From assembly GCF_019931755.1 (NCBI RefSeq), contig NZ_CP082918.1, positions 2,088,001 through 2,152,000 on the forward strand: a DNA stretch of 64,000 bases, written 5' to 3'. Below the pieces are notes generated by a model. The model made no database searches. It was given only the letters and a program-made list of their open reading frames with translations, and was not told the DNA's origin. This DNA is from Sutcliffiella horikoshii. Its GTDB lineage: Bacteria > Bacillota > Bacilli > Bacillales > Bacillaceae_I. The translations under genes and the position numbers were made by a program. Within the stretch, counting starts at the first letter, position 1, and each line of letters opens with the position of its first letter. This document shows positions 1 through 64,000 of the stretch, one piece after another.

Positions 1-602
1 TACTCAAGGTACCGCCTTGCTGTTGTCCGGGATGCCCCCATCAATTCTCCCATTTGTTCCGCTGTCCATCCATTATGGCTATGATTATCTAATAGGCCTT
101 CCACTTTTTCCAAGGTTAATTGGTCGATTCCCTTGGGTAAAGAATCCTTTTGTTTCTCAGTTTCCATCAACCCGTTTCTATGAAAAAACTGATCTATAAC
201 TTTTTGATCATATGATTCATTCTCTTTTATGAAAGCTTTTCTCTCAAGATATGTTTTTATGGCATGTTGAAACCTTTCAAATGTTACCGGTTTGATTAAG
301 TAATCAACCACCCCATATTTCAGAGCCGCTTCCACCACCGCTTTTTCTGTTGCTGCAGTTATCATGATGATGTCCACCTCGGGGAATCTATCGCGGATGA
401 GTGGTAGCAGGGAAGCTCCGCTTTCATCAGGCATGAAATTATCCAAGAGGATAAGATCGATTTCCCCAATTGCAAGTTTGTCCATGGTTTGAGCTGCATT
501 TAGAGCTTTATTGACCACCCTTACTCCTTCAATTTTTTCTAAGAATTGCTCATGAATGCCCGCAACCCGAAAATCATCCTCTGCTATTGCCACGTTTATC
601 AT
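1..602 (-). CDS. CitB/DcuR-type response regulator (3' part missing)
   Basis: About 200 residues are visible before the window edge cuts the gene. The N-terminal receiver domain has the acidic pair D9-D10, the phospho-acceptor D54 in LILLDNFMPD, a Thr after the fourth strand (MITAATE) and the Lys of LIKP. The C-terminal part (about residues 160-200) contains GWTAEQMGELMGASRTTARR, the helix-turn-helix of the CitT/DctR/MalR group. The ATG at 602 follows GGGGGTG and lies inside the 3' end of the kinase gene, a 29-bp overlap typical of a co-translated pair. By family it should activate transport or use of a C4-dicarboxylate, citrate or malate; the target genes are not in view. Confidence 0.88.
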   Translation of the reverse strand, partial: MINVAIAEDDFRVAGIHEQFLEKIEGVRVVNKALNAAQTMDKLAIGEIDLILLDNFMPDESGASLLPLIRDRFPEVDIIMITAATEKAVVEAALKYGVVDYLIKPVTFERFQHAIKTYLERKAFIKENESYDQKVIDQFFHRNGLMETEKQKDSLPKGIDQLTLEKVEGLLDNHSHNGWTAEQMGELMGASRTTARRYLE

Positions 603-2214
603 TTCTTTCACCCCCATATGTTTTGTTTTTAGGGAGGTATACGGTAAACACCGTTGTATTGTCCGAGGTTCTTTGAACTTCTACCGTTCCGCCAAGCTGT
701 TCTACCTCTTTCTTGACAATAGCAAGGCCGTATCCCCTTGGCTGATCAGCTTGTTTGGTACTGTATCCCTTCCCGAAAATTAAATCTATTGTTCCTTCTT
801 GAAAACCTGGTCCATTATCACTTATCTCCAAAATTAAGTCGTTTCCATAATCAATAGCGAAAAAGGATACAATTCCATCCTCTCTTGTCTCCACGGCCTC
901 CAACGCATTATCTATTAAATTACCAACAATGGCCACTAAGCTAGAGAGCTCTATATTACGGGTGATTAACTGGACTGAACTTTCTTCATTTAGTTGGAGA
1001 AGTTTCTTCTTTTCTGATGCGACAGCAAGCTTCCCTAGCAGGATGGCCTGAAGTTTTTCGTCCTTTATCCTGTCAAATAGAATATCATTGCGTGCCTGAT
1101 TAACCATATATTCTTTCTTGATCCAGTCTAATGCTTCTTCAAATTTTCCTAACTCCAACATCCCTGATAAAACGTAAAGTTTATTAGTAAATTCGTGGGT
1201 CTGAGCTCGCAACTCCTCTGAATATTTCTTTACCTCTACAAGAGTATGTAGCAACTTTTTCATATCTGTTTTATCTCGAAAGCTGGACACTACTCCTACC
1301 ACGATTTCTTTTTCCATAATAGGAATCCTGTTTACAATTACATCTTTATCAAATAAGTAGATTTCTTTGTTTTCCTGCGCATGTCCTGTTCGGGCAACCT
1401 CCATAATATCTGTATCAGGTACGATGTCGGTTATTTGTTTATGTATCAGTTCTTCTTCACGCAGCTCTAATATATCAAGCGCTGAAGGGTTAACCATGGT
1501 AACGAACCCATTTGCGTCAACAGCAATAATGCCCTCTTTTACTGATTTTAGGATGGCATTTCTTTCCCTGTACAAGGAAGCGATTTCATGGGGTTCCAGA
1601 CCGAGGATATCTTTTCGTATGTTTCTAGCAAGCAGATACCCTCCAACCACTCCGACATTTACTGCCAACAGAGCAATCAACGATATTTCCACCAACTTTT
1701 CTTCCATCCGGCTTTTTAAATTCTCCATGAGAAAACCGACCGATACAACTCCGATGACCGTTCCATCATTTGAAATAATAGGAGCTTTCCCTCTGATGGA
1801 TAACCCTAGTGAACCTGTCGCTTCCGATATATAAGCTTTCCCTTCTTCCAAAGCCCTTATATTATCTCCCCCCACCATCTGTTGGCCGATTTTATCGGTA
1901 TCAGGATGTGTATAACGAAGGCCTTGAGCATCTCCGATCACCACAAATTGCGCGTCTATCTCCTGCTGGATTTTCAATGTAAGCGGTTGGAGCGTATCAC
2001 TTGCTTTGTCCGAATCCATTGCTTCTTGTACCTCTGGCATAAAGGAGATTGTTTTGGCTATTTGGAGTGCTCGGTTTCCTGTATTGGTTTTAAACTCTTT
2101 CATCTCTAAGTAAAAGAAAACGCCGCATATCAAAACGATAATGCCGATAAGTAGCGTCACAATGAGAATGATTAGCTTTGTTTGCAGACGCACCGGTTTT
2201 ATTTTATGTCTCAT
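574..2214 (-). CDS. Sensor histidine kinase, DcuS/CitA family
   Basis: Membrane sensor of about 546 residues with the CitS/MalK/DctS layout: a membrane helix at about 13-36, an extracellular sCache-type sensor to about 170, a second helix at about 175-197, a cytoplasmic PAS domain at about 215-320, then the kinase core. The phospho-accepting His is in AQTHEFTNKLYVLSG, the N box is GNLIDNALEA, and DNGPGF and GYGLAIVKK form the ATP lid. A TTG lies one codon upstream; I prefer the ATG at 2214 because of its 6-bp spacing from GGGGGAG. It partners the overlapping regulator. The ligand cannot be told from sequence; family members sense citrate, malate, fumarate or succinate. Confidence 0.9.
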   Translation of the reverse strand: MRHKIKPVRLQTKLIILIVTLLIGIIVLICGVFFYLEMKEFKTNTGNRALQIAKTISFMPEVQEAMDSDKASDTLQPLTLKIQQEIDAQFVVIGDAQGLRYTHPDTDKIGQQMVGGDNIRALEEGKAYISEATGSLGLSIRGKAPIISNDGTVIGVVSVGFLMENLKSRMEEKLVEISLIALLAVNVGVVGGYLLARNIRKDILGLEPHEIASLYRERNAILKSVKEGIIAVDANGFVTMVNPSALDILELREEELIHKQITDIVPDTDIMEVARTGHAQENKEIYLFDKDVIVNRIPIMEKEIVVGVVSSFRDKTDMKKLLHTLVEVKKYSEELRAQTHEFTNKLYVLSGMLELGKFEEALDWIKKEYMVNQARNDILFDRIKDEKLQAILLGKLAVASEKKKLLQLNEESSVQLITRNIELSSLVAIVGNLIDNALEAVETREDGIVSFFAIDYGNDLILEISDNGPGFQEGTIDLIFGKGYSTKQADQPRGYGLAIVKKEVEQLGGTVEVQRTSDNTTVFTVYLPKNKTYGGERNDKRGNSRG

Positions 2215-2441
2215 CAAGATCTCCCCCTGAGTTCCTATTATTTTATAATAATTGGTTTAATTATTCTATGTATTTCGATATTTAGGGTATGGGAAATAAT
2301 CTATCGGCAAAAACCTCTAAAGTTTTAGTAGGATAACAACAAAAAAATCTACTTCTTTATGAGTGTTTTTCTGAAATAATAACGTCTCGGATTTAAGAAA
2401 ACTTTTCTAAAATTATTTCCCACTCCTGTTTTTCTCAAAAA

Positions 2442-2468
2442 AAAGCGACCCGTATAGCGAGTCGCTTT
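2442..2468 (-). terminator. Rho-independent terminator of the YeeE/YedE gene
   Basis: AAAGCGAC pairs with GTCGCTTT around an 11-base loop, and the minus strand continues into a T-run. It lies just past the stop of the transporter gene. Confidence 0.85.
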
Positions 2469-2474
2469 GAATAG

Positions 2475-3731
2475 TTAACATACTGAATCTGTTGGCTTAG
2501 GGTTCTTTAACCCGAATAATGGTCTGATAAATAACGCCAGTAATGTTCCAAGCATAGCCATGACCATCCATACCCAACCGTGTAAACTGAAGGAAGCAAT
2601 TCCTCCAAAGTATGCTCCAATATTACAACCAAAGGCAAGTCTTGCACCGTAGCCCATTAATAAACCACCAACAATAGAAGCTCCTGCAATGCCAGGTTTG
2701 ATTTTCTTAGGTTTAAAAGTACCTTGTGCACTTGCAGCAATAAATGCTCCTAAGATGATTCCAAAGTTCATCACACTTGTTGAATCAGCAAGGACCGTCT
2801 GTGTTAAAGCTTCTCCGTTTGCTCCGGTAAAATATCCCCAGCTTGAAACATCTATTCCTACTAACATTAATGCCTTTCCTCCCCAAAGGGCGAATGCTGA
2901 AGTAATTCCCCAAGGGTTTCCTCGTACTGCTAAAGTAAGAGCGTTTAGAAGTGCCAAAATGATAGCAGCCGCAAATAAAGGCCAAGAACCGCGTACTACC
3001 TTTTTCCAACCAGTTGTTGTTGCCAATGGTTTCATACTTGGCGGGTTTTTTCGCTTAGCAATTTGAACAGTTAACCAGTAAATGCCCGCAAAAAGTGCCA
3101 TCTGAACCGCCCAGCCCCCAAAGAAGCCAAGGTCGGTCGATTCCGCAATGGAAATCGGCGGAAGTGCCGGGGTACCTTCCATCCAAAACGTAAAGTGGTA
3201 AGCTCCAATGACAGATCCAACGATGAACGACATTAGTGTCAAGATCATCGATGAAGACCCTCCCCCCACCGAATAAAGGGTTCCGGATGCGCAACCACTG
3301 CCAAGCTGCATCCCGATTCCAAACATGAATGCACCGACTAACACACTAACTCCTACAGGCGATACATAGCCTGCGGGTGTATTTCCAGTAAAACTGAAGC
3401 CAGTACTTAATATGATGGCAAACAATGTCGTTGCAACCGCCAGCATCACCATGTGCGCTTGAAGTCCCTGTACATTACCTACTGACATCAAGCGTCTGAA
3501 TGCAGATGTGAACCCAAAGCGTGCATGCAATAGTGTTACACCCAGGGCCAATCCAATAATATATAAAGTCCCTTGAATCCAATCTGTTGTGGCAACAATT
3601 GCTATTAAAAGTATGATGCTAGCCATTACACCAATCGTTAAGAAAGGTTTTTGGATAGGATTCAATTTAGCAACAATAGTTGTTAGTTGCTTTTCATGTT
3701 GTTGAACAGTATTAAAAGTTGTTTCCGCCAA
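2475..3731 (-). CDS. YeeE/YedE (TsuA-like) sulfur-compound transporter
   Basis: Polytopic membrane protein of about 418 residues with roughly ten hydrophobic segments. It has the two family cysteine motifs, GSGCASGTLYSVGGGS near residue 150 and AFGCNIGAYFGGI near residue 370, which in TsuA relay thiosulfate by S-H-S contacts. Thiosulfate or related sulfane-sulfur uptake is the family role; the substrate here is inferred. No TusA-like partner (TsuB) lies beside it. The start is uncertain: GTG at 3740 is too close to AAAAGGT, whereas TTG at 3731 sits about 8 bp after it, so 3731 is used. It is divergent from the SatD gene. Confidence 0.85.
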   Translation of the reverse strand: MAETTFNTVQQHEKQLTTIVAKLNPIQKPFLTIGVMASIILLIAIVATTDWIQGTLYIIGLALGVTLLHARFGFTSAFRRLMSVGNVQGLQAHMVMLAVATTLFAIILSTGFSFTGNTPAGYVSPVGVSVLVGAFMFGIGMQLGSGCASGTLYSVGGGSSSMILTLMSFIVGSVIGAYHFTFWMEGTPALPPISIAESTDLGFFGGWAVQMALFAGIYWLTVQIAKRKNPPSMKPLATTTGWKKVVRGSWPLFAAAIILALLNALTLAVRGNPWGITSAFALWGGKALMLVGIDVSSWGYFTGANGEALTQTVLADSTSVMNFGIILGAFIAASAQGTFKPKKIKPGIAGASIVGGLLMGYGARLAFGCNIGAYFGGIASFSLHGWVWMVMAMLGTLLALFIRPLFGLKNPKPTDSVC

Positions 3732-3963
3732 ATCAATCACACCTTTTCATATTGTTTTTATCGGAATTATTAATTGTTCACATGATAACTTCTTTCCAAC
3801 TACTTGTAAACCTTTCTGCTTGTATTCTATATTTCTCTAAAAGTTTGACTTTTTTATCTACTTATCTATAATTCGATTAATCTATCGAAATCTCTGTAAG
3901 TTGATTATTTAGTCGAATTGAATTAAACTAATGTGGAATTCTTTTTGAAAGGAGTGAGAAAAG

Positions 3964-4710
3964 ATGAAGCACCCAATATCCATTTTTATGATGGATGTGA
4001 CAAACTCATCAAAAAATTGGGACGAAATAACGTCCTATTTAGGAGAAGTGGAAGGCTTTGTGAAAAGGTGGACGAGAGGTCTCCCCCATGCACAGGTGAG
4101 ACACCGACTTGGAGACGAAATTGTCGGGCTGTTTGATCATTACTCTACCGCATATACAGTGGCATTCTATATAAGCCAAATATGGAAATACAAAGAACAG
4201 CCACCCTACTTCGGAATCACGTTTGGAACGGTTGATACAAGCTTACAGCAGATTGATTTAGATAAATGGAATCATCCATTAATGCGCCAGGCAAGGCTGG
4301 CCAACGAAAAAATAAAGCACTCCTCCCAGCGTTCATCTATGTTGTTGCTTCCCGGTGAGGCATCCATTGAAGACACGTCATTAGAAATGGCAAATTTGCT
4401 TTTATCCTATCAACATAAATTCATGAGTGACCAAACGTCATTGCAACAATTAATTTCCAGGCTGTACGCCATTCTTGATGAGCAAAAAGCCATAGCAAGG
4501 CTAGTAAATAAGTCTCCTTCTACTATCTCCAGTCACTATAAGAAAGGGAATTGTGAGATAATATTGAATACCTTATACACACTCCAAGAAACCTTGGACA
4601 AGTTAGAAACAAAAAGCTTTGGGAACCAACCACATAATATTACGAAAGAGTTGACTCAAACCATTAAAAATGAGCTTTATAAAAATATCGATGCGATCAT
4701 TTCTATATGA
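3964..4710 (+). CDS. SatD family protein, cyclase-like fold plus helix-turn-helix
   Basis: 248 residues, ATG 7 bp after GAAAGGAG. By length and pattern it belongs to the SatD family, named from the streptococcal secretion and acid tolerance locus; its biochemical function is unknown. Residues 1-120 follow the order of a class III nucleotide cyclase or GGDEF domain: FMMDVT with D11, RLGDEIVGLF with D51, FGITFGTVD (84-91), then a helix reading RQARLANEKIK (108-118) where cyclases have the VNxAARL motif. Residues 173-196 (IARLVNKSPSTISSHYKKG) look like a helix-turn-helix. The family call is fair; the cyclase resemblance is my reading of the pattern, not a known assignment. Next gene 25 bp downstream is DUF3307. 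Confidence 0.7.
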   Translation: MKHPISIFMMDVTNSSKNWDEITSYLGEVEGFVKRWTRGLPHAQVRHRLGDEIVGLFDHYSTAYTVAFYISQIWKYKEQPPYFGITFGTVDTSLQQIDLDKWNHPLMRQARLANEKIKHSSQRSSMLLLPGEASIEDTSLEMANLLLSYQHKFMSDQTSLQQLISRLYAILDEQKAIARLVNKSPSTISSHYKKGNCEIILNTLYTLQETLDKLETKSFGNQPHNITKELTQTIKNELYKNIDAIISI

Positions 4711-4735
4711 TTATATATAGCAAGGAGCGTTTGAA

Positions 4736-5608
4736 ATGATATTCCTTTCCCTTATCTTAGCCCATTTAATTGCAGATTTTTATTTTCAGACAGAGCACAT
4801 GGTGAAGGAAAAACGGAAGTTCTTAAAGCTCCATTTATTTCACCATGCTGTTGTTATGCTTTTTCTCCTCCTTATCATCTATTTCTATCAAGGAAATGAT
4901 TTAATTAGGGAGGTCTTGTTGCCCACCATCCTATTAGTGGGAATTCACGGGGCCATCGATTACTTAAAGATTATTTTGCAGGAAAAAACGAATAAATTAG
5001 TACAGAAAAATGCCTGGAATCTTGGATTATTTATAGTAGATCAAATTTTGCACGTAATTACTATTTTGGCAGTATGCTATTTTACTTTACAAGTAGATTT
5101 ACAGGCTATGTTTCATACTGTTTTAGTATTGTTCAACTTAAAAGAAGGCATGCGACCAGAGCTTGGTTTGTTGGAAGGTCTCTTATTTCTAGTAATTATG
5201 TTGATACTATGTACAACTGTTACAGGCCATCTAATTAGGATCATGCTTGGTTCCCTCACTAAACATATTTCCCTTTTTGAAGGCAAATACACATTAAAGG
5301 ATCTTGCCATCAGTCCCAATAGTGAAAAGAACATGTCAGAGGAATATACATATATGGTCATGAAACACCAAGATCTTTCTAGAGGAAAAGTGATCGGCTA
5401 TCTGGAACGTCTATTGGTGGTGGCGTTAATATTGATGGGTTCTTTTTCTGCAGTTGGATTTATTGTCGCAGCCAAATCCCTTACACGATTCAAGCAGATG
5501 GATGACCGGGATTGGGCGGAGTATTTTTTACTGGGGACCCTAACTTCCTTTCTTTTTGCAATCATCTATGGAGTGTTGTTGAAAATTGTATTCTTCGGTT
5601 CTTACTAG
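4736..5608 (+). CDS. DUF3307 family membrane protein
   Basis: 290 residues with about seven hydrophobic segments. The N-terminus has the DUF3307 pattern HLIADFYFQ followed by a His-rich helix (LHLFHHAVV) and GIHGAIDYLK. An AGGAGC site precedes the ATG. It follows SatD with 25 bp between them, and the two families are often paired, so a shared function is likely: SatD as soluble sensor or regulator and this as membrane partner. The conserved His and Asp residues in the first membrane helices could bind metal or form an active site, but no activity is known. Confidence 0.75.
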   Translation: MIFLSLILAHLIADFYFQTEHMVKEKRKFLKLHLFHHAVVMLFLLLIIYFYQGNDLIREVLLPTILLVGIHGAIDYLKIILQEKTNKLVQKNAWNLGLFIVDQILHVITILAVCYFTLQVDLQAMFHTVLVLFNLKEGMRPELGLLEGLLFLVIMLILCTTVTGHLIRIMLGSLTKHISLFEGKYTLKDLAISPNSEKNMSEEYTYMVMKHQDLSRGKVIGYLERLLVVALILMGSFSAVGFIVAAKSLTRFKQMDDRDWAEYFLLGTLTSFLFAIIYGVLLKIVFFGSY

Positions 5609-5706
5609 TAAAAAATTAATAGATATGAAAAAAATAATAGAAAGAAGGTATACACCCTGTCCGATTCTATCATCTCTCATATGATAGAAACAAAGGGGGT
5701 GACAAC

Positions 5707-5847
5707 ATGTTGCGTTATTACCGCTATGTCACAAGATTAGGTGAAAACCTGATCGAAGAGGGAGAAGATTACTTGGAAAGAAGAACACAAATGGCCAAGA
5801 GAGTAATCAAAAAAGTAGCCCGCCGCTTGGATGATCTGATTGACTGA
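5707..5847 (+). CDS. Small basic hypothetical protein, 46 aa
   Basis: ATG 6 bp after AAAGGGGGTG, then 46 codons to TGA. The product starts MLRYYRYVTRLGENL, continues with an acidic patch (EEGEDYLERR) and a Lys/Arg-rich helix, and ends RRLDDLID. It would form one long amphipathic helix with no membrane segment or Cys. The strong ribosome site and clean helix periodicity support a real gene. I do not recognise the family. Confidence 0.6.
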   Translation: MLRYYRYVTRLGENLIEEGEDYLERRTQMAKRVIKKVARRLDDLID

Positions 5848-5890
5848 TATTAGTCAGCCATTTAGATGATTTTTAGATTGGCATGGAAAA

Positions 5891-5913
5891 CAGCACCGTC
5901 AAAAACGGTGCTG
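5891..5913. terminator. Hairpin terminator between convergent genes
   Basis: CAGCACCGT and ACGGTGCTG pair perfectly around CAAAA. The minus strand then reads TTTTCC, so it mainly ends the cupin gene. It can also stop the small plus-strand gene, though that side has only a weak T tract. Confidence 0.8.
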
Positions 5914-5920
5914 TTCTACC

Positions 5921-6709
5921 CTACATATTTTTGCTTTGCTGAAGAAGTTTAGATTCCCCAGTTCGCTCCCACTCTTCTACTGTTTCATAGGCTTTTTTCG
6001 GCGAATATCCCTTCCCTACAAGTACACCCATTAAAATAAATTCTTGCAGAATGTGAACCGCATTTATTCCTCTTTTAACATCTTCCAGTCCTTCATTCAC
6101 CAAAAACTCAGTATACTGCACCCATTCATCCGGTGTTTTCCCATCAATAACTGGTGGCCCTTCTCCATTCTCTTCCGTTGCCTCCGCATCAGCCTTGGTA
6201 GCATGAACCGTACCGAACGGATGATTTGGCGGCGCATAAATAGAGTACAGTTTCAGTGGAACATTTCCGGTATTTGTAAGGTTATGCCAAGTGCCGGCAG
6301 GAATCACTACTGCATAGTCGTCTGAAACCATTTTTTCAAACGTAAATTCATTTTTATTTTTTCCCATTTGAACGATTCCCTCTCCTTGCTCTAAACGCAG
6401 GAATTGATCAACATCGGGATGCATTTCCAACCCTATATCTTCTCCAGGCTTTAAACTCATTAAAGTAATCTGAAACTGTGATCCCGTCCATAAAGCTGTT
6501 CGAAAGTTATTGTTTTGCAAGGTTAGTTCGTTAATATCTTCTGCAAATGGATTTGGACCATAATCCTTTAATTCAATTGCTCTGAAATTGTTTTGCAAAT
6601 GATAAGTATTATACGTGTTTGGGTATGGCCAATAACTGTTTCTCATATAGTTGTAAGCATATGGATTTACAGTATAAGGATATGGATAATTATTTGAAGG
6701 ATAATACAT
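5921..6709 (-). CDS. Cupin-domain protein with Tyr/Asn/Pro-rich N-terminus
   Basis: 262 residues. Residues 1-40 are a low-complexity Tyr/Asn/Pro tail, typical of spore coat or surface proteins. A single cupin domain follows (about 50-165): the first motif holds LEMHPDVDQFLRLEQGEG and the second PAGTWHNLTNTG, keeping the metal-binding histidines. The C-terminal part is helical. Conserved-cupin proteins of this layout are common in Bacillus and some are linked to spores; that role is inferred from the tail only. The ATG follows AAAAGGAGATG with good spacing. Enzymatic activity is unknown. Confidence 0.75.
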   Translation of the reverse strand: MYYPSNNYPYPYTVNPYAYNYMRNSYWPYPNTYNTYHLQNNFRAIELKDYGPNPFAEDINELTLQNNNFRTALWTGSQFQITLMSLKPGEDIGLEMHPDVDQFLRLEQGEGIVQMGKNKNEFTFEKMVSDDYAVVIPAGTWHNLTNTGNVPLKLYSIYAPPNHPFGTVHATKADAEATEENGEGPPVIDGKTPDEWVQYTEFLVNEGLEDVKRGINAVHILQEFILMGVLVGKGYSPKKAYETVEEWERTGESKLLQQSKNM

Positions 6710-6806
6710 TCTTTCATCTCCTTTTAAAATTCATTAAATTATCCTATTCATTTTCACAAGGAATGTACGTTGTATGGGTTGGTTTAATTTCGAACAAATA
6801 AAAAGA

Positions 6807-6831
6807 CCTATTTCTCGTTAAAAGAAATAGG
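6807..6831 (-). terminator. Terminator of the ring-cleaving dioxygenase gene
   Basis: CCTATTTCT pairs with AGAAATAGG, and the minus strand continues TCTTTTTATT. It lies 12 bp past the dioxygenase stop. Confidence 0.75.
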
Positions 6832-6842
6832 CTCGAGTTTGG

Positions 6843-7823
6843 TTATTCTTTTTTAAAGTCCTTTGTACTTCTTACGGTATCAATCGGTCTGACAAGCTTT
6901 TCGATTTGTTCGCGTTTCGGTTCAAGAAACGGTGGCAAAGAAAGTTTCTCTCCTAAAGTTTCATATGGCTCATCCCCCATGAAGCCAGGACCGTCCGTTG
7001 CAAACTCAAACAGTATCTGTGGAGCAACACGTGCGTACAAGGATTCAAAGAAATAACGGTCCACATGTCCTGATGTGTTAAAGCCAAACCCTTTTAATCT
7101 GGCATCCCACTCATCGATAACAGAGCGGTCCTCTACTCGGAATGCAGCATGATGCACGGTCCCGAATCCTTGCTGCGCTTGAGGAAGTCTATCATTATGC
7201 TCTACAACCAGCTGGGCCCCGTTACCCCCTTCTCCTACCTCAAACAAATGTGTTTCTCCGTCATGAGCAATTTCTTTAAATAGAAGAACTTTTTCTAGAA
7301 CTTCCTTAAAGAAATCAAAATTTGCAACACGAATATGGAGAGGCCCCAGCCCCGTGATTGCATATTCTAAAGGAATCGGCCCCTTCTGCCATGGCGTGCC
7401 CGGCTCTACCCCTTTGTTATTTTCATCAGAAACTAATTGGTATTGTTGGTCATCAAAATCTACAAAGGAAAGTGTCTTTGTCCCAAACTGATCCTTGATG
7501 CCATCATGCTTTACGTTTAAGCGGTCAAAACGATCTACCCAATATGCTAATGCCTTGTCTGATGGTACTCTGAAACCAGTTCTGAAAATTTCATTTGTAC
7601 CGTGGCTTCCTTTTGGAATGCCTGGAAAATCAAAGAATGTCATGTCTGTTCCCGGGCTTCCCTTGTCGTCAGCAAAAAATAAATGGTACGTTTGAATGTC
7701 ATCTTGGTTCACTGTCTTTTTTACAAGTCTCATCCCTAACACATAGGTAAAAAATTCGTAGTTCTTTTCTGCGCTGCTGGTTATTGCTGTGACGTGATGA
7801 ATCCCTTTTAGTCCGTTTATCAT
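6843..7823 (-). CDS. Ring-cleaving dioxygenase, MhqA/MhqO family (VOC fold)
   Basis: 326 residues containing two VOC modules (about 5-150 and 155-285). The first begins GIHHVTAITSSAEKNYEFF and the second contains GPLHIRVANFD, with metal-ligand His residues at the start of each module and Glu in FEFATDGPG. Homologues in B. subtilis (MhqA, MhqO, MhqE) are extradiol-type dioxygenases that detoxify quinones and catechols and are repressed by MhqR. The promoter just upstream carries a sequence matching the MhqR box, which supports the assignment. Which paralogue it equals cannot be told. GGGGAG precedes the ATG by 6 bp. Confidence 0.88.
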   Translation of the reverse strand: MINGLKGIHHVTAITSSAEKNYEFFTYVLGMRLVKKTVNQDDIQTYHLFFADDKGSPGTDMTFFDFPGIPKGSHGTNEIFRTGFRVPSDKALAYWVDRFDRLNVKHDGIKDQFGTKTLSFVDFDDQQYQLVSDENNKGVEPGTPWQKGPIPLEYAITGLGPLHIRVANFDFFKEVLEKVLLFKEIAHDGETHLFEVGEGGNGAQLVVEHNDRLPQAQQGFGTVHHAAFRVEDRSVIDEWDARLKGFGFNTSGHVDRYFFESLYARVAPQILFEFATDGPGFMGDEPYETLGEKLSLPPFLEPKREQIEKLVRPIDTVRSTKDFKKE

Positions 7824-7861
7824 AAGGATCTCCCCTTTTAATTTAAATGTTATTAAGTTAT

Positions 7862-8878
7862 TTATCTTGAATTCGAGATAATTATATCGCGGTTGGATGG
7901 AGATGTCAAATTGATGAGAGGATAGAGGTTGTATTTTATAGACCTGGTGTTTCCAATCGTTTGAAGTCCAGTGGAAGTCAAGATCCTTTTCATGACATTA
8001 GTGGACGGGACAAGTAGAAACTCTCTAGCCTCTTTATTGGATATTGTCTCGTTGAATAATAAACAGTAATCACTTAAAGCCGGGATATGCGCGTCTTTTG
8101 ATTTATTGTTGCACTTAGGACAACACCAATAAGAATGAGTCCTTTGCATTGGGATAGCCAGGCAGTACGAGCATTGTACACCTAATAAAAGTTCACTTGG
8201 AGTAATGTTTAGCTGTTTTAGAGTGAGGGTTAGTTTAGATTTATGATGCTCAATAATGGTGTGGGCCAGGTTTTGTATTTCTATGGTGGAAAGGCTTTGT
8301 CTATTGGAGATTGCTTTTTGTTGTTCGATTTTTGTAGGAAGATAATGACCGTGGATGACCTTTTGGTTGGTTGACTTATCTCCAGGGTCGACTTGAATCA
8401 TGCAAGACGGGTTTGAGATAACTACGAAAGAAGTGATTGGTATTTGTGGGAAGCCAAACTGTTCCATCCATTGCTTGAGTAGTCTTTCTTGATTATTGAC
8501 CTGTATGATTGGACACTGATAATATTTCACATTACCCATATATGTCTGAGTCAGCTGATTGAATTTCCTGTCAAAATGTATTGTCCCACCCATATTTTTC
8601 ACCTCCAATAGGGATATGAAGTTATTGGATAGAAGTAAGGTATCAATATGAAAGTTTTGATTCTGGCATTGTAAACTGACGGAATGTAGAATATGGAAGT
8701 CTTGATCAGGAAGGATGCTTAAGGGGTAGTCAATGGCACTTTCGCCTTTATACCCTTTTATTTGCTTGGCTATCACTTCCTTTACTCGCGGCATCGAGAG
8801 GTGATCATTTTCGAGGCGTCTCTCAATAGCTTGCAAAAATAATAGATTGGAAGGAATCTCTCTCTCTTTTATTATCAT
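7862..8878 (-). CDS. NERD-domain protein with C-terminal zinc ribbon
   Basis: About 338 residues. The N-terminal third has the nuclease-related (NERD) pattern: KGYKGESAIDYPL, then FHIDTLLLSNNFISLLEVKN with Asp and Glu-x-Lys of the PD-(D/E)xK-like core. The C-terminal part has paired cysteines, CSYCLAIP and WCCPKCNNKS, that fit a zinc ribbon. The open frame starts at 8914, but AGGAGGT lies 5 bp before the ATG at 8878, so the shorter form is used. The stop codon adjoins the operator of the next gene. NERD proteins may bind or cut DNA; no substrate is known. Confidence 0.8.
   Translation of the reverse strand: MIIKEREIPSNLLFLQAIERRLENDHLSMPRVKEVIAKQIKGYKGESAIDYPLSILPDQDFHILHSVSLQCQNQNFHIDTLLLSNNFISLLEVKNMGGTIHFDRKFNQLTQTYMGNVKYYQCPIIQVNNQERLLKQWMEQFGFPQIPITSFVVISNPSCMIQVDPGDKSTNQKVIHGHYLPTKIEQQKAISNRQSLSTIEIQNLAHTIIEHHKSKLTLTLKQLNITPSELLLGVQCSYCLAIPMQRTHSYWCCPKCNNKSKDAHIPALSDYCLLFNETISNKEAREFLLVPSTNVMKRILTSTGLQTIGNTRSIKYNLYPLINLTSPSNRDIIISNSR
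7863..7909 (-). promoter_or_regulatory. Consensus promoter with MhqR-type operator
   Basis: On the minus strand TTGACA (7904-7909), 17 bp, TATAAT (7881-7886), then the imperfect palindrome at 7863-7880 (plus strand TATCTTGAATTCGAGATA). This matches the published MhqR box of B. subtilis, TATCTCGAATTCGAGATA, at 17 of 18 positions. The operator covers the expected transcription start of the dioxygenase gene, as expected for a repressor. Confidence 0.85.
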
Positions 8879-8964
8879 TTGTAACCTCCTAAGCTGATTT
8901 ATTAGTAAAATCATACCACTTTTGCGGTGGAGTGTCGCTTAGAAATTTGGCCGGTTTTGGAAAT

Positions 8965-9093
8965 CGGGCGATAATTTCAATTTACGGGCGATTTTTAGAA
9001 AATACGGGCGAAAATGCAGAGGAATCGGGCGATTTTTAAGATTTACGGGCGATATTTCAACTTTACGGGCGAAAATTGCAAGTAATCGGGCGA
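8965..9093. repeat. Phased word array A: CGGGCGA x7
   Basis: CGGGCGA occurs at 8965, 8985, 9005, 9026, 9046, 9066 and 9087, steps of 20, 20, 21, 20, 20 and 21 bp. Bases between copies are A/T-rich and not conserved, except that every third copy is preceded by AAT rather than TA, giving a 61-bp super-period. It fills the gap between the NERD gene start and the RDD gene end. No coding potential is seen. Confidence 0.85.
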
Positions 9094-9106
9094 ATCCCAA
9101 TTATAG

Positions 9107-9230
9107 GAAAAATCCGCCCAGCTCCTGCTTCTCTTCTCACCCAAGTCAAAGCTGCAAATCGAAAAATCCCCCCTCCTCAAGCTAATCCTCCCCCCGTCGC
9201 CCAGACAGAGCCGCAAACCGGAAAAGCGTC
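9107..9230. repeat. Degenerate GC-rich tandem repeat, about 2 copies
   Basis: Two diverged copies of 54-60 bp are recognisable by GCTGCAAATCGAAAAATCC (ending near 9169) and GCCGCAAACCGGAAAAGCG (ending near 9229), each preceded by CAAGTCAAA or CAGACAGA. A third anchor, GGAAAAATCCGCCC, starts at 9106. It continues the intergenic region after array A and ends just before the RDD stop codon. The 68-codon open frame over it looks incidental. Confidence 0.5.
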
Positions 9231-9242
9231 AAATTCTTCCCC

Positions 9243-10046
9243 CTACAACTCATACTCCCACTCGTCCTTCATCTGCAAATAAAGCACCAGTAACATATCT
9301 TCCAACTCATCGTAATGTTTACTAGAAGGATCAAGCCCGATCTTAGGAAATAAGATATCTGCCATTTTACGAGTTAGAACGATCCGATCGTCCGTAGATA
9401 AAGAATCAAGACGGTCCGCATAAGTCTTTAAAAGCTTCCATTCTTTTGCTCCAAGGGATTTCAGGGCCCATTCTTCTACGAGACCACCCTCAGCGTTAAG
9501 TCCTTTTTCATCAATTAGTTTATCCAGCTTGGAAGCTTTCTTTTTCTTCTTCCCTCTTCTTTCATGCACCACGATGGTACCGGCTACGAGGTCCCCTAAT
9601 CGTTTATGCTTGGAATGGAAGAAGATCATCAGCATTCCAACTAGATAGTTCGCAGGTAACATATCAATGATTCGCAGAAAGTTACGGATTAAGCTGGAAA
9701 GCAAGGTGATGCTGTGCCCATTTTCTTGAATGACACGGATCCCAAGCATCTTTTTCCCAAATGTTCTTCCCCCTGTAAAATACTCAAGCAAGAAGTAATA
9801 GCTCCAATTCAATAAAAACATCAGTATGATAACTCCTGCAAACATATAAGATGGCATGTCCGTTTCAACATACTCAAATATACTTGCATTCAATCCTAAA
9901 ATTAGTGCAATGACAATTAATATATTTACAATCACCAACAATATGGTATCAAGTATAAAGGCTGCTGCACGGCTACCTAAGCCAGCAGAGTGAAACTGCA
10001 AAGAAACATATTCGGGAGTTTTTATATCTACTTGTTCTGTCTTCAA
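9243..10046 (-). CDS. RDD family membrane protein
   Basis: About 267 residues. The RDD domain (about 10-165) has the Arg in GLGSRAAAFILDTILL, the two Asp positions and three to four membrane helices, ending HKRLGDLVAGTIVVHE. A Lys-rich stretch and an acidic cytoplasmic tail of about 90 residues follow. GTG at 10058 has no ribosome site; TTG at 10046 is 6 bp after GTGGGA and is used with reservation. It is divergent from the SpoIIM-like gene, and RDD genes often sit with SpoIIM/MoxR/DUF58 clusters as here. The role is unknown; small-ion transport has been suggested for some RDD proteins. Confidence 0.8.
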   Translation of the reverse strand: MKTEQVDIKTPEYVSLQFHSAGLGSRAAAFILDTILLVIVNILIVIALILGLNASIFEYVETDMPSYMFAGVIILMFLLNWSYYFLLEYFTGGRTFGKKMLGIRVIQENGHSITLLSSLIRNFLRIIDMLPANYLVGMLMIFFHSKHKRLGDLVAGTIVVHERRGKKKKKASKLDKLIDEKGLNAEGGLVEEWALKSLGAKEWKLLKTYADRLDSLSTDDRIVLTRKMADILFPKIGLDPSSKHYDELEDMLLVLYLQMKDEWEYEL

Positions 10047-10154
10047 GTTGATTCCCACTTTCTATGGATAAATTTTACTTTAAGGTGTTTCTATTTCTCT
10101 ATAATATTACTATAATATAGAAGATAGATGAAAATGAGACACGAGGTGTAAAAG

Positions 10155-11117
10155 ATGAATGTCAAACAATTTATTAAACAGCATCGTGACCAGTGGAAGG
10201 AGCTAGAAAAACTAGCATCCGATTTACATAAGCGCAAACATATTACTGGGAAGAACCTCGAGCGATTCCACAGTCTCTACCAAAAGGCAGCACAGCACCT
10301 TTCTTATAGCCAAACTTATTTTCCAGAAGAAGAAGTTACTTCGTATCTTAATGGTCTAGTTTCAAAATCTCATAATCTGTTATACAAAGATCAGATTACG
10401 AGCTGGAAGCAAGCGAGCGACTTTTTTGGCCATAAGTTTATTGGCCTCCTTTATGAACAATGGAAATTTGTCGTGTTGGCTATGCTCCTCTTTACAATAG
10501 GCGGACTTGGGAGTTATTTTGCCGTCCTTTCTGATCCTCTTTATTTGTACTCCGTTCTTCCGGGAGACATGGCACAAAACTTTGATCCTGAAAAATTAGG
10601 AGACAGTGACGGAATGGTGGATGCCCCTGTGATGTCTGCGAGTATATTGACCAATAATATTCAGGTTGCCATACTTGCATTCGCCGGCGGGATAACCTTT
10701 GGTTTGTTGACTGTCTATGTATTGATCTACAATGGGATTATTGTAGGCGCAATTGCTGCCTTGTTTTGGCATTATGATATGACATATGAGTTCTGGGCTT
10801 ATATTGTTCCACACGGGATGATTGAACTGACAGCGATTTTCATAGCAGGCGGCGCTGGATTATTAATGGGGTACAAGCTTTTTGTACCTGGTGAATATTC
10901 TAGAGGCTATCAGTTGAAGCGGAATGCCAAACGTTCTGTGCAATTGTTAATTGGAACAATACCGTTGTTTATCATAGCAGGGATAATTGAAGGTTTCATC
11001 ACCCCTGCCGCGATTTCGTTGGAAGCTAAGTACCTGGTTGCGGGACTGACTGTTATCGGCTTAATACTTTATGTTGCACTAGGCAGTCTTAAACTTCGCA
11101 AAGCCCAGTTACAATAA
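10155..11117 (+). CDS. Stage II sporulation protein M-like membrane protein
   Basis: 320 residues. A soluble helical N-terminus of about 95 residues (MNVKQFIKQHRDQWKELEKL) is followed by a membrane domain with about five to six helices, including the family signature PHGMIELTAIFIAGGAGLLMGY. It belongs to the DUF95/SpoIIM superfamily but is longer than SpoIIM itself (about 210 residues) and has the extra N-terminal domain usual for members next to RDD and MoxR genes. It ends by overlapping the last 9 bp of the convergent DUF58 gene, with no terminator visible between them. AGGTG precedes the ATG. Confidence 0.82.
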   Translation: MNVKQFIKQHRDQWKELEKLASDLHKRKHITGKNLERFHSLYQKAAQHLSYSQTYFPEEEVTSYLNGLVSKSHNLLYKDQITSWKQASDFFGHKFIGLLYEQWKFVVLAMLLFTIGGLGSYFAVLSDPLYLYSVLPGDMAQNFDPEKLGDSDGMVDAPVMSASILTNNIQVAILAFAGGITFGLLTVYVLIYNGIIVGAIAALFWHYDMTYEFWAYIVPHGMIELTAIFIAGGAGLLMGYKLFVPGEYSRGYQLKRNAKRSVQLLIGTIPLFIIAGIIEGFITPAAISLEAKYLVAGLTVIGLILYVALGSLKLRKAQLQ

Positions 11118-12470
11118 CCCTCTGTTCATGGTATCGATATAATGGGATACAGCGGTTGTTGCAAGCCGTTCTTCACGGGCCTCCACCATTAGGAGGCCCT
11201 GTTTTTCCCATTTGCCTTTTTCTCGTTTTTTCGTTAATAGTTGTTGCTGCGCGACCCCTTTTATCATTGTTTCTTCTAAAGAGGTAACAGGAGCCCCTGC
11301 TCTTTTCCCCAATATCTCGTCTTCTACCCCAATCATGAAAAAGAGATGCCTTTGTCTTATTCTCTTAAGGTAGATCAGGGCGCTTTCCTCATGCAGAAAT
11401 GTTTTAACATCACTGAATAAAAGGATAAGGCTTCGCTTCTTTTGAACAAGCTGTAAGTATTGAAATACTTCAGCATAGTTGGATTCTGCTGCATCAACTT
11501 GAACGTTATAAATGGTTTTCAAGATTGTTTGCAAATGAGGCATCCCTTTTGCGGGTGGAATATATGCTTTTACATTTTTAGAAAATGCAAGTACTGCAAC
11601 ATAATCCCCTTTTTGTAATGCAGCTGCAGCAACAGTTAATGCTGCTTCTAAAGATCTCTCCAAACGATTCCCCTTTTTCAGTTCTGCCCCCATCATTCTT
11701 CCACAATCGATGAGTATGGTAATGTATTTACCGTGTTCTGGTTCATACTCATTTGTCATGACTTCCTGTAATTTGGCCGTTTGGCGCCAGTTTATCTTCC
11801 TTGGATCATCCCCTACCACGTAAGAACGTATTTTAGAAAATTCCCCAACGCCACTTTTTTGCTTTCGAATAGTAACTCCTTCATGAATCAGAAATTTTTG
11901 GGCATTCTCCAAGTACTGTTTGGCCTCCGTCATATCAGGAATTACTTTTATCATTTCTTTCTCTTCAAATACCATTTGCTTTTGCCAGAGACCGATTCGA
12001 CTTTGATATCGTAGATGCAGCTTTGTGACATGATACTCGCCTCTTACAGGCGCAGTAGTATAGTAGGTAAATTGTTTTCTACTGTTTTTTACGACCATTC
12101 CGGTAAAAGGAAAAGGTCGAGAAAAGGACTGGGGTATACCATCTTTTATTTCAACTTTCATGTCATGTTCGGTTGGATTTTCCACCATAATGTTGACAGG
12201 ATAATTAATCCCCCGCTCCATATCGCCGGGAATGCTTCTCGACATTCTGAGTCTTTTTTTACTTGGGGTAAGTACAAGGTCCACCAAGCTGAAAAGAATA
12301 AAGAACACATTTATCAGTAAGACAACCGGCCAAGAAATGGTTACAAAAAAACTCAATACAATAAAAGTCAGAGATAGTAAACAAAATAAAAGTACTAGTC
12401 TACTAGTAGGTAATATCCCTTTATCTTGGAACAGGAATCGACCCCACAAGTTCTTCAATGATTTGTTCAA
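11109..12470 (-). CDS. DUF58 protein (von Willebrand A-like)
   Basis: 453 residues. Two membrane helices at about 25-65 are followed by a beta-rich region and the DUF58 core with GEFSKIRSYVVGDDPRKINWRQTAK, then a VWA-like fold with ILIDCGRMMG. The start is a TTG 8 bp after GGAGGG, placing the 5' end 50 bp inside the MoxR gene. MoxR ATPases and DUF58/VWA proteins act together as chaperone-like pairs that mature or insert other proteins. B. subtilis has a comparable pair (YeaC/YeaD). The client here is unknown. Confidence 0.85.
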   Translation of the reverse strand: MNKSLKNLWGRFLFQDKGILPTSRLVLLFCLLSLTFIVLSFFVTISWPVVLLINVFFILFSLVDLVLTPSKKRLRMSRSIPGDMERGINYPVNIMVENPTEHDMKVEIKDGIPQSFSRPFPFTGMVVKNSRKQFTYYTTAPVRGEYHVTKLHLRYQSRIGLWQKQMVFEEKEMIKVIPDMTEAKQYLENAQKFLIHEGVTIRKQKSGVGEFSKIRSYVVGDDPRKINWRQTAKLQEVMTNEYEPEHGKYITILIDCGRMMGAELKKGNRLERSLEAALTVAAAALQKGDYVAVLAFSKNVKAYIPPAKGMPHLQTILKTIYNVQVDAAESNYAEVFQYLQLVQKKRSLILLFSDVKTFLHEESALIYLKRIRQRHLFFMIGVEDEILGKRAGAPVTSLEETMIKGVAQQQLLTKKREKGKWEKQGLLMVEAREERLATTAVSHYIDTMNRGLL

Positions 12471-13350
12471 CAGTCGCTCCCTCCAATTCCGTATGAGGAG
12501 ATAATTGAATACGGTGACGAAGGGCAGGTTTTGTCACCATTTTAATATCATCAGGGGTTACATAGTTACGGTTGCTCAAGTAAGCCCATGCTTGTGCAGC
12601 TCTTCCGATTGAGATCCCCGCACGTGTGCTGGCACCGAATCGAATGGAATCAGATTCTCGCGTTTTACGGACAATTTGCATCATGTAATCCAGGATGCTT
12701 TCGCTAAGGGTAACTTGTTGAATTTCTTTTCTGATGCTTAGGAAGGTTTCCATGTCTAATACCGGCTCAACATCAGTATGAGTAAATTTATTTTCCATTA
12801 CTTGTTTCAGTACTGCGGTTTCTTCTTCAAGACTTGGAAAATCAATATGTAACTTGAAAAGAAAACGGTCTTGTTGTGCCTCCGGAAGCGGGTATGTTCC
12901 TTCAAATTCTATAGGGTTCTGAGTGGCAACAACAAAAAATACATCCGCTAAAGGAAACGTTTCCCCTTGAATGGTGACTTGTTTCTCTTCCATCGCCTCA
13001 AGAAGTGCAGCTTGTGTTTTTGCAGGGGTTCTATTAATTTCATCTGCAAGTAGGATGTTGGTGAAAATAGGTCCCTTCAAGGTTTCAAATGCGCCTTCTT
13101 TCATATTGTAAATCGAACTTCCTGTAATATCACTCGGCAGTAAATCTGGGGTAAACTGAATGCGATTGAATTTACCGCCCAAAAGGCTTGCTAGAGTCCT
13201 TACCATTTGGGTTTTTCCGGTGCCGGGCACTCCTTCTAATAAAACGTGCCCGCCTGCTAGAACGGAAGATAGTAAGAGTTTCAGATTTAAATGTTGACCT
13301 AATATTCTTTCCTCATATTTTTCAAGAAGAGATGCTAATTCTACTTTCAT
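12421..13350 (-). CDS. MoxR family AAA+ ATPase
   Basis: 309 residues with the complete AAA+ set: Walker A GVPGTGKT near residue 40, Walker B LLADEINRTPAKTQ near residue 102, sensor 1 FVVATQNPIEFEGTYPLPEAQQDRF, and sensor 2 in the C-terminal lid. This is the MRP/MoxR subgroup. It overlaps the gene before it by 4 bp and the one after by 50 bp, so translation is likely coupled with DUF4350 and DUF58. It should energise remodelling of a membrane or envelope client together with the DUF58 protein. Confidence 0.92.
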   Translation of the reverse strand: MKVELASLLEKYEERILGQHLNLKLLLSSVLAGGHVLLEGVPGTGKTQMVRTLASLLGGKFNRIQFTPDLLPSDITGSSIYNMKEGAFETLKGPIFTNILLADEINRTPAKTQAALLEAMEEKQVTIQGETFPLADVFFVVATQNPIEFEGTYPLPEAQQDRFLFKLHIDFPSLEEETAVLKQVMENKFTHTDVEPVLDMETFLSIRKEIQQVTLSESILDYMMQIVRKTRESDSIRFGASTRAGISIGRAAQAWAYLSNRNYVTPDDIKMVTKPALRHRIQLSPHTELEGATVEQIIEELVGSIPVPR

Positions 13351-14486
13351 CCCTCTTCCACCTCTTTCCTTAATATATCAAGCTTTTTAGACCATTCTAG
13401 ATACTCTTGTTTTGTAATTTTCTCTTTTGCTAACACTTGTGTTAATTGATGGATTAATAAATCTATTTTCCCATCTTCCATCGTTTTCCACCTTTTATGC
13501 AAGAAAACGGCACACTCTTTCCACTCTCGGTTATATGGAATCCCCCATCTTTCTTGCAATAAATATTTTACATACTCGGCCTGCGTGGTCAGGGAATCCT
13601 GATAGGCATTTCCTTTCAAGTACCATGCAGCTAACGCTCGAAGGCTTTCATCACTAAATCTGACTGTTTCCTCACGAGGCTGTAAAATCGGACCAAACCT
13701 TTTTCCCTGTTTCCAAAGTAAAAATATTGCGATTAATATTCCTTGGAAGAGCAACAGCAAAAACCAATCCTGATAAACGTCAAAGGAAGAGGACCCTGTG
13801 TCTCCGTGATTGTACTCATCAAAAAGGATAGATACCTCATTGTTTAACCCATCTTGTTGAACCAATCCAAGAACAAGTGGGAGATGATCCTTTTGTAAGA
13901 TGTCTTGATTTGTTAGCCAATGAGGCGTCAATGCTACGATGAGTGTTCCCTCTCCATACTTCTGCTTAACGGCTACATCCCCGAGTTGATCGGAAAGAAG
14001 TATCTCATCTTCCTCTCCCGGTTCTAACCTCACAGGCGAATAAACGTTCCCTACAAGGTTGGTTCCACTGGAATCATTGATGGTTTGCTCCGGAAGCATT
14101 GTTTCAACAAAGGTTGTTCGAATATCAAAAAATCCTTTTGGATTATTTTTCAATAAAAAGATCGTGTTGCCTTTTTCCATAAAGTCAATATAAGATGCCA
14201 TCTCTTTTGAATCGGGAGTAAAATATGGTTCTACCATCAACAATACCTGTTTTCCCTGTGATTCAGGAAGTAAGGCTGGAGGCTGTTCCCATCTTCTCAC
14301 CATTTCCAATTCGTTGTCCAAGTAGGTGTAGAAAGCTTTCAACCCATTAGGTGAAGGAGACGTTGAATCGTAAGGTGAGAATTCCTGTGGCTTTTGCGAT
14401 AGAACGAAGAAGGAGCAGATGGTAAAAAGAACGACTAGCACTCCAAACCATATCCATCCTTTTTTCTTAGCAGTATTTACTTTCAA
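13347..14486 (-). CDS. DUF4350 membrane protein
   Basis: 379 residues. One membrane helix at about 12-30, an extracytoplasmic domain with the DUF4350 pattern (SPNGLKAFYTYLDNE, then VLLMVEPYFTP), a second helix at about 240-260 and a helical cytoplasmic tail of about 110 residues. TTG start 6 bp after GGAGGG. This domain usually occurs between DUF4129 and MoxR genes, as here. The exposed part may be a degenerate GATase-like or ABC-type gliding-motility fold. Function unknown. Confidence 0.78.
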   Translation of the reverse strand: MKVNTAKKKGWIWFGVLVVLFTICSFFVLSQKPQEFSPYDSTSPSPNGLKAFYTYLDNELEMVRRWEQPPALLPESQGKQVLLMVEPYFTPDSKEMASYIDFMEKGNTIFLLKNNPKGFFDIRTTFVETMLPEQTINDSSGTNLVGNVYSPVRLEPGEEDEILLSDQLGDVAVKQKYGEGTLIVALTPHWLTNQDILQKDHLPLVLGLVQQDGLNNEVSILFDEYNHGDTGSSSFDVYQDWFLLLLFQGILIAIFLLWKQGKRFGPILQPREETVRFSDESLRALAAWYLKGNAYQDSLTTQAEYVKYLLQERWGIPYNREWKECAVFLHKRWKTMEDGKIDLLIHQLTQVLAKEKITKQEYLEWSKKLDILRKEVEEG

Positions 14487-14504
14487 GTCCCACCCTCCTT
14501 CCTT

Positions 14505-15140
14505 CTATATTTCTTGATGTGAATCATTTATCCACTTTAATGCGACATCTCTAAAGAATAGATAATCGTCTTTTTCTATTTTTTGTTTGCCATATGTTGC
14601 TCGATCGAACAATAAAGCAAAATTGAAGAAGAACTCAGCCAGGTCTTTTTGTTCTCTTCTTAACTCATCATAATACTCCCAATTCGTTTTCCATATTTTC
14701 GCTTCCAGCCATTGCCGTTCATGGAAGTTCAAAAGTAAGCCAAGAAAAAGGTGTCTTGTAGCAAGCGAGTAGTCTTCCATTTCTTCAAACCTTTTCGCCT
14801 CATCAACATGTTGCTGAAAAGACCACTCTAACTCCACACCAGATTGAAAAGGCTTGTTTTTTTTATTCCGACCAAAACGGTTACTTTTTACAAGGTACGT
14901 AATGACGAAAGCGGTTAATATTACGATTACTAGGATGATGACGAGAACCATTATGTTCCCTGCTGTTCCGCTTGTATTTTCCATGGATGGGAAAAGGCGT
15001 GAAAGTAAATCTGCTAGCCATGCCTTAAATTCGTCCCACCAAATTTGCAGGGTGTTTCTAGAATCAAGATAGTATACTTGATATTCCTGTCCGTCTAGGA
15101 TTTCTTCCAGTTGTTCTCTTGCTTCTGGTTCTTTAAGCAC
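14505..15140 (-). CDS. DUF4129 membrane protein
   Basis: About 211 residues. A short exposed N-terminus, one membrane helix at about 60-85, then a cytoplasmic domain with the DUF4129 pattern: YSLATRHLFLGLLLNFHERQWLEAKIWKT in parts, ending FFRDVALKW. The frame opens at GTG 15152, but AGGTGA lies 8 bp before the GTG at 15140, which is preferred. DUF4129 is found in transglutaminase-like proteins and beside MoxR/DUF58 genes. It lies 18 bp upstream of the DUF4350 gene in the same run. Confidence 0.72.
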   Translation of the reverse strand: MLKEPEAREQLEEILDGQEYQVYYLDSRNTLQIWWDEFKAWLADLLSRLFPSMENTSGTAGNIMVLVIILVIVILTAFVITYLVKSNRFGRNKKNKPFQSGVELEWSFQQHVDEAKRFEEMEDYSLATRHLFLGLLLNFHERQWLEAKIWKTNWEYYDELRREQKDLAEFFFNFALLFDRATYGKQKIEKDDYLFFRDVALKWINDSHQEI

Positions 15141-15176
15141 GATAAATATCACCTGCCCTTTCCAAAGGAATCGGGT

Positions 15177-16091
15177 TTAACTAATATGGTAATCATCAAT
15201 CAGATCTCTCAAATCATCTGCGTCATGACGAAGTTTTAAATCTAAATAAATAACGGCGTATCCTACTGCCATAATGAGGGTGGTAAACAGAGTTGTAAAA
15301 CTGACTATTAATCCAAGTAGAACACTGTTTCCAAGAAAAGCAGAGAACGATAACTCTATTGCTACAGCTATGGATGTGGTAATTAAAAAGAAAATGATAT
15401 AAAGTCCTATCAATTTAAATGTTCTACCTTTGGATAGTCTCCAGCTTCTTGTTAACCCGGGAGAGTTCTTGTCCAATACTACTGAGCCGAAGAAGAAACT
15501 CCATCTTGTAAGGAGAAACGCACCGATTAAGAACAAACTGATAGTCAGCACGATAGAAACGATAACTCCTGCTATAACATCTATAGCGAAGAAAATAATG
15601 GGAATAAGTACGCCTAGAAGTATAAATCCAAAAATGATACTAAACGCGATGATAACGTATAACAGAGATGAACCAATCAACGGGAAAAAGCGCCCAAACG
15701 CCTGTTTGACAACTGTACTAACGGTAAACTCTCGATTATGTTTAATATGATTTACGCCAAATAAAATGGCAGCTTGAGCAACAGGATATGTAAACAATAC
15801 TAATAAGGAAACAAGTGCTATTCCCATGTCAGCTGCAAGATTAGAAGATAAAGAGGCTTCTTCGGCCAATTCCAAATTTCTTATCATCTCTTCATACCAA
15901 GCTCCCCCGCCGCCTTCTTGTCTGAAAAAACTTTTACCGGCAGCCAATTCAATAATTGCTTGCAGAAGGTAGATTGGTCCAACTAAAAGTAATAAGATGA
16001 TGAAAAAATCTTTAAACTTGTATTTACTGATTTTAAATGTTTGATCCAGGATTTCCCCGAACCCTTTTGGTTTGTTAAAATTACTGTTCAT
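15177..16091 (-). CDS. Polytopic membrane protein, first gene of the MoxR cluster
   Basis: 304 residues. A conserved-looking N-terminus (FGEILDQTFKISKYKFKDFF) resembles the amphipathic start of glycerophosphodiesterase-type membrane domains, followed by about six hydrophobic segments and the RSWRLSKG loop also typical of that superfamily. No catalytic motif is visible. It appears to head the run membrane protein / DUF4129 / DUF4350 / MoxR / DUF58, all minus strand with 24 bp or less between genes. The ATG follows GGGAGGAAATGGA. Confidence 0.6.
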   Translation of the reverse strand: MNSNFNKPKGFGEILDQTFKISKYKFKDFFIILLLLVGPIYLLQAIIELAAGKSFFRQEGGGGAWYEEMIRNLELAEEASLSSNLAADMGIALVSLLVLFTYPVAQAAILFGVNHIKHNREFTVSTVVKQAFGRFFPLIGSSLLYVIIAFSIIFGFILLGVLIPIIFFAIDVIAGVIVSIVLTISLFLIGAFLLTRWSFFFGSVVLDKNSPGLTRSWRLSKGRTFKLIGLYIIFFLITTSIAVAIELSFSAFLGNSVLLGLIVSFTTLFTTLIMAVGYAVIYLDLKLRHDADDLRDLIDDYHIS

Positions 16092-16201
16092 TCCATTTCC
16101 TCCCTTAAACTATTCCAAATGTTGTCATATCGACTATTTTACCATTAATCTAGCAAAATTCGAGAAATAAATTGCGGAAATGTGTAGATTTAAAAAATAT
16201 G

Positions 16202-16234
16202 AAAAGCCGCTCTCCTGTGGGAAGAACGGCTTTT
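16202..16234 (-). terminator. Terminator after the GIY-YIG gene
   Basis: AAAAGCCG and CGGCTTTT pair around 17 bases; the minus strand ends in CTTTTCATATTTTTT. It lies 15 bp past the GIY-YIG stop. Confidence 0.75.
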
Positions 16235-16248
16235 TGTAATTCGGCTTT

Positions 16249-16623
16249 TTATTTGTAGAAGACTTTTTCCACATTATACTTTGCGTGAAGTGTGTTAGCG
16301 ATGTACGTTTCATAAATTTCTCTTTCCATTGGATCCTCAACGATACACACGTCAATGCGATACACTTCATCACGGTGGTTTTTGATTGGGGATACATTGT
16401 CCTCAAAATGCTTTTTAATTCGTTGGCGAAGCTTTCTCGCTTTTCCAACAAATAATAAATCTTCATTTATATTAAAGAACATATAAATTCCGCCTTGATC
16501 GCGTGGAATTTTATGAAAATCAATAAAGCCATTTATCGGTGTAATAATTGGTTCATCATTTGTACGAATCTGCTGGCGTTCCGTAATGGATACACTAGGA
16601 TTTGGTATGGTAATTTTTATCAT
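16249..16623 (-). CDS. Single-domain GIY-YIG protein (UvrC N-domain-like)
   Basis: 124 residues. GGIYMFFNINEDLLFVGKARKLRQRIKKHF matches, in parts, the UvrC N-terminal nuclease: the GIY strand is GIYMF, YIG is replaced by FVG, and the catalytic Arg of RKLRQR is kept. It ends YNVEKVFYK, like the UvrC ETYIANTLHAKYN helix. Residues 1-40 are an extra segment. This is a stand-alone protein comparable to B. subtilis YurQ, with no helicase-binding or RNase H-like half. A role in nucleotide excision or structure-specific cleavage is inferred. Confidence 0.8.
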   Translation of the reverse strand: MIKITIPNPSVSITERQQIRTNDEPIITPINGFIDFHKIPRDQGGIYMFFNINEDLLFVGKARKLRQRIKKHFEDNVSPIKNHRDEVYRIDVCIVEDPMEREIYETYIANTLHAKYNVEKVFYK

Positions 16624-16694
16624 AGTAAGTCACGTCCTCTTTTTCAGTAGAGCTACATGGTAACACAACGGCCTGATAATAGCTATAACAGTTT

Positions 16695-17819
16695 TTATCC
16701 AGGTGTTTGTATGGCTCCTGCTACATCATAGTTGCTGATGTCAAGTACTGTAGGTTGACCCATGGCTAGCCTAGCCAACTCAGCTCCTAAAAAAGGTCCG
16801 CTGGTTAATCCTGAAGCGCCGAGTCCATTGGCCATAAAGACATTATCGTGATTTGGAAGCTTGCCGATCACCGGAAGGAAACCTGGTGTAAACGGACGGA
16901 ATCCGACCCGCGTTTCCAATATGGTGCCGTCTGATAAACCTGGTGCTATTTCCAATGCCTTACTTAAGATCTCATTCAAGCCGCCTGCTGTAATCCTTGT
17001 ATCAAAACCGGCATCATCCTCATGTGTGGCCCCTACCACAATCCGACCGTTTTCAAAGCTAAGGATATACTGATTATTTGGTGGCATAACCACAGGCCAA
17101 TCTTTCGTCTGTTTCGTATCGATTTCCAAGTGAACGATTTGTGCCTTTTGGGGGACAACTTCGAATCTCACACCCAACTCTAGAAAAATTTCCTGTGACC
17201 AGGCTCCACCCGTCACAATAAACAAGTCTGCTTCCACTCTCTCTTCCCCAAGTATTACACCTGTCACCTGGTTATCTTTGACTTCAAGGCCCGCATCGCC
17301 TTCAAGGAACTTGGCCTCATGCTTTTTGGCACCATTTATAAGAGCGTTGCGAAGGGCACGACCATTCACCTTTGCCCCTCCGGAAACGTGGACAGAACCG
17401 TACTCTTCAGACAACATGGGAAAAAGTTCTTTCGTTTTTTCTGGACTTAAGATTGTCACCTCGCCAATCTCAGGAGCTTCTTCTCTTCTTTTAATAGCTC
17501 TTTCCGCCATCTTCTCGAGTTTCTCTTTATCTTTATGTAAGCTTATAGCCCCTACACGGTTGTACCCGGTTTCCCTTTCTCCATCTGCTTCTAAGTGATC
17601 AATTAAAGTTGGGTAATACATTGCACCGTTTTTGACCATGTTATACCAAGCTTTATTCCTGCGCTGTGATATCCAAGGGCAGATAATTCCAGCAGCCGCA
17701 TCTGTTGCTTGCCCTTTATCAAAACGGTCGATAACCGTTACATTTTCCCCAGCTTTTGCTAAATGATAAGCGGCAGAGGCCCCCAGGATCCCAGCGCCGA
17801 TAATTATGATGTTTTTCAT
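16695..17819 (-). CDS. FAD-dependent amine/amino-acid oxidoreductase (DAO family)
   Basis: 374 residues from the ATG at 17819, which follows AAAGGTG; the frame opens further upstream without a ribosome site. The N-terminus is the FAD-binding Rossmann motif IIIIGAGILGASAAYHLAKAG. GRIVVGATHEDDAGFD and the C-terminal ANGLGASGLTSGPFLGAELA are typical of glycine oxidase / DadA-like proteins. It should oxidise a primary or secondary amine to an imine, with FAD reduced. The substrate is unknown and no ThiO context (thiamin genes) is present. Confidence 0.85.
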   Translation of the reverse strand: MKNIIIIGAGILGASAAYHLAKAGENVTVIDRFDKGQATDAAAGIICPWISQRRNKAWYNMVKNGAMYYPTLIDHLEADGERETGYNRVGAISLHKDKEKLEKMAERAIKRREEAPEIGEVTILSPEKTKELFPMLSEEYGSVHVSGGAKVNGRALRNALINGAKKHEAKFLEGDAGLEVKDNQVTGVILGEERVEADLFIVTGGAWSQEIFLELGVRFEVVPQKAQIVHLEIDTKQTKDWPVVMPPNNQYILSFENGRIVVGATHEDDAGFDTRITAGGLNEILSKALEIAPGLSDGTILETRVGFRPFTPGFLPVIGKLPNHDNVFMANGLGASGLTSGPFLGAELARLAMGQPTVLDISNYDVAGAIQTPG

Positions 17820-17906
17820 TAATTTACACCTTTTCATTTTTAAAAGTCTTTTGTCTCTATAAGTGTACAGGATTTTCAGCAAAGGCTCAATTTTCCCGAA
17901 GAAAAA

Positions 17907-17929
17907 CCCCTCCTTAATAAAAGAAGGGG
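17907..17929 (-). terminator. Terminator of the alkaline phosphatase gene
   Basis: CCCCTCCTT pairs with AAGAAGGGG with one mismatch and a 5-base loop; the minus strand continues TTTTTCTTC. It starts 10 bp past the stop. Confidence 0.75.
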
Positions 17930-17938
17930 AGAAAATAT

Positions 17939-19276
17939 TTATCTATTAAAATTAATTTTCATTGCTTCTGCCATTAATTTTGGAAGATCTGTATTATCCA
18001 ATAAACCGCTAAATTTATCTGATTGTGGTCCATAGGCATAGACAGGTAAATCTGTTCCTGTATGTGCCGTAGTTGTCCACCCGATTAGAGCGCGGTCACT
18101 TACTACTTCATTAATTGCAATGGCAGGCTTTTCCGCCTTTTTGATTCTCTCTACTTCACCTTCTGTTAATTCCAAGGAAGTATATTTTTTTACCACTTCT
18201 TTAACATTACTTTTTTCGGAGTTAAGTTCGTCTGCCATTTTGTCACCTGTTGCTGTTACGTTCTCTAGCACATCCATCTTTAAATCATATTCACCGTTTG
18301 CACCAACAGACATACCACCTGTTTCGTGGTCACCGGCTACAACGACTAATGTATTTCCATCTTTCTCTGCAAATTCTAAAGCCGCTTCCACAGCTTTGTC
18401 AAAAGCTTCGGAATCTGTCATGGCCCATGCTGAGTCATGAGCATGTCCTGCCCAGTCAATTTGAGAACCTTCTACCATTAAAAAGAAACCTTGTTTATTT
18501 TTGCTCAATGTATCAATTGCTGTATTGGTCATTTCAGCCAGGCTTGGTTCATTCGTTTCGTCACGGTGCATCTCAGGAGACATGGCATCAGCCGCAAACA
18601 AACCTAGTAACTTGTCTCCTTCTGCATTTTTTAACTCTTCCTTATTCGAAGCATATTGATAGCCATTCTTTTTTGCTTGCTCAATCAAATCGCCCTCAGG
18701 CTGCTTTCCTCCATTTTCTTTACTTAGAAAATAGTCTCTGCCCCCTCCAAGAATGACATCTACGCCGTTATCAAAATATTGTGGGGCAATGGATGATTCA
18801 TCGGAACGAGATGCGACACTAGCTCCAAATACTGCGGGAGTTGCATGTGTAATAGTAGATGTTGCAACTAGTCCGGTAGATTTCTTGGATGCTTCTGCTG
18901 CATCTAAAATGGAATCTACTTCTTCTCCATCAGGAGTCACGCCAACCATGCCATTATTTGTCTTTACTCCAGTTGCCATTGCGGTACCTGCTGCTGCAGA
19001 ATCTGTTACTTCCGTGTCTGCTGAATGCGTTTTGATCAGCCCTTTTACATGTTGGTCAAAAGAAGATTCCTCGCCTTTGTACCAACGATAGTTTGTTGCA
19101 TAACCGGCATTATATCCATCTGGGATCATGTAAATGACATTCTTGACTTTTCCCTGTTTCTGTTCAATGCTCACAGGTTCTTTTTTTGCTTCTGCTTTAT
19201 CCATACCAACACTTACTTGAACCCCTGAAAATACTAACCCTGCTGCGACAGCAACACTTGCGACTTTTTTATACAT
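17939..19276 (-). CDS. Secreted alkaline phosphatase
   Basis: 445 residues. A signal peptide with a cleavage site near AEA (about residue 30) precedes the catalytic domain. IYMIPDGYN holds the first metal-binding Asp, and TDSAAAGTAMATG holds the nucleophilic Ser (about residue 93). MVEGSQIDWAGHAHD and VVAGDHETGG supply the zinc and magnesium ligands, and TTAHTGTDLPVYAYGP closes the site. It corresponds to PhoA/PhoB of B. subtilis, which release phosphate from monoesters outside the cell. Regulation by PhoP is expected, but I could not identify convincing spaced TTAACA-like repeats in the 224 bp upstream. Confidence 0.92.
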   Translation of the reverse strand: MYKKVASVAVAAGLVFSGVQVSVGMDKAEAKKEPVSIEQKQGKVKNVIYMIPDGYNAGYATNYRWYKGEESSFDQHVKGLIKTHSADTEVTDSAAAGTAMATGVKTNNGMVGVTPDGEEVDSILDAAEASKKSTGLVATSTITHATPAVFGASVASRSDESSIAPQYFDNGVDVILGGGRDYFLSKENGGKQPEGDLIEQAKKNGYQYASNKEELKNAEGDKLLGLFAADAMSPEMHRDETNEPSLAEMTNTAIDTLSKNKQGFFLMVEGSQIDWAGHAHDSAWAMTDSEAFDKAVEAALEFAEKDGNTLVVVAGDHETGGMSVGANGEYDLKMDVLENVTATGDKMADELNSEKSNVKEVVKKYTSLELTEGEVERIKKAEKPAIAINEVVSDRALIGWTTTAHTGTDLPVYAYGPQSDKFSGLLDNTDLPKLMAEAMKINFNR

Positions 19277-19500
19277 GACATTTCCTCCCTCAGCATTTTT
19301 ACTACATGCTCAGGATAACAAGTAAAAGTAAAGGAGGAATGAAGTTTCTATTAAAGCTATTTTACAAAAATAAGGGTATTTTCTACTAATTTACGAATGG
19401 TAGGAATGCTTTTATAGACCTCCATAAGTGCGAAAGGGACATAAGGGCTAAAATTTATTACGTGATGGTATCAAGTGTAAATGTAGAGTTAATCAAATAT

Positions 19501-20337
19501 TTAGCTCACATACAATCTATTAATCTCTTTTGTTAAATACATGATTTTTTTTGCATCTTTCTCTAGCACCTCTTTTACATTGCCACCAAACCACTCTAAG
19601 GAAGCTTCAACCTCTGCCAAGGAAACAGCAGTTTTTATAAATTCTTCATAATCAAGGATTCCTTCAAATAGTGGGGTCATCCCATCCCTTGAGCCTGCAG
19701 CAGCGTATACATTATGTGGGCTGAATACATCCAGTTTGTTCCTAGAAATGATATTTTTAAAGTGAAAATGCATGATAAATGGTTTTAGTTTTACGAGAGA
19801 TTCTATTGGGTCCGATCCTGATTCCCATATATGTAATACGTCAAAGTTAATACGCAAAGCTGGATGATCCACCTCCTCCAACAGCTGTAAAGTTGAAGAC
19901 ACTGTGTCGGTCAGTGTATTGGGATGCGTTTCTAATAGTAGAAATTGATTCTCTCTTTCTAGCTCTTGGCAAATCATTTTTAGTTTTGCAACAATAGAAT
20001 TACGCTCTTCTCTATTTATGGAGGCACTTGCACGCTGTCCGGCAAACGTTCTTAATTTATTCGTTCCCCAACGATGGCCAAGTTCACTCAATTCCCTCGT
20101 TGCTTGGAGAAGTTCTTTATCTGACAGGTGTAGAGGCAGATAGTCGCTAATCATACTTGTATACAGGTTGTACGACGCTAACCAGTCACGATTATATTGG
20201 GACTCATCTTTCAAATGCTTGGCATGAATGCCCCATAATTCTATCCCTTGAAAATTATTAGATTGTGCCCATTCTGCTAACTCTTTTATCGAATGGAGGT
20301 GATGTCGAAATGAGATGGTACATAAGGATAAATTCAT
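19501..20337 (-). CDS. asbF: 3-dehydroshikimate dehydratase AsbF (petrobactin)
   Basis: About 278 residues of the xylose-isomerase-like TIM barrel family. It converts 3-dehydroshikimate to 3,4-dihydroxybenzoate, the catechol of petrobactin. Metal-binding positions are visible in LLLETHPNT, INFDVLHIWESG and FIMHFHFKN, and the C-terminal Glu in VEASLEWFGG. Length fits B. anthracis AsbF (280). An upstream ATG at 20343 is only 2 bp from AGGAGG; the ATG at 20337 has 8-bp spacing and is preferred. Last gene of the operon, 15 bp after asbE; I see no obvious terminator in the 224 bp before the phosphatase. Confidence 0.93.
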   Translation of the reverse strand: MNLSLCTISFRHHLHSIKELAEWAQSNNFQGIELWGIHAKHLKDESQYNRDWLASYNLYTSMISDYLPLHLSDKELLQATRELSELGHRWGTNKLRTFAGQRASASINREERNSIVAKLKMICQELERENQFLLLETHPNTLTDTVSSTLQLLEEVDHPALRINFDVLHIWESGSDPIESLVKLKPFIMHFHFKNIISRNKLDVFSPHNVYAAAGSRDGMTPLFEGILDYEEFIKTAVSLAEVEASLEWFGGNVKEVLEKDAKKIMYLTKEINRLYVS

Positions 20338-20352
20338 ATACATTTCCTCCTT

Positions 20353-21324
20353 TTAAGCTAGTACTTCGGTGTGTTTATTTGACACCCAGGCTTCAAAGCA
20401 CTCTTGTAGACCGTTTTTGATAAAATATTCAAGTTCCTCTTGTTCATTTATTTTCTCATGAATTTCTTTTAATACGTTACCATCTGCTGTCATTGCGTAT
20501 TTCATCGCACGATATTGTATGGCAGTAAACCCTTTAACAAGCTTTTCTATCTCATCGCACCATTCTTCAAACCATTCCTCTGAGTAGCCATCAGCCTCCC
20601 AAAAGAATGCGAAGGCGTGTTCATAGGCATATTTTCTGATTGCCAAGACCGGTATTTGCTTAAGAGCATCAGAAAGTTCTATCCTTCTGTGCTTTTCAGA
20701 GCCTTTTGAAAAGATATCTACTATATTGCGGATAGCTTCTGTCATGGGATTTTCATTCAGTTTCAAACATGTCCGAAAATATGCTTCAATGACTTCCGGA
20801 CTAGTTGGATTTATATGTTCTGCGTCAAAATAATAACCACCTTTTACAGCTGGAACCATAATAGCATTCATTATCTTTTGCTTTGATAATCTCCCTTCCC
20901 ATCTGAAATCGGGATCAAACATAAACCATTCATCCGGATTATCTGTTTCCTCTAACATGACATAGTGAGGGAAAGGACTTTGATGAAACTTATTCTCACG
21001 CTCAGGAAGCATAGAAAGATCGAGCATCACCATAATGGAACGGTAACTTGGTTTATTTTTCATCAATTCAAGCAAAGTCATCATATTAGTAAGTTTCGGC
21101 TCTGTCTCGTCATACCAACGGTGAATCTTTATACCATACAGCATCTCATACCAGGTTTTAAAAAAGTCGTGATCGATATTTTCAGAATGGTAGCTTAATA
21201 TTCCGTCCGGTGTAACGTCAAAATCCGCGTCCCATACACCAAAATAAAAAGGGCGGTGGTCCACACCTTCTGTTTTTTTTATAACTTCACAAACACAGCT
21301 TACAAAGCAATGAACCTTAATCAT
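20353..21324 (-). CDS. asbE: Petrobactin biosynthesis protein AsbE
   Basis: 323 residues, matching AsbE in length and position. In B. anthracis, AsbE transfers 3,4-dihydroxybenzoyl from the holo-AsbD carrier to spermidine or to the citryl-spermidine intermediate. Visible features include an N-terminal CFVSCVCE segment with three Cys, HFHSPFPHYVMLEE-like motifs (HQSPFPHYVML) and MFDPDFRWEG. It overlaps asbD by 4 bp, so translation is coupled. Assignment rests mainly on gene order and family pattern. Confidence 0.88.
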   Translation of the reverse strand: MIKVHCFVSCVCEVIKKTEGVDHRPFYFGVWDADFDVTPDGILSYHSENIDHDFFKTWYEMLYGIKIHRWYDETEPKLTNMMTLLELMKNKPSYRSIMVMLDLSMLPERENKFHQSPFPHYVMLEETDNPDEWFMFDPDFRWEGRLSKQKIMNAIMVPAVKGGYYFDAEHINPTSPEVIEAYFRTCLKLNENPMTEAIRNIVDIFSKGSEKHRRIELSDALKQIPVLAIRKYAYEHAFAFFWEADGYSEEWFEEWCDEIEKLVKGFTAIQYRAMKYAMTADGNVLKEIHEKINEQEELEYFIKNGLQECFEAWVSNKHTEVLA

Positions 21325-21578
21325 GTCAGTCCCTCCAAAAAATCAAGAAGCGATTTTACAGTATGAAAGTCTTTGGGAACAAGCATGTAATCCGGGATCT
21401 TTAAACCTAAATCCAACTCTAGATGTAAAATAAGTTGTAAAATCATAATGGAATCCATATACAAATCCTCATTCAATCTTGCGCTCTCTTCAAAAGACTT
21501 CCATGTTGGTATATTTAATTTATGTTTCAAAATATCGTAAACAGCCTGATAAAGCTCCTCTCGACTTAAAACCTTCAT
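21321..21578 (-). CDS. asbD: Aryl carrier protein AsbD
   Basis: 85 residues, an acyl-carrier-like four-helix protein. The phosphopantetheine attachment Ser is S43 in LYMDSIMIL, where carrier proteins usually read D-S-L/I. It receives 3,4-dihydroxybenzoate from AsbC and presents it to AsbE. It overlaps asbC and asbE by 4 bp each. It needs a phosphopantetheinyl transferase, which is not in the window. Confidence 0.9.
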   Translation of the reverse strand: MKVLSREELYQAVYDILKHKLNIPTWKSFEESARLNEDLYMDSIMILQLILHLELDLGLKIPDYMLVPKDFHTVKSLLDFLEGLT

Positions 21579-22813
21579 CCCATCATCTCTCCTACTAGCT
21601 TTCTACTGATCTTTCCATTTGGCAGAGTTGGAATCTTCTCAACCTGTGTATATTCAACGGGAACTTGATGGGAGGCAAGTTTCTTTACGCACCAGTCCCT
21701 TAACTTAGATTCTTCTATAAATGTTGAAGCAACAAACTGAACACATACTCTCTCCCCTGCAAATGCGTCTGGTTTCTTATAGGCAACCACTTCTTGGATG
21801 TTGGGGGCCTTCAGTAATACTTCTTCTACCTCTTGAGGATACACATTAAGTCCCGCTACGTTAATCATGTCATCCATTCTACCAAGGAGGCATAAAGAGC
21901 CTGAATCATTGATATAACCTATGTCATTAGTATGGATAGCTTTTCGTTTTCCTTGCAGTATTATTTCTTTAGGTTGATTTTTATCTTGTCCTGCTTTAAG
22001 AGTAAAATGTCCAAGCGGAAATCCCATTTGACTTGGTTCTTGGACATCAGGGTTAATGGCAATACATCCAGCTTCTGAACACCCATACTGCTGCAAAACT
22101 CTATTGGATTTACTTTTTAGATCTTCCAGACATTTTGCAGACATCAACATACCTGATGTCATGACATATTGAAAGAAAAAATCTTGAGGTGAAAGCTTTG
22201 TTAACGTATGTAAAAATGCAGGCGAAGCATACAAAAGATGGTTTGGCGTTTCTATTAATTTTTTTATTACATACTTGGGATTGAGATTATTAAGAATGAT
22301 AGGAGCTATGTCTCTCTCCAAAGCAGTAAGTACCCCGCTTATAAGTCCGTATGAATGGGAGGTGGGGCATGCAATGATTGATACAGTTCCTTTATCAACT
22401 GGCAAACTTTTATTATAGCTTTCTATCTCTTCTTGAATGTCATCCCAAGAACGCTCCAAACATTTGGGTTCACCTGTTGTGCCAGAACTCATTTGGACAA
22501 GCACCCCTTGCTCTTCTTCCCTGTCATTTATCATTAATATTGGAGAGTCAAAATCTTCATATAATAAAATGTGACTGGAACTCTTATGTGCTACACGTAT
22601 TGCCGCATCTCTTGGGGTAGCAGCATGTATAGGGACTACAGATCCGCCTTTTTCTTTTATATACAAACAAAGAGCCAAGGCTTCAAACACATTTTTTGTA
22701 CACACTGCAATTCTTTTCTTCCTGCAATCATTTAGAACATTCATTTGGTCAAAGCGTTCAAATTGTTTTTGCAAATCATCCTTTGAATAATACTGGTCGT
22801 TAACAAAAAACAT
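21575..22813 (-). CDS. asbC: 3,4-dihydroxybenzoate-AMP ligase AsbC
   Basis: 412 residues, short for an adenylating enzyme, as is AsbC. The P-loop is VQMSSGTTGEPK near residue 110; later motifs are YGCSEAGCIA, and DMINVAGLNVYPQEVEE with the C-terminal catalytic Lys in LPNGKISRK. It activates 3,4-dihydroxybenzoate and loads it onto AsbD. It starts 3 bp after asbB ends and overlaps asbD. Confidence 0.92.
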   Translation of the reverse strand: MFFVNDQYYSKDDLQKQFERFDQMNVLNDCRKKRIAVCTKNVFEALALCLYIKEKGGSVVPIHAATPRDAAIRVAHKSSSHILLYEDFDSPILMINDREEEQGVLVQMSSGTTGEPKCLERSWDDIQEEIESYNKSLPVDKGTVSIIACPTSHSYGLISGVLTALERDIAPIILNNLNPKYVIKKLIETPNHLLYASPAFLHTLTKLSPQDFFFQYVMTSGMLMSAKCLEDLKSKSNRVLQQYGCSEAGCIAINPDVQEPSQMGFPLGHFTLKAGQDKNQPKEIILQGKRKAIHTNDIGYINDSGSLCLLGRMDDMINVAGLNVYPQEVEEVLLKAPNIQEVVAYKKPDAFAGERVCVQFVASTFIEESKLRDWCVKKLASHQVPVEYTQVEKIPTLPNGKISRKLVGEMMG

Positions 22814-22816
22814 CTA

Positions 22817-24529
22817 TTAAAACTCCCCTTCTTTAAATAAACTGTTGGGAACAGAATGACGAAATTCCCTTTTATCCATTCCAATCTTTCTAGTAAAAAG
22901 AGACTCTGTAAAAATATTTTCCTTTTCTGCTCCAAGGAGTTTGTTTCTCTCCCTTAATGGAGGGTGAAGTAGAACATGGGTCTGAATTGCTTCTCGAACC
23001 TCTTTCCAGAAATCTTCTTCTGTAAAACTCATGTGCTGTTCAAGCATGAAGGAAAGTTCACTTAAGTGAAAAACAAATAGCGTATCCATAATCAATTCCC
23101 TTAAGCCTTCTATCGAGGACATCCAATAATATTCATCATTAGAAGCATCTTTGTAGCACGGATATAGTTCTGTAAAATTTGGCGCTAAGTCAGGCTGTTT
23201 CAGGAAATCATCTACATATTCCAAGCTTTCATGGAAGTCCCGTAAGATGACTTTTTTAGGCCAGCCATCCTCATGAACAAGAATCATATTTTGGGCATGT
23301 GCCTCGACAGCGACTCCCTCTGATACGAGCAAATGCCATACAGGGACAACCGTAACTTTTACAAACTGCGCCACCCATTTCTTCATTCCGTACCGCTCAA
23401 GCCAAGGTTTTATAAATGGTGTTCCATCTTGTTCCATTAACGACATGGCATTCATTGGAACGGCACCTTCCACTCCCTTGACGAAGCTCGTTGGACTTTT
23501 CCTCCAAATTGCTGCTATGTGACCGCATAGATTCGGGTTACCCTCCATCGCCACCATTCCTGCATATTCTGGCAAGATGTTAAGATTTTCATTTAAATAG
23601 CTATCAGACTCTATCAACTTCCCCAACCAGTTGGAAAGCGTGGGAGCGGTACATACTGAATGAGATTCTATGACTCTTAAAGACGAAGTGTTCACCATAT
23701 TTAATGGTAATTTTATATGTGCCTTTTCAGGATGTGTTTCATTCCACAATGTTCTAACAGATTGGGTCGCCCTGTAAAAATCACCCGCATATCCAAGCGG
23801 GATAATACTGTCCTGACTAAGACACTTTATTTCGCGCTGAAGCTTGTTCTTCCATTGCCAAGGATGCACAGGTAATAGGCAGTAATCCTTGATTGTACCT
23901 CCCGCCGTATTTAGCCGGTCAAGGAGTAACGAATAAGCTTCTACACCTAATTCATCTTGTAGGAATGCTTTTTCTGGTTTTGGTAGGGAGACTTTTACAT
24001 CGTCTCGTTTTACTGCAACCCACCATAACTGGAAGGATTGGCGCGCTTCTGGACCATACATTTCATGGTCAGATGTGGTAAAACCAGTCCTCGCCTTGAA
24101 GCAAGGATGGTAGGGGTGTCCTTCCAAAATGGCTGATTCCATTTCTTCATAAGATAGGACTCTCCTACATTGTTTATCAATATTTCCCTCATTCCACTCA
24201 CCAAGCAAAATCGTTTGGTTTAACTCTTCTAATAAACTTTTTCGGATTTTTTGGTTTGTTGTTAGCTGTAATACGATATCCCTTATTGGTTCAGATATTT
24301 GATGACCTTGGTTATCCCTAATGTCAATCGTGCTTTCATTCAGGCGAATTCTACCAAAAGAAGAGCATTTCCCTTCTGATTGAATCCTGATTTTAGTACC
24401 GTATATTGTTATAACTGTTTTAGAGCTTACCTGTTTTACCTCAAAAGGAAGCAACTTTTCAAAAACAATTGCCTCTAATATCTGTTTGATCACCCGCGTT
24501 TCCGTATTAGACACTACTTGCTGTTGCAT
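22817..24529 (-). CDS. asbB: NIS siderophore synthetase AsbB
   Basis: 570 residues of the IucA/IucC family. LLPVHPWQWKNK, the ATP-binding SVRTLWN-like loop (TQSVRTLW), a His-rich segment (GVAVEAHAQNMILVHEDGWPKK, in parts) and ILRDFHESLEY are the NIS synthetase signatures. In petrobactin assembly AsbB adds the second spermidine-containing arm to the citrate core. The start lies 23 bp inside asbA. It resembles AsbA along its length, consistent with an old duplication. Confidence 0.92.
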   Translation of the reverse strand: MQQQVVSNTETRVIKQILEAIVFEKLLPFEVKQVSSKTVITIYGTKIRIQSEGKCSSFGRIRLNESTIDIRDNQGHQISEPIRDIVLQLTTNQKIRKSLLEELNQTILLGEWNEGNIDKQCRRVLSYEEMESAILEGHPYHPCFKARTGFTTSDHEMYGPEARQSFQLWWVAVKRDDVKVSLPKPEKAFLQDELGVEAYSLLLDRLNTAGGTIKDYCLLPVHPWQWKNKLQREIKCLSQDSIIPLGYAGDFYRATQSVRTLWNETHPEKAHIKLPLNMVNTSSLRVIESHSVCTAPTLSNWLGKLIESDSYLNENLNILPEYAGMVAMEGNPNLCGHIAAIWRKSPTSFVKGVEGAVPMNAMSLMEQDGTPFIKPWLERYGMKKWVAQFVKVTVVPVWHLLVSEGVAVEAHAQNMILVHEDGWPKKVILRDFHESLEYVDDFLKQPDLAPNFTELYPCYKDASNDEYYWMSSIEGLRELIMDTLFVFHLSELSFMLEQHMSFTEEDFWKEVREAIQTHVLLHPPLRERNKLLGAEKENIFTESLFTRKIGMDKREFRHSVPNSLFKEGEF

Positions 24530-26321
24530 AATGTTTCTCCTTTTTATTCATGGACAGCATTAAGTAGAATGGATTTGGCATGGAGGTATATACAGCCTGT
24601 TCCAAATCAGTCAGTAATTCATCCACATCATGAAAACGAGTCATAAGGTTTGCTTTGCATGGAAGTACCTCGCTGTTTAAAATAAAATGGACAAATCTTT
24701 TTCCTTCCCCAGACAATGCCTTTTCAAGCTTTTGCAACTCTTTGATCATCCAATTTACTAACCTATCCTCAGTAATCAAGCTGTCTTCTCCCATTCTGTA
24801 AATGATGGAGAAAATATGGTTAATGAAAAGATAATAAGTAAACCGATGTTGGATTATTTCTTCGTCATAAAATAATTCAGGTGCGTTCTTCAAGTTGACA
24901 ACCAATTTTTCTAGTTCATCTCTCTTCGAATTCGATAGATAATAGCCCTGATTATCTCTAAAGTAATAATGAGTTGGAAAACTGTTTGATACATCCACCA
25001 AACTATTTTGCTGATGTGCTTCTAATGCCAATCCATACTCATCATAAAGTGCAATCATTGGCTCTACCGAACAGTGCCAATATTTTTGAAACCATTGAAA
25101 GCTTGCTTCTTCTGGGCTTATCTGATGCATACGAGAAATAGTTTGTATCAATTTTTCCAGTAATGATTCTTCTTCAGGAAGGGGATCTTGAACCAATGCT
25201 GCAATGGAATGAACACCTCCCCCTTTACCTTCTTGAAACGGATTCGAACGCATAATGACTTCAAAACCATTTTCCACTTCCCCAGGAAGATTAAGAGACA
25301 AGGAAATAGGATCGTTTATTACTCGGAAACATTTGTGCTTTTGTAAAAAGTCCATTTTGTTGAACAGTTCCGCCATCACAACTCCAGCTTCTAATTCATG
25401 CACTTTGTTTACTCTCATAGAATTTGTCACTTTTACAGGTATGGAGAACTTGTACATCCATTTATCCTCTTTGTTATAAACCGTTCTAATGGAAGAGGTG
25501 GCACTAAAAGCTTTCCCCATAGGCCCTATATATTTGATTAAGTTATCCTCCATTGCTTTCTGTACATATTCCTGTTGCAGAAGCCACTGGGATTGCAATG
25601 GATGCATAGGGAACAGGTATCTACCATCCCCGGTAATTTTGAGAATTTCACCCTTTACTAACGAGGAATCCTCTTCAACAAAGAATCTTTCTTTCAGAAT
25701 CAATTGGTCTACTTCAAAATAATGAAGCTGAAAGAAACCTTTTAGTTCTGGAGCGTAAAGATCATGCTGCCAAGTGGCCATTCCTTGTCTGCTTTTTGGG
25801 GTTGGATGCAACCAATGTCCAAATAGGAGAGACTGTTCCGATTCTAGAAAGCTGTATTCTTCTACTTTTTTATGATTGCTTTTCGATGTTGATTTTTCTA
25901 TATATGTACAAATAGTATGATAGCTATCAATCAACCGTAATATCAGTTCATCATAGTGTGATGTCATCTCATTGCAATTATTGTTTTTTGCTTGAAGGTT
26001 CAGCTCTTGAATGCATGAAATCATGCAATTTAATGGCTCTTCTTCTATCCATACTAACTCCTTATCATGATACTTGTAGATTCTCCCCAGTTTATGTTTT
26101 CCAACTAATGAGCGATAGTTGACTTCAATAATTAATCTTATATGTTGCAAAGGAAGCACCAGTTCCAAAACTTCCTCGCCGTTTAATATATAGGGTAGTT
26201 TAGACAGCTTCATCAATTCATTTTTCTTTACCCAATTCACATCTCCAACCTCTCGAATATAACAATTCATAAAGGCTTGGTAGGAGGCGTTTTCTGCAAT
26301 GCTTTTAGCTGAGTTATGCAT
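24507..26321 (-). CDS. asbA: NIS siderophore synthetase AsbA
   Basis: 604 residues, IucA/IucC family. Signatures include LFPMHPLQSQWLLQQE, ATSSIRTVYN, VKVTNSMRVNK, LALEAHQQNSLVD and YYFRDNQGYY. AsbA makes the first amide between citrate and spermidine in an ATP-dependent reaction. First gene of asbABCDEF; ATG 6 bp after AAAGGGTGG. Two Fur boxes and a promoter lie in the 160 bp upstream, so expression should rise in iron starvation. Confidence 0.93.
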   Translation of the reverse strand: MHNSAKSIAENASYQAFMNCYIREVGDVNWVKKNELMKLSKLPYILNGEEVLELVLPLQHIRLIIEVNYRSLVGKHKLGRIYKYHDKELVWIEEEPLNCMISCIQELNLQAKNNNCNEMTSHYDELILRLIDSYHTICTYIEKSTSKSNHKKVEEYSFLESEQSLLFGHWLHPTPKSRQGMATWQHDLYAPELKGFFQLHYFEVDQLILKERFFVEEDSSLVKGEILKITGDGRYLFPMHPLQSQWLLQQEYVQKAMEDNLIKYIGPMGKAFSATSSIRTVYNKEDKWMYKFSIPVKVTNSMRVNKVHELEAGVVMAELFNKMDFLQKHKCFRVINDPISLSLNLPGEVENGFEVIMRSNPFQEGKGGGVHSIAALVQDPLPEEESLLEKLIQTISRMHQISPEEASFQWFQKYWHCSVEPMIALYDEYGLALEAHQQNSLVDVSNSFPTHYYFRDNQGYYLSNSKRDELEKLVVNLKNAPELFYDEEIIQHRFTYYLFINHIFSIIYRMGEDSLITEDRLVNWMIKELQKLEKALSGEGKRFVHFILNSEVLPCKANLMTRFHDVDELLTDLEQAVYTSMPNPFYLMLSMNKKEKHYATASSV

Positions 26322-26355
26322 AATGCCACCCTTTCTATTTGTTCTACAAATTTAT

Positions 26356-26392
26356 TGATAATGATTATCATCACGAATTAAAAAAGAATGAA
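26356..26392 (-). promoter_or_regulatory. asbA promoter with Fur box 1
   Basis: TGATAATGATTATCA at 26356-26370 is a perfect 7-1-7 Fur palindrome. On the minus strand it contains a -10 (GATAAT, 26364-26369) placed 17 bp from TTCATT (26387-26392), a weak -35. Fur binding here would block asbA transcription when iron is sufficient. Confidence 0.85.
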
Positions 26393-26413
26393 TCTCTTGA
26401 TGAAATTCATTCT
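26385..26413 (-). terminator. Hairpin between the two Fur boxes
   Basis: AGAATGAAT and ATTCATTCT pair perfectly around 11 bases; the minus strand then reads TTTTTAATTC. It probably ends the transcript of the Btr-like gene before the asbA promoter, and its downstream arm overlaps the asbA -35. Confidence 0.65.
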
Positions 26414-26416
26414 CAA

Positions 26417-26431
26417 TGATAACTATTATCA
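26417..26431 (-). promoter_or_regulatory. Fur box 2
   Basis: TGATAACTATTATCA, a 7-1-7 palindrome differing from the Fur consensus at one arm position, 46 bp upstream of Fur box 1. It could extend Fur occupancy over the asbA promoter. Confidence 0.75.
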
Positions 26432-26483
26432 ATTAAAGTATCCATGCACAAATTATACTTTCGACATAGACAAAATGCACACG

Positions 26484-27986
26484 TTAAATATAAAGCAGCG
26501 TTTTATCCAAATTAAAATAGCTTACTAAACCTTCTATCATATGTTTTCTTCCCAATGGTCCCCAAGGATCCCATTCCTGACTGCTTGGTATATAGATATC
26601 TTTATTTTCAACTGCTTTAAGTTGATTCCATTCAGGATGCTTTGCCACTCTATCCACCGCTGCCTTAGTGCTCCATAAAAATAGAATCTTATCTGGATTA
26701 AGATCCAATAACTCATTAACAGTAATAGAGATATACCCACTTTTAGGCAAATCTTGATGTGGTTTAAATTCTAGTGTCTGAAACAAAAGCTCCATGCAAG
26801 CATGATTGGAAGCCCCGTAAAGTCTAATTTCCTCATTTCTTACCCAAACAACTGCCCATTCCCCGCTTCTGGCCACCCCTCTTAACATCTTTTTTGCTCG
26901 TTTCTCTAATTGCCCCATATCTTTCTTAATGGTAGCTACTGCCTCTTCTCTACCAAATAAACGAGCAATTTGATCTAAATAATCATCCCATGTCTTCTGA
27001 AAATCTATGGAATGAACTTCCTTATTCTTCATCCAAGTAAGTGTCTGTTGCTCCCCATGATGGAGAGATGTTTTTATAATAAAATCAGGATCTACTGTCA
27101 TAATATCTTTGGAGTTAAACGTTTTTTCCGCATTCAAAAGGAATGTACCTTCCAAAGGTTTTTCTAGATAGGAAGGAACTCCGTTTGTCTTTGGAAAAAT
27201 GCTTGGATAAACAGGAGCTGCTACCGGCTGTATGCCTAATGATAGTAGGTGATCTTGTAAAAATAATTGACTGACCACTGCCACTCTGTCTTGAATTTTT
27301 TTTATGTATATTGAGGGTGATAACCCTTCCCTCTTTTTAAATAAACGACTAAAATAAAACTCGTCCTGAATGCCTATCTGAAGCGCAACATCTTTAATAT
27401 TTATCCCTTTGTTTTGGACAATTAGTTCCTTAGCTTTTTTCAATTTTGTATCAAGCACGTATTCTTTAGGTGGAATGCCTGTTTTCTTTTTAAAGGCTCT
27501 TGCAAAGGAAACCGGTGTCATTCTAGCTTTCTCAGCAAGGTCTTGAACGGTTAATTGTTTATGAGAATTATTATTGATATAGTGAATGGTTTGATCAATA
27601 TCATCTAATGGTTGCACTTCTGTCATGCTACCAATCAAATTCCAAAGCTTTGCTTGACAATGGCAGCGATCAAGAAAGGATGTACTTTTTTGAAGAAGCA
27701 AAAGCTCATCTAAAATAGGACATATTTTACAAGGTTCCGTAGGGGTGAAGTATATCTCTTCTTGTTTCATATTAGTTATTTCAATCATATATATATTTAA
27801 GTATTTGTTTGCTGGAGACAAGATAGCACCGCTTTTCATCCAATAGGCTTTTCCCTCGGATAGTGTTTTTACAAGAGACAAATCCTTACTTTTCACAGCT
27901 ACTGAATTTGCCGCCACATAAATAATGGAAGGAGGTGCAGTGAGCTCTTCTCCTTCCTCTAATAAGTGATGAGTAATTCTATTCAT
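26484..27986 (-). CDS. Btr-like AraC regulator with siderophore-binding domain
   Basis: 500 residues. Residues 1-140 are a cupin-like/cysteine-containing N-terminus (CKICPILDE, RCHCQAK). The AraC DNA-binding domain is at about 140-235, with LTVQDLAEKARMTPVSFARAFKK and KDVALQIGIQDEFYFSRLFKK, in parts, as its two helix-turn-helix units. The rest (about 245-500) is a periplasmic-binding-protein fold of the FecB type, retained in the cytoplasm. B. subtilis Btr has this layout and activates siderophore uptake when loaded with bacillibactin. Here it sits directly upstream of the petrobactin operon, so petrobactin or its iron complex is the likely ligand. Its own promoter has a Fur box. Confidence 0.88.
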   Translation of the reverse strand: MNRITHHLLEEGEELTAPPSIIYVAANSVAVKSKDLSLVKTLSEGKAYWMKSGAILSPANKYLNIYMIEITNMKQEEIYFTPTEPCKICPILDELLLLQKSTSFLDRCHCQAKLWNLIGSMTEVQPLDDIDQTIHYINNNSHKQLTVQDLAEKARMTPVSFARAFKKKTGIPPKEYVLDTKLKKAKELIVQNKGINIKDVALQIGIQDEFYFSRLFKKREGLSPSIYIKKIQDRVAVVSQLFLQDHLLSLGIQPVAAPVYPSIFPKTNGVPSYLEKPLEGTFLLNAEKTFNSKDIMTVDPDFIIKTSLHHGEQQTLTWMKNKEVHSIDFQKTWDDYLDQIARLFGREEAVATIKKDMGQLEKRAKKMLRGVARSGEWAVVWVRNEEIRLYGASNHACMELLFQTLEFKPHQDLPKSGYISITVNELLDLNPDKILFLWSTKAAVDRVAKHPEWNQLKAVENKDIYIPSSQEWDPWGPLGRKHMIEGLVSYFNLDKTLLYI

Positions 27987-28024
27987 TACGTTTTCCCCTT
28001 ACTTTCATTCTCTAGGATTCTCTC

Positions 28025-28054
28025 ATTATATCTGATAATGATTATCAGTTGCAA
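28025..28054 (-). promoter_or_regulatory. Fur-controlled promoter of the Btr-like gene
   Basis: On the minus strand TTGCAA (28049-28054), 18 bp, TATAAT (28025-28030). The spacer is almost entirely the palindrome CTGATAATGATTATCAG at 28032-28048, a perfect Fur box. Fur and RNA polymerase could not bind together. Confidence 0.88.
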
Positions 28055-28095
28055 TAGAGTGATAGCCTTTTAGTTCTTAAGTTCCAAATCCACCG

Positions 28096-28530
28096 TCAAA
28101 AATGCTTTTTTTCAACCAAACTATCCAATACAAGCAGTAAAGTAGCTGCAACCAATTCTGTATATAATGGAACGGTGATGCCCTTTATCCATTCATCTGT
28201 CAGATATACAGGAATCCATATAAAAAGAAAAGTAATACCTATTTTTGAAATGGTAATGATCCACTTCCTTCTAAATCTAGGCAAAACTCTAATTAAGAAG
28301 GTCATGGTAGCTATTTCGAAAATCAAGGTTAAGGGTATCAATAAAACAATATAGTAAATCAATGAACTTTTTGTCTCATATTGAACACTGAACAGTTGAA
28401 AAAGACCGGCAAAACCAAACAAAAAGGCTCCACCCACAAAAAGCAGAGCAAGCGCAAAAAGAAGTGTCATAGAAATCGCTAAAATTAGTTTATCGGAACC
28501 GCTCAAATTCGGATCATGGTCATGTCCCAT
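28096..28530 (-). CDS. Small membrane protein, probably YrvL family
   Basis: 144 residues with four hydrophobic segments. The central FGFAGLFQLFSVQYETKSSL resembles the start of the second segment of YrvL, a B. subtilis membrane protein that negatively affects the sigma-O/RsoA system. The N-terminus has a HDHD pair that might bind metal. GGGGAG precedes the ATG. It lies between speD and the Btr-like gene, but terminators or promoters on both sides suggest separate transcription. Confidence 0.5.
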   Translation of the reverse strand: MGHDHDPNLSGSDKLILAISMTLLFALALLFVGGAFLFGFAGLFQLFSVQYETKSSLIYYIVLLIPLTLIFEIATMTFLIRVLPRFRRKWIITISKIGITFLFIWIPVYLTDEWIKGITVPLYTELVAATLLLVLDSLVEKKHF

Positions 28531-28594
28531 ATAGATCTCCCCTTTTTAGCCTATTAATAGGTGTTATTCGTTTAAAGGGGAATTCATGCCAACA

Positions 28595-28630
28595 AAAAAA
28601 GCAATAAGTCATTTGACTCATCGCTTTTTT
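28595..28630. terminator. Bidirectional terminator after speD
   Basis: AAAAAAGC and GCTTTTTT flank the inner stem AGTCA/TGACT, giving a long near-perfect hairpin with A- and T-runs on both sides. It lies 20 bp past the speD stop. Confidence 0.85.
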
Positions 28631-28649
28631 AGAGTTAAAAATTCCTTAT

Positions 28650-29468
28650 TCAATCTTCCCGGTGTCCAAAGTTGATGTTTTTCCCATAAAATATTTCGTC
28701 CATTTCATTTGTTAACTTGTTGGTAATTTCATATCTTTCATCATCTGACAGCTTGTCTTTAGAGTATCCGAACAGATAATTGTTCAAATCAAACTCTTTC
28801 AGTCGGCACTTTGTGTGAAAAATGTTTTCCTGATAGATATTTACATCGATCATATCATAAAGGCTTTTCACATCATTTGGTATGTAATTTTGAATAGAAT
28901 TAATATCATGGTCAATAAACAGCTTGTTTCCATTAATATCTCGTGTGAATCCACGCACACGGTAATCCATGGTCATAATATCTGTTTCAAAAGAGTGTAT
29001 CAGATAGTTTAATGCTTTCAATGGGGAAATCTCCCCGCAAGTGGATACATCTATATCGGCCCGAAAGGTACTGATTCCTTCTACTGGATGATATTCCGGA
29101 TAGGTATGAACTGTAATGTGGCTCTTATCAAGCTGGCATACTACAGAATCTGGAAGTGGGCCCGGAGACTCCTCATATGATTCCGTCGGGACTTCTACTA
29201 CCGGTCCTTCAGAAACAAGTACCGTGACACTAGCCCCTTGGGGTACATAGTCCTGTTTGGCGACATTTAGCACATGTGCACCGATCAGATCAGCAACGTT
29301 TTTTAAAATTTTGGTTAACCGATCTGCATTATATTGTTCATCTATATAATCAATATACGATTCCCTCTCCTCTTTTGTCTTTGTATAACAGATGTCATAC
29401 ATATTAAAGCTCAGGGATTTTGTTAAATTATTAAACTCATGCAGCATGATCCTTTTTTCCGAAGTCAA
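28650..29468 (-). CDS. speD: S-adenosylmethionine decarboxylase, E. coli-type proenzyme
   Basis: 272 residues, close along its length to the E. coli class 1a enzyme (264). The self-cleavage site is K115-S116 in [13 protein letters not shown]; Ser becomes the pyruvoyl cofactor. [17 protein letters not shown] and [15 protein letters not shown] are diagnostic. It makes decarboxylated AdoMet, the aminopropyl donor for spermidine. Bacillus species usually carry the short class 1b enzyme (about 126 residues), so the long type is of note. TTG start 7 bp after GGGGGAA. No spermidine synthase gene is adjacent. Spermidine is part of petrobactin, whose genes lie 2 kb away. Confidence 0.95.
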
Positions 29469-29534
29469 ATCAAAATTCCCCCTTCATTTATTTTCTACAA
29501 TTATAGTACCCCTTCTGGTATAGAAAAAAACAAA

Positions 29535-30446
29535 TTAAGACCTCAAGAATTCGCTTATCACTTTTTTCTGTTCATGATAAACAGATTGACCCAACTGGAT
29601 CAGCTCGTCCATATAGGTTACATCATCAAATGGGACTTCCTCTCCCAATTCCTTATTGAGTCGGATGTAATTGCTTCCTAATAGATGACTGCATTGATAG
29701 GACACAGATTCAGATGACAATTGCAAAGCAAGGTCCAATAATTTTGGCGTGACTTTCATAGAAGGGAATTGAAATGGAAGCCACTGTTTTACTCCCCAAT
29801 ATTTATTCTTTTGGATAGTAAAATCAATTTTTTGAAGTCCAGTCCCGATAGAGAGAATTTCTATGTCTTCCAATTTCAATTTGAAATATTCCAACCCTTC
29901 TGTAATACAAACCAGTGATGGATTATTGGCCCACAGGCCTCCGTCAATGGAAAGATAGTCGTTGCCGATATTGTTTGGGGGGAAATATACGGGTGCAGAA
30001 CAAGAGGAAAGCACCGCATCCCATAAATGAATGGTCATATCTTTTGCTGCCTTGTTGCCATAATTGGAACGGTGCACAAATGGCCTGCCATGTGTAAGGT
30101 TAACTGCAGGAATCAGCAGTGGACTAGTAATATCCTTCAGTTTTCGTTTTCCAAACTCTTGCATGATAAAACGTCTAAGCTGACGGTCACTATAGATACT
30201 TTTGAAAAGACCCACTTTGGCCTGACGAGTAAATATTTGTTTTCCGTATTTCTGATAACCTGATAATACTTCTTTCATCGGCTTTTTGATGGAAATGGAA
30301 GAGGCAATGATAGAACCTGTACTGGTCCCTGCGACAAGGTCTACTAAGTCGGCTATCGGACGGTTGTATTCCTCCTCTATCTCCTGAAGAATAGAAACGG
30401 CAAATACTCCCCGAATTCCTCCCCCATCTAGACACAACATTTTCAT
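29535..30446 (-). CDS. Patatin-like phospholipase (CapV-like)
   Basis: 303 residues. The oxyanion loop is DGGGIRG (7-13), the nucleophile S42 is in GTSTGS, and the catalytic Asp is in the DGG motif of LSIDGGLWANNPS near residue 168. The order and short length match patatins of the CBASS effector CapV type, which degrade membrane phospholipids when they bind a cyclic nucleotide. No CD-NTase, HORMA, TRIP13 or Cap2/Cap3 gene is next to it, so a defence role cannot be claimed; it may be a free-standing lipase. It is followed by speD on the same strand with 66 bp between. Confidence 0.85.
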   Translation of the reverse strand: MKMLCLDGGGIRGVFAVSILQEIEEEYNRPIADLVDLVAGTSTGSIIASSISIKKPMKEVLSGYQKYGKQIFTRQAKVGLFKSIYSDRQLRRFIMQEFGKRKLKDITSPLLIPAVNLTHGRPFVHRSNYGNKAAKDMTIHLWDAVLSSCSAPVYFPPNNIGNDYLSIDGGLWANNPSLVCITEGLEYFKLKLEDIEILSIGTGLQKIDFTIQKNKYWGVKQWLPFQFPSMKVTPKLLDLALQLSSESVSYQCSHLLGSNYIRLNKELGEEVPFDDVTYMDELIQLGQSVYHEQKKVISEFLRS

Positions 30447-30499
30447 TTACCATATCTCCCGTACTCATTTCCTATTAGGCTTTCCTTCAAACAAGAAAA

Positions 30500-30541
30500 A
30501 ACTCCTAAAAAAAGGAGGAATTTGTCCCTTTCTTAGGAGTT
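30500..30541 (-). terminator. Terminator of the ArsA-type ATPase gene
   Basis: AACTCCTAA and TTAGGAGTT pair, with an inner AAAGG/CCTTT stem; the minus strand ends TTTTTTCTTG. The upstream arm includes the stop codon of the ATPase gene. Confidence 0.75.
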
Positions 30542-31486
30542 CTTCAATGGGAGGTGATTTGTTAAGGTATCTGCATACTTCCTTAAATGTTCCACATTAG
30601 AAATATCATGTTCAAACAGTGGAATTTTAGTTATTTCTTGTTTGCGGAAAATTTCATGTATCTGCTGAATATATGGTCTTTCATTTCCTCGTCGATTTTC
30701 CATAAAGACTCCATCTGCATGATCGGGGATAACCTTATTTACATAAACAGTGGAAACGTTCATGTTTTGCTTTTCCAACATATCTATCGCTTTTTTTGTT
30801 TCAAGTATCGGAAGTCTTTCCGCATTAAGTACAAAGGCATAACCTGTCTTTTTCTGGTCAAGGAGAATATCCCTAACTTTTACGAACTTTTGCTTTCTAG
30901 CCTGTAATTTTTCAAATATCGGGTCTTCCACTGGCTCTCCATCGTTTAACAGCTGGGTATAGTTTTGTTGAACCTTTTTTCTCTTTTCCAATAGCCCGCT
31001 GATCCAGACGTTCATCAGTTCAGGCAATGTTAAAAGCCGAATGGTGTGGCCGGTTGGAGCGGTGTCAAATATGATATGGTCGAAAGAATCGTATTCTTCG
31101 AGCACTAAGGAAGTGATTTTATCAAATAATGCCGCCTCATCAGCTCCAGGCGATGCACTTGCCAGATCAATTTGCCTATGTACTTCTTCTACCATGGTTG
31201 CCTTTACTAACCCTTTTAAGTTAGTTTTAACCTCTTCGATATATCTTTTTGATTCAGATTGAGGATTGATTTCTAAGAGATGCAGATATGCGTTGATAGA
31301 CAGTACTTTATCTTTCGGCTTTACATGAAAGATGTCTCCTATATTATGGGCCGGATCTGTTGATACCAACAACACCTTTTTGCTTTCTTCGGATAATAGG
31401 AGTGCAACAGCAGAGGCTGTGGTTGATTTTCCAACTCCCCCTTTGCCACCAATAAACATTATTTTATGATTGAAAAGCTTACTCAT
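30533..31486 (-). CDS. ArsA/Get3-family ATPase
   Basis: 317 residues from ATG 31486, which follows AGGAGGAAG; a longer frame to 31555 lacks a ribosome site. The deviant Walker A GGKGGVGKST (13-22), switch I DPAHNIGD, and switch II FDTAPTGHTIRLL are intact. It is a single ATPase domain, so it should dimerise as Get3 does. No arsenic-resistance genes are present. It is 11 bp after the cory-CC-star gene and in line with cstA, a context that suggests service to that transporter or its small partner rather than arsenite export. Confidence 0.88.
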   Translation of the reverse strand: MSKLFNHKIMFIGGKGGVGKSTTASAVALLLSEESKKVLLVSTDPAHNIGDIFHVKPKDKVLSINAYLHLLEINPQSESKRYIEEVKTNLKGLVKATMVEEVHRQIDLASASPGADEAALFDKITSLVLEEYDSFDHIIFDTAPTGHTIRLLTLPELMNVWISGLLEKRKKVQQNYTQLLNDGEPVEDPIFEKLQARKQKFVKVRDILLDQKKTGYAFVLNAERLPILETKKAIDMLEKQNMNVSTVYVNKVIPDHADGVFMENRRGNERPYIQQIHEIFRKQEITKIPLFEHDISNVEHLRKYADTLTNHLPLKNS

Positions 31487-31497
31487 TCTTCTTCCTC

Positions 31498-31761
31498 CTA
31501 GCAGCAGCGTATTCCATTTAGTGGTGATTTCTCCATACCCATTCGAAGGTGCCAATCATGAAACCTCTCAATGACAAATGGATATAGCTCCAACGTATAG
31601 TAAAATGCAGGATTAGGGAGACCAAGCAATTCAGAAAAACATAGTAATGTGAACAGGTCTTCTTCCTCCCTTAACTCTCTTGCGATCTCAGTTCTATGAG
31701 GTTGCTGAAGTATTTCATCATAAATAGTTATGACTTTCTTGAATCTTTCCAGAATATCCAT
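31498..31761 (-). CDS. cory-CC-star family small protein
   Basis: 87 residues ending in NGIRCC followed directly by the stop codon, the feature that gives the family its name. The rest is helical, with FTLLCFSELLGLPNPAFYYTLELYPF as its core (in parts). It lies between cstA and the ArsA-type ATPase, all on the minus strand. Enterobacterial CstA/BtsT need a small partner, YbdD/YjiX, for transport; this protein is unrelated in sequence but sits in the same place and could be its counterpart. The terminal Cys pair could bind metal or be lipid- or disulfide-modified. AGGGG precedes the ATG. Confidence 0.8.
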   Translation of the reverse strand: MDILERFKKVITIYDEILQQPHRTEIARELREEEDLFTLLCFSELLGLPNPAFYYTLELYPFVIERFHDWHLRMGMEKSPLNGIRCC

Positions 31762-31793
31762 TTAGAAACCCCTTTCTGCTATTTACGAAAGAA

Positions 31794-31819
31794 GAGGATG
31801 AGCAACATGCTTCATCCTC
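31794..31819 (-). terminator. Hairpin between cstA and the cory-CC-star gene
   Basis: GAGGATGA and TCATCCTC pair perfectly around 10 bases. The minus-strand tail TTCTTTCG is poor in T, so it may terminate only partly and set the ratio of cstA to its two downstream genes. Confidence 0.5.
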
Positions 31820-31839
31820 TCACCAAAAGTTACCAAAAC

Positions 31840-33582
31840 TTACATGGATGGATCTATTGGGGGAGATTTGTCTGTCTTAAAGAATACTCTAAACGCCTCC
31901 AAGATGATCCAAAATGCGAACACGAAGATAATTCCACCTAAAATGAAAAGCAACATGTTTGCATCTGTTTCACCTAGTCCTGACCATTGAAAGACGACTT
32001 GAACAAACATGGCATAAAGAGTCATCGAGAAAATGAAAACCATCGGTACAAATGTATAAAAGAAGTTTCTTCCCTGCTTCTTTAACCATACAGATATCAG
32101 TAGTAGACTGACCCCCGCCAAGAGCTGATTACTTGTACCAAAAAGCGGCCAGAGTAAGTAACCTCCTGAACCAAACCCATTTGGTCCTTTAGGAATCAAC
32201 ACCAATGCAGCACTTGAAACAACTGCTACAGAAGTTGCGACATGCATGTTTGTTAACGGTTTAAAATTATATTCACTTCCAATTTCAGAAATGATGTATC
32301 TCATAAGACGTAAGGATGTGTCCAAACTTGTCGCGGCAAAGCTGACAACTATGACGGTTACAATGGTTCTGGCAATATTAGCTGGTATTGCAATTCCTGT
32401 AGCAAGTTGGGCCGCACCGTTAATGAAATTGGACATCCCACCCAGACTTGCTGCACCAAAATCTGAGTAAGCAGCTCTGAAATCACCCGCATTTGCAAAT
32501 AATGTTGCTACCGCAATAATAGAAATTAAGGCGAGAACCCCTTCTCCCACCGAGCCCAAGTAACCAACAAACCGTGCATCTGTTTCTTTATCCAATTGTT
32601 TCGAGGTTGTACCAGATGCAACCAGGCCATGAAATCCAGAAATGGCCCCACAGGCAATGGTGATAAATAGCAACGGGAACCAGGAAACATCGCTTACCTC
32701 ATTTGTCATCGGGGCTGTTAGTTCTGGTCTCAGTACAAGCAAACCTGCATACAGCATTAATAAACCAACGACCAATTGATGTGAGTTGATATAGTCCCTT
32801 GGTTGCAAAAGCTTCCAAACAGGTAACGTGGAAGCAAAATAACAATAAACAAGAAGAATTACAATCCAGACAAAGAATGACATGGAGATTCCATCTAATC
32901 CGAATATCACCGTGTTATCTGCTCCGCCAAAGTAACGGACCAAATCAATTTGTAAGAATGGAACTTTACTTGTTAACACAGCAGTTCCATACATAACGGC
33001 AAGGGCAATTAAGGAAGGAACCAACATTTTTGCTTTTCTTTTATAGACTGCATATCCAATCCATATAGCTATTGGTATTTCAATGAAGATTGGTAAAACT
33101 GCCGCCGGGAACTGAATGAACAGGTTAGAGATAACCCATGCAAACACGGCGTTGACCATGAGAACTAAAATCAAAATAATAAATAAAAAGAGCATTTTAG
33201 CACGTTTACCAATCAAGCGGTCTGTTAACGTACCGATAGATTGTCCTTTATTTCGGACCGAAAGCACCAATGTACCAAAATCATGGACTCCAGCTGCAAA
33301 GACAGTACCTAGTATGACCCAAAGAAATGCGGGTCCCCAGCCCCAATACAGGGCAATTGCAGGACCTAAGATAGGCGAAGCTCCCGCCACTGAGGAAAAA
33401 TGATGTCCCCATAAAACTACCTTTTTCGTTGGTACAAAATCCACCCCGTCGTTGTACTTATGGGCGGGTGTTACATAATCAGGATCCAGGTGGTAAATCT
33501 TTTCTGCGATGAATTTAGAATAATAACGGTACCCCAGTGCAAATACAATAAAACCGACAATTGCCAACCATACAGAATTCAC
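31840..33582 (-). CDS. cstA: Carbon starvation protein A, pyruvate/peptide transporter
   Basis: 580 residues, about 16 hydrophobic segments. The N-terminal YYSKFIAEKIYHLDP, HHFSSVAGASPILGPAIA and DFGTLVLSVRNKGQSIG (in parts) are family hallmarks, as is FHGLVASGTTSKQLDKETDARFVGY (in parts). CstA-type proteins import pyruvate or peptides when preferred carbon is exhausted. The start is GTG after GGGAGGAATTAGG. A consensus promoter with an overlapping cre site lies 50 bp upstream, indicating CcpA repression in glucose. Downstream genes encode cory-CC-star and an ArsA-type ATPase. Confidence 0.93.
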   Translation of the reverse strand: MNSVWLAIVGFIVFALGYRYYSKFIAEKIYHLDPDYVTPAHKYNDGVDFVPTKKVVLWGHHFSSVAGASPILGPAIALYWGWGPAFLWVILGTVFAAGVHDFGTLVLSVRNKGQSIGTLTDRLIGKRAKMLFLFIILILVLMVNAVFAWVISNLFIQFPAAVLPIFIEIPIAIWIGYAVYKRKAKMLVPSLIALAVMYGTAVLTSKVPFLQIDLVRYFGGADNTVIFGLDGISMSFFVWIVILLVYCYFASTLPVWKLLQPRDYINSHQLVVGLLMLYAGLLVLRPELTAPMTNEVSDVSWFPLLFITIACGAISGFHGLVASGTTSKQLDKETDARFVGYLGSVGEGVLALISIIAVATLFANAGDFRAAYSDFGAASLGGMSNFINGAAQLATGIAIPANIARTIVTVIVVSFAATSLDTSLRLMRYIISEIGSEYNFKPLTNMHVATSVAVVSSAALVLIPKGPNGFGSGGYLLWPLFGTSNQLLAGVSLLLISVWLKKQGRNFFYTFVPMVFIFSMTLYAMFVQVVFQWSGLGETDANMLLFILGGIIFVFAFWIILEAFRVFFKTDKSPPIDPSM

Positions 33583-33616
33583 CCTAATTCCTCCCTCTTT
33601 CTATGTATACAAGAGT

Positions 33617-33645
33617 AGATTACTAATGAGTGAAAGCGTTGTCAA
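33617..33645 (-). promoter_or_regulatory. cstA promoter with CcpA cre site
   Basis: Minus strand TTGACA (33640-33645), 17 bp, TAATCT (33617-33622). TGAAAGCGTTGTCA at 33631-33644 fits the cre consensus TGWNANCGNTNWCA at every position and overlaps the -35, so CcpA would repress. Confidence 0.9.
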
Positions 33646-33721
33646 TATAGATTTCTGAAAATTCATACTAAATACATGTTAGTTTTAATATCAGGTCTTA
33701 AAATGGGTGGAAAGTAGCATG

Positions 33722-33792
33722 ATGTCGATTGCTAACTAAATATGTCGCAAGTACTATTTTTCATTGAATATTCCGACATATAGACTTATAAT
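33722..33792 (+). promoter_or_regulatory. Promoter of the GDSL gene with TGTCG repeats
   Basis: TTGAAT (33764-33769), 17 bp, TATAAT (33787-33792). Around it are ATGTCG at 33722, TATGTCG at 33741 and the inverse CGACATA at 33774-33780, the last within the spacer. The inverted pair could be the site of an unidentified regulator. Confidence 0.6.
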
Positions 33793-33845
33793 GTGGAAGA
33801 TTCATGTAAATTTATATGAATACATAACCAATCAAGGGGGATTTT

Positions 33846-35444
33846 TTGTTGAAATTTAAGCACGTGTCATTGTTGTTTGCTGTGTTGCTCGTTTTTAACC
33901 TTTTTGCCTCCAACTTTGTTTTAGCAGAAGAAATTCAAGAAACAAAACCCACATTAGTTGCGTTGGGAGATTCTATTCCGTATGGGACAAGTCTACCAGA
34001 CCGTAGTCAGGCATTTCCTAATCTAATTTTAGAGGGAGAAACAACAGTTATTAACAAAAGTGTACCAGGACAAACTTCTTCTCAATTGCTGGTACAAATT
34101 ACTACAGACCCTGAAACAGCTCAAGCACTTCAAAATGCTGATGTAATTACTATAAACACAGGAAACAACGATCTTCTGCAGGCAGCCAAAATCGCTGAGA
34201 TTGCTGCTGCGATTCAAGCAGGAAAAGAAATCAATTATGAAGAACTAAAATTAGATGTAGCATTAGCTGCTGCAAAGGCTGGAGAAAATTTGGCGGTAAT
34301 ATTGCATAGCATTCGGGAGATGAACACGGACGCCCCAATATTACTATATAACATTTATAATCCTTTCCCAAATCTTGATGCAGAACCTGTGAAAACTTTG
34401 CACCAAGTTGGTGAAATGATTTTAGAAGATGTGAATAAAGGGTTTCCTCTAGTTGCATCATCTTATTCGAACACTTTTGTACTTGATGCCTATTCAGCTT
34501 TCGACGGTAATCAGGTAGATCATGTCTATGGTTTTCCAGATGTTCACCCAACTATTGTGGGGCATCAAACATTGGCAGCATTGGCTAATAGCTTGCTATT
34601 GGAAATGTATCCACCGGTGGAACCTGAGCCTGAGCCGGAATATGAGCTTGAATTGACCTTAACACCGGAAGATGAAACAGAAGGTCCTGTGGAGATTCAT
34701 GTAGATACTAAAGGTCAGACACCTCTTAAAATGATGTGGATGGCAGGGGAAAAATCCGAATTAGATTTTTTAAAGTTAGAAGATGTGAACTTCTTGGAGG
34801 GTAATAGCTTTGAAGTAACGGAGAATGGAAAATATACGGTACTTGCTATTTTTAGTGAGGACGGAATGGAAAGAGCCATTCAGACGATTGAAGTTTCCAA
34901 TATTGTACCACCAGTGGAGAACCCAACTTATACGCTTGATTTATCTATCTCTCCGAATGAAGAAACAGAAGGACCTGTTACCATTTCAATTGATACAAAA
35001 GGTATGAAGCCTTTAAGTTTGATGTGGATGACCGGTGAAAGAACAGACTTAGACTTCTTGGAAGTAGATAAGGTAAATTTCTTGCAAGGTACAAGTTTTG
35101 AAGTGACTGAAAATGGAAAATATACTGTTCTTGCGGTTTTCAGTCAAGATGGGATGGCACGGGTTGTGAAAACCATTGAAGTCACAAATATTGTTTCTCC
35201 TGCTGAACCACCAGCTGAGGAAGAACCACCTTCAGAAGAGGAAGATAACACGCCTCCTCCACCTGTAAAGAAAGATGAAACAAAACAACCGGTCGAAAAG
35301 AAGCCAGTAGCTAAGAGTGGAAACAAGCTTCCGAATACGGCGACAAGTGCTTATAACTACTTGGTTTGGGGCGCAGGTTTGTTGTTTGTCGGACTTGTTA
35401 GTATGACAAGTATTTTCGTATACCGCCGAAAGTTTGCTGTATAA
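33846..35444 (+). CDS. Wall-anchored SGNH/GDSL hydrolase with LPNTA signal
   Basis: 532 residues. Signal peptide to about A27; SGNH domain about 35-258 with S43 in LVALGDSIPYG, the Asn block NTGNNDLL, and the catalytic Asp/His in DVHPT. Two repeats of about 84 residues follow (about 262-345 and 358-441), both running from EETEGPV to FEVTENGKYTVLA. Then a Pro/Glu/Lys-rich spacer and a C-terminal LPNTA motif, hydrophobic helix and RRK tail. LPNTA rather than LPxTG points to a class D sortase (B. anthracis SrtC type). It should be an ester hydrolase fixed to the wall. TTG start after AAGGGGGA; TTG 33849 is equally possible. Confidence 0.88.
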   Translation: MLKFKHVSLLFAVLLVFNLFASNFVLAEEIQETKPTLVALGDSIPYGTSLPDRSQAFPNLILEGETTVINKSVPGQTSSQLLVQITTDPETAQALQNADVITINTGNNDLLQAAKIAEIAAAIQAGKEINYEELKLDVALAAAKAGENLAVILHSIREMNTDAPILLYNIYNPFPNLDAEPVKTLHQVGEMILEDVNKGFPLVASSYSNTFVLDAYSAFDGNQVDHVYGFPDVHPTIVGHQTLAALANSLLLEMYPPVEPEPEPEYELELTLTPEDETEGPVEIHVDTKGQTPLKMMWMAGEKSELDFLKLEDVNFLEGNSFEVTENGKYTVLAIFSEDGMERAIQTIEVSNIVPPVENPTYTLDLSISPNEETEGPVTISIDTKGMKPLSLMWMTGERTDLDFLEVDKVNFLQGTSFEVTENGKYTVLAVFSQDGMARVVKTIEVTNIVSPAEPPAEEEPPSEEEDNTPPPPVKKDETKQPVEKKPVAKSGNKLPNTATSAYNYLVWGAGLLFVGLVSMTSIFVYRRKFAV

Positions 35445-35453
35445 TTCTTTATA

Positions 35454-35487
35454 GCCCACCACTGCTTCATAGTGGTGGGCTTTTATA
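35454..35487 (+). terminator. Terminator of the GDSL gene
   Basis: GCCCACCACT and AGTGGTGGGC pair perfectly around 7 bases, followed by TTTTATATT. Confidence 0.88.
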
Positions 35488-35577
35488 TTGGGTAAATATC
35501 AGCTGTGGCCACCTTTTTAGTAGGATAAGTTGTTGGCGGTGCACTTTTTAATTGTTCGGTTTAGTTGCAAATAAATG

Positions 35578-35688
35578 TTCTACATTTCCCAGATCTACTT
35601 CTACATTTTCCCAACCCACTTCTACAGTTTAGACTCTTACTTCTACCTTTTACAATAAAGGTTCTACCACTAAACGGCGACCTTCTAC
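35578..35688. repeat. Phased word array B: TTCTAC x6 at 21 bp
   Basis: TTCTAC starts at 35578, 35599, 35620, 35641, 35662 and 35683, five steps of exactly 21 bp. The 15-bp spacers differ from each other except for a tendency to end in AC before the word in the first copies. It lies between two convergent genes, after one terminator and before the other. The remaining sequence from 35488 to 35779 shows no gene. Confidence 0.88.
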
Positions 35689-35745
35689 CACATAACAATT
35701 TTCGACACCAGCTACTCACCCATATATTTCCTAAACATTAATACT

Positions 35746-35777
35746 AAAAACCTTCGCGGACATCCACCAAGGTTTTT
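35746..35777 (-). terminator. Terminator of the EVE-like protein gene
   Basis: AAAAACCTT and AAGGTTTTT pair around 14 bases; the minus strand ends TTTTTAGTATT. It lies 3 bp past the stop. Confidence 0.78.
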
Positions 35778-35779
35778 TA

Positions 35780-37252
35780 TCATTCAGATATAAGTTCAAG
35801 CAGATATGTCAGGGTATTTTCATATCTTGAAAGGTTTATGAGACGATTTCTATAATATAATCTGCCATTTATTTCCCACTTACCAATTTTCAGCCATTCA
35901 ACTTTCCGGTAAGACGGGGCATATGGAAATTTGGGAAACAAATACTCCGAAGTAACTTGGCCAAATGCAATAATTTGGTCCTCTTTTCTTCTAATAAATA
36001 CATAATCTCCCTCTTTCATCTCATGACAAAATTGGAACAAAGCTGAGGTTTTAAGATACGGAACATGTGAAGTTTTATAGAGTTGGCGGTGTCGCTTCCA
36101 TACTTCCTGTTTAGTTTTATAGTGTCGAATGTCACCCAATTTCCCATGATGCAAAGTAAGAATTTTTCCGTCTAGGAAAGACCCAGGGTTTACTGATTGG
36201 GGAATTGTATACATCCAATATTGCGCACCCTCTTCTCCGTCATGACACACATTAAAGGGTTCCTTATTCTTCTCCGTATGATAAAAAAAGCGCAAAAAGC
36301 AACTAATCTCATAATAAATGGGGAGATCTGTTTTTCTCCCGACAATGGTTAAATACTTCTCTATAAGATAGCTCTGATTGATCAGTTTCTGGTAATGATA
36401 AATTCGGGATCCTATAGAATATTTCTCTTTTATATTCGTTGCTTCATCGTATAAGTGTTCAATTGCGTAAAGTTCCTGATTGGTAAATGTACAATAGTAA
36501 TTTGGTAAGAGGTAATGAAGCAACTCCCCCATTGATTTCTGCCCGAATCCAGGAAGTCTGTTGTCGGGACTGGAATAGAAATTATCTAGTCTATTTTCTA
36601 TACTTCTTTCACCGAACAAAAGGTCCACGAAGAATTGACGGTATCGGTCCATGGATGCCTTCTGTCTTCCAAAAGCCTGCTCCTTAAGAAGCGGCATTTG
36701 AAAAGCAGGCAACTGTTCACCTATTGCTTCGAAATGTTCCCAGTTCATGGTTGCAAGATTTTCCTCTTTAGCAAAACTTTTAAAAAATTGATACCTGTAT
36801 TTCTGTTTTTCTTTATCCCCTATCCATTCTTCTGCAACCGGTTTGAATCGAAATAAATGATTATCTAGATGTTCATATTTGGCCATACCTTCGAGAGTTC
36901 CTGGTGCTTTCCATAAAGAATCCAATATCTTCTCTTCTTCTTCGTTTAGTAACAGAATTTTGATGTCTTCCATTTTGAAGATATCTAGATTCTTCAGACC
37001 CCAGGTTCTTCGCAAGTGCCTAGTTGCAAGTGAGTGATGTTGATCAATAATCTGCATGGTGATCGTTATTTTATCGATAATCGTTATTGACATTATTTTA
37101 CATACACAACAAATGTGGATGGAGTCACTATAAAAAACTTTGTCCCCCACTTTTAAATCTTGAACTTGGAACTGTTCGAACATATCTAATTGATAGGTGA
37201 TGGTGTTAGTTTGTGTATGAACGCTTTCACCACGAATTATCCACGTAGACAT
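35780..37252 (-). CDS. Unrecognised protein with McrB/EVE-like (PUA-fold) domain
   Basis: About 490 residues; ATG at 37252 is 9 bp after GGAGGA, preferred over GTG 37261. The C-terminal part (about 400-465) reads MKEGDYVFIRRKEDQIIAFGQV, then YRKVEWLKIGKW, the pattern of the DNA-reading domain in front of many McrB-type GTPases. The N-terminal 90 residues (LKVGDKVFYSDSIHICCVCKI) may be a second PUA-like barrel. The middle 300 residues are helical with many Tyr/Phe and no motif I know; no ATPase or nuclease signature is present. It is transcribed alone. It may read modified or flipped DNA bases, but this is inferred from the pattern. Confidence 0.5.
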   Translation of the reverse strand: MSTWIIRGESVHTQTNTITYQLDMFEQFQVQDLKVGDKVFYSDSIHICCVCKIMSITIIDKITITMQIIDQHHSLATRHLRRTWGLKNLDIFKMEDIKILLLNEEEEKILDSLWKAPGTLEGMAKYEHLDNHLFRFKPVAEEWIGDKEKQKYRYQFFKSFAKEENLATMNWEHFEAIGEQLPAFQMPLLKEQAFGRQKASMDRYRQFFVDLLFGERSIENRLDNFYSSPDNRLPGFGQKSMGELLHYLLPNYYCTFTNQELYAIEHLYDEATNIKEKYSIGSRIYHYQKLINQSYLIEKYLTIVGRKTDLPIYYEISCFLRFFYHTEKNKEPFNVCHDGEEGAQYWMYTIPQSVNPGSFLDGKILTLHHGKLGDIRHYKTKQEVWKRHRQLYKTSHVPYLKTSALFQFCHEMKEGDYVFIRRKEDQIIAFGQVTSEYLFPKFPYAPSYRKVEWLKIGKWEINGRLYYRNRLINLSRYENTLTYLLELISE

Positions 37253-37322
37253 GTTGAACACTCCTCCCCCATTTATTATCCTTTTTATACTGTATTATTG
37301 TTTTTCTAAAACATTCAAAGAA

Positions 37323-37348
37323 AAGAGGTGCTCTCAATGGCACCTCTT
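37323..37348 (-). terminator. Terminator of the SUV3-like helicase gene
   Basis: AAGAGGTGC and GCACCTCTT pair perfectly around 8 bases; the minus strand continues TTCTTTG. It separates the helicase from the EVE-like gene. Confidence 0.72.
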
Positions 37349-37368
37349 CAAAGACATAGGTTACATCC

Positions 37369-39957
37369 CTAAAATGGACGCTTTATAGAAAAGTTCTTGT
37401 GCTTTTTCCGCAGTTTGGAAAAGTGACAAGCATCACATACTGCATACTTGAAATCAGGGTCCAATTTCTTTCCGCATTTGGAGCACTGCTTCGTCCTCAT
37501 TTTTACGTCTGTTTGCAATCGTTCATGCACTTCATCACTAAATGATTCTCTTATTCTTTCCCAATAAGTTGCTTCCGTCCTTCTTTCCAATCTATATAAA
37601 AACAGCAAGTGAAGACCGATGGATTTATATGATAATTCCACATTCTCCAGGCTATCCTTATTCATGAACGGTTCCGGCAGTTCTTCCCTTGTGACAATCG
37701 CTTCCATCGTTTGCTTCCATTGGTTGATGAGTGTCTGCTCTTTTGTAGAAAACGGAAGATGTAAAAAGCCATACAAATCATTAACCGTCAGCCTGGCTTC
37801 AATCATGGTGTCCTCGATTGTTTCATACAAAATTTGTTCCTCGCTAAGAGAGGCCTTCTCTGTACCCGCAGGACTTTCGAACTTTTCCCACAGCTCAAAG
37901 AAATCACCCAGTTTGTTGGAATACTTTTGGAAGCGTTCCAATATAGAACTGGTTGGGGCAATCGCAAAAGTGTGTACCTGACGATCTTTACCACCTAGTA
38001 GCTTTTCCATTGCTTTAATGTCTCCTGTAAAAGCAACTTTTCCAACATCATACATTCCTTTACGTCCTGCTCGACCCGCAATTTGCTTTACTTCTTGCGA
38101 GGTCAGGCGTCTTCGTCTCGTGCCATCAAACTTTTCATTTTGCAAGAAGACTACTCTTCGAATGGGTAAATTCAAGCCCATCCCGATAGCATCTGTAGCA
38201 ACAATAACAGTAGTTTCTCCATCTATAAAACGCTGCATCTGCTTTTTTCTTGTTTCAGGAGGCATGCTTCCATATATCATGCTGACCTGATGACCGTTGT
38301 TTTGAAGAATCGATGCCGTTTCTAGAACCCGCTTCCGAGAGAAACAGACAAGTGCATCCCCTCTTTTTGTATCCCTAAGAGTAAATGGCCGATCTTCAAC
38401 TTGCAGAGGTGTGTCCCTTGTATATTCGTTCATTTCGATCGCCGCATTGCCTAATAGCTGCAGTACCATTTCTTTCATACTGAAGCTTCCGACAATGTGC
38501 ACTTCATCCGCATTGGCCTTTGTAATGGCTTTGTACCAAGAGAACCCACGGTCCTTATCTGCAATCATTTGTGCCTCATCAATCACGATAACTTCATAAT
38601 GATCTTTTTCATAAAACATTTCGACCGTACTTGAGAAATGGGTTGCACCCGGTGACAGTTTCTCTTCTTCCCCTGTTTTTAGCGAGCACGGTACTCCAGC
38701 AGAATTTAATGTATCGTAGACCTCCAATGCCAAAAGCCGCAGTGGAGCAAGATATAATCCGCTTTTGGCTTCTTTCATTCTCTGCAAAGCCTGAAATGTC
38801 TTTCCTGTGTTTGTTTCCCCAATATGTATGACATACCTTGTGCTTCTACCGTTCGAAGGAATATACTCCCTTCCGAAGATATCTTCTAACATCCTCTCCT
38901 CTTCTTTTTGTTTTCGGCGAATCTCTGCCAAAATCTCCTCTTCTTTTCGTTTCCTATCTTTGATATCTCTTTGTAGATACTCCTCATGTAGTTCGAAGTC
39001 AAATGGTTGTTCTGCCAGTTCAAGCAGATCCGTAACAAATTCATCTTGCAGTTGTTCCATATAATCATTGACCAATAAGTAGAAAGAGTTGGCAAGTAAC
39101 TTTCTAAGCTTAGATACAGTAAATTCCTCGGAAGTCACGGTTTCGTAGTCTGTTAAAATTTCTTCAGAAAGCTCATTCATTATTAGGCCGGGGATAAAAC
39201 CGAACAGATAATCTGTAATTCTTTTTTCATAGAAAAAATAATATGTTTCATACTCCAAGTATTCCTCATAATAATCAAAGCTCTGATGGACAGCACCTGT
39301 CAATTCACTGAAAAAGTCCCTCATTGTGTGATAGTCAGATGCATCCATAGGACCCGCCTCTTTTAACACTTCTTCTCTTCTGTACGATTCTGTTTCCTCA
39401 AACTTCGGGTTGTTTATTAAGTCCTCTTTGACTTTCTTGGCTACAAAGTGCCTGACATATAAGAAGTAATTCGCTTGATTTTCTTCCACTATCTTATGAG
39501 CTTCCTGATCAACCGCATCTGTAACAGCATCCATGCGAAGTTGCAATCGTTTTTCTTCCATTCTTTTTTGAAAATCTTTACGAGCCTGAATGTATTTTTC
39601 TTCCCAAACAGATGGGTTTGTATAAGAAGAATTCTGCAACCACTCTACTGCATCAAAAGGTTCATATTCCCTCATTTCATTTTTGAAAAGTTGATTGATT
39701 ATTTTCTTGTCTATCCCTTCTACTTCGAACCCTCTCTCACTCAAAATCTGTTTTTTCTCTTTACGTGCAACATCATTTGTTACTTTATTGAGCCAAACAT
39801 TGTACCAGATCTGTTCCACATAATGCTTTCGTTCTTCCAAATATTCAACAAAGGTCGGCAGGTCTTCTTTCGTTTGAAAATATTGTTGAATATCTTCTTC
39901 AATCTTATATTTTGTTCGATCCAAAGATGTAGAATGAATGATGTCTAATTTGTCCAT
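37369..39957 (-). CDS. SUV3-like DExH RNA helicase with C-terminal zinc finger
   Basis: 862 residues. About 365 helical N-terminal residues, rich in Glu/Lys, precede the helicase core: Walker A GETNTGKT near residue 378, LAPLRLLALEVYD (motif Ia), DEAQM (motif II), VGSF (motif III), then the second domain with DAIGMGLNLPIRRVVF and QIAGRAGRKG (motifs V and VI). These match mitochondrial SUV3 rather than bacterial DEAD-box proteins. The C-terminus has CSKCGKKLDPDF and CDACHFSK, a four-Cys zinc site. It may unwind RNA for decay or processing. ATG 7 bp after AAAGGAG. Confidence 0.85.
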   Translation of the reverse strand: MDKLDIIHSTSLDRTKYKIEEDIQQYFQTKEDLPTFVEYLEERKHYVEQIWYNVWLNKVTNDVARKEKKQILSERGFEVEGIDKKIINQLFKNEMREYEPFDAVEWLQNSSYTNPSVWEEKYIQARKDFQKRMEEKRLQLRMDAVTDAVDQEAHKIVEENQANYFLYVRHFVAKKVKEDLINNPKFEETESYRREEVLKEAGPMDASDYHTMRDFFSELTGAVHQSFDYYEEYLEYETYYFFYEKRITDYLFGFIPGLIMNELSEEILTDYETVTSEEFTVSKLRKLLANSFYLLVNDYMEQLQDEFVTDLLELAEQPFDFELHEEYLQRDIKDRKRKEEEILAEIRRKQKEEERMLEDIFGREYIPSNGRSTRYVIHIGETNTGKTFQALQRMKEAKSGLYLAPLRLLALEVYDTLNSAGVPCSLKTGEEEKLSPGATHFSSTVEMFYEKDHYEVIVIDEAQMIADKDRGFSWYKAITKANADEVHIVGSFSMKEMVLQLLGNAAIEMNEYTRDTPLQVEDRPFTLRDTKRGDALVCFSRKRVLETASILQNNGHQVSMIYGSMPPETRKKQMQRFIDGETTVIVATDAIGMGLNLPIRRVVFLQNEKFDGTRRRRLTSQEVKQIAGRAGRKGMYDVGKVAFTGDIKAMEKLLGGKDRQVHTFAIAPTSSILERFQKYSNKLGDFFELWEKFESPAGTEKASLSEEQILYETIEDTMIEARLTVNDLYGFLHLPFSTKEQTLINQWKQTMEAIVTREELPEPFMNKDSLENVELSYKSIGLHLLFLYRLERRTEATYWERIRESFSDEVHERLQTDVKMRTKQCSKCGKKLDPDFKYAVCDACHFSKLRKKHKNFSIKRPF

Positions 39958-40003
39958 GATGAAGTCTCCTTTAGTATATGTTTAGAGACTTTAGATGTTT
40001 GTC

Positions 40004-40777
40004 TTAATCCATGTCTAAAAGCTCTAGTATTTGTTTCGCTGGTATTGCCAATCCTTTGTTTTCCTCTGTTGTTGCATATACCACTCCTACCACTAATCCA
40101 TCTTCTGTAAGGACAGGGCTCCCACTATTACCGGAATGTACAGGAACCTCAATAAGTAAAACGTCCGAATGTATAGAAGAACGAACCATTTCTCCAGAAG
40201 TGCCTTCATTTACAATAAAAGTATGTGCGAGTGGGTTTCCAATTATATAGATAGGTCGATTAGGTTCGACCTTTTGATCACTTAACGGAAGTGAAGCGAA
40301 ATTCTCTTTCTGTGCAGTAACCTTTAACAATGCGATATCATTTTCTGGATTTTCCTTTAAAACTTCTGCTGAGTATATTTCTCCATTTGAAAAGGAAACC
40401 TGTATTTCTTTCATTTTGTCAATAACATGAAAGTTTGTAACAATTAATCCAGCAGGGTCAATGATAAATCCTGTTCCTTTTCGCCCATTTCCGTTAATAG
40501 TTACAACGGCTTCCTTCCATGCCTGTATATCACTATCTTTTGATAATTCATTGGATTTTAACAAAAATTGTATGGATGGGATATTCACGATACGGGGAAA
40601 AATGCCCCATATATTCACTAATAGGGCCAATATGATAAAAAATGTTATGTACTTTATTGTCTTTTTCCTTTTTTGTTTTTTCCTTGCTATTGCTGCTAAT
40701 TCCTCTTCGGTTATTTGAAAATCTTCCAATGAAGGCTCTTCCAACTCCTCGAATTCTTCATTTTCGTCCTTTTTCAC
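40004..40777 (-). CDS. Membrane-anchored HtrA-like serine protease without PDZ
   Basis: About 257 residues from the GTG at 40777, which follows GAGGTGG. An acidic N-terminus of about 45 residues and one membrane helix precede a trypsin-like domain with the triad His (VTNFHVID), Asp (NDIALLKV) and Ser (GNSGSPVL). The protein ends shortly after the protease domain, so the PDZ domain of HtrA/HtrB is absent. The catalytic domain should face outside. Likely a surface quality-control or regulatory protease; substrate unknown. Confidence 0.85.
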   Translation of the reverse strand: MKKDENEEFEELEEPSLEDFQITEEELAAIARKKQKRKKTIKYITFFIILALLVNIWGIFPRIVNIPSIQFLLKSNELSKDSDIQAWKEAVVTINGNGRKGTGFIIDPAGLIVTNFHVIDKMKEIQVSFSNGEIYSAEVLKENPENDIALLKVTAQKENFASLPLSDQKVEPNRPIYIIGNPLAHTFIVNEGTSGEMVRSSIHSDVLLIEVPVHSGNSGSPVLTEDGLVVGVVYATTEENKGLAIPAKQILELLDMD

Positions 40778-40893
40778 AGCTCCACCTCTGATCTCAAATT
40801 GGTGTTTCCTGCAACATATCATAAGAATATTCCCTTGTCACGAGTTACATCTCATTTTTTTAAAACAGAGTAAATTATAGGAAAAAATAGTTG

Positions 40894-40956
40894 TTGACAA
40901 TTTTACCCCTCGAGCATATAATTTATCTTGAAGTTATAAATCTTGAATTAAAGATA
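40894..40956 (+). promoter_or_regulatory. Consensus yceI promoter with MhqR-like palindrome
   Basis: TTGACA (40894-40899), 17 bp, TATAAT (40917-40922), a perfect consensus. Downstream are TATCTTGAA (40924-40932) and the palindrome AATCTTGAATTAAAGATA (40939-40956). The latter has the ATCT(N)8AGAT form of the MhqR box and shares TCTTGAATT with the dioxygenase operator at 7863-7880. Confidence 0.7.
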
Positions 40957-40990
40957 TTTTATTAAAAGGGAATTTAGGAGGAATATTATT

Positions 40991-41521
40991 ATGGCTAAAA
41001 CAGTATGGAATGTTGACAAATCTCACAGTACAGTGGATTTTTCGGTGAAGCACATGATGTTCGCTACAGTTAAAGGCGGATTTCATGAGTATGATGCAAC
41101 AATTGTAGCGGATCCAACTGATTTAACAACAGCTGATATTGAATTTACAGTGGATGTTGCAAGTATCGATACACGAAGCAGTGACCGTGATGCTCACCTT
41201 CGCTCTGCTGATTTCTTTGATGTAGATAATCATCCAAAAATGACGTTCAAAGCGACAACCATTGAAAAAACAGACGATAACGAATATAACGTAACAGGAG
41301 ATCTTACTCTACGTGGTACGACAAAATCAGAAACATTCTCCGTTGTATTTGAAGGAACTGGTCAAGATCCTTGGGGAAATGAAAAAGCAGGTTTTGCAGT
41401 AGAAGGAAAACTTAAGCGCAGTGACTATGGTTTGACATGGAATGCTCCATTAGAAGCCGGTGGTGTACTTGTTGGCGATCAAATTAAAATAGCATTGCAA
41501 TTACAAGCTGCTAAAGGATAA
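40991..41521 (+). CDS. YceI family lipocalin-like protein
   Basis: 176 residues, full family length, without a signal peptide, so cytoplasmic. WNVDKSHSTVDFSVKHMMFATVKGGF is the YceI start (in parts); SADFFDVDNHPKMTFK and LTLRGTTKSE follow. The fold binds isoprenoid-like lipids such as octaprenyl pyrophosphate or quinones. ATG after AGGAGGAATATTATT. A consensus promoter with an MhqR-like palindrome suggests induction by quinone-type electrophiles. Confidence 0.92.
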   Translation: MAKTVWNVDKSHSTVDFSVKHMMFATVKGGFHEYDATIVADPTDLTTADIEFTVDVASIDTRSSDRDAHLRSADFFDVDNHPKMTFKATTIEKTDDNEYNVTGDLTLRGTTKSETFSVVFEGTGQDPWGNEKAGFAVEGKLKRSDYGLTWNAPLEAGGVLVGDQIKIALQLQAAKG

Positions 41522-41526
41522 ATAGA

Positions 41527-41563
41527 AAAAAGGGAATTGCTACACAATGGCAATTCCCTTTTT
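41527..41563. terminator. Bidirectional terminator between yceI and DUF1871 gene
   Basis: AAAAAGGGAATTGC and GCAATTCCCTTTTT pair perfectly around 9 bases, with T-runs in both directions. It is placed between two convergent genes. Confidence 0.9.
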
Positions 41564-41565
41564 GT

Positions 41566-41844
41566 TTATTCTTGTATTTCTTCCCAGATTAAAACCGCTA
41601 CTTGCAAGCATGTTATAGAGGGGAAATCGGTGGAAAAAGAAGCGTCCATATATTGTTTAATGAACCCTGCTAGTACGTCTACCGAGTCAACTTGATCTAG
41701 CGCATCTACAATTTTATCAATTTTTAACCGGTACCTATCTTCCCCCGCTCCCATTGCAAGGAGGTCCATTGGATCCCATTCATTGATAATCTTGGTGACG
41801 ACGTCTTGTTTTTTTCTCTTAGATACACTAATAAAACTTTCCAT
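41566..41844 (-). CDS. DUF1871-like small protein
   Basis: 92 residues, soluble and helical. IINEWDPMDLLAMGAGEDRY followed by a region rich in acidic residues matches the DUF1871 pattern (WDPI/M...L...GAPEDEY), as in B. subtilis YugE. Function unknown. It is 18 bp downstream of the penicillin-binding protein gene on the same strand, possibly co-transcribed, and ends at the shared terminator. Confidence 0.6.
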   Translation of the reverse strand: MESFISVSKRKKQDVVTKIINEWDPMDLLAMGAGEDRYRLKIDKIVDALDQVDSVDVLAGFIKQYMDASFSTDFPSITCLQVAVLIWEEIQE

Positions 41845-41862
41845 CTATAACACCTGCCCTAA

Positions 41863-43842
41863 TTAATTTGAAAGAGCCTCATAAAATTTGTTCGTCAATT
41901 CTATTGTGTATCTGCTTCCACCTCTGTCGATTACGTCCTCGATCAACATAGCAGTCAATAATGTCGGGTCCTTCTGATCGTAAGAGACCCATAACCCGTT
42001 TTCCAATCTTTCTTCTTTCTTAATCTCAGCTGTACCGGTCTTTCCTGCAATCTCACGGCCTGGTACATTTGCCACACTGGATTTTCCTTCTGTAACAGTC
42101 TTTCTAAGATTATCCTGAAGGAGTTTTGCATTCTCAGGTAACACGATATTCTTCCATACTTCCGGAGTTTCTTCTACCAACAGCAATGGTTTCATCATCG
42201 ACCCGTCATTTACTACCCCACCATAAATGCTTGCAAGGTGTACGATGTTTAATAAGACTTCGCCTTGTCCATAGGCAGTGTGGGCCAATAGGACCTCATT
42301 GTCGAAGGAGCCTGAGTTGGAAATTTGAGAATCGCTTACAGGCGGATAAGCAAAAGGAAGTTCTTCTCCAATACCTAATTTCGCCAATCCTTCTTCAAAA
42401 TCCTCTATTCCAATGTCAATCGCAGCTTTAGCAAAATAAATGTTATCTGAATTGTTCAATCCACTTTCTAAATCGACTTTTTTGTCGTCTACATACACCC
42501 TGGTTACTTTACTTCCCCCAATATCCCATTGTTTTTCAGGAATGTCATATTGGTGGTTCGGGTCAAGTTTGCCGCTTTCAAGACCGATAATGGAAGTAAG
42601 GAGCTTCATGGTGGAGCCTGGGGAATACGTACTACGGAAGCGGTTTTCACTCGCATTAATTCCTGCTTCCTTAAATTCATCCAGCCTTTTTTTCTTACTC
42701 ATTGAAGTTCCCATTGTAACAGTGTTTGGGTCATATGCCGGGGTACTCACAAGACTTAACACCTTTCCGGTACTTGGGTCAATGGTAGCTGCTTGCCCTG
42801 CATCATCTTTCATGACATCATACAATTTCTGTTGCATGTTAGCATCAATTGTCAAAGTAATGTCTTGACCACGCTCTGGCTCTGTTCTTGCAATTGTTTT
42901 TTCAGTGCCATCTTCTTTTACTTGGGTTACTTCTAGGCCTTTCTTTCCTTTTAATTCTTTTTCATACAACCCTTCAATTCCGGTGACACCTAATCTATCA
43001 CCCTGTTCATACCCATCAAAGTCTTCTAAATCCTGTGCAGTAACCTCATCTATATAGCCAACTAAATGAGCTGTTGCTTCTGCGAATGGATAAACTCGTT
43101 CCATTGATCTTCCATTTGTAACTCCTTCAATTTCTATTAATTCTAAAACCAGGTCCCTCTCGTCTTCTCTGAAATTTTTGATAGGCATAGCATAATGTGG
43201 CTGTGCCCAGCTTAATGTATAAAGACCTGTAATTTCTTCCTCTGACATATCAATCATCTCAGCAAGCTTTGCCAAATCTCTTTCTGCATTAAACTCACCT
43301 GGAACAATTTGCAGATTCATCACTTCTTCATTAGCAGCAAGCTTGTTTCCCTTGCTGTCCAAGATTTCTCCCCGCGTAGCTTCGGTGTAATCTATTACAA
43401 ATTCATCTGTCAAATCATATTCAGGAAAAATAAAACTTGGTTCCCACTGAATATACCAATGTTCGTTTTCTTCTTCGTCCAACACTTTATCCATGACAAA
43501 ATTCACTTCGTAATCTATCTTTCTAGCAAATGTGTCATAAGTGATCTTACCCGGAATGGTGACGGTTTCTTGTTCTTCCCACTCAACTTCTTGATCCAAC
43601 ACTTCAACTTTTAAATTTTCCATTTCAAAAAGGTCATAAACCTCTTTATGTTTTTCCTCAAAAAGTTGCAGTGGTACGTTTTCTTTTGAATCCGATTGGA
43701 GATATTCCTCATACATGCTGGAGAAATTTTGTTCCTCCCAAGTGGTTATGTAGTCGTTTAATACATCATAGGGATTGACGGGTTCTTTTTGACACCCGGC
43801 TAGTATAAACAACATGATGATCATAAATAATATCTTTTTCAT
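41863..43842 (-). CDS. pbpC: Class B penicillin-binding protein (PBP3/MecA-like lipoprotein)
   Basis: 659 residues. Lipobox LFILAGC with C17, an NTF2-like MecA-N domain (about 20-145), a dimerisation domain (about 155-310) and the transpeptidase domain. The active Ser is in SPGSTMK near residue 410, the SxN motif is NNSDN and the third motif is KTGTAE. It cross-links peptidoglycan. The same layout occurs in B. subtilis PbpC and staphylococcal MecA; the MecA-N domain is a family feature and does not by itself show beta-lactam resistance. The gene symbol is by similarity. Confidence 0.85.
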   Translation of the reverse strand: MKKILFMIIMLFILAGCQKEPVNPYDVLNDYITTWEEQNFSSMYEEYLQSDSKENVPLQLFEEKHKEVYDLFEMENLKVEVLDQEVEWEEQETVTIPGKITYDTFARKIDYEVNFVMDKVLDEEENEHWYIQWEPSFIFPEYDLTDEFVIDYTEATRGEILDSKGNKLAANEEVMNLQIVPGEFNAERDLAKLAEMIDMSEEEITGLYTLSWAQPHYAMPIKNFREDERDLVLELIEIEGVTNGRSMERVYPFAEATAHLVGYIDEVTAQDLEDFDGYEQGDRLGVTGIEGLYEKELKGKKGLEVTQVKEDGTEKTIARTEPERGQDITLTIDANMQQKLYDVMKDDAGQAATIDPSTGKVLSLVSTPAYDPNTVTMGTSMSKKKRLDEFKEAGINASENRFRSTYSPGSTMKLLTSIIGLESGKLDPNHQYDIPEKQWDIGGSKVTRVYVDDKKVDLESGLNNSDNIYFAKAAIDIGIEDFEEGLAKLGIGEELPFAYPPVSDSQISNSGSFDNEVLLAHTAYGQGEVLLNIVHLASIYGGVVNDGSMMKPLLLVEETPEVWKNIVLPENAKLLQDNLRKTVTEGKSSVANVPGREIAGKTGTAEIKKEERLENGLWVSYDQKDPTLLTAMLIEDVIDRGGSRYTIELTNKFYEALSN

Positions 43843-43949
43843 TCAAGCCCCCACCCTCTCTTGTCTCTTTGTTTTAAGGATACATGAATTTCCATATTGG
43901 TTAAAGGAAAAAGATTCAATCGTTTCTTGGAATATCCAGCTAAGCCTTC

Positions 43950-44152
43950 ATGAAGACCTCTGGGAAACAGTTTCTGGCAGATAGAAGTCCTCATAAGCGG
44001 TATGAAGACCTCAGGGAACCAATTTTCAGCTGAGAGAAGTCCTCATAAGCGGTATGAAGACCTCAGAGAAGCAATTTTCAGCTGAGAGAAGTCCTCATAA
44101 ACGGCATGAAGACCTCTGCTCTGAGTTTTTAGTAAAAAGAGGTCTTCATGCC
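43950..44152. repeat. Phased palindromic array C, period 52 bp
   Basis: ATGAAGACCTC begins at 43950, 44002, 44054 and 44106, and the near-inverse GAAGTCCTCAT at 43984, 44036 and 44088, all steps exactly 52 bp. Units 2 and 3 are almost identical; unit 1 differs in its middle. The last unit ends instead in a perfect 15-bp inverted repeat (44103-44117 with 44138-44152, loop 20). It occupies most of the 413-bp gap between the pbpC start and the luciferase-like gene end. Confidence 0.9.
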
Positions 44153-44206
44153 AAACTTTATAAGTTACCGCTAATACTAATCTTGTTTCCCAATAACAAA
44201 ACAAAA

Positions 44207-44230
44207 ACCCCTACTCCTAAAAGTAGAGGT
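44207..44230 (-). terminator. Terminator of the luciferase-like monooxygenase gene
   Basis: On the minus strand ACCTCTACT pairs with AGTAGGGGT through one G-U pair around a 6-base loop, then TTTTTGTTTTG. Confidence 0.75.
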
Positions 44231-44255
44231 CAAAGTCTATCTAAATATCTTGCTT

Positions 44256-45260
44256 TCATTGTCCAAACCAAACATCTGCCAAAATCTGATATGATTTTAA
44301 CCTTGCTTGCTGGTCATAAACATGAGTATTCACAATTAGTTCATCTGCTTGTGTTTCTTCCAGTATTGCTTCAAGCTTTTTCCTAACTGTTTCTGCATTA
44401 CCTGTAACTGTATATTTCAACTGTTGGTCAACCACATGCTTCTCATACTCACTCCAGAGAGAGTCCATATCTTCTACTGGTGGCTTTAACTGGCCTGGGT
44501 TGCCACGGATCAGATTGAGGAACTGTTGCTGAATAGATGTTGCTAAGTATTCGGCTTCCTCATCACTATCGGCGGCAATTACGTTCACGCCAATCATGGC
44601 ATACGGCTTTTCCAAATGCTCAGATGATTTAAAAGAACTGCGATAGATTTGGAGTGCAGGCAGCGTGTAATCTGGTGAAAAATGACTGGCAAAAGCAAAA
44701 GGCAATCCTTGTTCTGCAGAAAGCTTTGCGCTGAATCCGCTTGAACCGAGCAACCAAATTGGAACATCCAATCCCTCTCCAGGTACCGCTTTTACTCTAG
44801 TGGTTCCATCAGGGTGAAAATAGGAACGTAATTCCGCTAACTGATTAGGGAAATCCTCTCCTCCTGTTTTGCGTTCTCGTCTAAGCGCCGCCGCAGTAAG
44901 TTGGTCACTTCCTGGTGCCCGGCCGAGGCCAAGATCGATTCTCCCAGGATACAAGGATTCCAACGTCCCAAACTGTTCTGCAATGACAAGCGGGGCATGA
45001 TTAGGGAGCATAATGCCGCCGGACCCTACTCTTATTGATTTTGTCGAACCTGCTATATGTCCGATCACGACAGAAGTGGCAGAGCTTGCGATTCCCCTCA
45101 TATTATGGTGCTCGGCAAGCCAATAGCGGTTAAATCCTAATCTTTCCACGTGTTGTGCAAGCTCCACACTGTTTTTAAAAGATGTTTGAGCATTACTTCC
45201 TTCTACAATTGGTGCCAGATCCAAGACAGATAATGGTATCTGGTTAATTTGTACGGTCAT
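44256..45260 (-). CDS. Luciferase-like flavin-dependent monooxygenase (LLM class)
   Basis: 334 residues with the LLM barrel: [34 protein letters not shown] and [16 protein letters not shown] (in parts) are typical of the MsnO8/YceB subgroup. It should use reduced FMN and oxygen on an unknown substrate. ATG after AAAGGAGAATAAATA. It is 16 bp downstream of the M20 amidohydrolase gene, so the two may form an operon. Confidence 0.88.
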
Positions 45261-45276
45261 TATTTATTCTCCTTTC

Positions 45277-46446
45277 TTACTTTGGAGCATTATCGAATTC
45301 TTCTTTTATTTTCTTAAGAAGCTCTTGTTTCGTTAAAAGTTCATATGCGGTCGATGCCATTGCTTTTGCTCCAAGGATCATCGCTTCTTTCCCTTGCTCA
45401 CTCAATGCCGCATCACGGAATTCAGTGGTATGGCAACTATATAATTCATTACAGATTTTAATGTACGGATGAATGGAGGGAACTACTAGACTTACATTTC
45501 CCATATCCAGTGAGCCAGATCCATCTCTGTTTTCAACAATCTCTTCAGAGTCCACTCCAAGTGAAATCAATTGTTCTGTAAAAATATTTGACAGTGTTTC
45601 GTTGGTCACCATGTTATCGTACGATAATTCATAGTTGGACATTTTCATGGAAGCTCCAGTAATCATCGCTGCGCCTTCTGCTATAGATTTCACTTTTTCT
45701 ACCAATTCATTCACATAACTGCGTGTTTTGGCGCGAACGTAAAATTGAGCGACAGCATAATCTGGCACCACATTGGCAGCTTTTCCGCCTTCAGGAATGA
45801 TCCCATGAATACGGGTATCACTTGTAACATGTTGTCTCAGTGCATTGATGCCATTAAATGTCTGAATCACAGCATCCAATGCATTTATTCCTTTTTCAGG
45901 GTTTGCCGCTGCATGGGCAGGTTTCCCAAAGAATTCAAATTGGATAGCATCCATCGCAAGCGAGGAACCACTTTTCACATAGGAATGCAATGGGTGGACC
46001 ATCATGGCTACGTCTAATTTATCAAAGACACCCTGCTCCGCCATTGTTACCTTGCCGCCTTTTGTCTCTTCGGCAGGAGTACCGTAGACAATCACTTTGC
46101 CTCCTGTTTCTTGGATTACTTTACTAGTGGCAATCCCTGCTGCTATCCCCATCGTACCTATTAAATTATGACCGCAAGCATGTCCAATCTCAGGTAGCGC
46201 GTCATATTCACACATAAATCCGATAGTTGGACCCGGTTTCCCACTGTCAAAAACAGCCTCAAAAGCAGTTGGCAGGTCCCAAATTCCCATTTTCACATTA
46301 AAACCGTGTTCAGAAAGTTTATCTGAAAGGACTTTGGCTGATTTGAATTCCTCATGTCCAAGTTCAGGATTTTCTCCTATATATGTACTAATCTCATAAA
46401 AATCATTTTTATGTGAATCAAGGAAATCTGATATGATTTGCTTCAT
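45277..46446 (-). CDS. M20 family amidohydrolase (AmhX/AbgB-like)
   Basis: 389 residues. Metal ligands and catalytic residues are visible in CEYDALPEIGHACGHN, TPAEETKGG and MMVHPLHS; the lid domain begins FFGKPAHAAANPEKG. This is the M20D group (p-aminobenzoyl-glutamate or N-acyl-amino-acid hydrolases). It removes an acyl or aryl amide from an amino acid; the substrate is not known. GGGGATTAATAA precedes the ATG. Confidence 0.88.
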   Translation of the reverse strand: MKQIISDFLDSHKNDFYEISTYIGENPELGHEEFKSAKVLSDKLSEHGFNVKMGIWDLPTAFEAVFDSGKPGPTIGFMCEYDALPEIGHACGHNLIGTMGIAAGIATSKVIQETGGKVIVYGTPAEETKGGKVTMAEQGVFDKLDVAMMVHPLHSYVKSGSSLAMDAIQFEFFGKPAHAAANPEKGINALDAVIQTFNGINALRQHVTSDTRIHGIIPEGGKAANVVPDYAVAQFYVRAKTRSYVNELVEKVKSIAEGAAMITGASMKMSNYELSYDNMVTNETLSNIFTEQLISLGVDSEEIVENRDGSGSLDMGNVSLVVPSIHPYIKICNELYSCHTTEFRDAALSEQGKEAMILGAKAMASTAYELLTKQELLKKIKEEFDNAPK

Positions 46447-46540
46447 TTATTAATCCCCTTTGGACAATTTATTTAGTGAATGGAAATATAGTAACATGAA
46501 GTTTCTTCAAATAATAATATTTTGCCTCAAAATAAATAAG

Positions 46541-46568
46541 GGAGCTTCCACCTTTTATTGGAAGCTCC
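46541..46568 (-). terminator. Terminator of the OYE-family gene
   Basis: GGAGCTTCCA and TGGAAGCTCC pair perfectly around 8 bases; the minus strand continues CTTATTTATTTT. Confidence 0.8.
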
Positions 46569-46575
46569 TTCAACA

Positions 46576-47799
46576 CTATACTCTTCTCATCTGAAAGACA
46601 TCTAATCCATTTTTCCATAGTGTCTGTAATAATGCCACTTTAGGAGACAGTCTTGGATTTGTTTGCTTGCCTTTCCCTATTCGCTCTAACTGATTGCTAT
46701 ACCACGTTAATTCTAGCATAGCGGTTTGATCCACGAGTTTTATTCCTGTTTTTCTTGGTGCTAGTTCTATAGAATCCCTTTTACCTTGTAGAAGTTCCTT
46801 AGGGAGATAAGGATAGACGGCCATCGGGCGAGCCAAGCCTATCATCGATGTTGCCCCTTCAAGGATTGCTTCCTTCATTCCGGTTAACGTTCTGAATCCT
46901 CCGGTGACAACAAGGGGGGCTTTTGTTACCTTTCTAGCTTCTGTTGCAAATTCAAGAAAGTACGCTTCCCTTCTTTTGGTGCTCTCTTTTACATTTACTC
47001 CCGTCATCTGCGGACTTTCATAGGAACCACCTGAAATTTCAATTAAGTCTATTCCCAGTTGGTCCAATGTTTGAATAACCTGTAATGCTTCTTCCTCTGA
47101 AAATCCGGCCTTCATAAAGTCTGCAGAATTAAGTTTAACTCCTATTGGGAAAGAGTCACCAACTTCTTCTCGAACCTTTTTATAGATTTCCAAAAGAAAT
47201 CTCATGCGGTTTTCGAGTGAACCTCCCCACTTGTCTGTCCTTTTATTATGTCGGGGTGATAAAAACTGACTGATGAGATAACCATGCGCACCATGGAGCT
47301 GTACACCTGTAAATCCAGCTTTCTTGGCAATTATGGCTGTGTTGGCAAATCGTTGGATGATGTCTTTTATCTCTATTTCTTGCAGCTCCCTCGCTACAGG
47401 GAAGTAGCGTTGAAGCTTTGGATTAAACTCCACTTTGGACGGAGCCACCGCTTCTTTTACAATTCCTTTAAATACCTGTTTGCCTGGATGATTGATTTGC
47501 ATCCAAAGGTGAGTTCCATTCTTTGTTCCCGCCTTTGCCCAACTCTTTAACAAATCTAAATCTTTTTCATTTTCCACAACGACGTTCCGGGGTTCACCAA
47601 GTGCACGTTTGTCGACCATGACATTGCCTGTCACAACAATACCTGCTTCACTTTCTGCCCATGTTTCATAAAGGCGAACCAGTTTTTTTGTTGGTCTGTT
47701 GTGTTCGTCTGCCATCCCTTCGCTCATCGCTGCTTTAAAAAATCTGTTTTTAATTTCAACCCCATTTGAAAGCAACAATTTGTCATGTAACTGTGTCAT
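46576..47799 (-). CDS. NADH:flavin oxidoreductase, Old Yellow Enzyme family
   Basis: 407 residues, FMN barrel. QINHPGKQ, VQLHGAHGYLISQFLSPRHNKRTDKWGGS (in parts), SGGSYESPQM and VTGGFRT mark the OYE/2,4-dienoyl-CoA reductase N-terminal class. It lacks the C-terminal FeS and pyridine-nucleotide domains of dienoyl-CoA reductase. It reduces activated C=C bonds. ATG after GGGGAGATGAATGA. Single gene. Confidence 0.88.
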   Translation of the reverse strand: MTQLHDKLLLSNGVEIKNRFFKAAMSEGMADEHNRPTKKLVRLYETWAESEAGIVVTGNVMVDKRALGEPRNVVVENEKDLDLLKSWAKAGTKNGTHLWMQINHPGKQVFKGIVKEAVAPSKVEFNPKLQRYFPVARELQEIEIKDIIQRFANTAIIAKKAGFTGVQLHGAHGYLISQFLSPRHNKRTDKWGGSLENRMRFLLEIYKKVREEVGDSFPIGVKLNSADFMKAGFSEEEALQVIQTLDQLGIDLIEISGGSYESPQMTGVNVKESTKRREAYFLEFATEARKVTKAPLVVTGGFRTLTGMKEAILEGATSMIGLARPMAVYPYLPKELLQGKRDSIELAPRKTGIKLVDQTAMLELTWYSNQLERIGKGKQTNPRLSPKVALLQTLWKNGLDVFQMRRV

Positions 47800-47841
47800 T
47801 CATTCATCTCCCCTACGCTTGTCCTTACATGGATATGAAAA

Positions 47842-47868
47842 AATGGTTGGAAGAACACTCCAACCATT
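47842..47868 (-). terminator. Terminator of the YjcZ-type gene
   Basis: AATGGTTGGA and TCCAACCATT pair around 7 bases; the minus strand continues TTTTTCATATCC. Confidence 0.82.
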
Positions 47869-47883
47869 CGTTTATTTGTTAAA

Positions 47884-47976
47884 TTAGTATCTTAACGCGC
47901 CTGCACCTGCGATAATCAAAATAATGAAAAGCACTACAATCAGCGCAAATCCACCACCATAATTTCCACCTGACAT
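47884..47976 (-). CDS. YjcZ family sporulation protein, 30 aa
   Basis: ATG at 47976 lies 6 bp after GAAGGAGGG and opens 30 codons. The peptide begins MSGGNYGGGF, continues with one hydrophobic helix of Ile/Leu/Val, and ends GAGALRY. This Gly-rich start plus single helix is the YjcZ family, spore-associated membrane peptides often present in several copies in Bacillus. Sporulation timing is by family, not from a recognised sigma site. Confidence 0.85.
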   Translation of the reverse strand: MSGGNYGGGFALIVVLFIILIIAGAGALRY

Positions 47977-48079
47977 ACAATTCCCTCCTTCACGTAGACT
48001 ACAATACAATTTATGCATCAAACTCGTCCTACGTATAGGCTATGGAATGTTTTTTAGGCAAGGAATGTTCTATAGTGGA

Positions 48080-49309
48080 TTATGCCCAATTACCTTGGCG
48101 GAACAACGGTACTCTCTCTCCGTCCTTGGTGATCCCGTCAATATCCATGTCACTTGATCCGATCATGAAATCGACATGGGTTATGCTTGAATTTGCCCCT
48201 GCTGCTTCCAGTTCTTCTTCTGACATCTGTTTTCCACCTTCAAGTGCGAAAGAATATGCATTCCCAATCGCCAAATGATGAGATGCATTTTCATCAAATA
48301 ACGTGTTATAGAAAATTAGATTGGTATTTGAAATAGGAGAGTCATGCGGTACAAGTGCTACTTCTCCTAAATAGTGGGATCCCTCATCCGTTTCAATCAA
48401 TTTTTGTAAGGTTTCATATCCTTCTTCTGCTTCAAAAGAAACAATTTTCCCGTTTTCAAACGTAATCGAAAAATTGTCAATCATATTTCCGCCGTAGTTC
48501 AATGGCTTGGAACTTCTAACCGTCCCATTAACTCCTGTCTTAAGGGGCGTGGTGAAGACTTCTTCTGTCGGCATGTTGGCGATAAAGGCAACACCATTTT
48601 CATTAATACTTTCCGGACCAATCCACACATGCTTTTCAGCTAGCTCAATCGTTAAGTCCGTTCCTTCTGCTTTGTAATGAAGGGATTTAAACTTTTTGTT
48701 GTTAAGGAATTCCACTTTCTCACTAAGTTTTTCCTTGTGATCCATCCAAGCTTGGACTGGGTCTTCAAGATTTGCTCTTGTTGCATGAAAAATAGATTCC
48801 CATAATTTTTCTTCTTGTTCTTGTTCTGATAAATCAGGGAAAACTTTTGCGGACCAGCCTTTAGATGGAACAGCCACAATAGACCAGCTGATTTTATCAG
48901 CCATGACCATATTACGATAGCCTTTGGTTGCTTCACCTGCTGCCTTTTGTAAGTTTGCAATTTTAGATGCATCCACACCTTTAAGTAAATCAGGATTTAC
49001 GGATGTGATAGCAAGCATTGCTGCTCCTTCTCCGAATGCCTTCTCAAGCATTTCGGCTCTCCAGCCAGGAAAATATTCGAATGATTCGTCTGGTGCTTTA
49101 TCGTAACGGATTCTTGTTACTTGCTCATCGGTCCATTCAATCTGAACGAGTTTTGCTCCTGCTTCATAAGCTTTTTTTGTAACTAACCTAACGAAAGGTG
49201 CTGTTGCGATGTCAGCGTTTACAATTAGTGTTTGGCCTTTTTGTATATTTACTCCGACTTTTACGGCAAGTTCAGCGTATTTTTCCATGGTTGTGTGAAG
49301 ATTGCTCAT
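48080..49309 (-). CDS. ampS: Aminopeptidase AmpS (M29 family)
   Basis: 409 residues, the standard M29 length. Metal-site residues are in TFENGKIVSFEAEEGYETL (Glu), GSHYLGEVALVPHDSPIS (His/Glu), NASHHLAIGNAY and THVDFMIGSSDMDIDG (His, Asp), in parts. It removes N-terminal residues from peptides in the cytoplasm as a dimer. GGGGGT precedes the ATG. No neighbour in the same transcript is evident. Confidence 0.92.
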   Translation of the reverse strand: MSNLHTTMEKYAELAVKVGVNIQKGQTLIVNADIATAPFVRLVTKKAYEAGAKLVQIEWTDEQVTRIRYDKAPDESFEYFPGWRAEMLEKAFGEGAAMLAITSVNPDLLKGVDASKIANLQKAAGEATKGYRNMVMADKISWSIVAVPSKGWSAKVFPDLSEQEQEEKLWESIFHATRANLEDPVQAWMDHKEKLSEKVEFLNNKKFKSLHYKAEGTDLTIELAEKHVWIGPESINENGVAFIANMPTEEVFTTPLKTGVNGTVRSSKPLNYGGNMIDNFSITFENGKIVSFEAEEGYETLQKLIETDEGSHYLGEVALVPHDSPISNTNLIFYNTLFDENASHHLAIGNAYSFALEGGKQMSEEELEAAGANSSITHVDFMIGSSDMDIDGITKDGERVPLFRQGNWA

Positions 49310-49390
49310 TATGTATACCCCCTAAGATTTTTCCTATGTTCCCAAAAAATATCATGTTCATTAGGATTTGTCTAGTTTTCTAACGCAAAA

Positions 49391-49417
49391 AGGCAGTAAC
49401 CATAGTTGGTCCTGCCT
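49391..49417 (-). terminator. Terminator downstream of the GH144-like gene and repeat
   Basis: AGGCAG and CTGCCT with an inner stem ACCA/TGGT; the minus strand continues TTTTTGCG. If it ends the GH144-like transcript, the dispersed repeat at 49434-49555 is inside that mRNA. Confidence 0.65.
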
Positions 49418-49433
49418 AATTGTTGCATTTACT

Positions 49434-49555
49434 GTTGATCTCCGTTCCAGGTGCTTCGCTTTCCGCGGGCGGTCCGGGAGCCTCCTCACTTCGTTGCGGG
49501 GTCTTCCCTGTCCCTTCCTCCCGCAGGAGTCTTCGCACCTTACTCTACGATCAAC
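49434..49555. repeat. Dispersed GC-rich Bacillaceae palindromic repeat
   Basis: About 122 bp bounded by GTTGATC and GATCAAC, with inner GGTGC/GCACC and GC-rich arms (CCGCGGGCGG, CCCGCAGGAG). Highly similar elements are scattered through many Bacillaceae genomes and are often misannotated as short proteins. Composition differs sharply from the flanks. No transposase is present; it may be a mobile non-autonomous or structured element. Confidence 0.8.
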
Positions 49556-49584
49556 ATGGTATTTCGACAACATAATTTCTTCTT

Positions 49585-50862
49585 TTACTTATTCAAAACC
49601 GTATTCACTCTAGGAAGATTTGAGCTGAATAGTTTCATGCCGTGTTTGAATGCTGCTAGACCATAGAGCATGCTGCTCCAGTCGATTAGGGTTACTTTTG
49701 TTGGGTACCAACGGTTTGGCTGCTCAAGATGCCACCAGGATATGCGGTGTAGTCCGTATTTGTACGCCGCTTTGAATTTTTCTTCGTCCTCTTTATCCTC
49801 TTGGTTAGCGTACACATCATATGGGATATGCAAAGAATATTGTGCGTATAGATCATAGATTCCTGCAGGATACACAGGCAGATAGCCCCCAATAATGTAG
49901 GATGAGGCAATATTATGTGGAGCATCGTTAATTCTGTCAGCATGATAGCCATCGAATAGGCCGTCATTCGGGCCTGCACCATAGCCCCAAATATAAGATG
50001 GAACATCCTCGAGCTCTTTCCATTTCATTCTGTCAGCAAGACAAGCGTTCTTATAATACTCCAGATAAGTTGCACTTTCTGCATATTCAGGCACTAGATA
50101 ATAAGGAAACTGTTGAACGAAGGATGATAAAAATGCACCGGGATGATCGTTTAGAACCGCAAGTCCACGAAACTCTTCTTGGGGAAGTTCCTTGATTTTT
50201 TCTTCTGCAAAATTGTTCAGCCAAAGTGCCTGGATGTTCTCATCATCTGATTTACCCAATAAAGCAAGGTAAGAGACCATTACATATTCATTATAGGCCG
50301 GTAGTGGGGCAATCCCTTCTCCGTCCTTAGCTATCATGTTAATGACACCTTTATCTTTATCTGCAACCACGATACTCCAATCTATAGAGTAAAGAAGTTT
50401 TTCTGCCATCTCCAGTATCCTTGGCTCTTTTTTCGCAAAATGATTTCCTGCAAATAGTGCACCTGTTAAGAGAAGGGTCGTATCTATTGTAGAATACTCT
50501 GAATTCAGATTTTCTCCTGTTTCCATATCTACAAAGTGTGCATAGAAACCAGACTTATCATCTCTGGCAACCCGGCATCCCTCTATTTCCCCGGATACCC
50601 CTTTCAATGTGATTAATGCTTTAGTAGCCGCATTATCATCCCAGCCTTCTAGATCAGCAATAGCAAGACTGATCAGACCGACACCAGTGGCAGCTATAGA
50701 GCAGCGAAAATCCGGATTTTCACCGAGGGTCATATAACCATCTGCATATAAACCTGTTCGTTGATTTCGTGAAGCTTCAAATAGTGCGTAGGAATCATGA
50801 AATTGGCGATCAAAAAACTGTTGTACTTTAGTTGGTAGATTTTTATACTCTTTTGTTGGCAT
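49585..50862 (-). CDS. Glycoamylase-like / GH144-like (alpha/alpha)6-barrel protein
   Basis: About 425 residues; ATG 50862 is about 8 bp after AAAGGGG, preferred over 50880. RTGLYADGYM, CSIAATGVGLISLAIADLEGW and IWGYGAGPNDGLFDGY followed by IASSYIIGGYLPVYP match the Glycoamylase (PF10091) pattern seen in GH144 beta-1,2-glucanases. No signal peptide, so cytoplasmic. The catalytic acids are not clear to me, so the enzyme could have drifted. A divergent AraC regulator lies 187 bp upstream. Confidence 0.6.
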   Translation of the reverse strand: MPTKEYKNLPTKVQQFFDRQFHDSYALFEASRNQRTGLYADGYMTLGENPDFRCSIAATGVGLISLAIADLEGWDDNAATKALITLKGVSGEIEGCRVARDDKSGFYAHFVDMETGENLNSEYSTIDTTLLLTGALFAGNHFAKKEPRILEMAEKLLYSIDWSIVVADKDKGVINMIAKDGEGIAPLPAYNEYVMVSYLALLGKSDDENIQALWLNNFAEEKIKELPQEEFRGLAVLNDHPGAFLSSFVQQFPYYLVPEYAESATYLEYYKNACLADRMKWKELEDVPSYIWGYGAGPNDGLFDGYHADRINDAPHNIASSYIIGGYLPVYPAGIYDLYAQYSLHIPYDVYANQEDKEDEEKFKAAYKYGLHRISWWHLEQPNRWYPTKVTLIDWSSMLYGLAAFKHGMKLFSSNLPRVNTVLNK

Positions 50863-51049
50863 CTCTTTTGCCCCTTTCATCCAGTAAATTGGAATGACAT
50901 TGTATATTTCATGCTTATGTATTTTTTATGTAATCAAATTCTTTGCTGAAAATGATATAATTATCATACAAAATTTATCCTTATGTGAAAATAGACAAAA
51001 CTATACTAATTGGATAATTCATCACTTTAATTAGAATGGAGAGAGTGAA

Positions 51050-51805
51050 ATGCCCATTATTCATGGGGTTTTCTACGATATTTCGCCACATTGGGACGTG
51101 GAAAAAGCAAAGGGTCTAGACACGCTTGTTTATGTTACAGAAGGAAAAGTTCATTACCAGGTGGAAGGTCGGCTTATGGAATTGACGAAAGGGGATCTTT
51201 TGTTTATTCCTTCAACGTACACGAGGTCTTGGAAAAATGATATCGTCGAGGGGCATCGTAAATATACCGTCGTTTTTGAGAACAACGAGAGAACCTATCA
51301 ACATTTTGTGGAAAATGAGATCGTTTCATTTAAACCACGTAAGTCTGCTTATTATGAACAAAGGCTGACTTTTTTAAATGAGCAATGGCTTAGTAAGAGG
51401 GTTTTTCATGAGGAATTGTCTCAGAATATCTTATTGGAGCTTCTGATCATGATTGCTCAGGAGAAAGCAGAATGGCATACTTCTCCTGTAAAAGAAACAT
51501 CTGTCCGTGACATGCAGGAATATATTCTTCAGCATTATCGCCGAAACATTACAATAGAGGAATTGGCAGCTTTAATTGGGGTGACACCGAATTATGTGAC
51601 CGTCTTGTTTAAAGAGGTGATAGGGATCACTCCTATACAGTATCTTCATCAAACTCGCATTAATAATGCTTGGAATTTAATTAGTACAACGAAGATGACG
51701 ATTAAGGAGGTTGCGGAGCATTTAGGTTATTGCGATCAGTCGTATTTTAACAGGATGTTTAAAAAGTGGATGGGAATCCCGCCTTCTCAAGTGAAGAAGA
51801 CATAA
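51050..51805 (+). CDS. AraC family regulator with cupin sensor
   Basis: 251 residues. A cupin-like sensor (about 1-110; LVYVTEGKVHYQVEGR, LTKGDLLFIPS) and a C-terminal AraC domain (about 150-250) with ITIEELAALIGVTPNYVTVLFKE and KEVAEHLGYCDQSYFNRMFKKWMG (in parts). ATG 8 bp after GGAGAG. It is divergent from the glycosidase-like gene and probably controls it in response to a sugar. Confidence 0.88.
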   Translation: MPIIHGVFYDISPHWDVEKAKGLDTLVYVTEGKVHYQVEGRLMELTKGDLLFIPSTYTRSWKNDIVEGHRKYTVVFENNERTYQHFVENEIVSFKPRKSAYYEQRLTFLNEQWLSKRVFHEELSQNILLELLIMIAQEKAEWHTSPVKETSVRDMQEYILQHYRRNITIEELAALIGVTPNYVTVLFKEVIGITPIQYLHQTRINNAWNLISTTKMTIKEVAEHLGYCDQSYFNRMFKKWMGIPPSQVKKT

Positions 51806-51806
51806 G

Positions 51807-51838
51807 AAAAAGCATAGAGATTGGCCTCTATGCTTTTT
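51807..51838. terminator. Bidirectional terminator overlapping the dat stop
   Basis: AAAAAGCATAGAG and CTCTATGCTTTTT pair perfectly around 6 bases. The right arm includes the last codons and stop of dat (EKA-stop). It serves both the AraC gene and dat. Confidence 0.9.
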
Positions 51839-52688
51839 CGGTGGTCGTTTTTGTTTCGGTTTTGACTGCTTCGCGGAAGGCTTTTTGGAATTTGAGTGTG
51901 TATGGTCCTGGCTTTGCTTGTGAAAAAGTGACGCCATCGATTTTGATGATAGGCATTATTTCACTGGTTGTGGATGTAAGGAATACTTCATCTGCCTCCA
52001 TCAGTTCCTCTTTATGGAATGGTTGAATTTTATAATCCCAACCATTTATATCCATAATTTCTAGCAGTTTCGTTCTCGTAATTCCGTTCAAAATTAAGTT
52101 ATTGGCTGGATGGGTTTGGAGAATCCCGTCTTTGACGATGAAAATATTAGAAGATGAACCTTCGGTAACAATCCCGTCTCTAAAAAGTATGGTTTCAAAT
52201 GCCCCAGCCTCGCTTGCTTTTTGCTTGACCATAATATTGTAGAGCAGGTTTAGACTTTTAATATCGCATCGAAGCCAGCGCATATCTTCAGCAGTTATGG
52301 CTTCCACTCCCTTTGTCTGCGCATCCTCTACACTTTTATATGGAAGTGGGTATGCAACAAGTTGGGGAGTTAATGATTGATCATAATGGTGTGATCTGTT
52401 AGAGACTCCTCTTGAAATTTGGAGGTAGAGACCTCCTTTTGTCATGTTATTAACGTCAATAAGTTCAAGCAACCTATTACAAAGCTGTTCTGGTTGTTCG
52501 TTTAGTAGAATGCCAATTTCCTTAGCACTTCTATAAAACCTTGCAATATGCTCTTTTAACGTAAAAGGAACTCCTTCGTATATGTTGACAACCTCATACA
52601 CCCCATCGCCAAACTGATACCCTCTGTCTTCAATATCAACTTTTGCTTCATTTCTTTCCATAATCTCATCATTCATCAATACTTTCAT
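51828..52688 (-). CDS. dat: D-amino-acid aminotransferase
   Basis: 286 residues, fold-type IV PLP enzyme. RGYQFGDGVYEVV, the PLP Lys in CDIKSLNLLYN, and GFVTEGSSSN-like GIVTEGSSSNIFIV are family motifs. It interconverts D-alanine and D-glutamate, feeding wall synthesis. ATG after GGAGGTGCTGAAAA. Its 3' end is built into the terminator stem. exoA lies 21 bp upstream on the same strand, so co-transcription is possible. Confidence 0.92.
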   Translation of the reverse strand: MKVLMNDEIMERNEAKVDIEDRGYQFGDGVYEVVNIYEGVPFTLKEHIARFYRSAKEIGILLNEQPEQLCNRLLELIDVNNMTKGGLYLQISRGVSNRSHHYDQSLTPQLVAYPLPYKSVEDAQTKGVEAITAEDMRWLRCDIKSLNLLYNIMVKQKASEAGAFETILFRDGIVTEGSSSNIFIVKDGILQTHPANNLILNGITRTKLLEIMDINGWDYKIQPFHKEELMEADEVFLTSTTSEIMPIIKIDGVTFSQAKPGPYTLKFQKAFREAVKTETKTTTEKA

Positions 52689-52709
52689 TTTTCAGCACCT
52701 CCGGAAGCG

Positions 52710-53474
52710 TTATTCATTTAAGTTAAGTACAACAGGGCAATGGTCACTTCCCATAATATGAGAGTGGATTTCAGCACCCTTTAACGAATCAAGTAATGTA
52801 TTGGAAACGATGAAATAATCAATTCGCCAACCGATATTCCTTTCACGGACTTTATTCATATACGACCACCATGTGTATTTGTCAGTCATATCAGGATAAA
52901 AGTGGCGGAATGTATCGGTAAATCCTTCTCCTAGCATTCTAGTCATCTTCCCTCTTTCTTCTTCCGTAAAACCAGAATTATTGCGGTTAGATTTAGGGTT
53001 TTTCAAGTCGATTTCCGTGTGTGCTACGTTCAGGTCCCCGCATAAAATGACGGGCTTCACCTGATCCAGCATTTTTATGTAAGCTAAAAAGCGGTCCTCC
53101 CAATCCAGTCTGAACGGTAGTCTGGCCAAATCACGCTGAGAGTTTGGTGTGTACACATTGACCAAGAAAAAATTCTCGTACTCCAGTGTGAGTATCCTTC
53201 CTTCTGGTTCGCATTCTTCTGCCTTTTCCTCATCCAACCCATAACGAACTTGCAGCGGTTTTACTTTGGTGAAAACAGCAGTGCCTGAATATCCTTTTTT
53301 AATTGCGTAGTTCCAATATTGATAGTACTCTGGGGTATCTAATTCAATTTGTCCCTCTTGAAGTTTCGTTTCCTGAATGCAGAAAATGTCTGCATCCATC
53401 TCGTTAAAATAATCCATGAATCCTTTTTTAACACAAGCTCTAATTCCATTCACATTCCAAGATACTAGTTTCAT
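52710..53474 (-). CDS. exoA: Exodeoxyribonuclease III / AP endonuclease ExoA
   Basis: 254 residues. LVSWNVNGIRA, CIQETKLQ (catalytic Glu), GDLNVAHTEIDL (Asp/Asn) and GSDHCPV (His) are all present. It nicks DNA at abasic sites and removes 3' blocks in base-excision repair. B. subtilis ExoA has 252 residues. The ribosome site is modest (AGAAGGGAATTACATGCACCT). Confidence 0.95.
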   Translation of the reverse strand: MKLVSWNVNGIRACVKKGFMDYFNEMDADIFCIQETKLQEGQIELDTPEYYQYWNYAIKKGYSGTAVFTKVKPLQVRYGLDEEKAEECEPEGRILTLEYENFFLVNVYTPNSQRDLARLPFRLDWEDRFLAYIKMLDQVKPVILCGDLNVAHTEIDLKNPKSNRNNSGFTEEERGKMTRMLGEGFTDTFRHFYPDMTDKYTWWSYMNKVRERNIGWRIDYFIVSNTLLDSLKGAEIHSHIMGSDHCPVVLNLNE

Positions 53475-53530
53475 AGGTGCATGTAATTCCCTTCTAAACT
53501 ATTACTATATTTAGCCAAGTATATCAAAAA

Positions 53531-53559
53531 GAACCGCTTTCCATAAAGAAAAGCGATTC
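53531..53559 (-). terminator. Terminator of the DUF899-VOC gene
   Basis: On the minus strand GAATCGCTTT pairs with AAAGCGGTTC (one T-G pair) around 9 bases, then TTTTTGATATA. Confidence 0.8.
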
Positions 53560-53570
53560 CAACCTGGTCA

Positions 53571-54476
53571 TTACACTTGAAATAGATGAAATTTTAATCC
53601 GTAAGGGTCACTTACCATTATACTTTTCTCGTTAAACTCCTTCGTAATGATACAGTTATTTTCGATTAAGACTCTTTTAGCAACTTCCATGTTTTCAACA
53701 GCGAATTCGAAAAATACGGATTGATCACTATCCTTATTATGATTCTCTACATATAAATTCGTGCCATTCATAGTAAATAGTGTTTCAGAATCTGTACTTT
53801 TTTCTGGTTTCATCCCAAGGATTTGGTGATAAAATTTAATAGCATTCTCATAATCTTTCACTTGTAGTGCAATGTTATTTGTCATCTGATAATCGGAACG
53901 ATCATTAATTTTCTTACTTGGTTTATAATCTTCATATCCGGAAGGTAGTAGATCGAATAAGGGCCATACCGAACAAAAATCATCTCCTGGTCCGAAAAAC
54001 GCGCTTGAATGACGGTATATCTCTCCCGTATCATCTTTTGAAAAAACCGTCACGCCGGGGTAAAACCCTTCATCTACAACGAACCCCATGTCTTCTTTGA
54101 ATGATGTTCCTTTTGTGGAGACCATTGGGAAGTTCCAGCTTCTTTCTGCTGCGAAATTCTCTTGCACTTGAGGTTCATCCGGAGTTGACACGACAAACGC
54201 TGCCTTCCTGCGGATGTGATGGTATACACTATTAAATCCATCTGCCCACATCGTGCAATAGGAACAGCTTTTACCCATATTGTGGACCACGAATAATTCA
54301 TCTTTATCTTCAAACAACTCCGCCAAGCTTACCTTGCCATTTTGAAAAGACGAGAAGACATAATTATCGACTTTTTCTTTTTCTATGTTGCGTTTCATTT
54401 CTGCCAATTGCTTTTTCTTTTCTAGGATTTCTTTCTCAAGCTGTTGAATTTCTGTTAACATTTCCGTTTGATTCAA
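53571..54476 (-). CDS. DUF899 thioredoxin-like protein fused to a VOC domain
   Basis: About 301 residues from TTG 54476, 8 bp after GGAG; an upstream ATG at 54494 has no site. A coiled coil (about 1-35) precedes a DUF899 domain (about 40-185) with CSYCTMWADGFN, AFVVSTPD and FGPGDDFCSVWPLFDLLP. The last 105 residues (NNIALQVKDYENAIKFYHQILG onward, in parts) are a glyoxalase/VOC module. DUF899 proteins are thioredoxin-fold; the fusion suggests one enzyme that handles a thiol-conjugated or electrophilic compound. A palindrome covers its start site. Confidence 0.8.
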   Translation of the reverse strand: MNQTEMLTEIQQLEKEILEKKKQLAEMKRNIEKEKVDNYVFSSFQNGKVSLAELFEDKDELFVVHNMGKSCSYCTMWADGFNSVYHHIRRKAAFVVSTPDEPQVQENFAAERSWNFPMVSTKGTSFKEDMGFVVDEGFYPGVTVFSKDDTGEIYRHSSAFFGPGDDFCSVWPLFDLLPSGYEDYKPSKKINDRSDYQMTNNIALQVKDYENAIKFYHQILGMKPEKSTDSETLFTMNGTNLYVENHNKDSDQSVFFEFAVENMEVAKRVLIENNCIITKEFNEKSIMVSDPYGLKFHLFQV

Positions 54477-54493
54477 TACGACCACTCCATTCA

Positions 54494-54519
54494 AGATAGT
54501 ATTCTATCTACCTATTATA
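54494..54519 (-). promoter_or_regulatory. Promoter -10 and AGATAG palindrome of the DUF899-VOC gene
   Basis: TATAAT (minus strand, 54514-54519) is followed by AGATAG and CTATCT arms around TATT (54494-54509), placed over the likely start site. This is the position of a repressor site; the regulator is unknown. The -35 is weak. Confidence 0.5.
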
Positions 54520-54635
54520 CAACCTAAAATATGAAATAAAATTAAATTTTCAAAAAACACAAAATATTTCACGTAGCCCTTCATATAATAATACAACTAC
54601 TACTTACCCACATTTCATATAAAGGAGAGATGTTT

Positions 54636-54974
54636 ATGAGAGAAGCTCCTAATTACGGAGAATTTTATCCAAAGTCTTTGGTTCCGATTAATAAGGATGA
54701 TCTTGTGATTTTTCTAGAAAAAGTGACGGACTTTGAGTGTTGCGACAATTACAGCCATTGGTTGATTGCCCTTGAAGGCAGAGCGTTGGGGACGGGAGAA
54801 GATTATTACCATTGGCAAGTCGTTGTGTTCCCCGCTGAAATAGGTGGAGGTTTTGACTATAAGCATCCCCTTTACGTTTCTTCCTTCTTCTTATCCATTG
54901 ATGAGGCCATTGACTACACCTCTGAAGTGGAACGAATTGCAAGTGACGGTCAGCTATATACAATCGCTGGCTAA
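54636..54974 (+). CDS. Hypothetical acidic protein, 112 aa
   Basis: 112 residues, soluble and acidic, rich in Tyr, Trp and His. No family recognised. It has two Cys side by side (FECCDNYSHW). ATG 54636 is 8 bp after GGAG; ATG 54630 is too close to the ribosome site. It is divergent from the DUF899-VOC gene and shares the 159-bp intergenic region with it. Gene-like start and codon use make it likely real. Confidence 0.65.
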   Translation: MREAPNYGEFYPKSLVPINKDDLVIFLEKVTDFECCDNYSHWLIALEGRALGTGEDYYHWQVVVFPAEIGGGFDYKHPLYVSSFFLSIDEAIDYTSEVERIASDGQLYTIAG

Positions 54975-55097
54975 TGAAAAAAGTCAAATAAAAGAAAAAC
55001 GCCATGTTTTTCTTTTTGAAAGCGTTTGTGAAAGAATATACATATGAATGCCCCGCGGTTTCCTTTTTCAAAGTCCCCTCTTTAATTTAAAAAAAGC

Positions 55098-55115
55098 CCA
55101 CCGCTAATGCGATAG
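55098..55115 (-). terminator. Terminator of the fixABCX operon
   Basis: On the minus strand CTATCGC pairs with GCGGTGG (two G-U pairs) around ATTA, followed by GCTTTTTTT. Confidence 0.65.
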
Positions 55116-55119
55116 ACTC

Positions 55120-55416
55120 CTAAGCTAAACGGAACACAATTCCATGACCGCCTTTTGGATACTCCCATTTGATATTTTGATGGGGACAACCAATTCTGCA
55201 GCTTCCACATTCATGACAACCCTCGTAACCTACATGCATCCGAATATTTTCCCATTTGTAAATTTCTGCCGGACAAAATATTGTACAAATTTTATCGGGA
55301 CATTTTGTTAAACAAATATCTTCATCCATTACCGTTAAATGTGATTTGGTGTCAGCATTAAAGCGAACCAGGTATTGTTTTTCTTCGATAGACTGACCCT
55401 TTTTCTGTTCACTCAT
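55120..55416 (-). CDS. fixX: Ferredoxin-like protein FixX
   Basis: 98 residues from ATG 55416, which shares one base with the fixC stop. CLTKCPDKICTIFCP and CHECGSCRIGCPHQN provide the iron-sulfur ligands, the second set fitting a [4Fe-4S] cluster. It takes electrons from the FixABC complex. The longer open frame reaching 55515 overlaps fixC and has no ribosome site. Confidence 0.9.
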   Translation of the reverse strand: MSEQKKGQSIEEKQYLVRFNADTKSHLTVMDEDICLTKCPDKICTIFCPAEIYKWENIRMHVGYEGCHECGSCRIGCPHQNIKWEYPKGGHGIVFRLA

Positions 55417-56711
55417 TACTTCATCACCTTCCATGCCCGGTATGCGTCTCGGGCTAGTTTGAGTTTCTCTTTTGGTGAGCCAAGATCCTTCCAGATCTTT
55501 TTCTGCTTCTCCCACTTGGACTTACCATCAACCGTAAACATCTGACTGGCTGCACGGTTGACCATTGGAATGTACTGGTCGAAGTATTGCGGAAACTTAT
55601 TAAAGTGATGGGTGGAATCCTTGTATTTTTTCATATCCTGCCCAACAAAGCTCTTCATGAGATTGACCCTGTATTGATCCAGCGTCCGTTCGGAAAAGTC
55701 CCCGACTGACATGGCCTCAAGAATAGTGGATGCCGCCAACCTCCCTGAAGTCATGGCAAGGTTCGATCCCTCACGGTGGATGGCATTTACAAGCTGTGCC
55801 GCGTCTCCTACTACCAAGACCCCGTCCGCCACGATACGCCCCATTGATTTTAAGCCACCTTCTGGAATCAAGTGGGCCAGGTATTCAACAGGTTCCCCGC
55901 CAGCAAGATAAGGTCGGACCATTGGATGTGTCTTCACATATTCCAACAGTTCGTATGGTCTTATCTTATGCTCAATTAATCCAGATAGAAGTGTTCCGAC
56001 CCCGATACTTAAAGTGTCTTTGTTGGTGTACAGAAATCCTGTACCAAGAATGCCTTTTGTCGCATCTCCCAAAAGTTCAATAGTACAACCTTGGTTCTTT
56101 TCCAGGTTGAAACGGTCCTCAATGACCTTACTGTCCAGTTTAATGATTTCCATCGTGGCAAGGGCCACTTCATCCGGCCGGTATTCCTTGTGGAAACCAA
56201 GGGATTTACCGAGTAAGGAATTCACGCCGTCTGCAAGGACCACTACATCTGCATAAACCTCCCCGTCAGGCCGATCTGTCCTTACCCCCACCACTTTTCC
56301 ATCTTCTACGATACATTCCAGCACAACCGTTTCATTGACAAGCAATGCCCCCTGCTCCACCGCTTTCCCTGCGAACCATTGATCAAACTTCGCCCTTAGG
56401 ACGGTAAAATTATTATAAGGTTCCTGTGCCCATTCCAGGCCCTTATAGCCAAACGTAACAGCGGATTCCTTGTCCATCATCATAAAGCGTTGCTCGACAA
56501 TCGGCCTTTCAAGCGGGGCCTCTTTATGAAAATCAGGAATAATATCCTCCATCATCTTTCTGTATAACACTCCGCCCATTACATTTTTAGATCCGGGGTA
56601 TTCCCCCCTTTCCAGCAAAAGAACATTTGCACCGCCCTTAGCGAGTTCATATGCACAAGAGATACCCGCAGGCCCTGCCCCAACCACGATACAATCAAAC
56701 TTTTCCGGCAT
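55416..56711 (-). CDS. fixC: Flavoprotein FixC (ETF-quinone oxidoreductase-like)
   Basis: 431 residues. The FAD-binding start is CIVVGAGPAGISCAYELAKGG (in parts); VLVVGDAAQLVNAIHREGSNLAMTSG (in parts) is the second FAD motif. It is the membrane-associated quinone-linked subunit of FixABCX, which couples electron flow from FixAB to quinone and to FixX. It begins 1 bp after fixB. Confidence 0.92.
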   Translation of the reverse strand: MPEKFDCIVVGAGPAGISCAYELAKGGANVLLLERGEYPGSKNVMGGVLYRKMMEDIIPDFHKEAPLERPIVEQRFMMMDKESAVTFGYKGLEWAQEPYNNFTVLRAKFDQWFAGKAVEQGALLVNETVVLECIVEDGKVVGVRTDRPDGEVYADVVVLADGVNSLLGKSLGFHKEYRPDEVALATMEIIKLDSKVIEDRFNLEKNQGCTIELLGDATKGILGTGFLYTNKDTLSIGVGTLLSGLIEHKIRPYELLEYVKTHPMVRPYLAGGEPVEYLAHLIPEGGLKSMGRIVADGVLVVGDAAQLVNAIHREGSNLAMTSGRLAASTILEAMSVGDFSERTLDQYRVNLMKSFVGQDMKKYKDSTHHFNKFPQYFDQYIPMVNRAASQMFTVDGKSKWEKQKKIWKDLGSPKEKLKLARDAYRAWKVMK

Positions 56712-56712
56712 A

Positions 56713-57735
56713 TTAAACCTCGACCTCCTCTCCGTGTAAAGCTTTGTTAAATTCCTTTACAAGCAATGGGACGATTTCAAAAGCATCTCCTACAATCCCA
56801 TAATGACAAGAATTGAAGATGGCCGCATCAGGATCTTTATTAATGGCAATAATCATTCCTGAATTCTTCATTCCCACAATATGCTGGATGGCCCCGGAGA
56901 TACCGATGGCAAAATAAATCTTTGGTGTTACCGTGACCCCCGTCTGTCCGACCTGATGATGATGGTCGATCCAGCCCGCTTCCACTACATCACGGCTTGC
57001 TCCAACCACTCCTCCAAGCGTTTTTGCAAGTTGATGAACAAGTTCAAATCCTTGCTCACTTCCAAGACCTTTTCCTCCAGCTACGACAATATCCGCTTCA
57101 TCAATCCTGATTTTTTTGGTAGCTTCCCTGACAATTTTTAAAACTTTTGTCCGCATATCTTCTTCTTTGATATCGATATTCTCTGCAACTAACTTACCGG
57201 TACGTCCCTTCTCCGGTTGCAGTGCTTTCATCACTTTCGGACGAACAGTTGCCATTTGTGGTCGGTACTTTTTACAGAGGATAGTCGCCATGATGTTGCC
57301 GCCGAATGCCGGGCGACTGGCCAAAAGTAACCCCGTATCCTCTTCTACATCGAGTTCGGTTGTGTCAGCAGTTAAGCCTGTTGGAAGATCCGTCGCAACT
57401 GCACTAGCAAGGTCCTTTCCAGTTGATGTGGCCCCGTACAAAATAATCTCCGGCTTGTACTTTTCACTGCAATGAAGTAGTGCTTTCATAAAAGATTCCG
57501 TACGATACAATTGGAATATCGGTTGATCATATACATAAACCGTATCTGCTCCATATTCAAAAACTGTATCTGAAAGTGCTGTAACATTTTCACCGATTAT
57601 TATTCCGGCAAGCTCCACTCCCCGTTTGTCCGCAAGTGTTCGCCCGGCCCCAAGCAGCTCCAAGGAAACCGGTGCGATCTTCCCTTCATTTTCTTCAATA
57701 AAAACCCAGACCCCGCTATAATCCTCAAAACTCAC
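56713..57735 (-). CDS. fixB: Electron transfer flavoprotein alpha subunit FixB/EtfA
   Basis: 340 residues. The C-terminal FAD domain has VVAGGKGLGSEQGFELVHQLA, VGASRDVVEAGWIDHHHQVGQTG and FAIGISGAIQHIVGMKNSG (in parts). GTG start 4 bp inside fixA. The N-terminal half is the ETF alpha/beta fold. It carries the FAD that receives electrons with FixA. Confidence 0.93.
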   Translation of the reverse strand: MSFEDYSGVWVFIEENEGKIAPVSLELLGAGRTLADKRGVELAGIIIGENVTALSDTVFEYGADTVYVYDQPIFQLYRTESFMKALLHCSEKYKPEIILYGATSTGKDLASAVATDLPTGLTADTTELDVEEDTGLLLASRPAFGGNIMATILCKKYRPQMATVRPKVMKALQPEKGRTGKLVAENIDIKEEDMRTKVLKIVREATKKIRIDEADIVVAGGKGLGSEQGFELVHQLAKTLGGVVGASRDVVEAGWIDHHHQVGQTGVTVTPKIYFAIGISGAIQHIVGMKNSGMIIAINKDPDAAIFNSCHYGIVGDAFEIVPLLVKEFNKALHGEEVEV

Positions 57736-58562
57736 TTCGATCCCCTCATTTCTGCAAACAACTCTTTCCTTTCCAACACTACTGAAAGCAACTGTTGTAC
57801 CTGTTCGTCCGCGTTGCCCTCAAGTAGCTTTCCACCTTCTGGTTTAGGTGGGGCCCAAACTTTTGCAACAATGGTTGGTGAGCCCTTTAAACCTAGCTGT
57901 TTCCTGTCAATATCCTCTAAATCATTAACAGACCAGATGACAGGTTGATATCGCGCAGCCTTTAGCATATTTGGAAAAGAGGAGTATGGAACTTCGTTAA
58001 TCTCTTTTTCTACGGAAAGCAAACAAGGCAGTGTAGTCTGCACGACTTCATACCCATCTTCAAGTTTCCTATGAACTACCATATTGCCATCCTCTTTGTT
58101 GATTTCGACGACTTTATTAACTGAGGTCAAAGGTGGTATATCAAGACGCCGGGCAATACCGGGCCCTACTTGTCCTGTATCACCGTCAATGGTCATTTTC
58201 CCGCAGATAATCAAATCGACCGGCTTGATTTCGCTGATCTTATTGATTGCCTTTGTCAGTGCATAACTGGTTGCTAAGGTGTCCGCTCCGGCAAAAGCCC
58301 TGTCAGAAATCATATATCCCTCGTCGGCTCCAATCTCAATGCATTTCCGAATAGCTTTAACCGCTGGTGGTGGACCCATCGTGACGACCGATACGGTTCC
58401 TCCATATTTATTTTTCAGGCGTACAGCCTCTTCTACCGCGTGGGCATCATAAGGATTTAATATCGCCGGTGCACTGGCTCGATCCATCGTATTCGTTTTC
58501 GGATTCATCTTTATCACTTTTGTATCTGGTACTTGCTTTATACAGGCAACAATGTGAAGCAA
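57732..58562 (-). CDS. fixA: Electron transfer flavoprotein beta subunit FixA/EtfB
   Basis: 276 residues; TTG start 7 bp after AGGAGGG. CIKQVPDTKVIKMNP and LICGKMTIDGDTGQVGPGIARRL (in parts) are typical, the latter close to the nucleotide-binding loop of bifurcating EtfB/FixA proteins. In diazotrophs FixABCX uses NADH to reduce quinone and ferredoxin together. First gene of the operon; genes overlap or nearly touch throughout. Confidence 0.92.
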   Translation of the reverse strand: MLHIVACIKQVPDTKVIKMNPKTNTMDRASAPAILNPYDAHAVEEAVRLKNKYGGTVSVVTMGPPPAVKAIRKCIEIGADEGYMISDRAFAGADTLATSYALTKAINKISEIKPVDLIICGKMTIDGDTGQVGPGIARRLDIPPLTSVNKVVEINKEDGNMVVHRKLEDGYEVVQTTLPCLLSVEKEINEVPYSSFPNMLKAARYQPVIWSVNDLEDIDRKQLGLKGSPTIVAKVWAPPKPEGGKLLEGNADEQVQQLLSVVLERKELFAEMRGSK

Positions 58563-58700
58563 ATCTTTTCCCTCCTGCCCTTTATCTATTTGTAATGATG
58601 AATAGTAATGTATATTCGTCCCACTACTATCACTATATAAAGTTATTTAAGAGAAAATACCGGTTTTTATAGATTTGTTGACATGTTGGATGAAAAAGAA

Positions 58701-58735
58701 AAAACATTACTCCTTTGTGTGGGGAGCAATGTTTT
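58701..58735 (-). terminator. Terminator of citR
   Basis: AAAACATT-CTCC pairs with GGAG-AATGTTTT with one mismatch; the minus strand continues TTCTTTTTC. Confidence 0.78.
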
Positions 58736-58749
58736 AATTCTAGTCATTG

Positions 58750-59628
58750 TTAAATTCTGTATTGTGATAAAAACTTCAGAAACTCTTTTTGTATAGAATG
58801 CTCATATTTCATCAGTGCGTATGTCTTGGCATCGGGTAGATTTATCGACTGGCAATCTACTTCAAGTAGCCTTCCTTCTAAAAGTTCACGCCTCACAGTG
58901 GATTTAGGTAAAATGGACACCCCTAGCCCTTCTATTATGAACCGCTTAGTTATATGCGTCTGGGAAACCTTCATCATTTTGGTGTGAGGGTACTTCACCT
59001 TTATCTGCTGACATAGTTCGTCCCAATATCCAGGGTGATTGTGAGTCAATAAGGTATGTTGCCGAAAGATATCTTCTTCTTCAATTGGATATCCTGTCTC
59101 CAAATCAAAGCCGTCGTGAGGCACCGCCAAAACTAGGGGATCTTCATATAAATGATGGCATTTAAGATCTGTTTTTCTGTTAGGCAGACATGATAAACCG
59201 ATATCCACTTCTTCGAGTTCCACTGCCTGTTCAATTTTGATAGATTCTATAATTTTTACGGAAATTTCTATGTTTGAATGTGATTGAATGAATTGTTTTA
59301 GCACAAAAGGCAAAATGGTATCCGCAATCAACGGAGAGATTCCGATGGTGAGTTGTGATGTGAACCCCTGTTGAAAGGAATGCAAATTCGATATTCCTTC
59401 TTCATAAAGGGATAGCAATGTTTTTGCTTCCTTCACATACCTTCTCCCTGCCTCGGTCAATATTACTTTTCTACCCTCGCGAACAAACAGCTCTGCTCCC
59501 ACTTCCTTTTCTAATTGCTTAATATGTACTGTTACTGTGGGTTGTGAAATATATAACAGTTCTGATGCCTTTCTGAAATTTCCATGTTCTGCAGCTATTA
59601 CAAATGTTTTCAGCCAGTTAAGCTCCAT
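58750..59628 (-). CDS. citR: LysR-type regulator CitR
   Basis: 292 residues from ATG 59628, preceded by GAGGTG; the frame opens 11 codons earlier without a site. The helix-turn-helix is GNFRKASELLYISQPTVTVHIKQLE (in parts), followed by the two-lobed effector domain. It is divergent from citA with 110 bp between, the same arrangement as B. subtilis citR-citA, where CitR represses the minor citrate synthase. Confidence 0.85.
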   Translation of the reverse strand: MELNWLKTFVIAAEHGNFRKASELLYISQPTVTVHIKQLEKEVGAELFVREGRKVILTEAGRRYVKEAKTLLSLYEEGISNLHSFQQGFTSQLTIGISPLIADTILPFVLKQFIQSHSNIEISVKIIESIKIEQAVELEEVDIGLSCLPNRKTDLKCHHLYEDPLVLAVPHDGFDLETGYPIEEEDIFRQHTLLTHNHPGYWDELCQQIKVKYPHTKMMKVSQTHITKRFIIEGLGVSILPKSTVRRELLEGRLLEVDCQSINLPDAKTYALMKYEHSIQKEFLKFLSQYRI

Positions 59629-59738
59629 CGAATCACACCTCTGATTATTTATATTAATCAATTAGTTTAAAAATCTTTAATTTTCTTAATCAATGCTATT
59701 TTATACAATATAAGTAATAAAAGAAAGGGTGATGAAGG

Positions 59739-60821
59739 GTGAGTATACAAAGAGGATTAAAAGGTGTCATTGCAGCTGAAACCAGGATTGCGGAAGTGGA
59801 TGGTTCAAATGGTCGGTTGATTTACCGCGGATATGAAATAAGGGATATTGCTACTACTTATTCATTTGAGGAAATTGCTCATCTATTATGGTTCGGTGAA
59901 TTGCCTTCAGGTGCACAGTTAGAAAAATTCAAATCTACTTTTGCTTCATATAGGAACCCTTCCCCAACGATGGAAAAAGTTTTAAATGTTCTTCCTAGTG
60001 ATATGGATATGATGAGTGTGGTAAGAACAGTGATTTCCAGTGCCGGGGGCCAATCCATGACGTGGAAACCGACTGTTGAGGATGCGATGATATTGACAGC
60101 GGTTATTCCCACAATCATTGCTTATCGAAAGAGAATACTAGAGGGTAAAGATCTAATTGCTCCTTGTTTTAAATATAGTCATGTGGAGAATTATCTGTAT
60201 ATGTTACATGGAAGTCCAGCAAGTCCTGAGCACATCCGCGCTCTGGAAACCTATATGATATTGACAATGGAACACGGAATGAATGCATCCACTTTCTCTG
60301 CAAGGGTAACTGCTTCAACTGAATCGGATCTTGTATCTGCGGTAACTTCCGCTATCGGCACGATGAAAGGTCCTCTTCATGGCGGAGCTCCTTCTGAGGT
60401 AATAGTATTGTTGAATGAATTGAGTGAAGTTGAAAATAAAAAATTGCACTTACGAGAAAAAATTCTCTCGGGAGAAAAGCTGATGGGATTTGGGCATCGA
60501 GTTTATAAAACGCATGATCCACGTTCGATAGCGCTGAAGGAAACTTTGTCAGGACATGTAGGAAAAGATAGATGGCTTGACTTGGCATTAGAGGTAGAGA
60601 ATGCTGCAATAGATGTGTTGGAAGAACTTAAACCCGGCAGAGGGTTGTATACGAATGTTGAGTTTTATGCTGCCGCCATCATGAAAGCAATAAATATGGA
60701 TTCTTCCCTCTTTACGCCAACTTTTACAGCTAGTCGAATGGTCGGGTGGACAGCGCATGTTCTGGAGCAGGCTGAGGATAATGTGATATATCGTCCATTG
60801 TCGAGGTATGTGGGGAAATAG
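59739..60821 (+). CDS. citA: Citrate synthase CitA (minor type)
   Basis: 360 residues; GTG start after AAAGGGTGATGAAGG. LIYRGYEIRDIA, GPLHGGAPSEV with a catalytic His, MGFGHRVYKTHDPR with the second His, and the C-terminal Asp/Arg region are intact. It condenses acetyl-CoA and oxaloacetate. The citR neighbour marks it as the CitA paralogue rather than the main CitZ. Confidence 0.92.
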   Translation: MSIQRGLKGVIAAETRIAEVDGSNGRLIYRGYEIRDIATTYSFEEIAHLLWFGELPSGAQLEKFKSTFASYRNPSPTMEKVLNVLPSDMDMMSVVRTVISSAGGQSMTWKPTVEDAMILTAVIPTIIAYRKRILEGKDLIAPCFKYSHVENYLYMLHGSPASPEHIRALETYMILTMEHGMNASTFSARVTASTESDLVSAVTSAIGTMKGPLHGGAPSEVIVLLNELSEVENKKLHLREKILSGEKLMGFGHRVYKTHDPRSIALKETLSGHVGKDRWLDLALEVENAAIDVLEELKPGRGLYTNVEFYAAAIMKAINMDSSLFTPTFTASRMVGWTAHVLEQAEDNVIYRPLSRYVGK

Positions 60822-60836
60822 CGGGTATATTTATGA

Positions 60837-60865
60837 AGGCGCCTGATAAATTAGGCGCCTAAGTT
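60837..60865 (+). terminator. Terminator of citA
   Basis: AGGCGCCT twice as self-complementary arms around GATAAATT, followed by AAGTTTTCC. Confidence 0.75.
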
Positions 60866-60910
60866 TTCCGATTTGTTTACATAACAATATTATAGTACCA
60901 GTCCTTGGCT

Positions 60911-61059
60911 ATGAAGACATTTCCTACTGTAAAAACAGCTTTAAAGTGTCTTCATTGGCCCTATGAAGACACTATCGAGGAAAAATCTAGCTCTAAATTG
61001 TCTTCATCCCCCATATGAAGACACTTTCCACCCAAAAACCATCATTATAGTGTCTTCAT
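60911..61059. repeat. Phased palindromic array D, period 52 bp
   Basis: ATGAAGACA begins at 60911, 60963 and 61015; its inverse TGTCTTCAT at 60947, 60999 and 61051. All steps are exactly 52 bp, with each 9-bp inverted pair enclosing 27 bases. The loops differ but each has an A5 tract at its centre. Array C at 43950 shares ATGAAGAC and the 52-bp period. It lies between convergent citA and the FrnE-like gene. Confidence 0.92.
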
Positions 61060-61101
61060 CCTGCCTGATTAGTAGATTGCCCCCCTCTACCCCACAAAAA
61101 A

Positions 61102-61128
61102 CCAGAACCCCATCCAAAAGGGTTCTGG
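61102..61128 (-). terminator. Terminator of the FrnE-like gene
   Basis: CCAGAACCC and GGGTTCTGG pair perfectly around 9 bases; the minus strand continues TTTTTTGTGG. It is 75 bp past the stop. Confidence 0.8.
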
Positions 61129-61172
61129 CTACTCCAAACATAAATATTAATACAGGCTTAAATACGTGAAAA

Positions 61173-61193
61173 GTGGGTCGTGGAACCTGTCCC
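61173..61193. repeat. Possible solitary REP-like element
   Basis: GTGGGTCGTGGAACCTGTCC resembles short GGGACAGGTTCC-type sequences scattered in Firmicutes near Y1 (REP-associated) transposases. Only one copy is seen in the window and no transposase, so the call is weak. Confidence 0.3.
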
Positions 61194-61202
61194 TAAACCC
61201 AA

Positions 61203-61916
61203 TCACTCACAGCAGTCGTCAGAGCAATAGGAAGTTTCGCTTTTATTCTTAGACTCAAAATTCTGCAACTTCGGCTTTTCGTTCTCTTCTTCCCATACTT
61301 TAGCCAAGGCTTCAGCAAACACTTCCGGGGGTTGTGCTCCGGATATGGCATATTTGCTGTTTAATACAAAGAATGGAACTCCTTGTACACCAATTTCTCT
61401 TGCTTCTCTTTGGTCGAAGCGGACATCTTTTTCATAAGCGTCTCCGGCTAACACTTCTTCCACTTCCGCAGAGTCCAAACCTAGGCTGACCGCTAATTCT
61501 TTTAAATAGCCTTTGTCGCCAATATGTTTAGACTCAGTAAAGTACGATCTTAGTAAACGTTCAGTGATTTCTTTTGCTTTGCCCTTTGTTTCAGCATATT
61601 TGGTTAAACGGTGAGCATCAAATGTATTGGTTGGAATTGAGGTATCAAAATTAAACTGCAACCCTACCTCAGCCGCTTGTTTGGCAACCCCGGCGCTCAT
61701 TCTTTTCGCCTCTTCTACAGGCATTCCATATTTCTTCGCAAGTATTTCATATATAGTCAAATCAGTATCACGCTTTGCATTTGGGTCTAATTCAAAGCTT
61801 TTATATTCTATTTCAATCTTATCTTTATGTGGGAAATCTTCCAATGCTTTTTCCAATCTTCGTTTTCCGATATAGCAGAAAGGACAAACATAATCTGACC
61901 AGATTTCTATTTTCAT
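61203..61916 (-). CDS. DsbA family oxidoreductase (FrnE-like)
   Basis: 237 residues, cytoplasmic. CPFC (C11, C14) in SDYVCPFCYIGKRRLE is the redox site; GVQGVPFFVLNSKYAISGAQ holds the cis-Pro loop. This is the FrnE type. The C-terminus ends SYCSDDCCE, an extra Cys cluster. FrnE of Deinococcus also uses a second Cys pair in oxidative-stress protection, so the tail may matter. ATG after GAGGTGCAACG. A triple GTATG repeat lies at its promoter. Confidence 0.9.
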   Translation of the reverse strand: MKIEIWSDYVCPFCYIGKRRLEKALEDFPHKDKIEIEYKSFELDPNAKRDTDLTIYEILAKKYGMPVEEAKRMSAGVAKQAAEVGLQFNFDTSIPTNTFDAHRLTKYAETKGKAKEITERLLRSYFTESKHIGDKGYLKELAVSLGLDSAEVEEVLAGDAYEKDVRFDQREAREIGVQGVPFFVLNSKYAISGAQPPEVFAEALAKVWEEENEKPKLQNFESKNKSETSYCSDDCCE

Positions 61917-61940
61917 CGTTGCACCTCATTTCCTAAACTA

Positions 61941-61967
61941 GTATGTATTATCATACCATAATGTATG
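61941..61967 (-). promoter_or_regulatory. GTATG/CATAC/GTATG operator candidate
   Basis: GTATG (61941), CATAC (61952) and GTATG (61963) at 11-bp steps form two overlapping palindromes upstream of the FrnE-like gene, overlapping a likely -10 (GATAAT on the minus strand). The spacing puts all three on one face of the helix. The regulator is unknown. Confidence 0.5.
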
Positions 61968-62021
61968 AAAAACCTCTTTTAATATGACTTGGAACGAAAA
62001 GCAAGGTCCCGGCTCCCTTCC

Positions 62022-64000
62022 TTATATACCAAACTGATTAAAAAGTTCCCTGCATATTGCCGCAGACTCCACCCTTACACTTACAAAAGGTGGTTTTGTG
62101 TTTGTGGCTGCCTCTACAGGCACTCCAAGCCAAAGGATACGATGGTCAATAATGATAAATGGAAAGGTTACTCCCTCTGTAATGATAGAAACTCTTTTCT
62201 TCCACAGAGTCAATCTCCTTCCCCATTCTTCTGGAAGTACATTCCGGTCTTTTAAGCCTATAGTGATGGATGAACTGGAATGCTCCATGTCTTCCATCAC
62301 TCTATCCCATTTTCTCGCATGCATCCATTGAACCTTGGGATGCTGATGCTTGATCCAAGAACCTATTTGAAATGGCTGAACGTGAAATTGGGAGGCTTCC
62401 TGATATTCCACTAATTTTCTAATAATCTTATTGTAGGAAACCTTTTTCTTCATAAATTGACTGTCACAGACGTGAATAAACTTACCTTTCGATCTTGTGA
62501 TTGCAACATTTAACAGGCGTTCACTTTCTTTTCCGACTAACAACATTCCCGGTCTCTCCATAGGAAAGCTGTCGACAGAATCAAAAATGATAGTATCCTG
62601 CTCACTTCCTTGAAAACGGTGGACGGTAGCAGATACGATCTCGGCTGTTTCCATTTCAACTCCATAAATATCTTGCAGCAACATATCCATCCATTGAGCC
62701 TGAGCTCGGTATGGGGAAATATAACCGATGGACCTTCCACCTACTACATATGCTTCATGTATTAGTTGAAAAGATAAAAGAAGATGCCACAAGTTAATCC
62801 GAGACCTGCTGCTTTTTTCAATAAAAGCATGCTCTCCGGTATAGCTCGTATTAACCAATACGGAAGCTTGATCAGGGAATGGCCGCTGCCTAGCTATGTC
62901 TTGCCTGTTTTTCTTTACACTTGGATGATCACCTACAAGAGAATGATAGATATATTTGTTTGTAAAGGCGGAAATATCAGGGTGCATTCTCCGTTGTTCT
63001 TTTAATAAAAATAAATGTGGATGCAAGCGAGAGGACTGAACATTGTCTGCTACTCCTGTACGATGGAACACATCTTCTTTTAACCATTTTTCTACTAACT
63101 CATGTCTTGCTGAGGCAATAGGCGGCAGTTGCTTGAAATCTCCGCATATGATGATATGTTTTGCCAGTGAGGCTGCAAAAGCAGATTGAGGAACATATGC
63201 CATACTCGCCTCATCCACAATGACCACGTCATATTCTTTTTCATAAATGGCAGGATCCATAGCAGCTTTAGCGAGCGTCGTGCCAATGATGAACGCTTCA
63301 TCTAAGAAGTCCACTTCTTTCTGCCTTATTTTCTCCAATATTCTTGCTACCTTGGTTTCGAGCTTCAGCAATGTTTCCGAATCCCTCTTACTGAAAGACT
63401 TGGATAAATCCATTTTTAAATGTTTCCGTTCTTCCATCAGCTTGTCTCTGTCATTAGCAAGTATTGGATCACGGTTTTGTAGTAGTTGTGAGGTTGTATT
63501 GGCCGGAAGGTTTGCCAATATGTCACTGTTATGTGACCCATACCTCAGAACATCACCTTCTCTATTGCGTTCTTGCTTGGAAAGAAAGGCTGAAATCTCT
63601 CGCATAAATACGTCCACAGACTGGTTACTGTGAGATAACAGTAAAACTTTCTTCTTTTTAAAATATTTATTGGCAGCAACCCTTGCTAACGTATAGGTTT
63701 TTCCTGTTCCAGGCGGTCCCCAAACAAAGGTTACGGGATTGTATTTGGAACGGAGAATTAATTCATGAACACTGCTTTTAATAATATCGGTGGGATGCTT
63801 TGGCTTCATTTCCGGATTCATCAATCTTTTAATGCGGCTTCTCTTTTTTTTACTTTCTTTCAATTCATCCAGCCTCTGGAAAAGTTGATCCAACAGCTCC
63901 CACGGATCATGAAAAAGATATGCTTCTGATATAATATCTCCAAGTGATTGTTCAAAAGAAACGATAACACTCTTTCCTTCAGATGACAGAATCTTTCCTT
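62022..64000 (-). CDS. SF1 helicase, Upf1/DNA2-like (5' end beyond window)
   Basis: At least 659 residues; the frame stays open to the window edge, so the TTG at 63893 is not the start. Motifs in order: GPPGTGKT (I), VIVDEASMAY (II), CGDFKQLPP (III), then VHRFQGSEQDTIIF (V) and LNVAITRSKGKFIHV (VI). This is superfamily 1B. A variable region between I and II holds a coiled coil with many Lys/Arg. The C-terminal 120 residues after motif VI have no known domain. It may unwind DNA or RNA; the missing N-terminus might hold a nuclease or binding domain. Confidence 0.88.
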   Translation of the reverse strand, partial: GKILSSEGKSVIVSFEQSLGDIISEAYLFHDPWELLDQLFQRLDELKESKKKRSRIKRLMNPEMKPKHPTDIIKSSVHELILRSKYNPVTFVWGPPGTGKTYTLARVAANKYFKKKKVLLLSHSNQSVDVFMREISAFLSKQERNREGDVLRYGSHNSDILANLPANTTSQLLQNRDPILANDRDKLMEERKHLKMDLSKSFSKRDSETLLKLETKVARILEKIRQKEVDFLDEAFIIGTTLAKAAMDPAIYEKEYDVVIVDEASMAYVPQSAFAASLAKHIIICGDFKQLPPIASARHELVEKWLKEDVFHRTGVADNVQSSRLHPHLFLLKEQRRMHPDISAFTNKYIYHSLVGDHPSVKKNRQDIARQRPFPDQASVLVNTSYTGEHAFIEKSSRSRINLWHLLLSFQLIHEAYVVGGRSIGYISPYRAQAQWMDMLLQDIYGVEMETAEIVSATVHRFQGSEQDTIIFDSVDSFPMERPGMLLVGKESERLLNVAITRSKGKFIHVCDSQFMKKKVSYNKIIRKLVEYQEASQFHVQPFQIGSWIKHQHPKVQWMHARKWDRVMEDMEHSSSSITIGLKDRNVLPEEWGRRLTLWKKRVSIITEGVTFPFIIIDHRILWLGVPVEAATNTKPPFVSVRVESAAICRELFNQFGI

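Follow-up and report, generated by a model that had tools for sequence, protein, structure and literature searches.

Intergenic DNA of this Sutcliffiella horikoshii chromosome carries two classes of arrays in which short conserved words recur at steps close to two or to five turns of the helix. We estimate at about one in two the probability that these arrays are double-stranded DNA docking platforms, which may serve as nucleoprotein barriers between transcription units. A first-pass annotation of the window (the whole 64,000-nucleotide stretch analysed here) had noticed four such arrays and had treated them as one class of element. All four were located in the window by TRF and by reading of the sequence, and many more are present along the chromosome. 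They look more like two classes: the 20–21 bp class keeps its words, as seen in array A, and the 52 bp class is homogenised, with varying numbers of copies and with strand polarity in its main family.

Two of the arrays in the window belong to the 20–21 bp class and contain direct words. Array A (8965..9093, plus strand; TRF, sequence and pattern count) consists of seven CGGGCGA words starting at 8965, 8985, 9005, 9026, 9046, 9066 and 9087, with steps of 20, 20, 21, 20, 20 and 21 bp. It occupies a tandem gap, 149 bp past an RDD-family protein gene (9243..10058, minus strand) and 50 bp ahead of the start of a NERD-domain protein gene (7862..8914, minus strand), gene names here and below being Pfam assignments. 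Array B (35578..35688, minus strand) has six GTAGAA words, TTCTAC on the plus strand, at a step of 21 bp. It sits in a convergent gap between a GDSL-like lipase gene (33846..35444, plus strand) on its left and, on its right, an entry of the ORF list without Pfam match (35780..37261, minus strand). A terminator-like hairpin of the lipase gene (35453..35481, plus strand) lies ahead of the array, where the hairpin scan gave two overlapping matches against 0.6 expected from shuffles.

The other two arrays belong to the 52 bp class, have inverted words and are given without strand; both were located by TRF, sequence and pattern count. Array C (43950..44149) is built of ATGAAGACCTC..GAAGTCCTCAT units at a step of 52 bp (43950-43994, 44002-44046, 44054-44098 and 44106-44149, the final unit being 44 nt long). 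Its upstream neighbour is a luciferase-like monooxygenase gene (44256..45260, minus strand), whose terminator-like hairpin (44206..44231, minus strand; one match against 0.5 expected) lies ahead of the array, and its downstream neighbour is a penicillin-binding protein gene (41863..43842, minus strand). A 110-aa ORF (44054-44386) overlaps array C; we doubt it because 52 cannot be divided by 3 and strains differ in how many copies they have. Array D (60911..61059) lies in a convergent gap between a citrate synthase gene (59739..60821, plus strand) on the left and a DsbA-like thioredoxin-fold protein gene (61203..61916, minus strand) on the right. It has three ATGAAGAC-N29-GTCTTCAT units at a step of 52 bp (60911-60955, 60963-61007 and 61015-61059), fewer than the four copies that our de novo scan required, and its support comes from TRF and the pattern count. 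On its far side the DsbA-like gene has a T-tailed terminator-like hairpin (61100..61130, minus strand) with a stem of 12 pairs, in a region where the scan gave two matches against 2.1 expected from shuffles. Past the citrate synthase gene, a hairpin seen by eye and absent from the scan (60838..60859, plus strand) is a possible terminator.

The de novo scan found 52 word arrays in 1.244 Mb, against one in a single block-shuffled set. Six were dropped: five in long ORFs (L039 1339, L040 11163, L058 4170 and two in L069) and one of odd period (L029 11433), which is intergenic, has a palindromic word and, at a step of 55.7 bp, fits neither period. The 46 kept arrays (20 at 20–21 bp and 26 at 51–52 bp) all come from the sampled main contig, seven of them mostly within called ORFs of 276–423 bp that we judged spurious, and extrapolate to about 160 for the chromosome. 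No array was seen on contigs C2 and C3, covered whole, or in 6 kb of C4. Word clusters are scattered through the whole sampled chromosome, mostly in gaps 3' of genes. The whole genome has 52 CGGGCGA pairs and 63 ATGAAGAC..GTCTTCAT units, and the patterns read backwards gave zero in both cases; because of these counts and the contrast with shuffled sequence, the arrays are judged not to be due to chance.

Of the lags from 7 to 200 examined across 162,873 bp of intergenic sequence, 52, 104, 156, 51, 21, 42 and 20 stand out, as do lags that are multiples or near neighbours of these (102, 63, 41, 40 and 61, for instance). Together with the 46 arrays, this lag scan bears out the helix-multiple steps and intergenic setting described in the first-pass annotation. 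The individual steps are as follows: 29 of 20, 55 of 21, one of 17 and one of 22 bp in the shorter class (counted over 11–34 bp), and 100 of 52, 14 of 51 and one of 53 bp in the longer (counted over 41–64 bp). The words vary from array to array and between species while the two periods recur, and both geometries contain TTTGACCGAA and CGGGCG.

Comparison of array A among genomes shows the word of the 20–21 bp class to be under selection. Across six genomes, differences amount to 2.0% in words, 15.7% in spacers and 32–37% in flanks; the columns that vary are 3 of the 49 that make up the words, 28 of the 79 spacer columns, and 31 of 47 and 39 of 49 columns on the two flanks (words versus spacers, p=1e-4). 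These orthologues were found through the flanking gene and are thus free of word-pattern bias; the search matched 14 of 16 genomes, and the eight with near-full-length matches were compared. Five further genomes have identical spacing or one step shorter by 1 bp, while array A is cut to three words in G007 and lost in G012. An orthologue of array B is present in L023, and in GTAGAA set s2 the copy number differs between G000 and G008 by one full 21-bp unit; apart from array B, the GTAGAA orthologues were retrieved with the word pattern itself, which favours conserved words. Relatives thus carry arrays at the same sites. Word orientation relative to genes is free, with six same and eight opposite among 14 tandem cases. 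Since orientation is not fixed, and since no RNA fold is seen in array A or B, we read this class as DNA docking, and it quite likely docks a putative protein.

The 52 bp class has more the character of a homogenised satellite. Within its arrays the copies agree with their consensus at a mean of 0.60–0.98, strain-specific unit variants exist, and near-identical tandem copies in variable number characterise most of this class and not the 20–21 bp class. At the array C gap the copy number ranges from 0 to 14 units in seven relatives, the site being empty in L026; array D has three units in G008 and fewer or none in the other genomes compared, with an empty site in G004, G006, G007, G011, G013 and G017. 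Dyad symmetry of the whole unit exceeds shuffles (p<0.05) in only four of the 26 consensus sequences (p 0.005–0.92), so the inversion resides mainly in the outer words. The homogeneity, the strain-specific variants and the varying copy number, with sites that can be empty, would suit selfish or neutral satellites, in which slippage or unequal exchange multiplies tandem units and this mechanism, not function, keeps the unit near 52 bp. As a reading of the arrays as a whole we nevertheless consider this unlikely, because it leaves unexplained the 20–21 bp class, where words stay, spacers drift and steps of 20 and 21 bp mix in phase, and because ATGAAGAC units retain an identical 45+7 geometry in a genome of another family (G067). 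Near-identical copies are the outcome that slippage alone would give, a point against docking, and for the 52 bp class the docking of a putative protein is evenly poised.

Placement relative to genes is not random: divergent gaps hold one of the 44 placed arrays against 8.4 expected (p=0.0017), and convergent gaps show a weak excess (11 of 44 against 6.4 expected, p=0.083). Random placement and absence from close relatives, which would have spoken against the first-pass class, are thus both contradicted. The proposed position next to gene 3' ends thus stands as a bias towards post-gene gaps, although it is loose for array A in its tandem gap. Known terminators had been thought a poor match, and of 56 gene 3' ends examined, 30 indeed have a terminator-like hairpin that precedes the array (21 of 54 under a stricter loop limit); since a hairpin already precedes many of them, the arrays are not simply terminators. 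Cooperative operators typically consist of conserved words at helical steps, and where the gap is tandem the array is followed by a gene start, as would be expected if the arrays were operators of regulators controlling adjoining promoters. However, the 11 arrays in convergent gaps have no flanking gene start and divergent gaps contain just one array, which makes this explanation improbable.

Alternatively, a Y1 (RAYT-like) transposase might mobilise the arrays as REP/BIME-like elements, in which case the polarity of the 52 bp class would reflect insertion into the lagging-strand template. The purine-rich strand coincides with the leading strand in 23 of the 25 ATGAAGAC loci that are clear, the unit boundary GTCTTCAT-N7-ATGAAGAC could form a hairpin with the dimensions of a REP (arms of 8 bp, loop of 7 nt), and at least three GTAG or CTAC occur in four of the 26 arrays of this class. 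A Y1 gene was found in 25 of 25 genomes searched, but these include genomes of the genus without the GTAGAA pattern and genomes of the order without the ATGAAGAC pattern. No array lies in the 3-kb stretch around the single Y1 gene of the genome itself (L229 1232-1828); the stretch holds two lone GTAGAA (517 and 2172) and one minus-strand TTCGGTCA (2960), and the gene is not flanked by two inverted element copies. Nor do the arrays show the REP head of GTAG or GTRG with a palindrome of 20–50 nt: GTAGAA is the only family of the 20–21 bp class that starts with GTAG and its array B does not fold, while the inverted words of the 52 bp class form a partial palindrome, and the main family of that class is without GTAG. 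The first-pass view that REP/BIME does not fit is upheld in these defining features, and we find the transposase explanation hard to credit. As a partner of the arrays the Y1/RAYT transposase was rejected, being in every genome searched without tracking the arrays.

Structured RNA at transcript 3' ends, also suggested at first, is very improbable. Arrays C (minus strand, z -6.0, sense to both neighbour genes) and D (z -7.4 and -5.8) do fold more stably than shuffles, a common property of inverted repeats, but neither strand of arrays A and B does (z -0.8 to 0.7). Over 54 distinct ATGAAGAC-type units, shuffling raises the frequency of complementarity at seven of the eight inner pairs (12–19). 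Orientation is free in the 20–21 bp class, and a hairpin often stands before the array already. Column 5/41 of these units (A-T 21, G-T 19, A-C 13, G-C 1) is word degeneracy and not pairing, and none of 4227 Rfam families matched the window above gathering score. As for DNA shape, A/T runs give high power at the 10.4-bp period in one class as in the other (5.5 and 7.2, against 1.6 in the control), but they are not special to that period in the 52 bp class, where the fifth harmonic ranks 1–7 of 10 in 23 arrays, and the signal therefore contributes little. Curvature predicted from dinucleotide wedge values is raised in the 20–21 bp class (end/contour 0.927 versus 0.952, p=0.004) and not in the 52 bp class (p=0.85).

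Under the docking explanation, a sequence-specific DNA-binding protein would read each short word, and steps of two turns (20–21 bp, direct) or five turns (52 bp, inverted) would bring the copies to a single face of the helix, where the bound proteins could act cooperatively and form a short filament or wrap. The variety of words among arrays would call for several proteins, or for one family of drifting specificity; for a single protein the mixed word set is awkward. Platforms in post-gene gaps and away from double-promoter gaps would, on the reading we prefer, be nucleoprotein barriers that halt stray RNA polymerase or the diffusion of supercoils. If docking is granted, such a role, for which location is the basis, comes a little short of even odds, and insulation between converging transcripts is possible. 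The binding protein was not found by trying RsfA (TIGR02894), which we take to be Myb-like DNA-binding: in 25 genomes its counts were unrelated to array content (six matches in each of 16 genus genomes and three to six in the other nine, read as two per protein), and it was rejected.

The two periods are firm in the genus and occur in few genomes outside it, where other genera combine them with different words. Other families, when their intergenic DNA is pooled, have 130 as the top lag, with 106, 53 and 40 behind it, which is a point against the docking explanation. The array of G001, one each of G002 and G025 and two of G034 overlap ORFs and may not be intergenic. G002 additionally carries a 114-bp array. 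In viral contigs, threefold CGGGCGA matches 22 stretches and threefold GTAGAA is found among the matches listed, both ambiguous since heptad-coding sequence can yield 21-bp patterns too; the 52-bp pattern has no match there. It is tempting, though doubtful, to regard the arrays as an unrecognised boundary system of Bacillales, in which fast-diverging word binders of fixed geometry would turn 100–200 silent gaps into barriers, much as eukaryotic centromere and satellite binders diverge. If true, this would be a bacterial example of satellite-like turnover of sequence within a constant geometric frame. The genome-wide set of helix-phased arrays of diverse words, which are under selection in the array where this could be measured, suggests a layer of bacterial chromosome organisation that the open-access PMC literature searched does not describe.

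Among known systems, CRISPR arrays consist of identical repeats of at least 23 bp with unique spacers of similar length, and do not fit, as had been argued, since the conserved words here have just 6–14 bp. Plasmid iterons are direct repeats about 20–22 bp apart beside an initiator gene at an origin. The 20–21 bp class resembles these iterons in its direct words about two helical turns apart, which suit binding on one face; it differs in being dispersed over dozens of chromosomal loci with several words, and none of the eight Pfam-checked neighbours of the four window arrays is an initiator gene. Like minisatellites (VNTRs), the 52 bp class varies in copy number and is homogenised at a fixed site; unlike them, its unit stays at 51–53 bp across different words and in some other genera, and the 20–21 bp class mainly keeps its word. 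REP, BIME and REPIN elements are likewise short intergenic repeats, with dozens to hundreds per genome, and the 46 arrays in 1.244 Mb share this high copy number, as the 52 bp class shares inverted words. An excerpt of PMC2817692 describes BIMEs as regularly spaced REPs of alternating orientation; the main families here are without a GTAG-headed palindrome, one genome has many words, and a class with direct words exists. The dispersed intergenic Bacillus repeats bcr1, Bhal-1 and Bant-1 are structured elements of 72–167 nt, and the table passages on these families in PMC2267715 mention no periodic short-word arrays, nor does its main text use the word "tandem". The working principle proposed here has a parallel in LacI, where, according to PMC4725879, multiple bound operators block supercoil diffusion; those operator arrays were placed on engineered plasmids with a known repressor, and the docking platforms would apply the same principle to post-gene gaps of a chromosome.

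All four phased word arrays described in the first-pass annotation are present as reported in the window sequence (A, 8965-9093, word CGGGCGA; B, 35578-35688, GTAGAA on the minus strand; C, 43950-44149; D, 60911-61059), which occupies positions 2,088,001-2,152,000 of the main contig C1 within a 4.50-Mb genome. For one protein encoded in the window, the closest named matches, at 89-95% identity, come from Sutcliffiella horikoshii strains and from Bacillus isolates without a species name. A census covered 1.244 Mb, made up of the window and 59 stretches of 20 kb from across the chromosome. Counting any 6-mer that recurs evenly every 8-150 bp in at least four copies, it returned 52 arrays as compared to 1 in the control of 50-bp block shuffles. 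Six of these were left out of the class: five repetitive stretches of long ORFs (steps 9, 9, 21, 36 and 63) and one intergenic array with a step of 55.7 bp. The latter, at 11433-11614 of the chromosomal stretch L029, consists of four copies of the palindrome CAAACGTTTGTTTAA between convergent genes, lies outside both periods and resembles an operator cluster. The remaining 46 arrays, 7 of them mostly within short called ORFs taken as spurious, have a step of 20-21 bp in 20 cases and 51-52 bp in 26. By extrapolation, the chromosome would carry about 160 such arrays.

The 20-21 class (A and B) consists of direct words spaced by two helical turns, including CGGGCGA, GTAGAA, TATATCAA, TTGTGAC, TTCGGTCAA and GCACGAACT. 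The 52 class (C and D) consists of units with inverted words five turns apart, with the pairs ATGAAGAC/GTCTTCAT, TCTATTTGACCG/TTCGGGCGTATAGA, TTCTCTCTTACCG/TTCGGGCGTAGAGA and TTAGATGCCAG/CTGGCATC among them; TTTGACCGAA and CGGGCG are common to both classes. A step-free count of 7-mer coincidences by lag, made over 162,873 intergenic bp, agrees with these periods: the top lags are 52 (2623), 104 (1695), 156 (1077), 51 (297), 21 (295), 42 (182) and 20 (139), against a median over lags of 11.5, and the next-ranking ones (102, 63, 41, 40, 61) are mostly their neighbours or multiples. Pattern searches of the whole genome found CGGGCGA pairs with 8-20 bp gaps 52 times at 11 loci and ATGAAGAC-N(18-40)-GTCTTCAT 63 times, with 0 matches for the reversed reading of either pattern.

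Conservation of the word was compared with that of the spacer in array A. Its orthologs were located via the flanking gene, and therefore the words had no part in the search; of 16 genus genomes, 14 have a match to this gene, and the 8 whose match is near full length were compared. Six of these eight retain between five and seven exact words, stepped by 20 or 21 bp, with two of seven words altered in G010 and one in G009, while three words are left in G007 and the array is replaced by an unrelated insert in G012. This insert, in the gap equivalent to window 8915-9243, resembles a small mobile element in its short inverted termini (CTGTTGATT / AATCAACAG). When the six arrays are aligned, pairs of genomes differ at 15/735 word positions (2.0%), at 187/1191 spacer positions (15.7%) and, in the two 50-bp flanks, at 31.7% and 36.6% of positions. 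Of the 49 word columns 3 are variable, against 28 of the 79 spacer columns (p=1e-4). The comparison suggests that the 20-21 class is under selection on its word, array A being the one array put to this formal test. Orthologs of the GTAGAA arrays give the same picture by eye, with a bias since most were located by the word itself; in one set the length difference is one whole 21-bp unit.

The 20-21 class is read here as a site of protein docking because the word is kept more strictly than the spacer, steps of 20 and 21 bp mix yet hold to two turns, orientation relative to genes is indifferent and whole units are gained or lost. Copies of a protein would then be bound next to one another along a single face of the helix. 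The same docking, with inverted words, may account for the 52 class, for which the evidence is weaker than in the 20-21 class; that class may instead be a satellite whose unit is fixed. With the inner gap left free (N18-40) in the search pattern, the ATGAAGAC/GTCTTCAT unit is exactly 45 nt long in 49 of the 50 units printed and 44 nt in one. The gap of array C holds 4 units in the window and 9, 14, 1, 2, 12, 3 and 0 in seven relatives (up to two mismatches per word allowed), homogenised inside each strain and differing from strain to strain. At the gap of array D, the own genome and G008 have three units, whereas G005, G010, G012, G014, G015 and G016 have fewer units or remnants of them, and G004, G006, G007, G011, G013 and G017 have none; the neighbour gene had no match in G009 and G003. 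A TTCGGTCA/TTCGGACA word array at 21 bp, absent from the own genome, occupies the D gap of G007, G012, G014 and G015. Arrays are thus gained and lost at fixed gaps. In the D gap, where the citrate synthase and DsbA-like genes converge, GTTTACATAACAATATTATA (window 60875-60894) is kept even in genomes without the array, with at most three mismatches in 11 of 14 genus genomes laid out and five in G004 and G013; it is not found in G006.

A structured-RNA role, also proposed at first, finds little support. Words of the 20-21 class in tandem gaps run with the genes in 6 cases and against them in 8, and arrays A and B show no fold relative to shuffles (z -0.8 to 0.7). Folding does occur for the minus strand of array C (z -6.0, compared with -1.3 for the plus strand) and for the two strands of D (z -7.4 and -5.8), as is usual for inverted repeats. 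In the sample's 54 distinct ATGAAGAC-type units, complementarity is modestly more frequent than in shuffles at pairs 9-11 and less frequent at seven of the eight pairs 12-19; column 5/41 reads A-T in 21, G-T in 19, A-C in 13 and G-C in 1. This pattern is word degeneracy with no maintained long stem; a short hairpin GTCTTCAT-N7-ATGAAGAC at every unit boundary is possible.

Placement is non-random in one respect. Among the 44 of 46 arrays with both neighbours in view (genes called by a simple ORF rule), 32 lie in tandem, 11 in convergent and 1 in divergent gaps, versus 29.1, 6.4 and 8.4 expected from intergenic bp; the divergent deficit is significant (p=0.0017) and the convergent excess is not (p=0.083). 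A terminator-like hairpin is present in 30 of 56 intervals between stop codon and array (1 after shuffling; 21/54 with a stricter loop limit), as compared to 103/268 array-free 3' ends (p=0.051) and 8/208 5' ends. Such hairpins flank one side each of B, C and D, that of D with no above-chance signal for its region. Because these hairpins intervene, the arrays would probably lie outside most transcripts.

The GC skew and gene direction switch at 2.06-2.088 Mb of C1, so the replication terminus probably adjoins the window on its left. With the terminus placed there, the printed ATGAAGAC units carry their purines mainly on the leading strand at 23 of 25 clear-sign loci (another 2 of the 27 loci being unclear; p=2e-5 relative to one half, p=0.015 relative to 70%, or 272/387, in array-free gaps). 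For all 52-class arrays of the sample the count is 23/26 (p=0.051 against the array-free background, which was counted with the terminus at 2.2 Mb, where the class gave 24/26; array C, the one that differs between the two counts, was reassigned by hand). Words of the 20-21 class have no clear leading-strand preference (CGGGCGA 2/11, p=0.065; GTAGAA 9/13, p=0.27). In these comparisons, gene direction is in large part confounded with the direction of replication.

Absence from close relatives, which would have spoken against a class, is not observed, as arrays occur at the A, C and D gaps of relatives. GTAGAA three times at 21 bp was found in 10 of 18 family genomes including the own, all within the genus, and the 52-bp ATGAAGAC pattern in 6 of 120 order genomes, namely four of the genus (own included) plus G064, with a single match, and G067, from two other families. 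G014 has 149 forward matches of this pattern versus 30 in the own genome, a lineage expansion. De novo scans of the family gave new words at 52.0 in G004 (GTTCCCTCTATTTT), G013 (AAATAGGTCGAGCAG), G001 (AGCAAAAGTTC) and G016 (GACAATCTGGCG), and GTTGGCCGAAAAG at 20-21 besides a 114-bp array in G002; G003, G011, G012 and G017 had no array in one or two stretches each, and the stretches of G007 and G010 were picked near known arrays. Beyond the family, phased arrays occur in 3 of 30 usable genomes (one stretch each, not chosen for arrays), at 20.4 and 20.8 in G025, 20.3 in G062, and 41.7, 53 and 53 in G034; other steps are 72, 90, 102 (resembling tRNA genes), 124 and 130 bp. Five outside-genus arrays overlap ORFs. 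Two very long phased arrays, one of 29 copies at 20.4 bp (4973-5649) and one of 27 copies at 20.8 bp (11594-12207), lie within 20 kb in stretch L132 of G025 (another family); the second overlaps an ORF. Pooled intergenic lags are 52 (1014), 104, 156 and 150 (224) in other species of the genus, 114, 21, 110 and 42 in other genera of the family, and 130 (277), 106 (197), 53 (162), 40 (156) and 124 (153) in other families; 100 kb of E. coli MG1655 contained no array. The word-pattern counts, scans and lags thus show the class to be strong within the genus and patchy outside it, the breadth past the family resting on few genomes.

From their placement, the arrays may act as barriers. Rows of bound LacI repressor block supercoil diffusion (PMC4725879). 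No description of such arrays was found in the open-access literature in the portions available, and Rfam gave no match in the window. A REP survey tabulates B. subtilis and, for one genome, reports that clustering and periodicity are not clear (PMC12306157). REP elements, as defined in PMC8266576 and PMC2817692, must have a GTAG-headed palindrome and stand on both sides of a RAYT. The main families here differ in lacking the GTAG head; GTAG or CTAC is repeated at least three times in 4 of 26 52-class arrays (L031 10613-10805, L067 11250-11771, L079 700-948 and L085 5523-5692). They differ also in that the own Y1 gene has no surrounding array. This RAYT-like transposase gene is single-copy (L229 1232-1828, about 4.03 Mb of C1), and all 25 genomes searched for a Y1 gene have one. 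The stem-loop families of Bacillus described in PMC2267715 are longer structured elements, unlike the arrays here.
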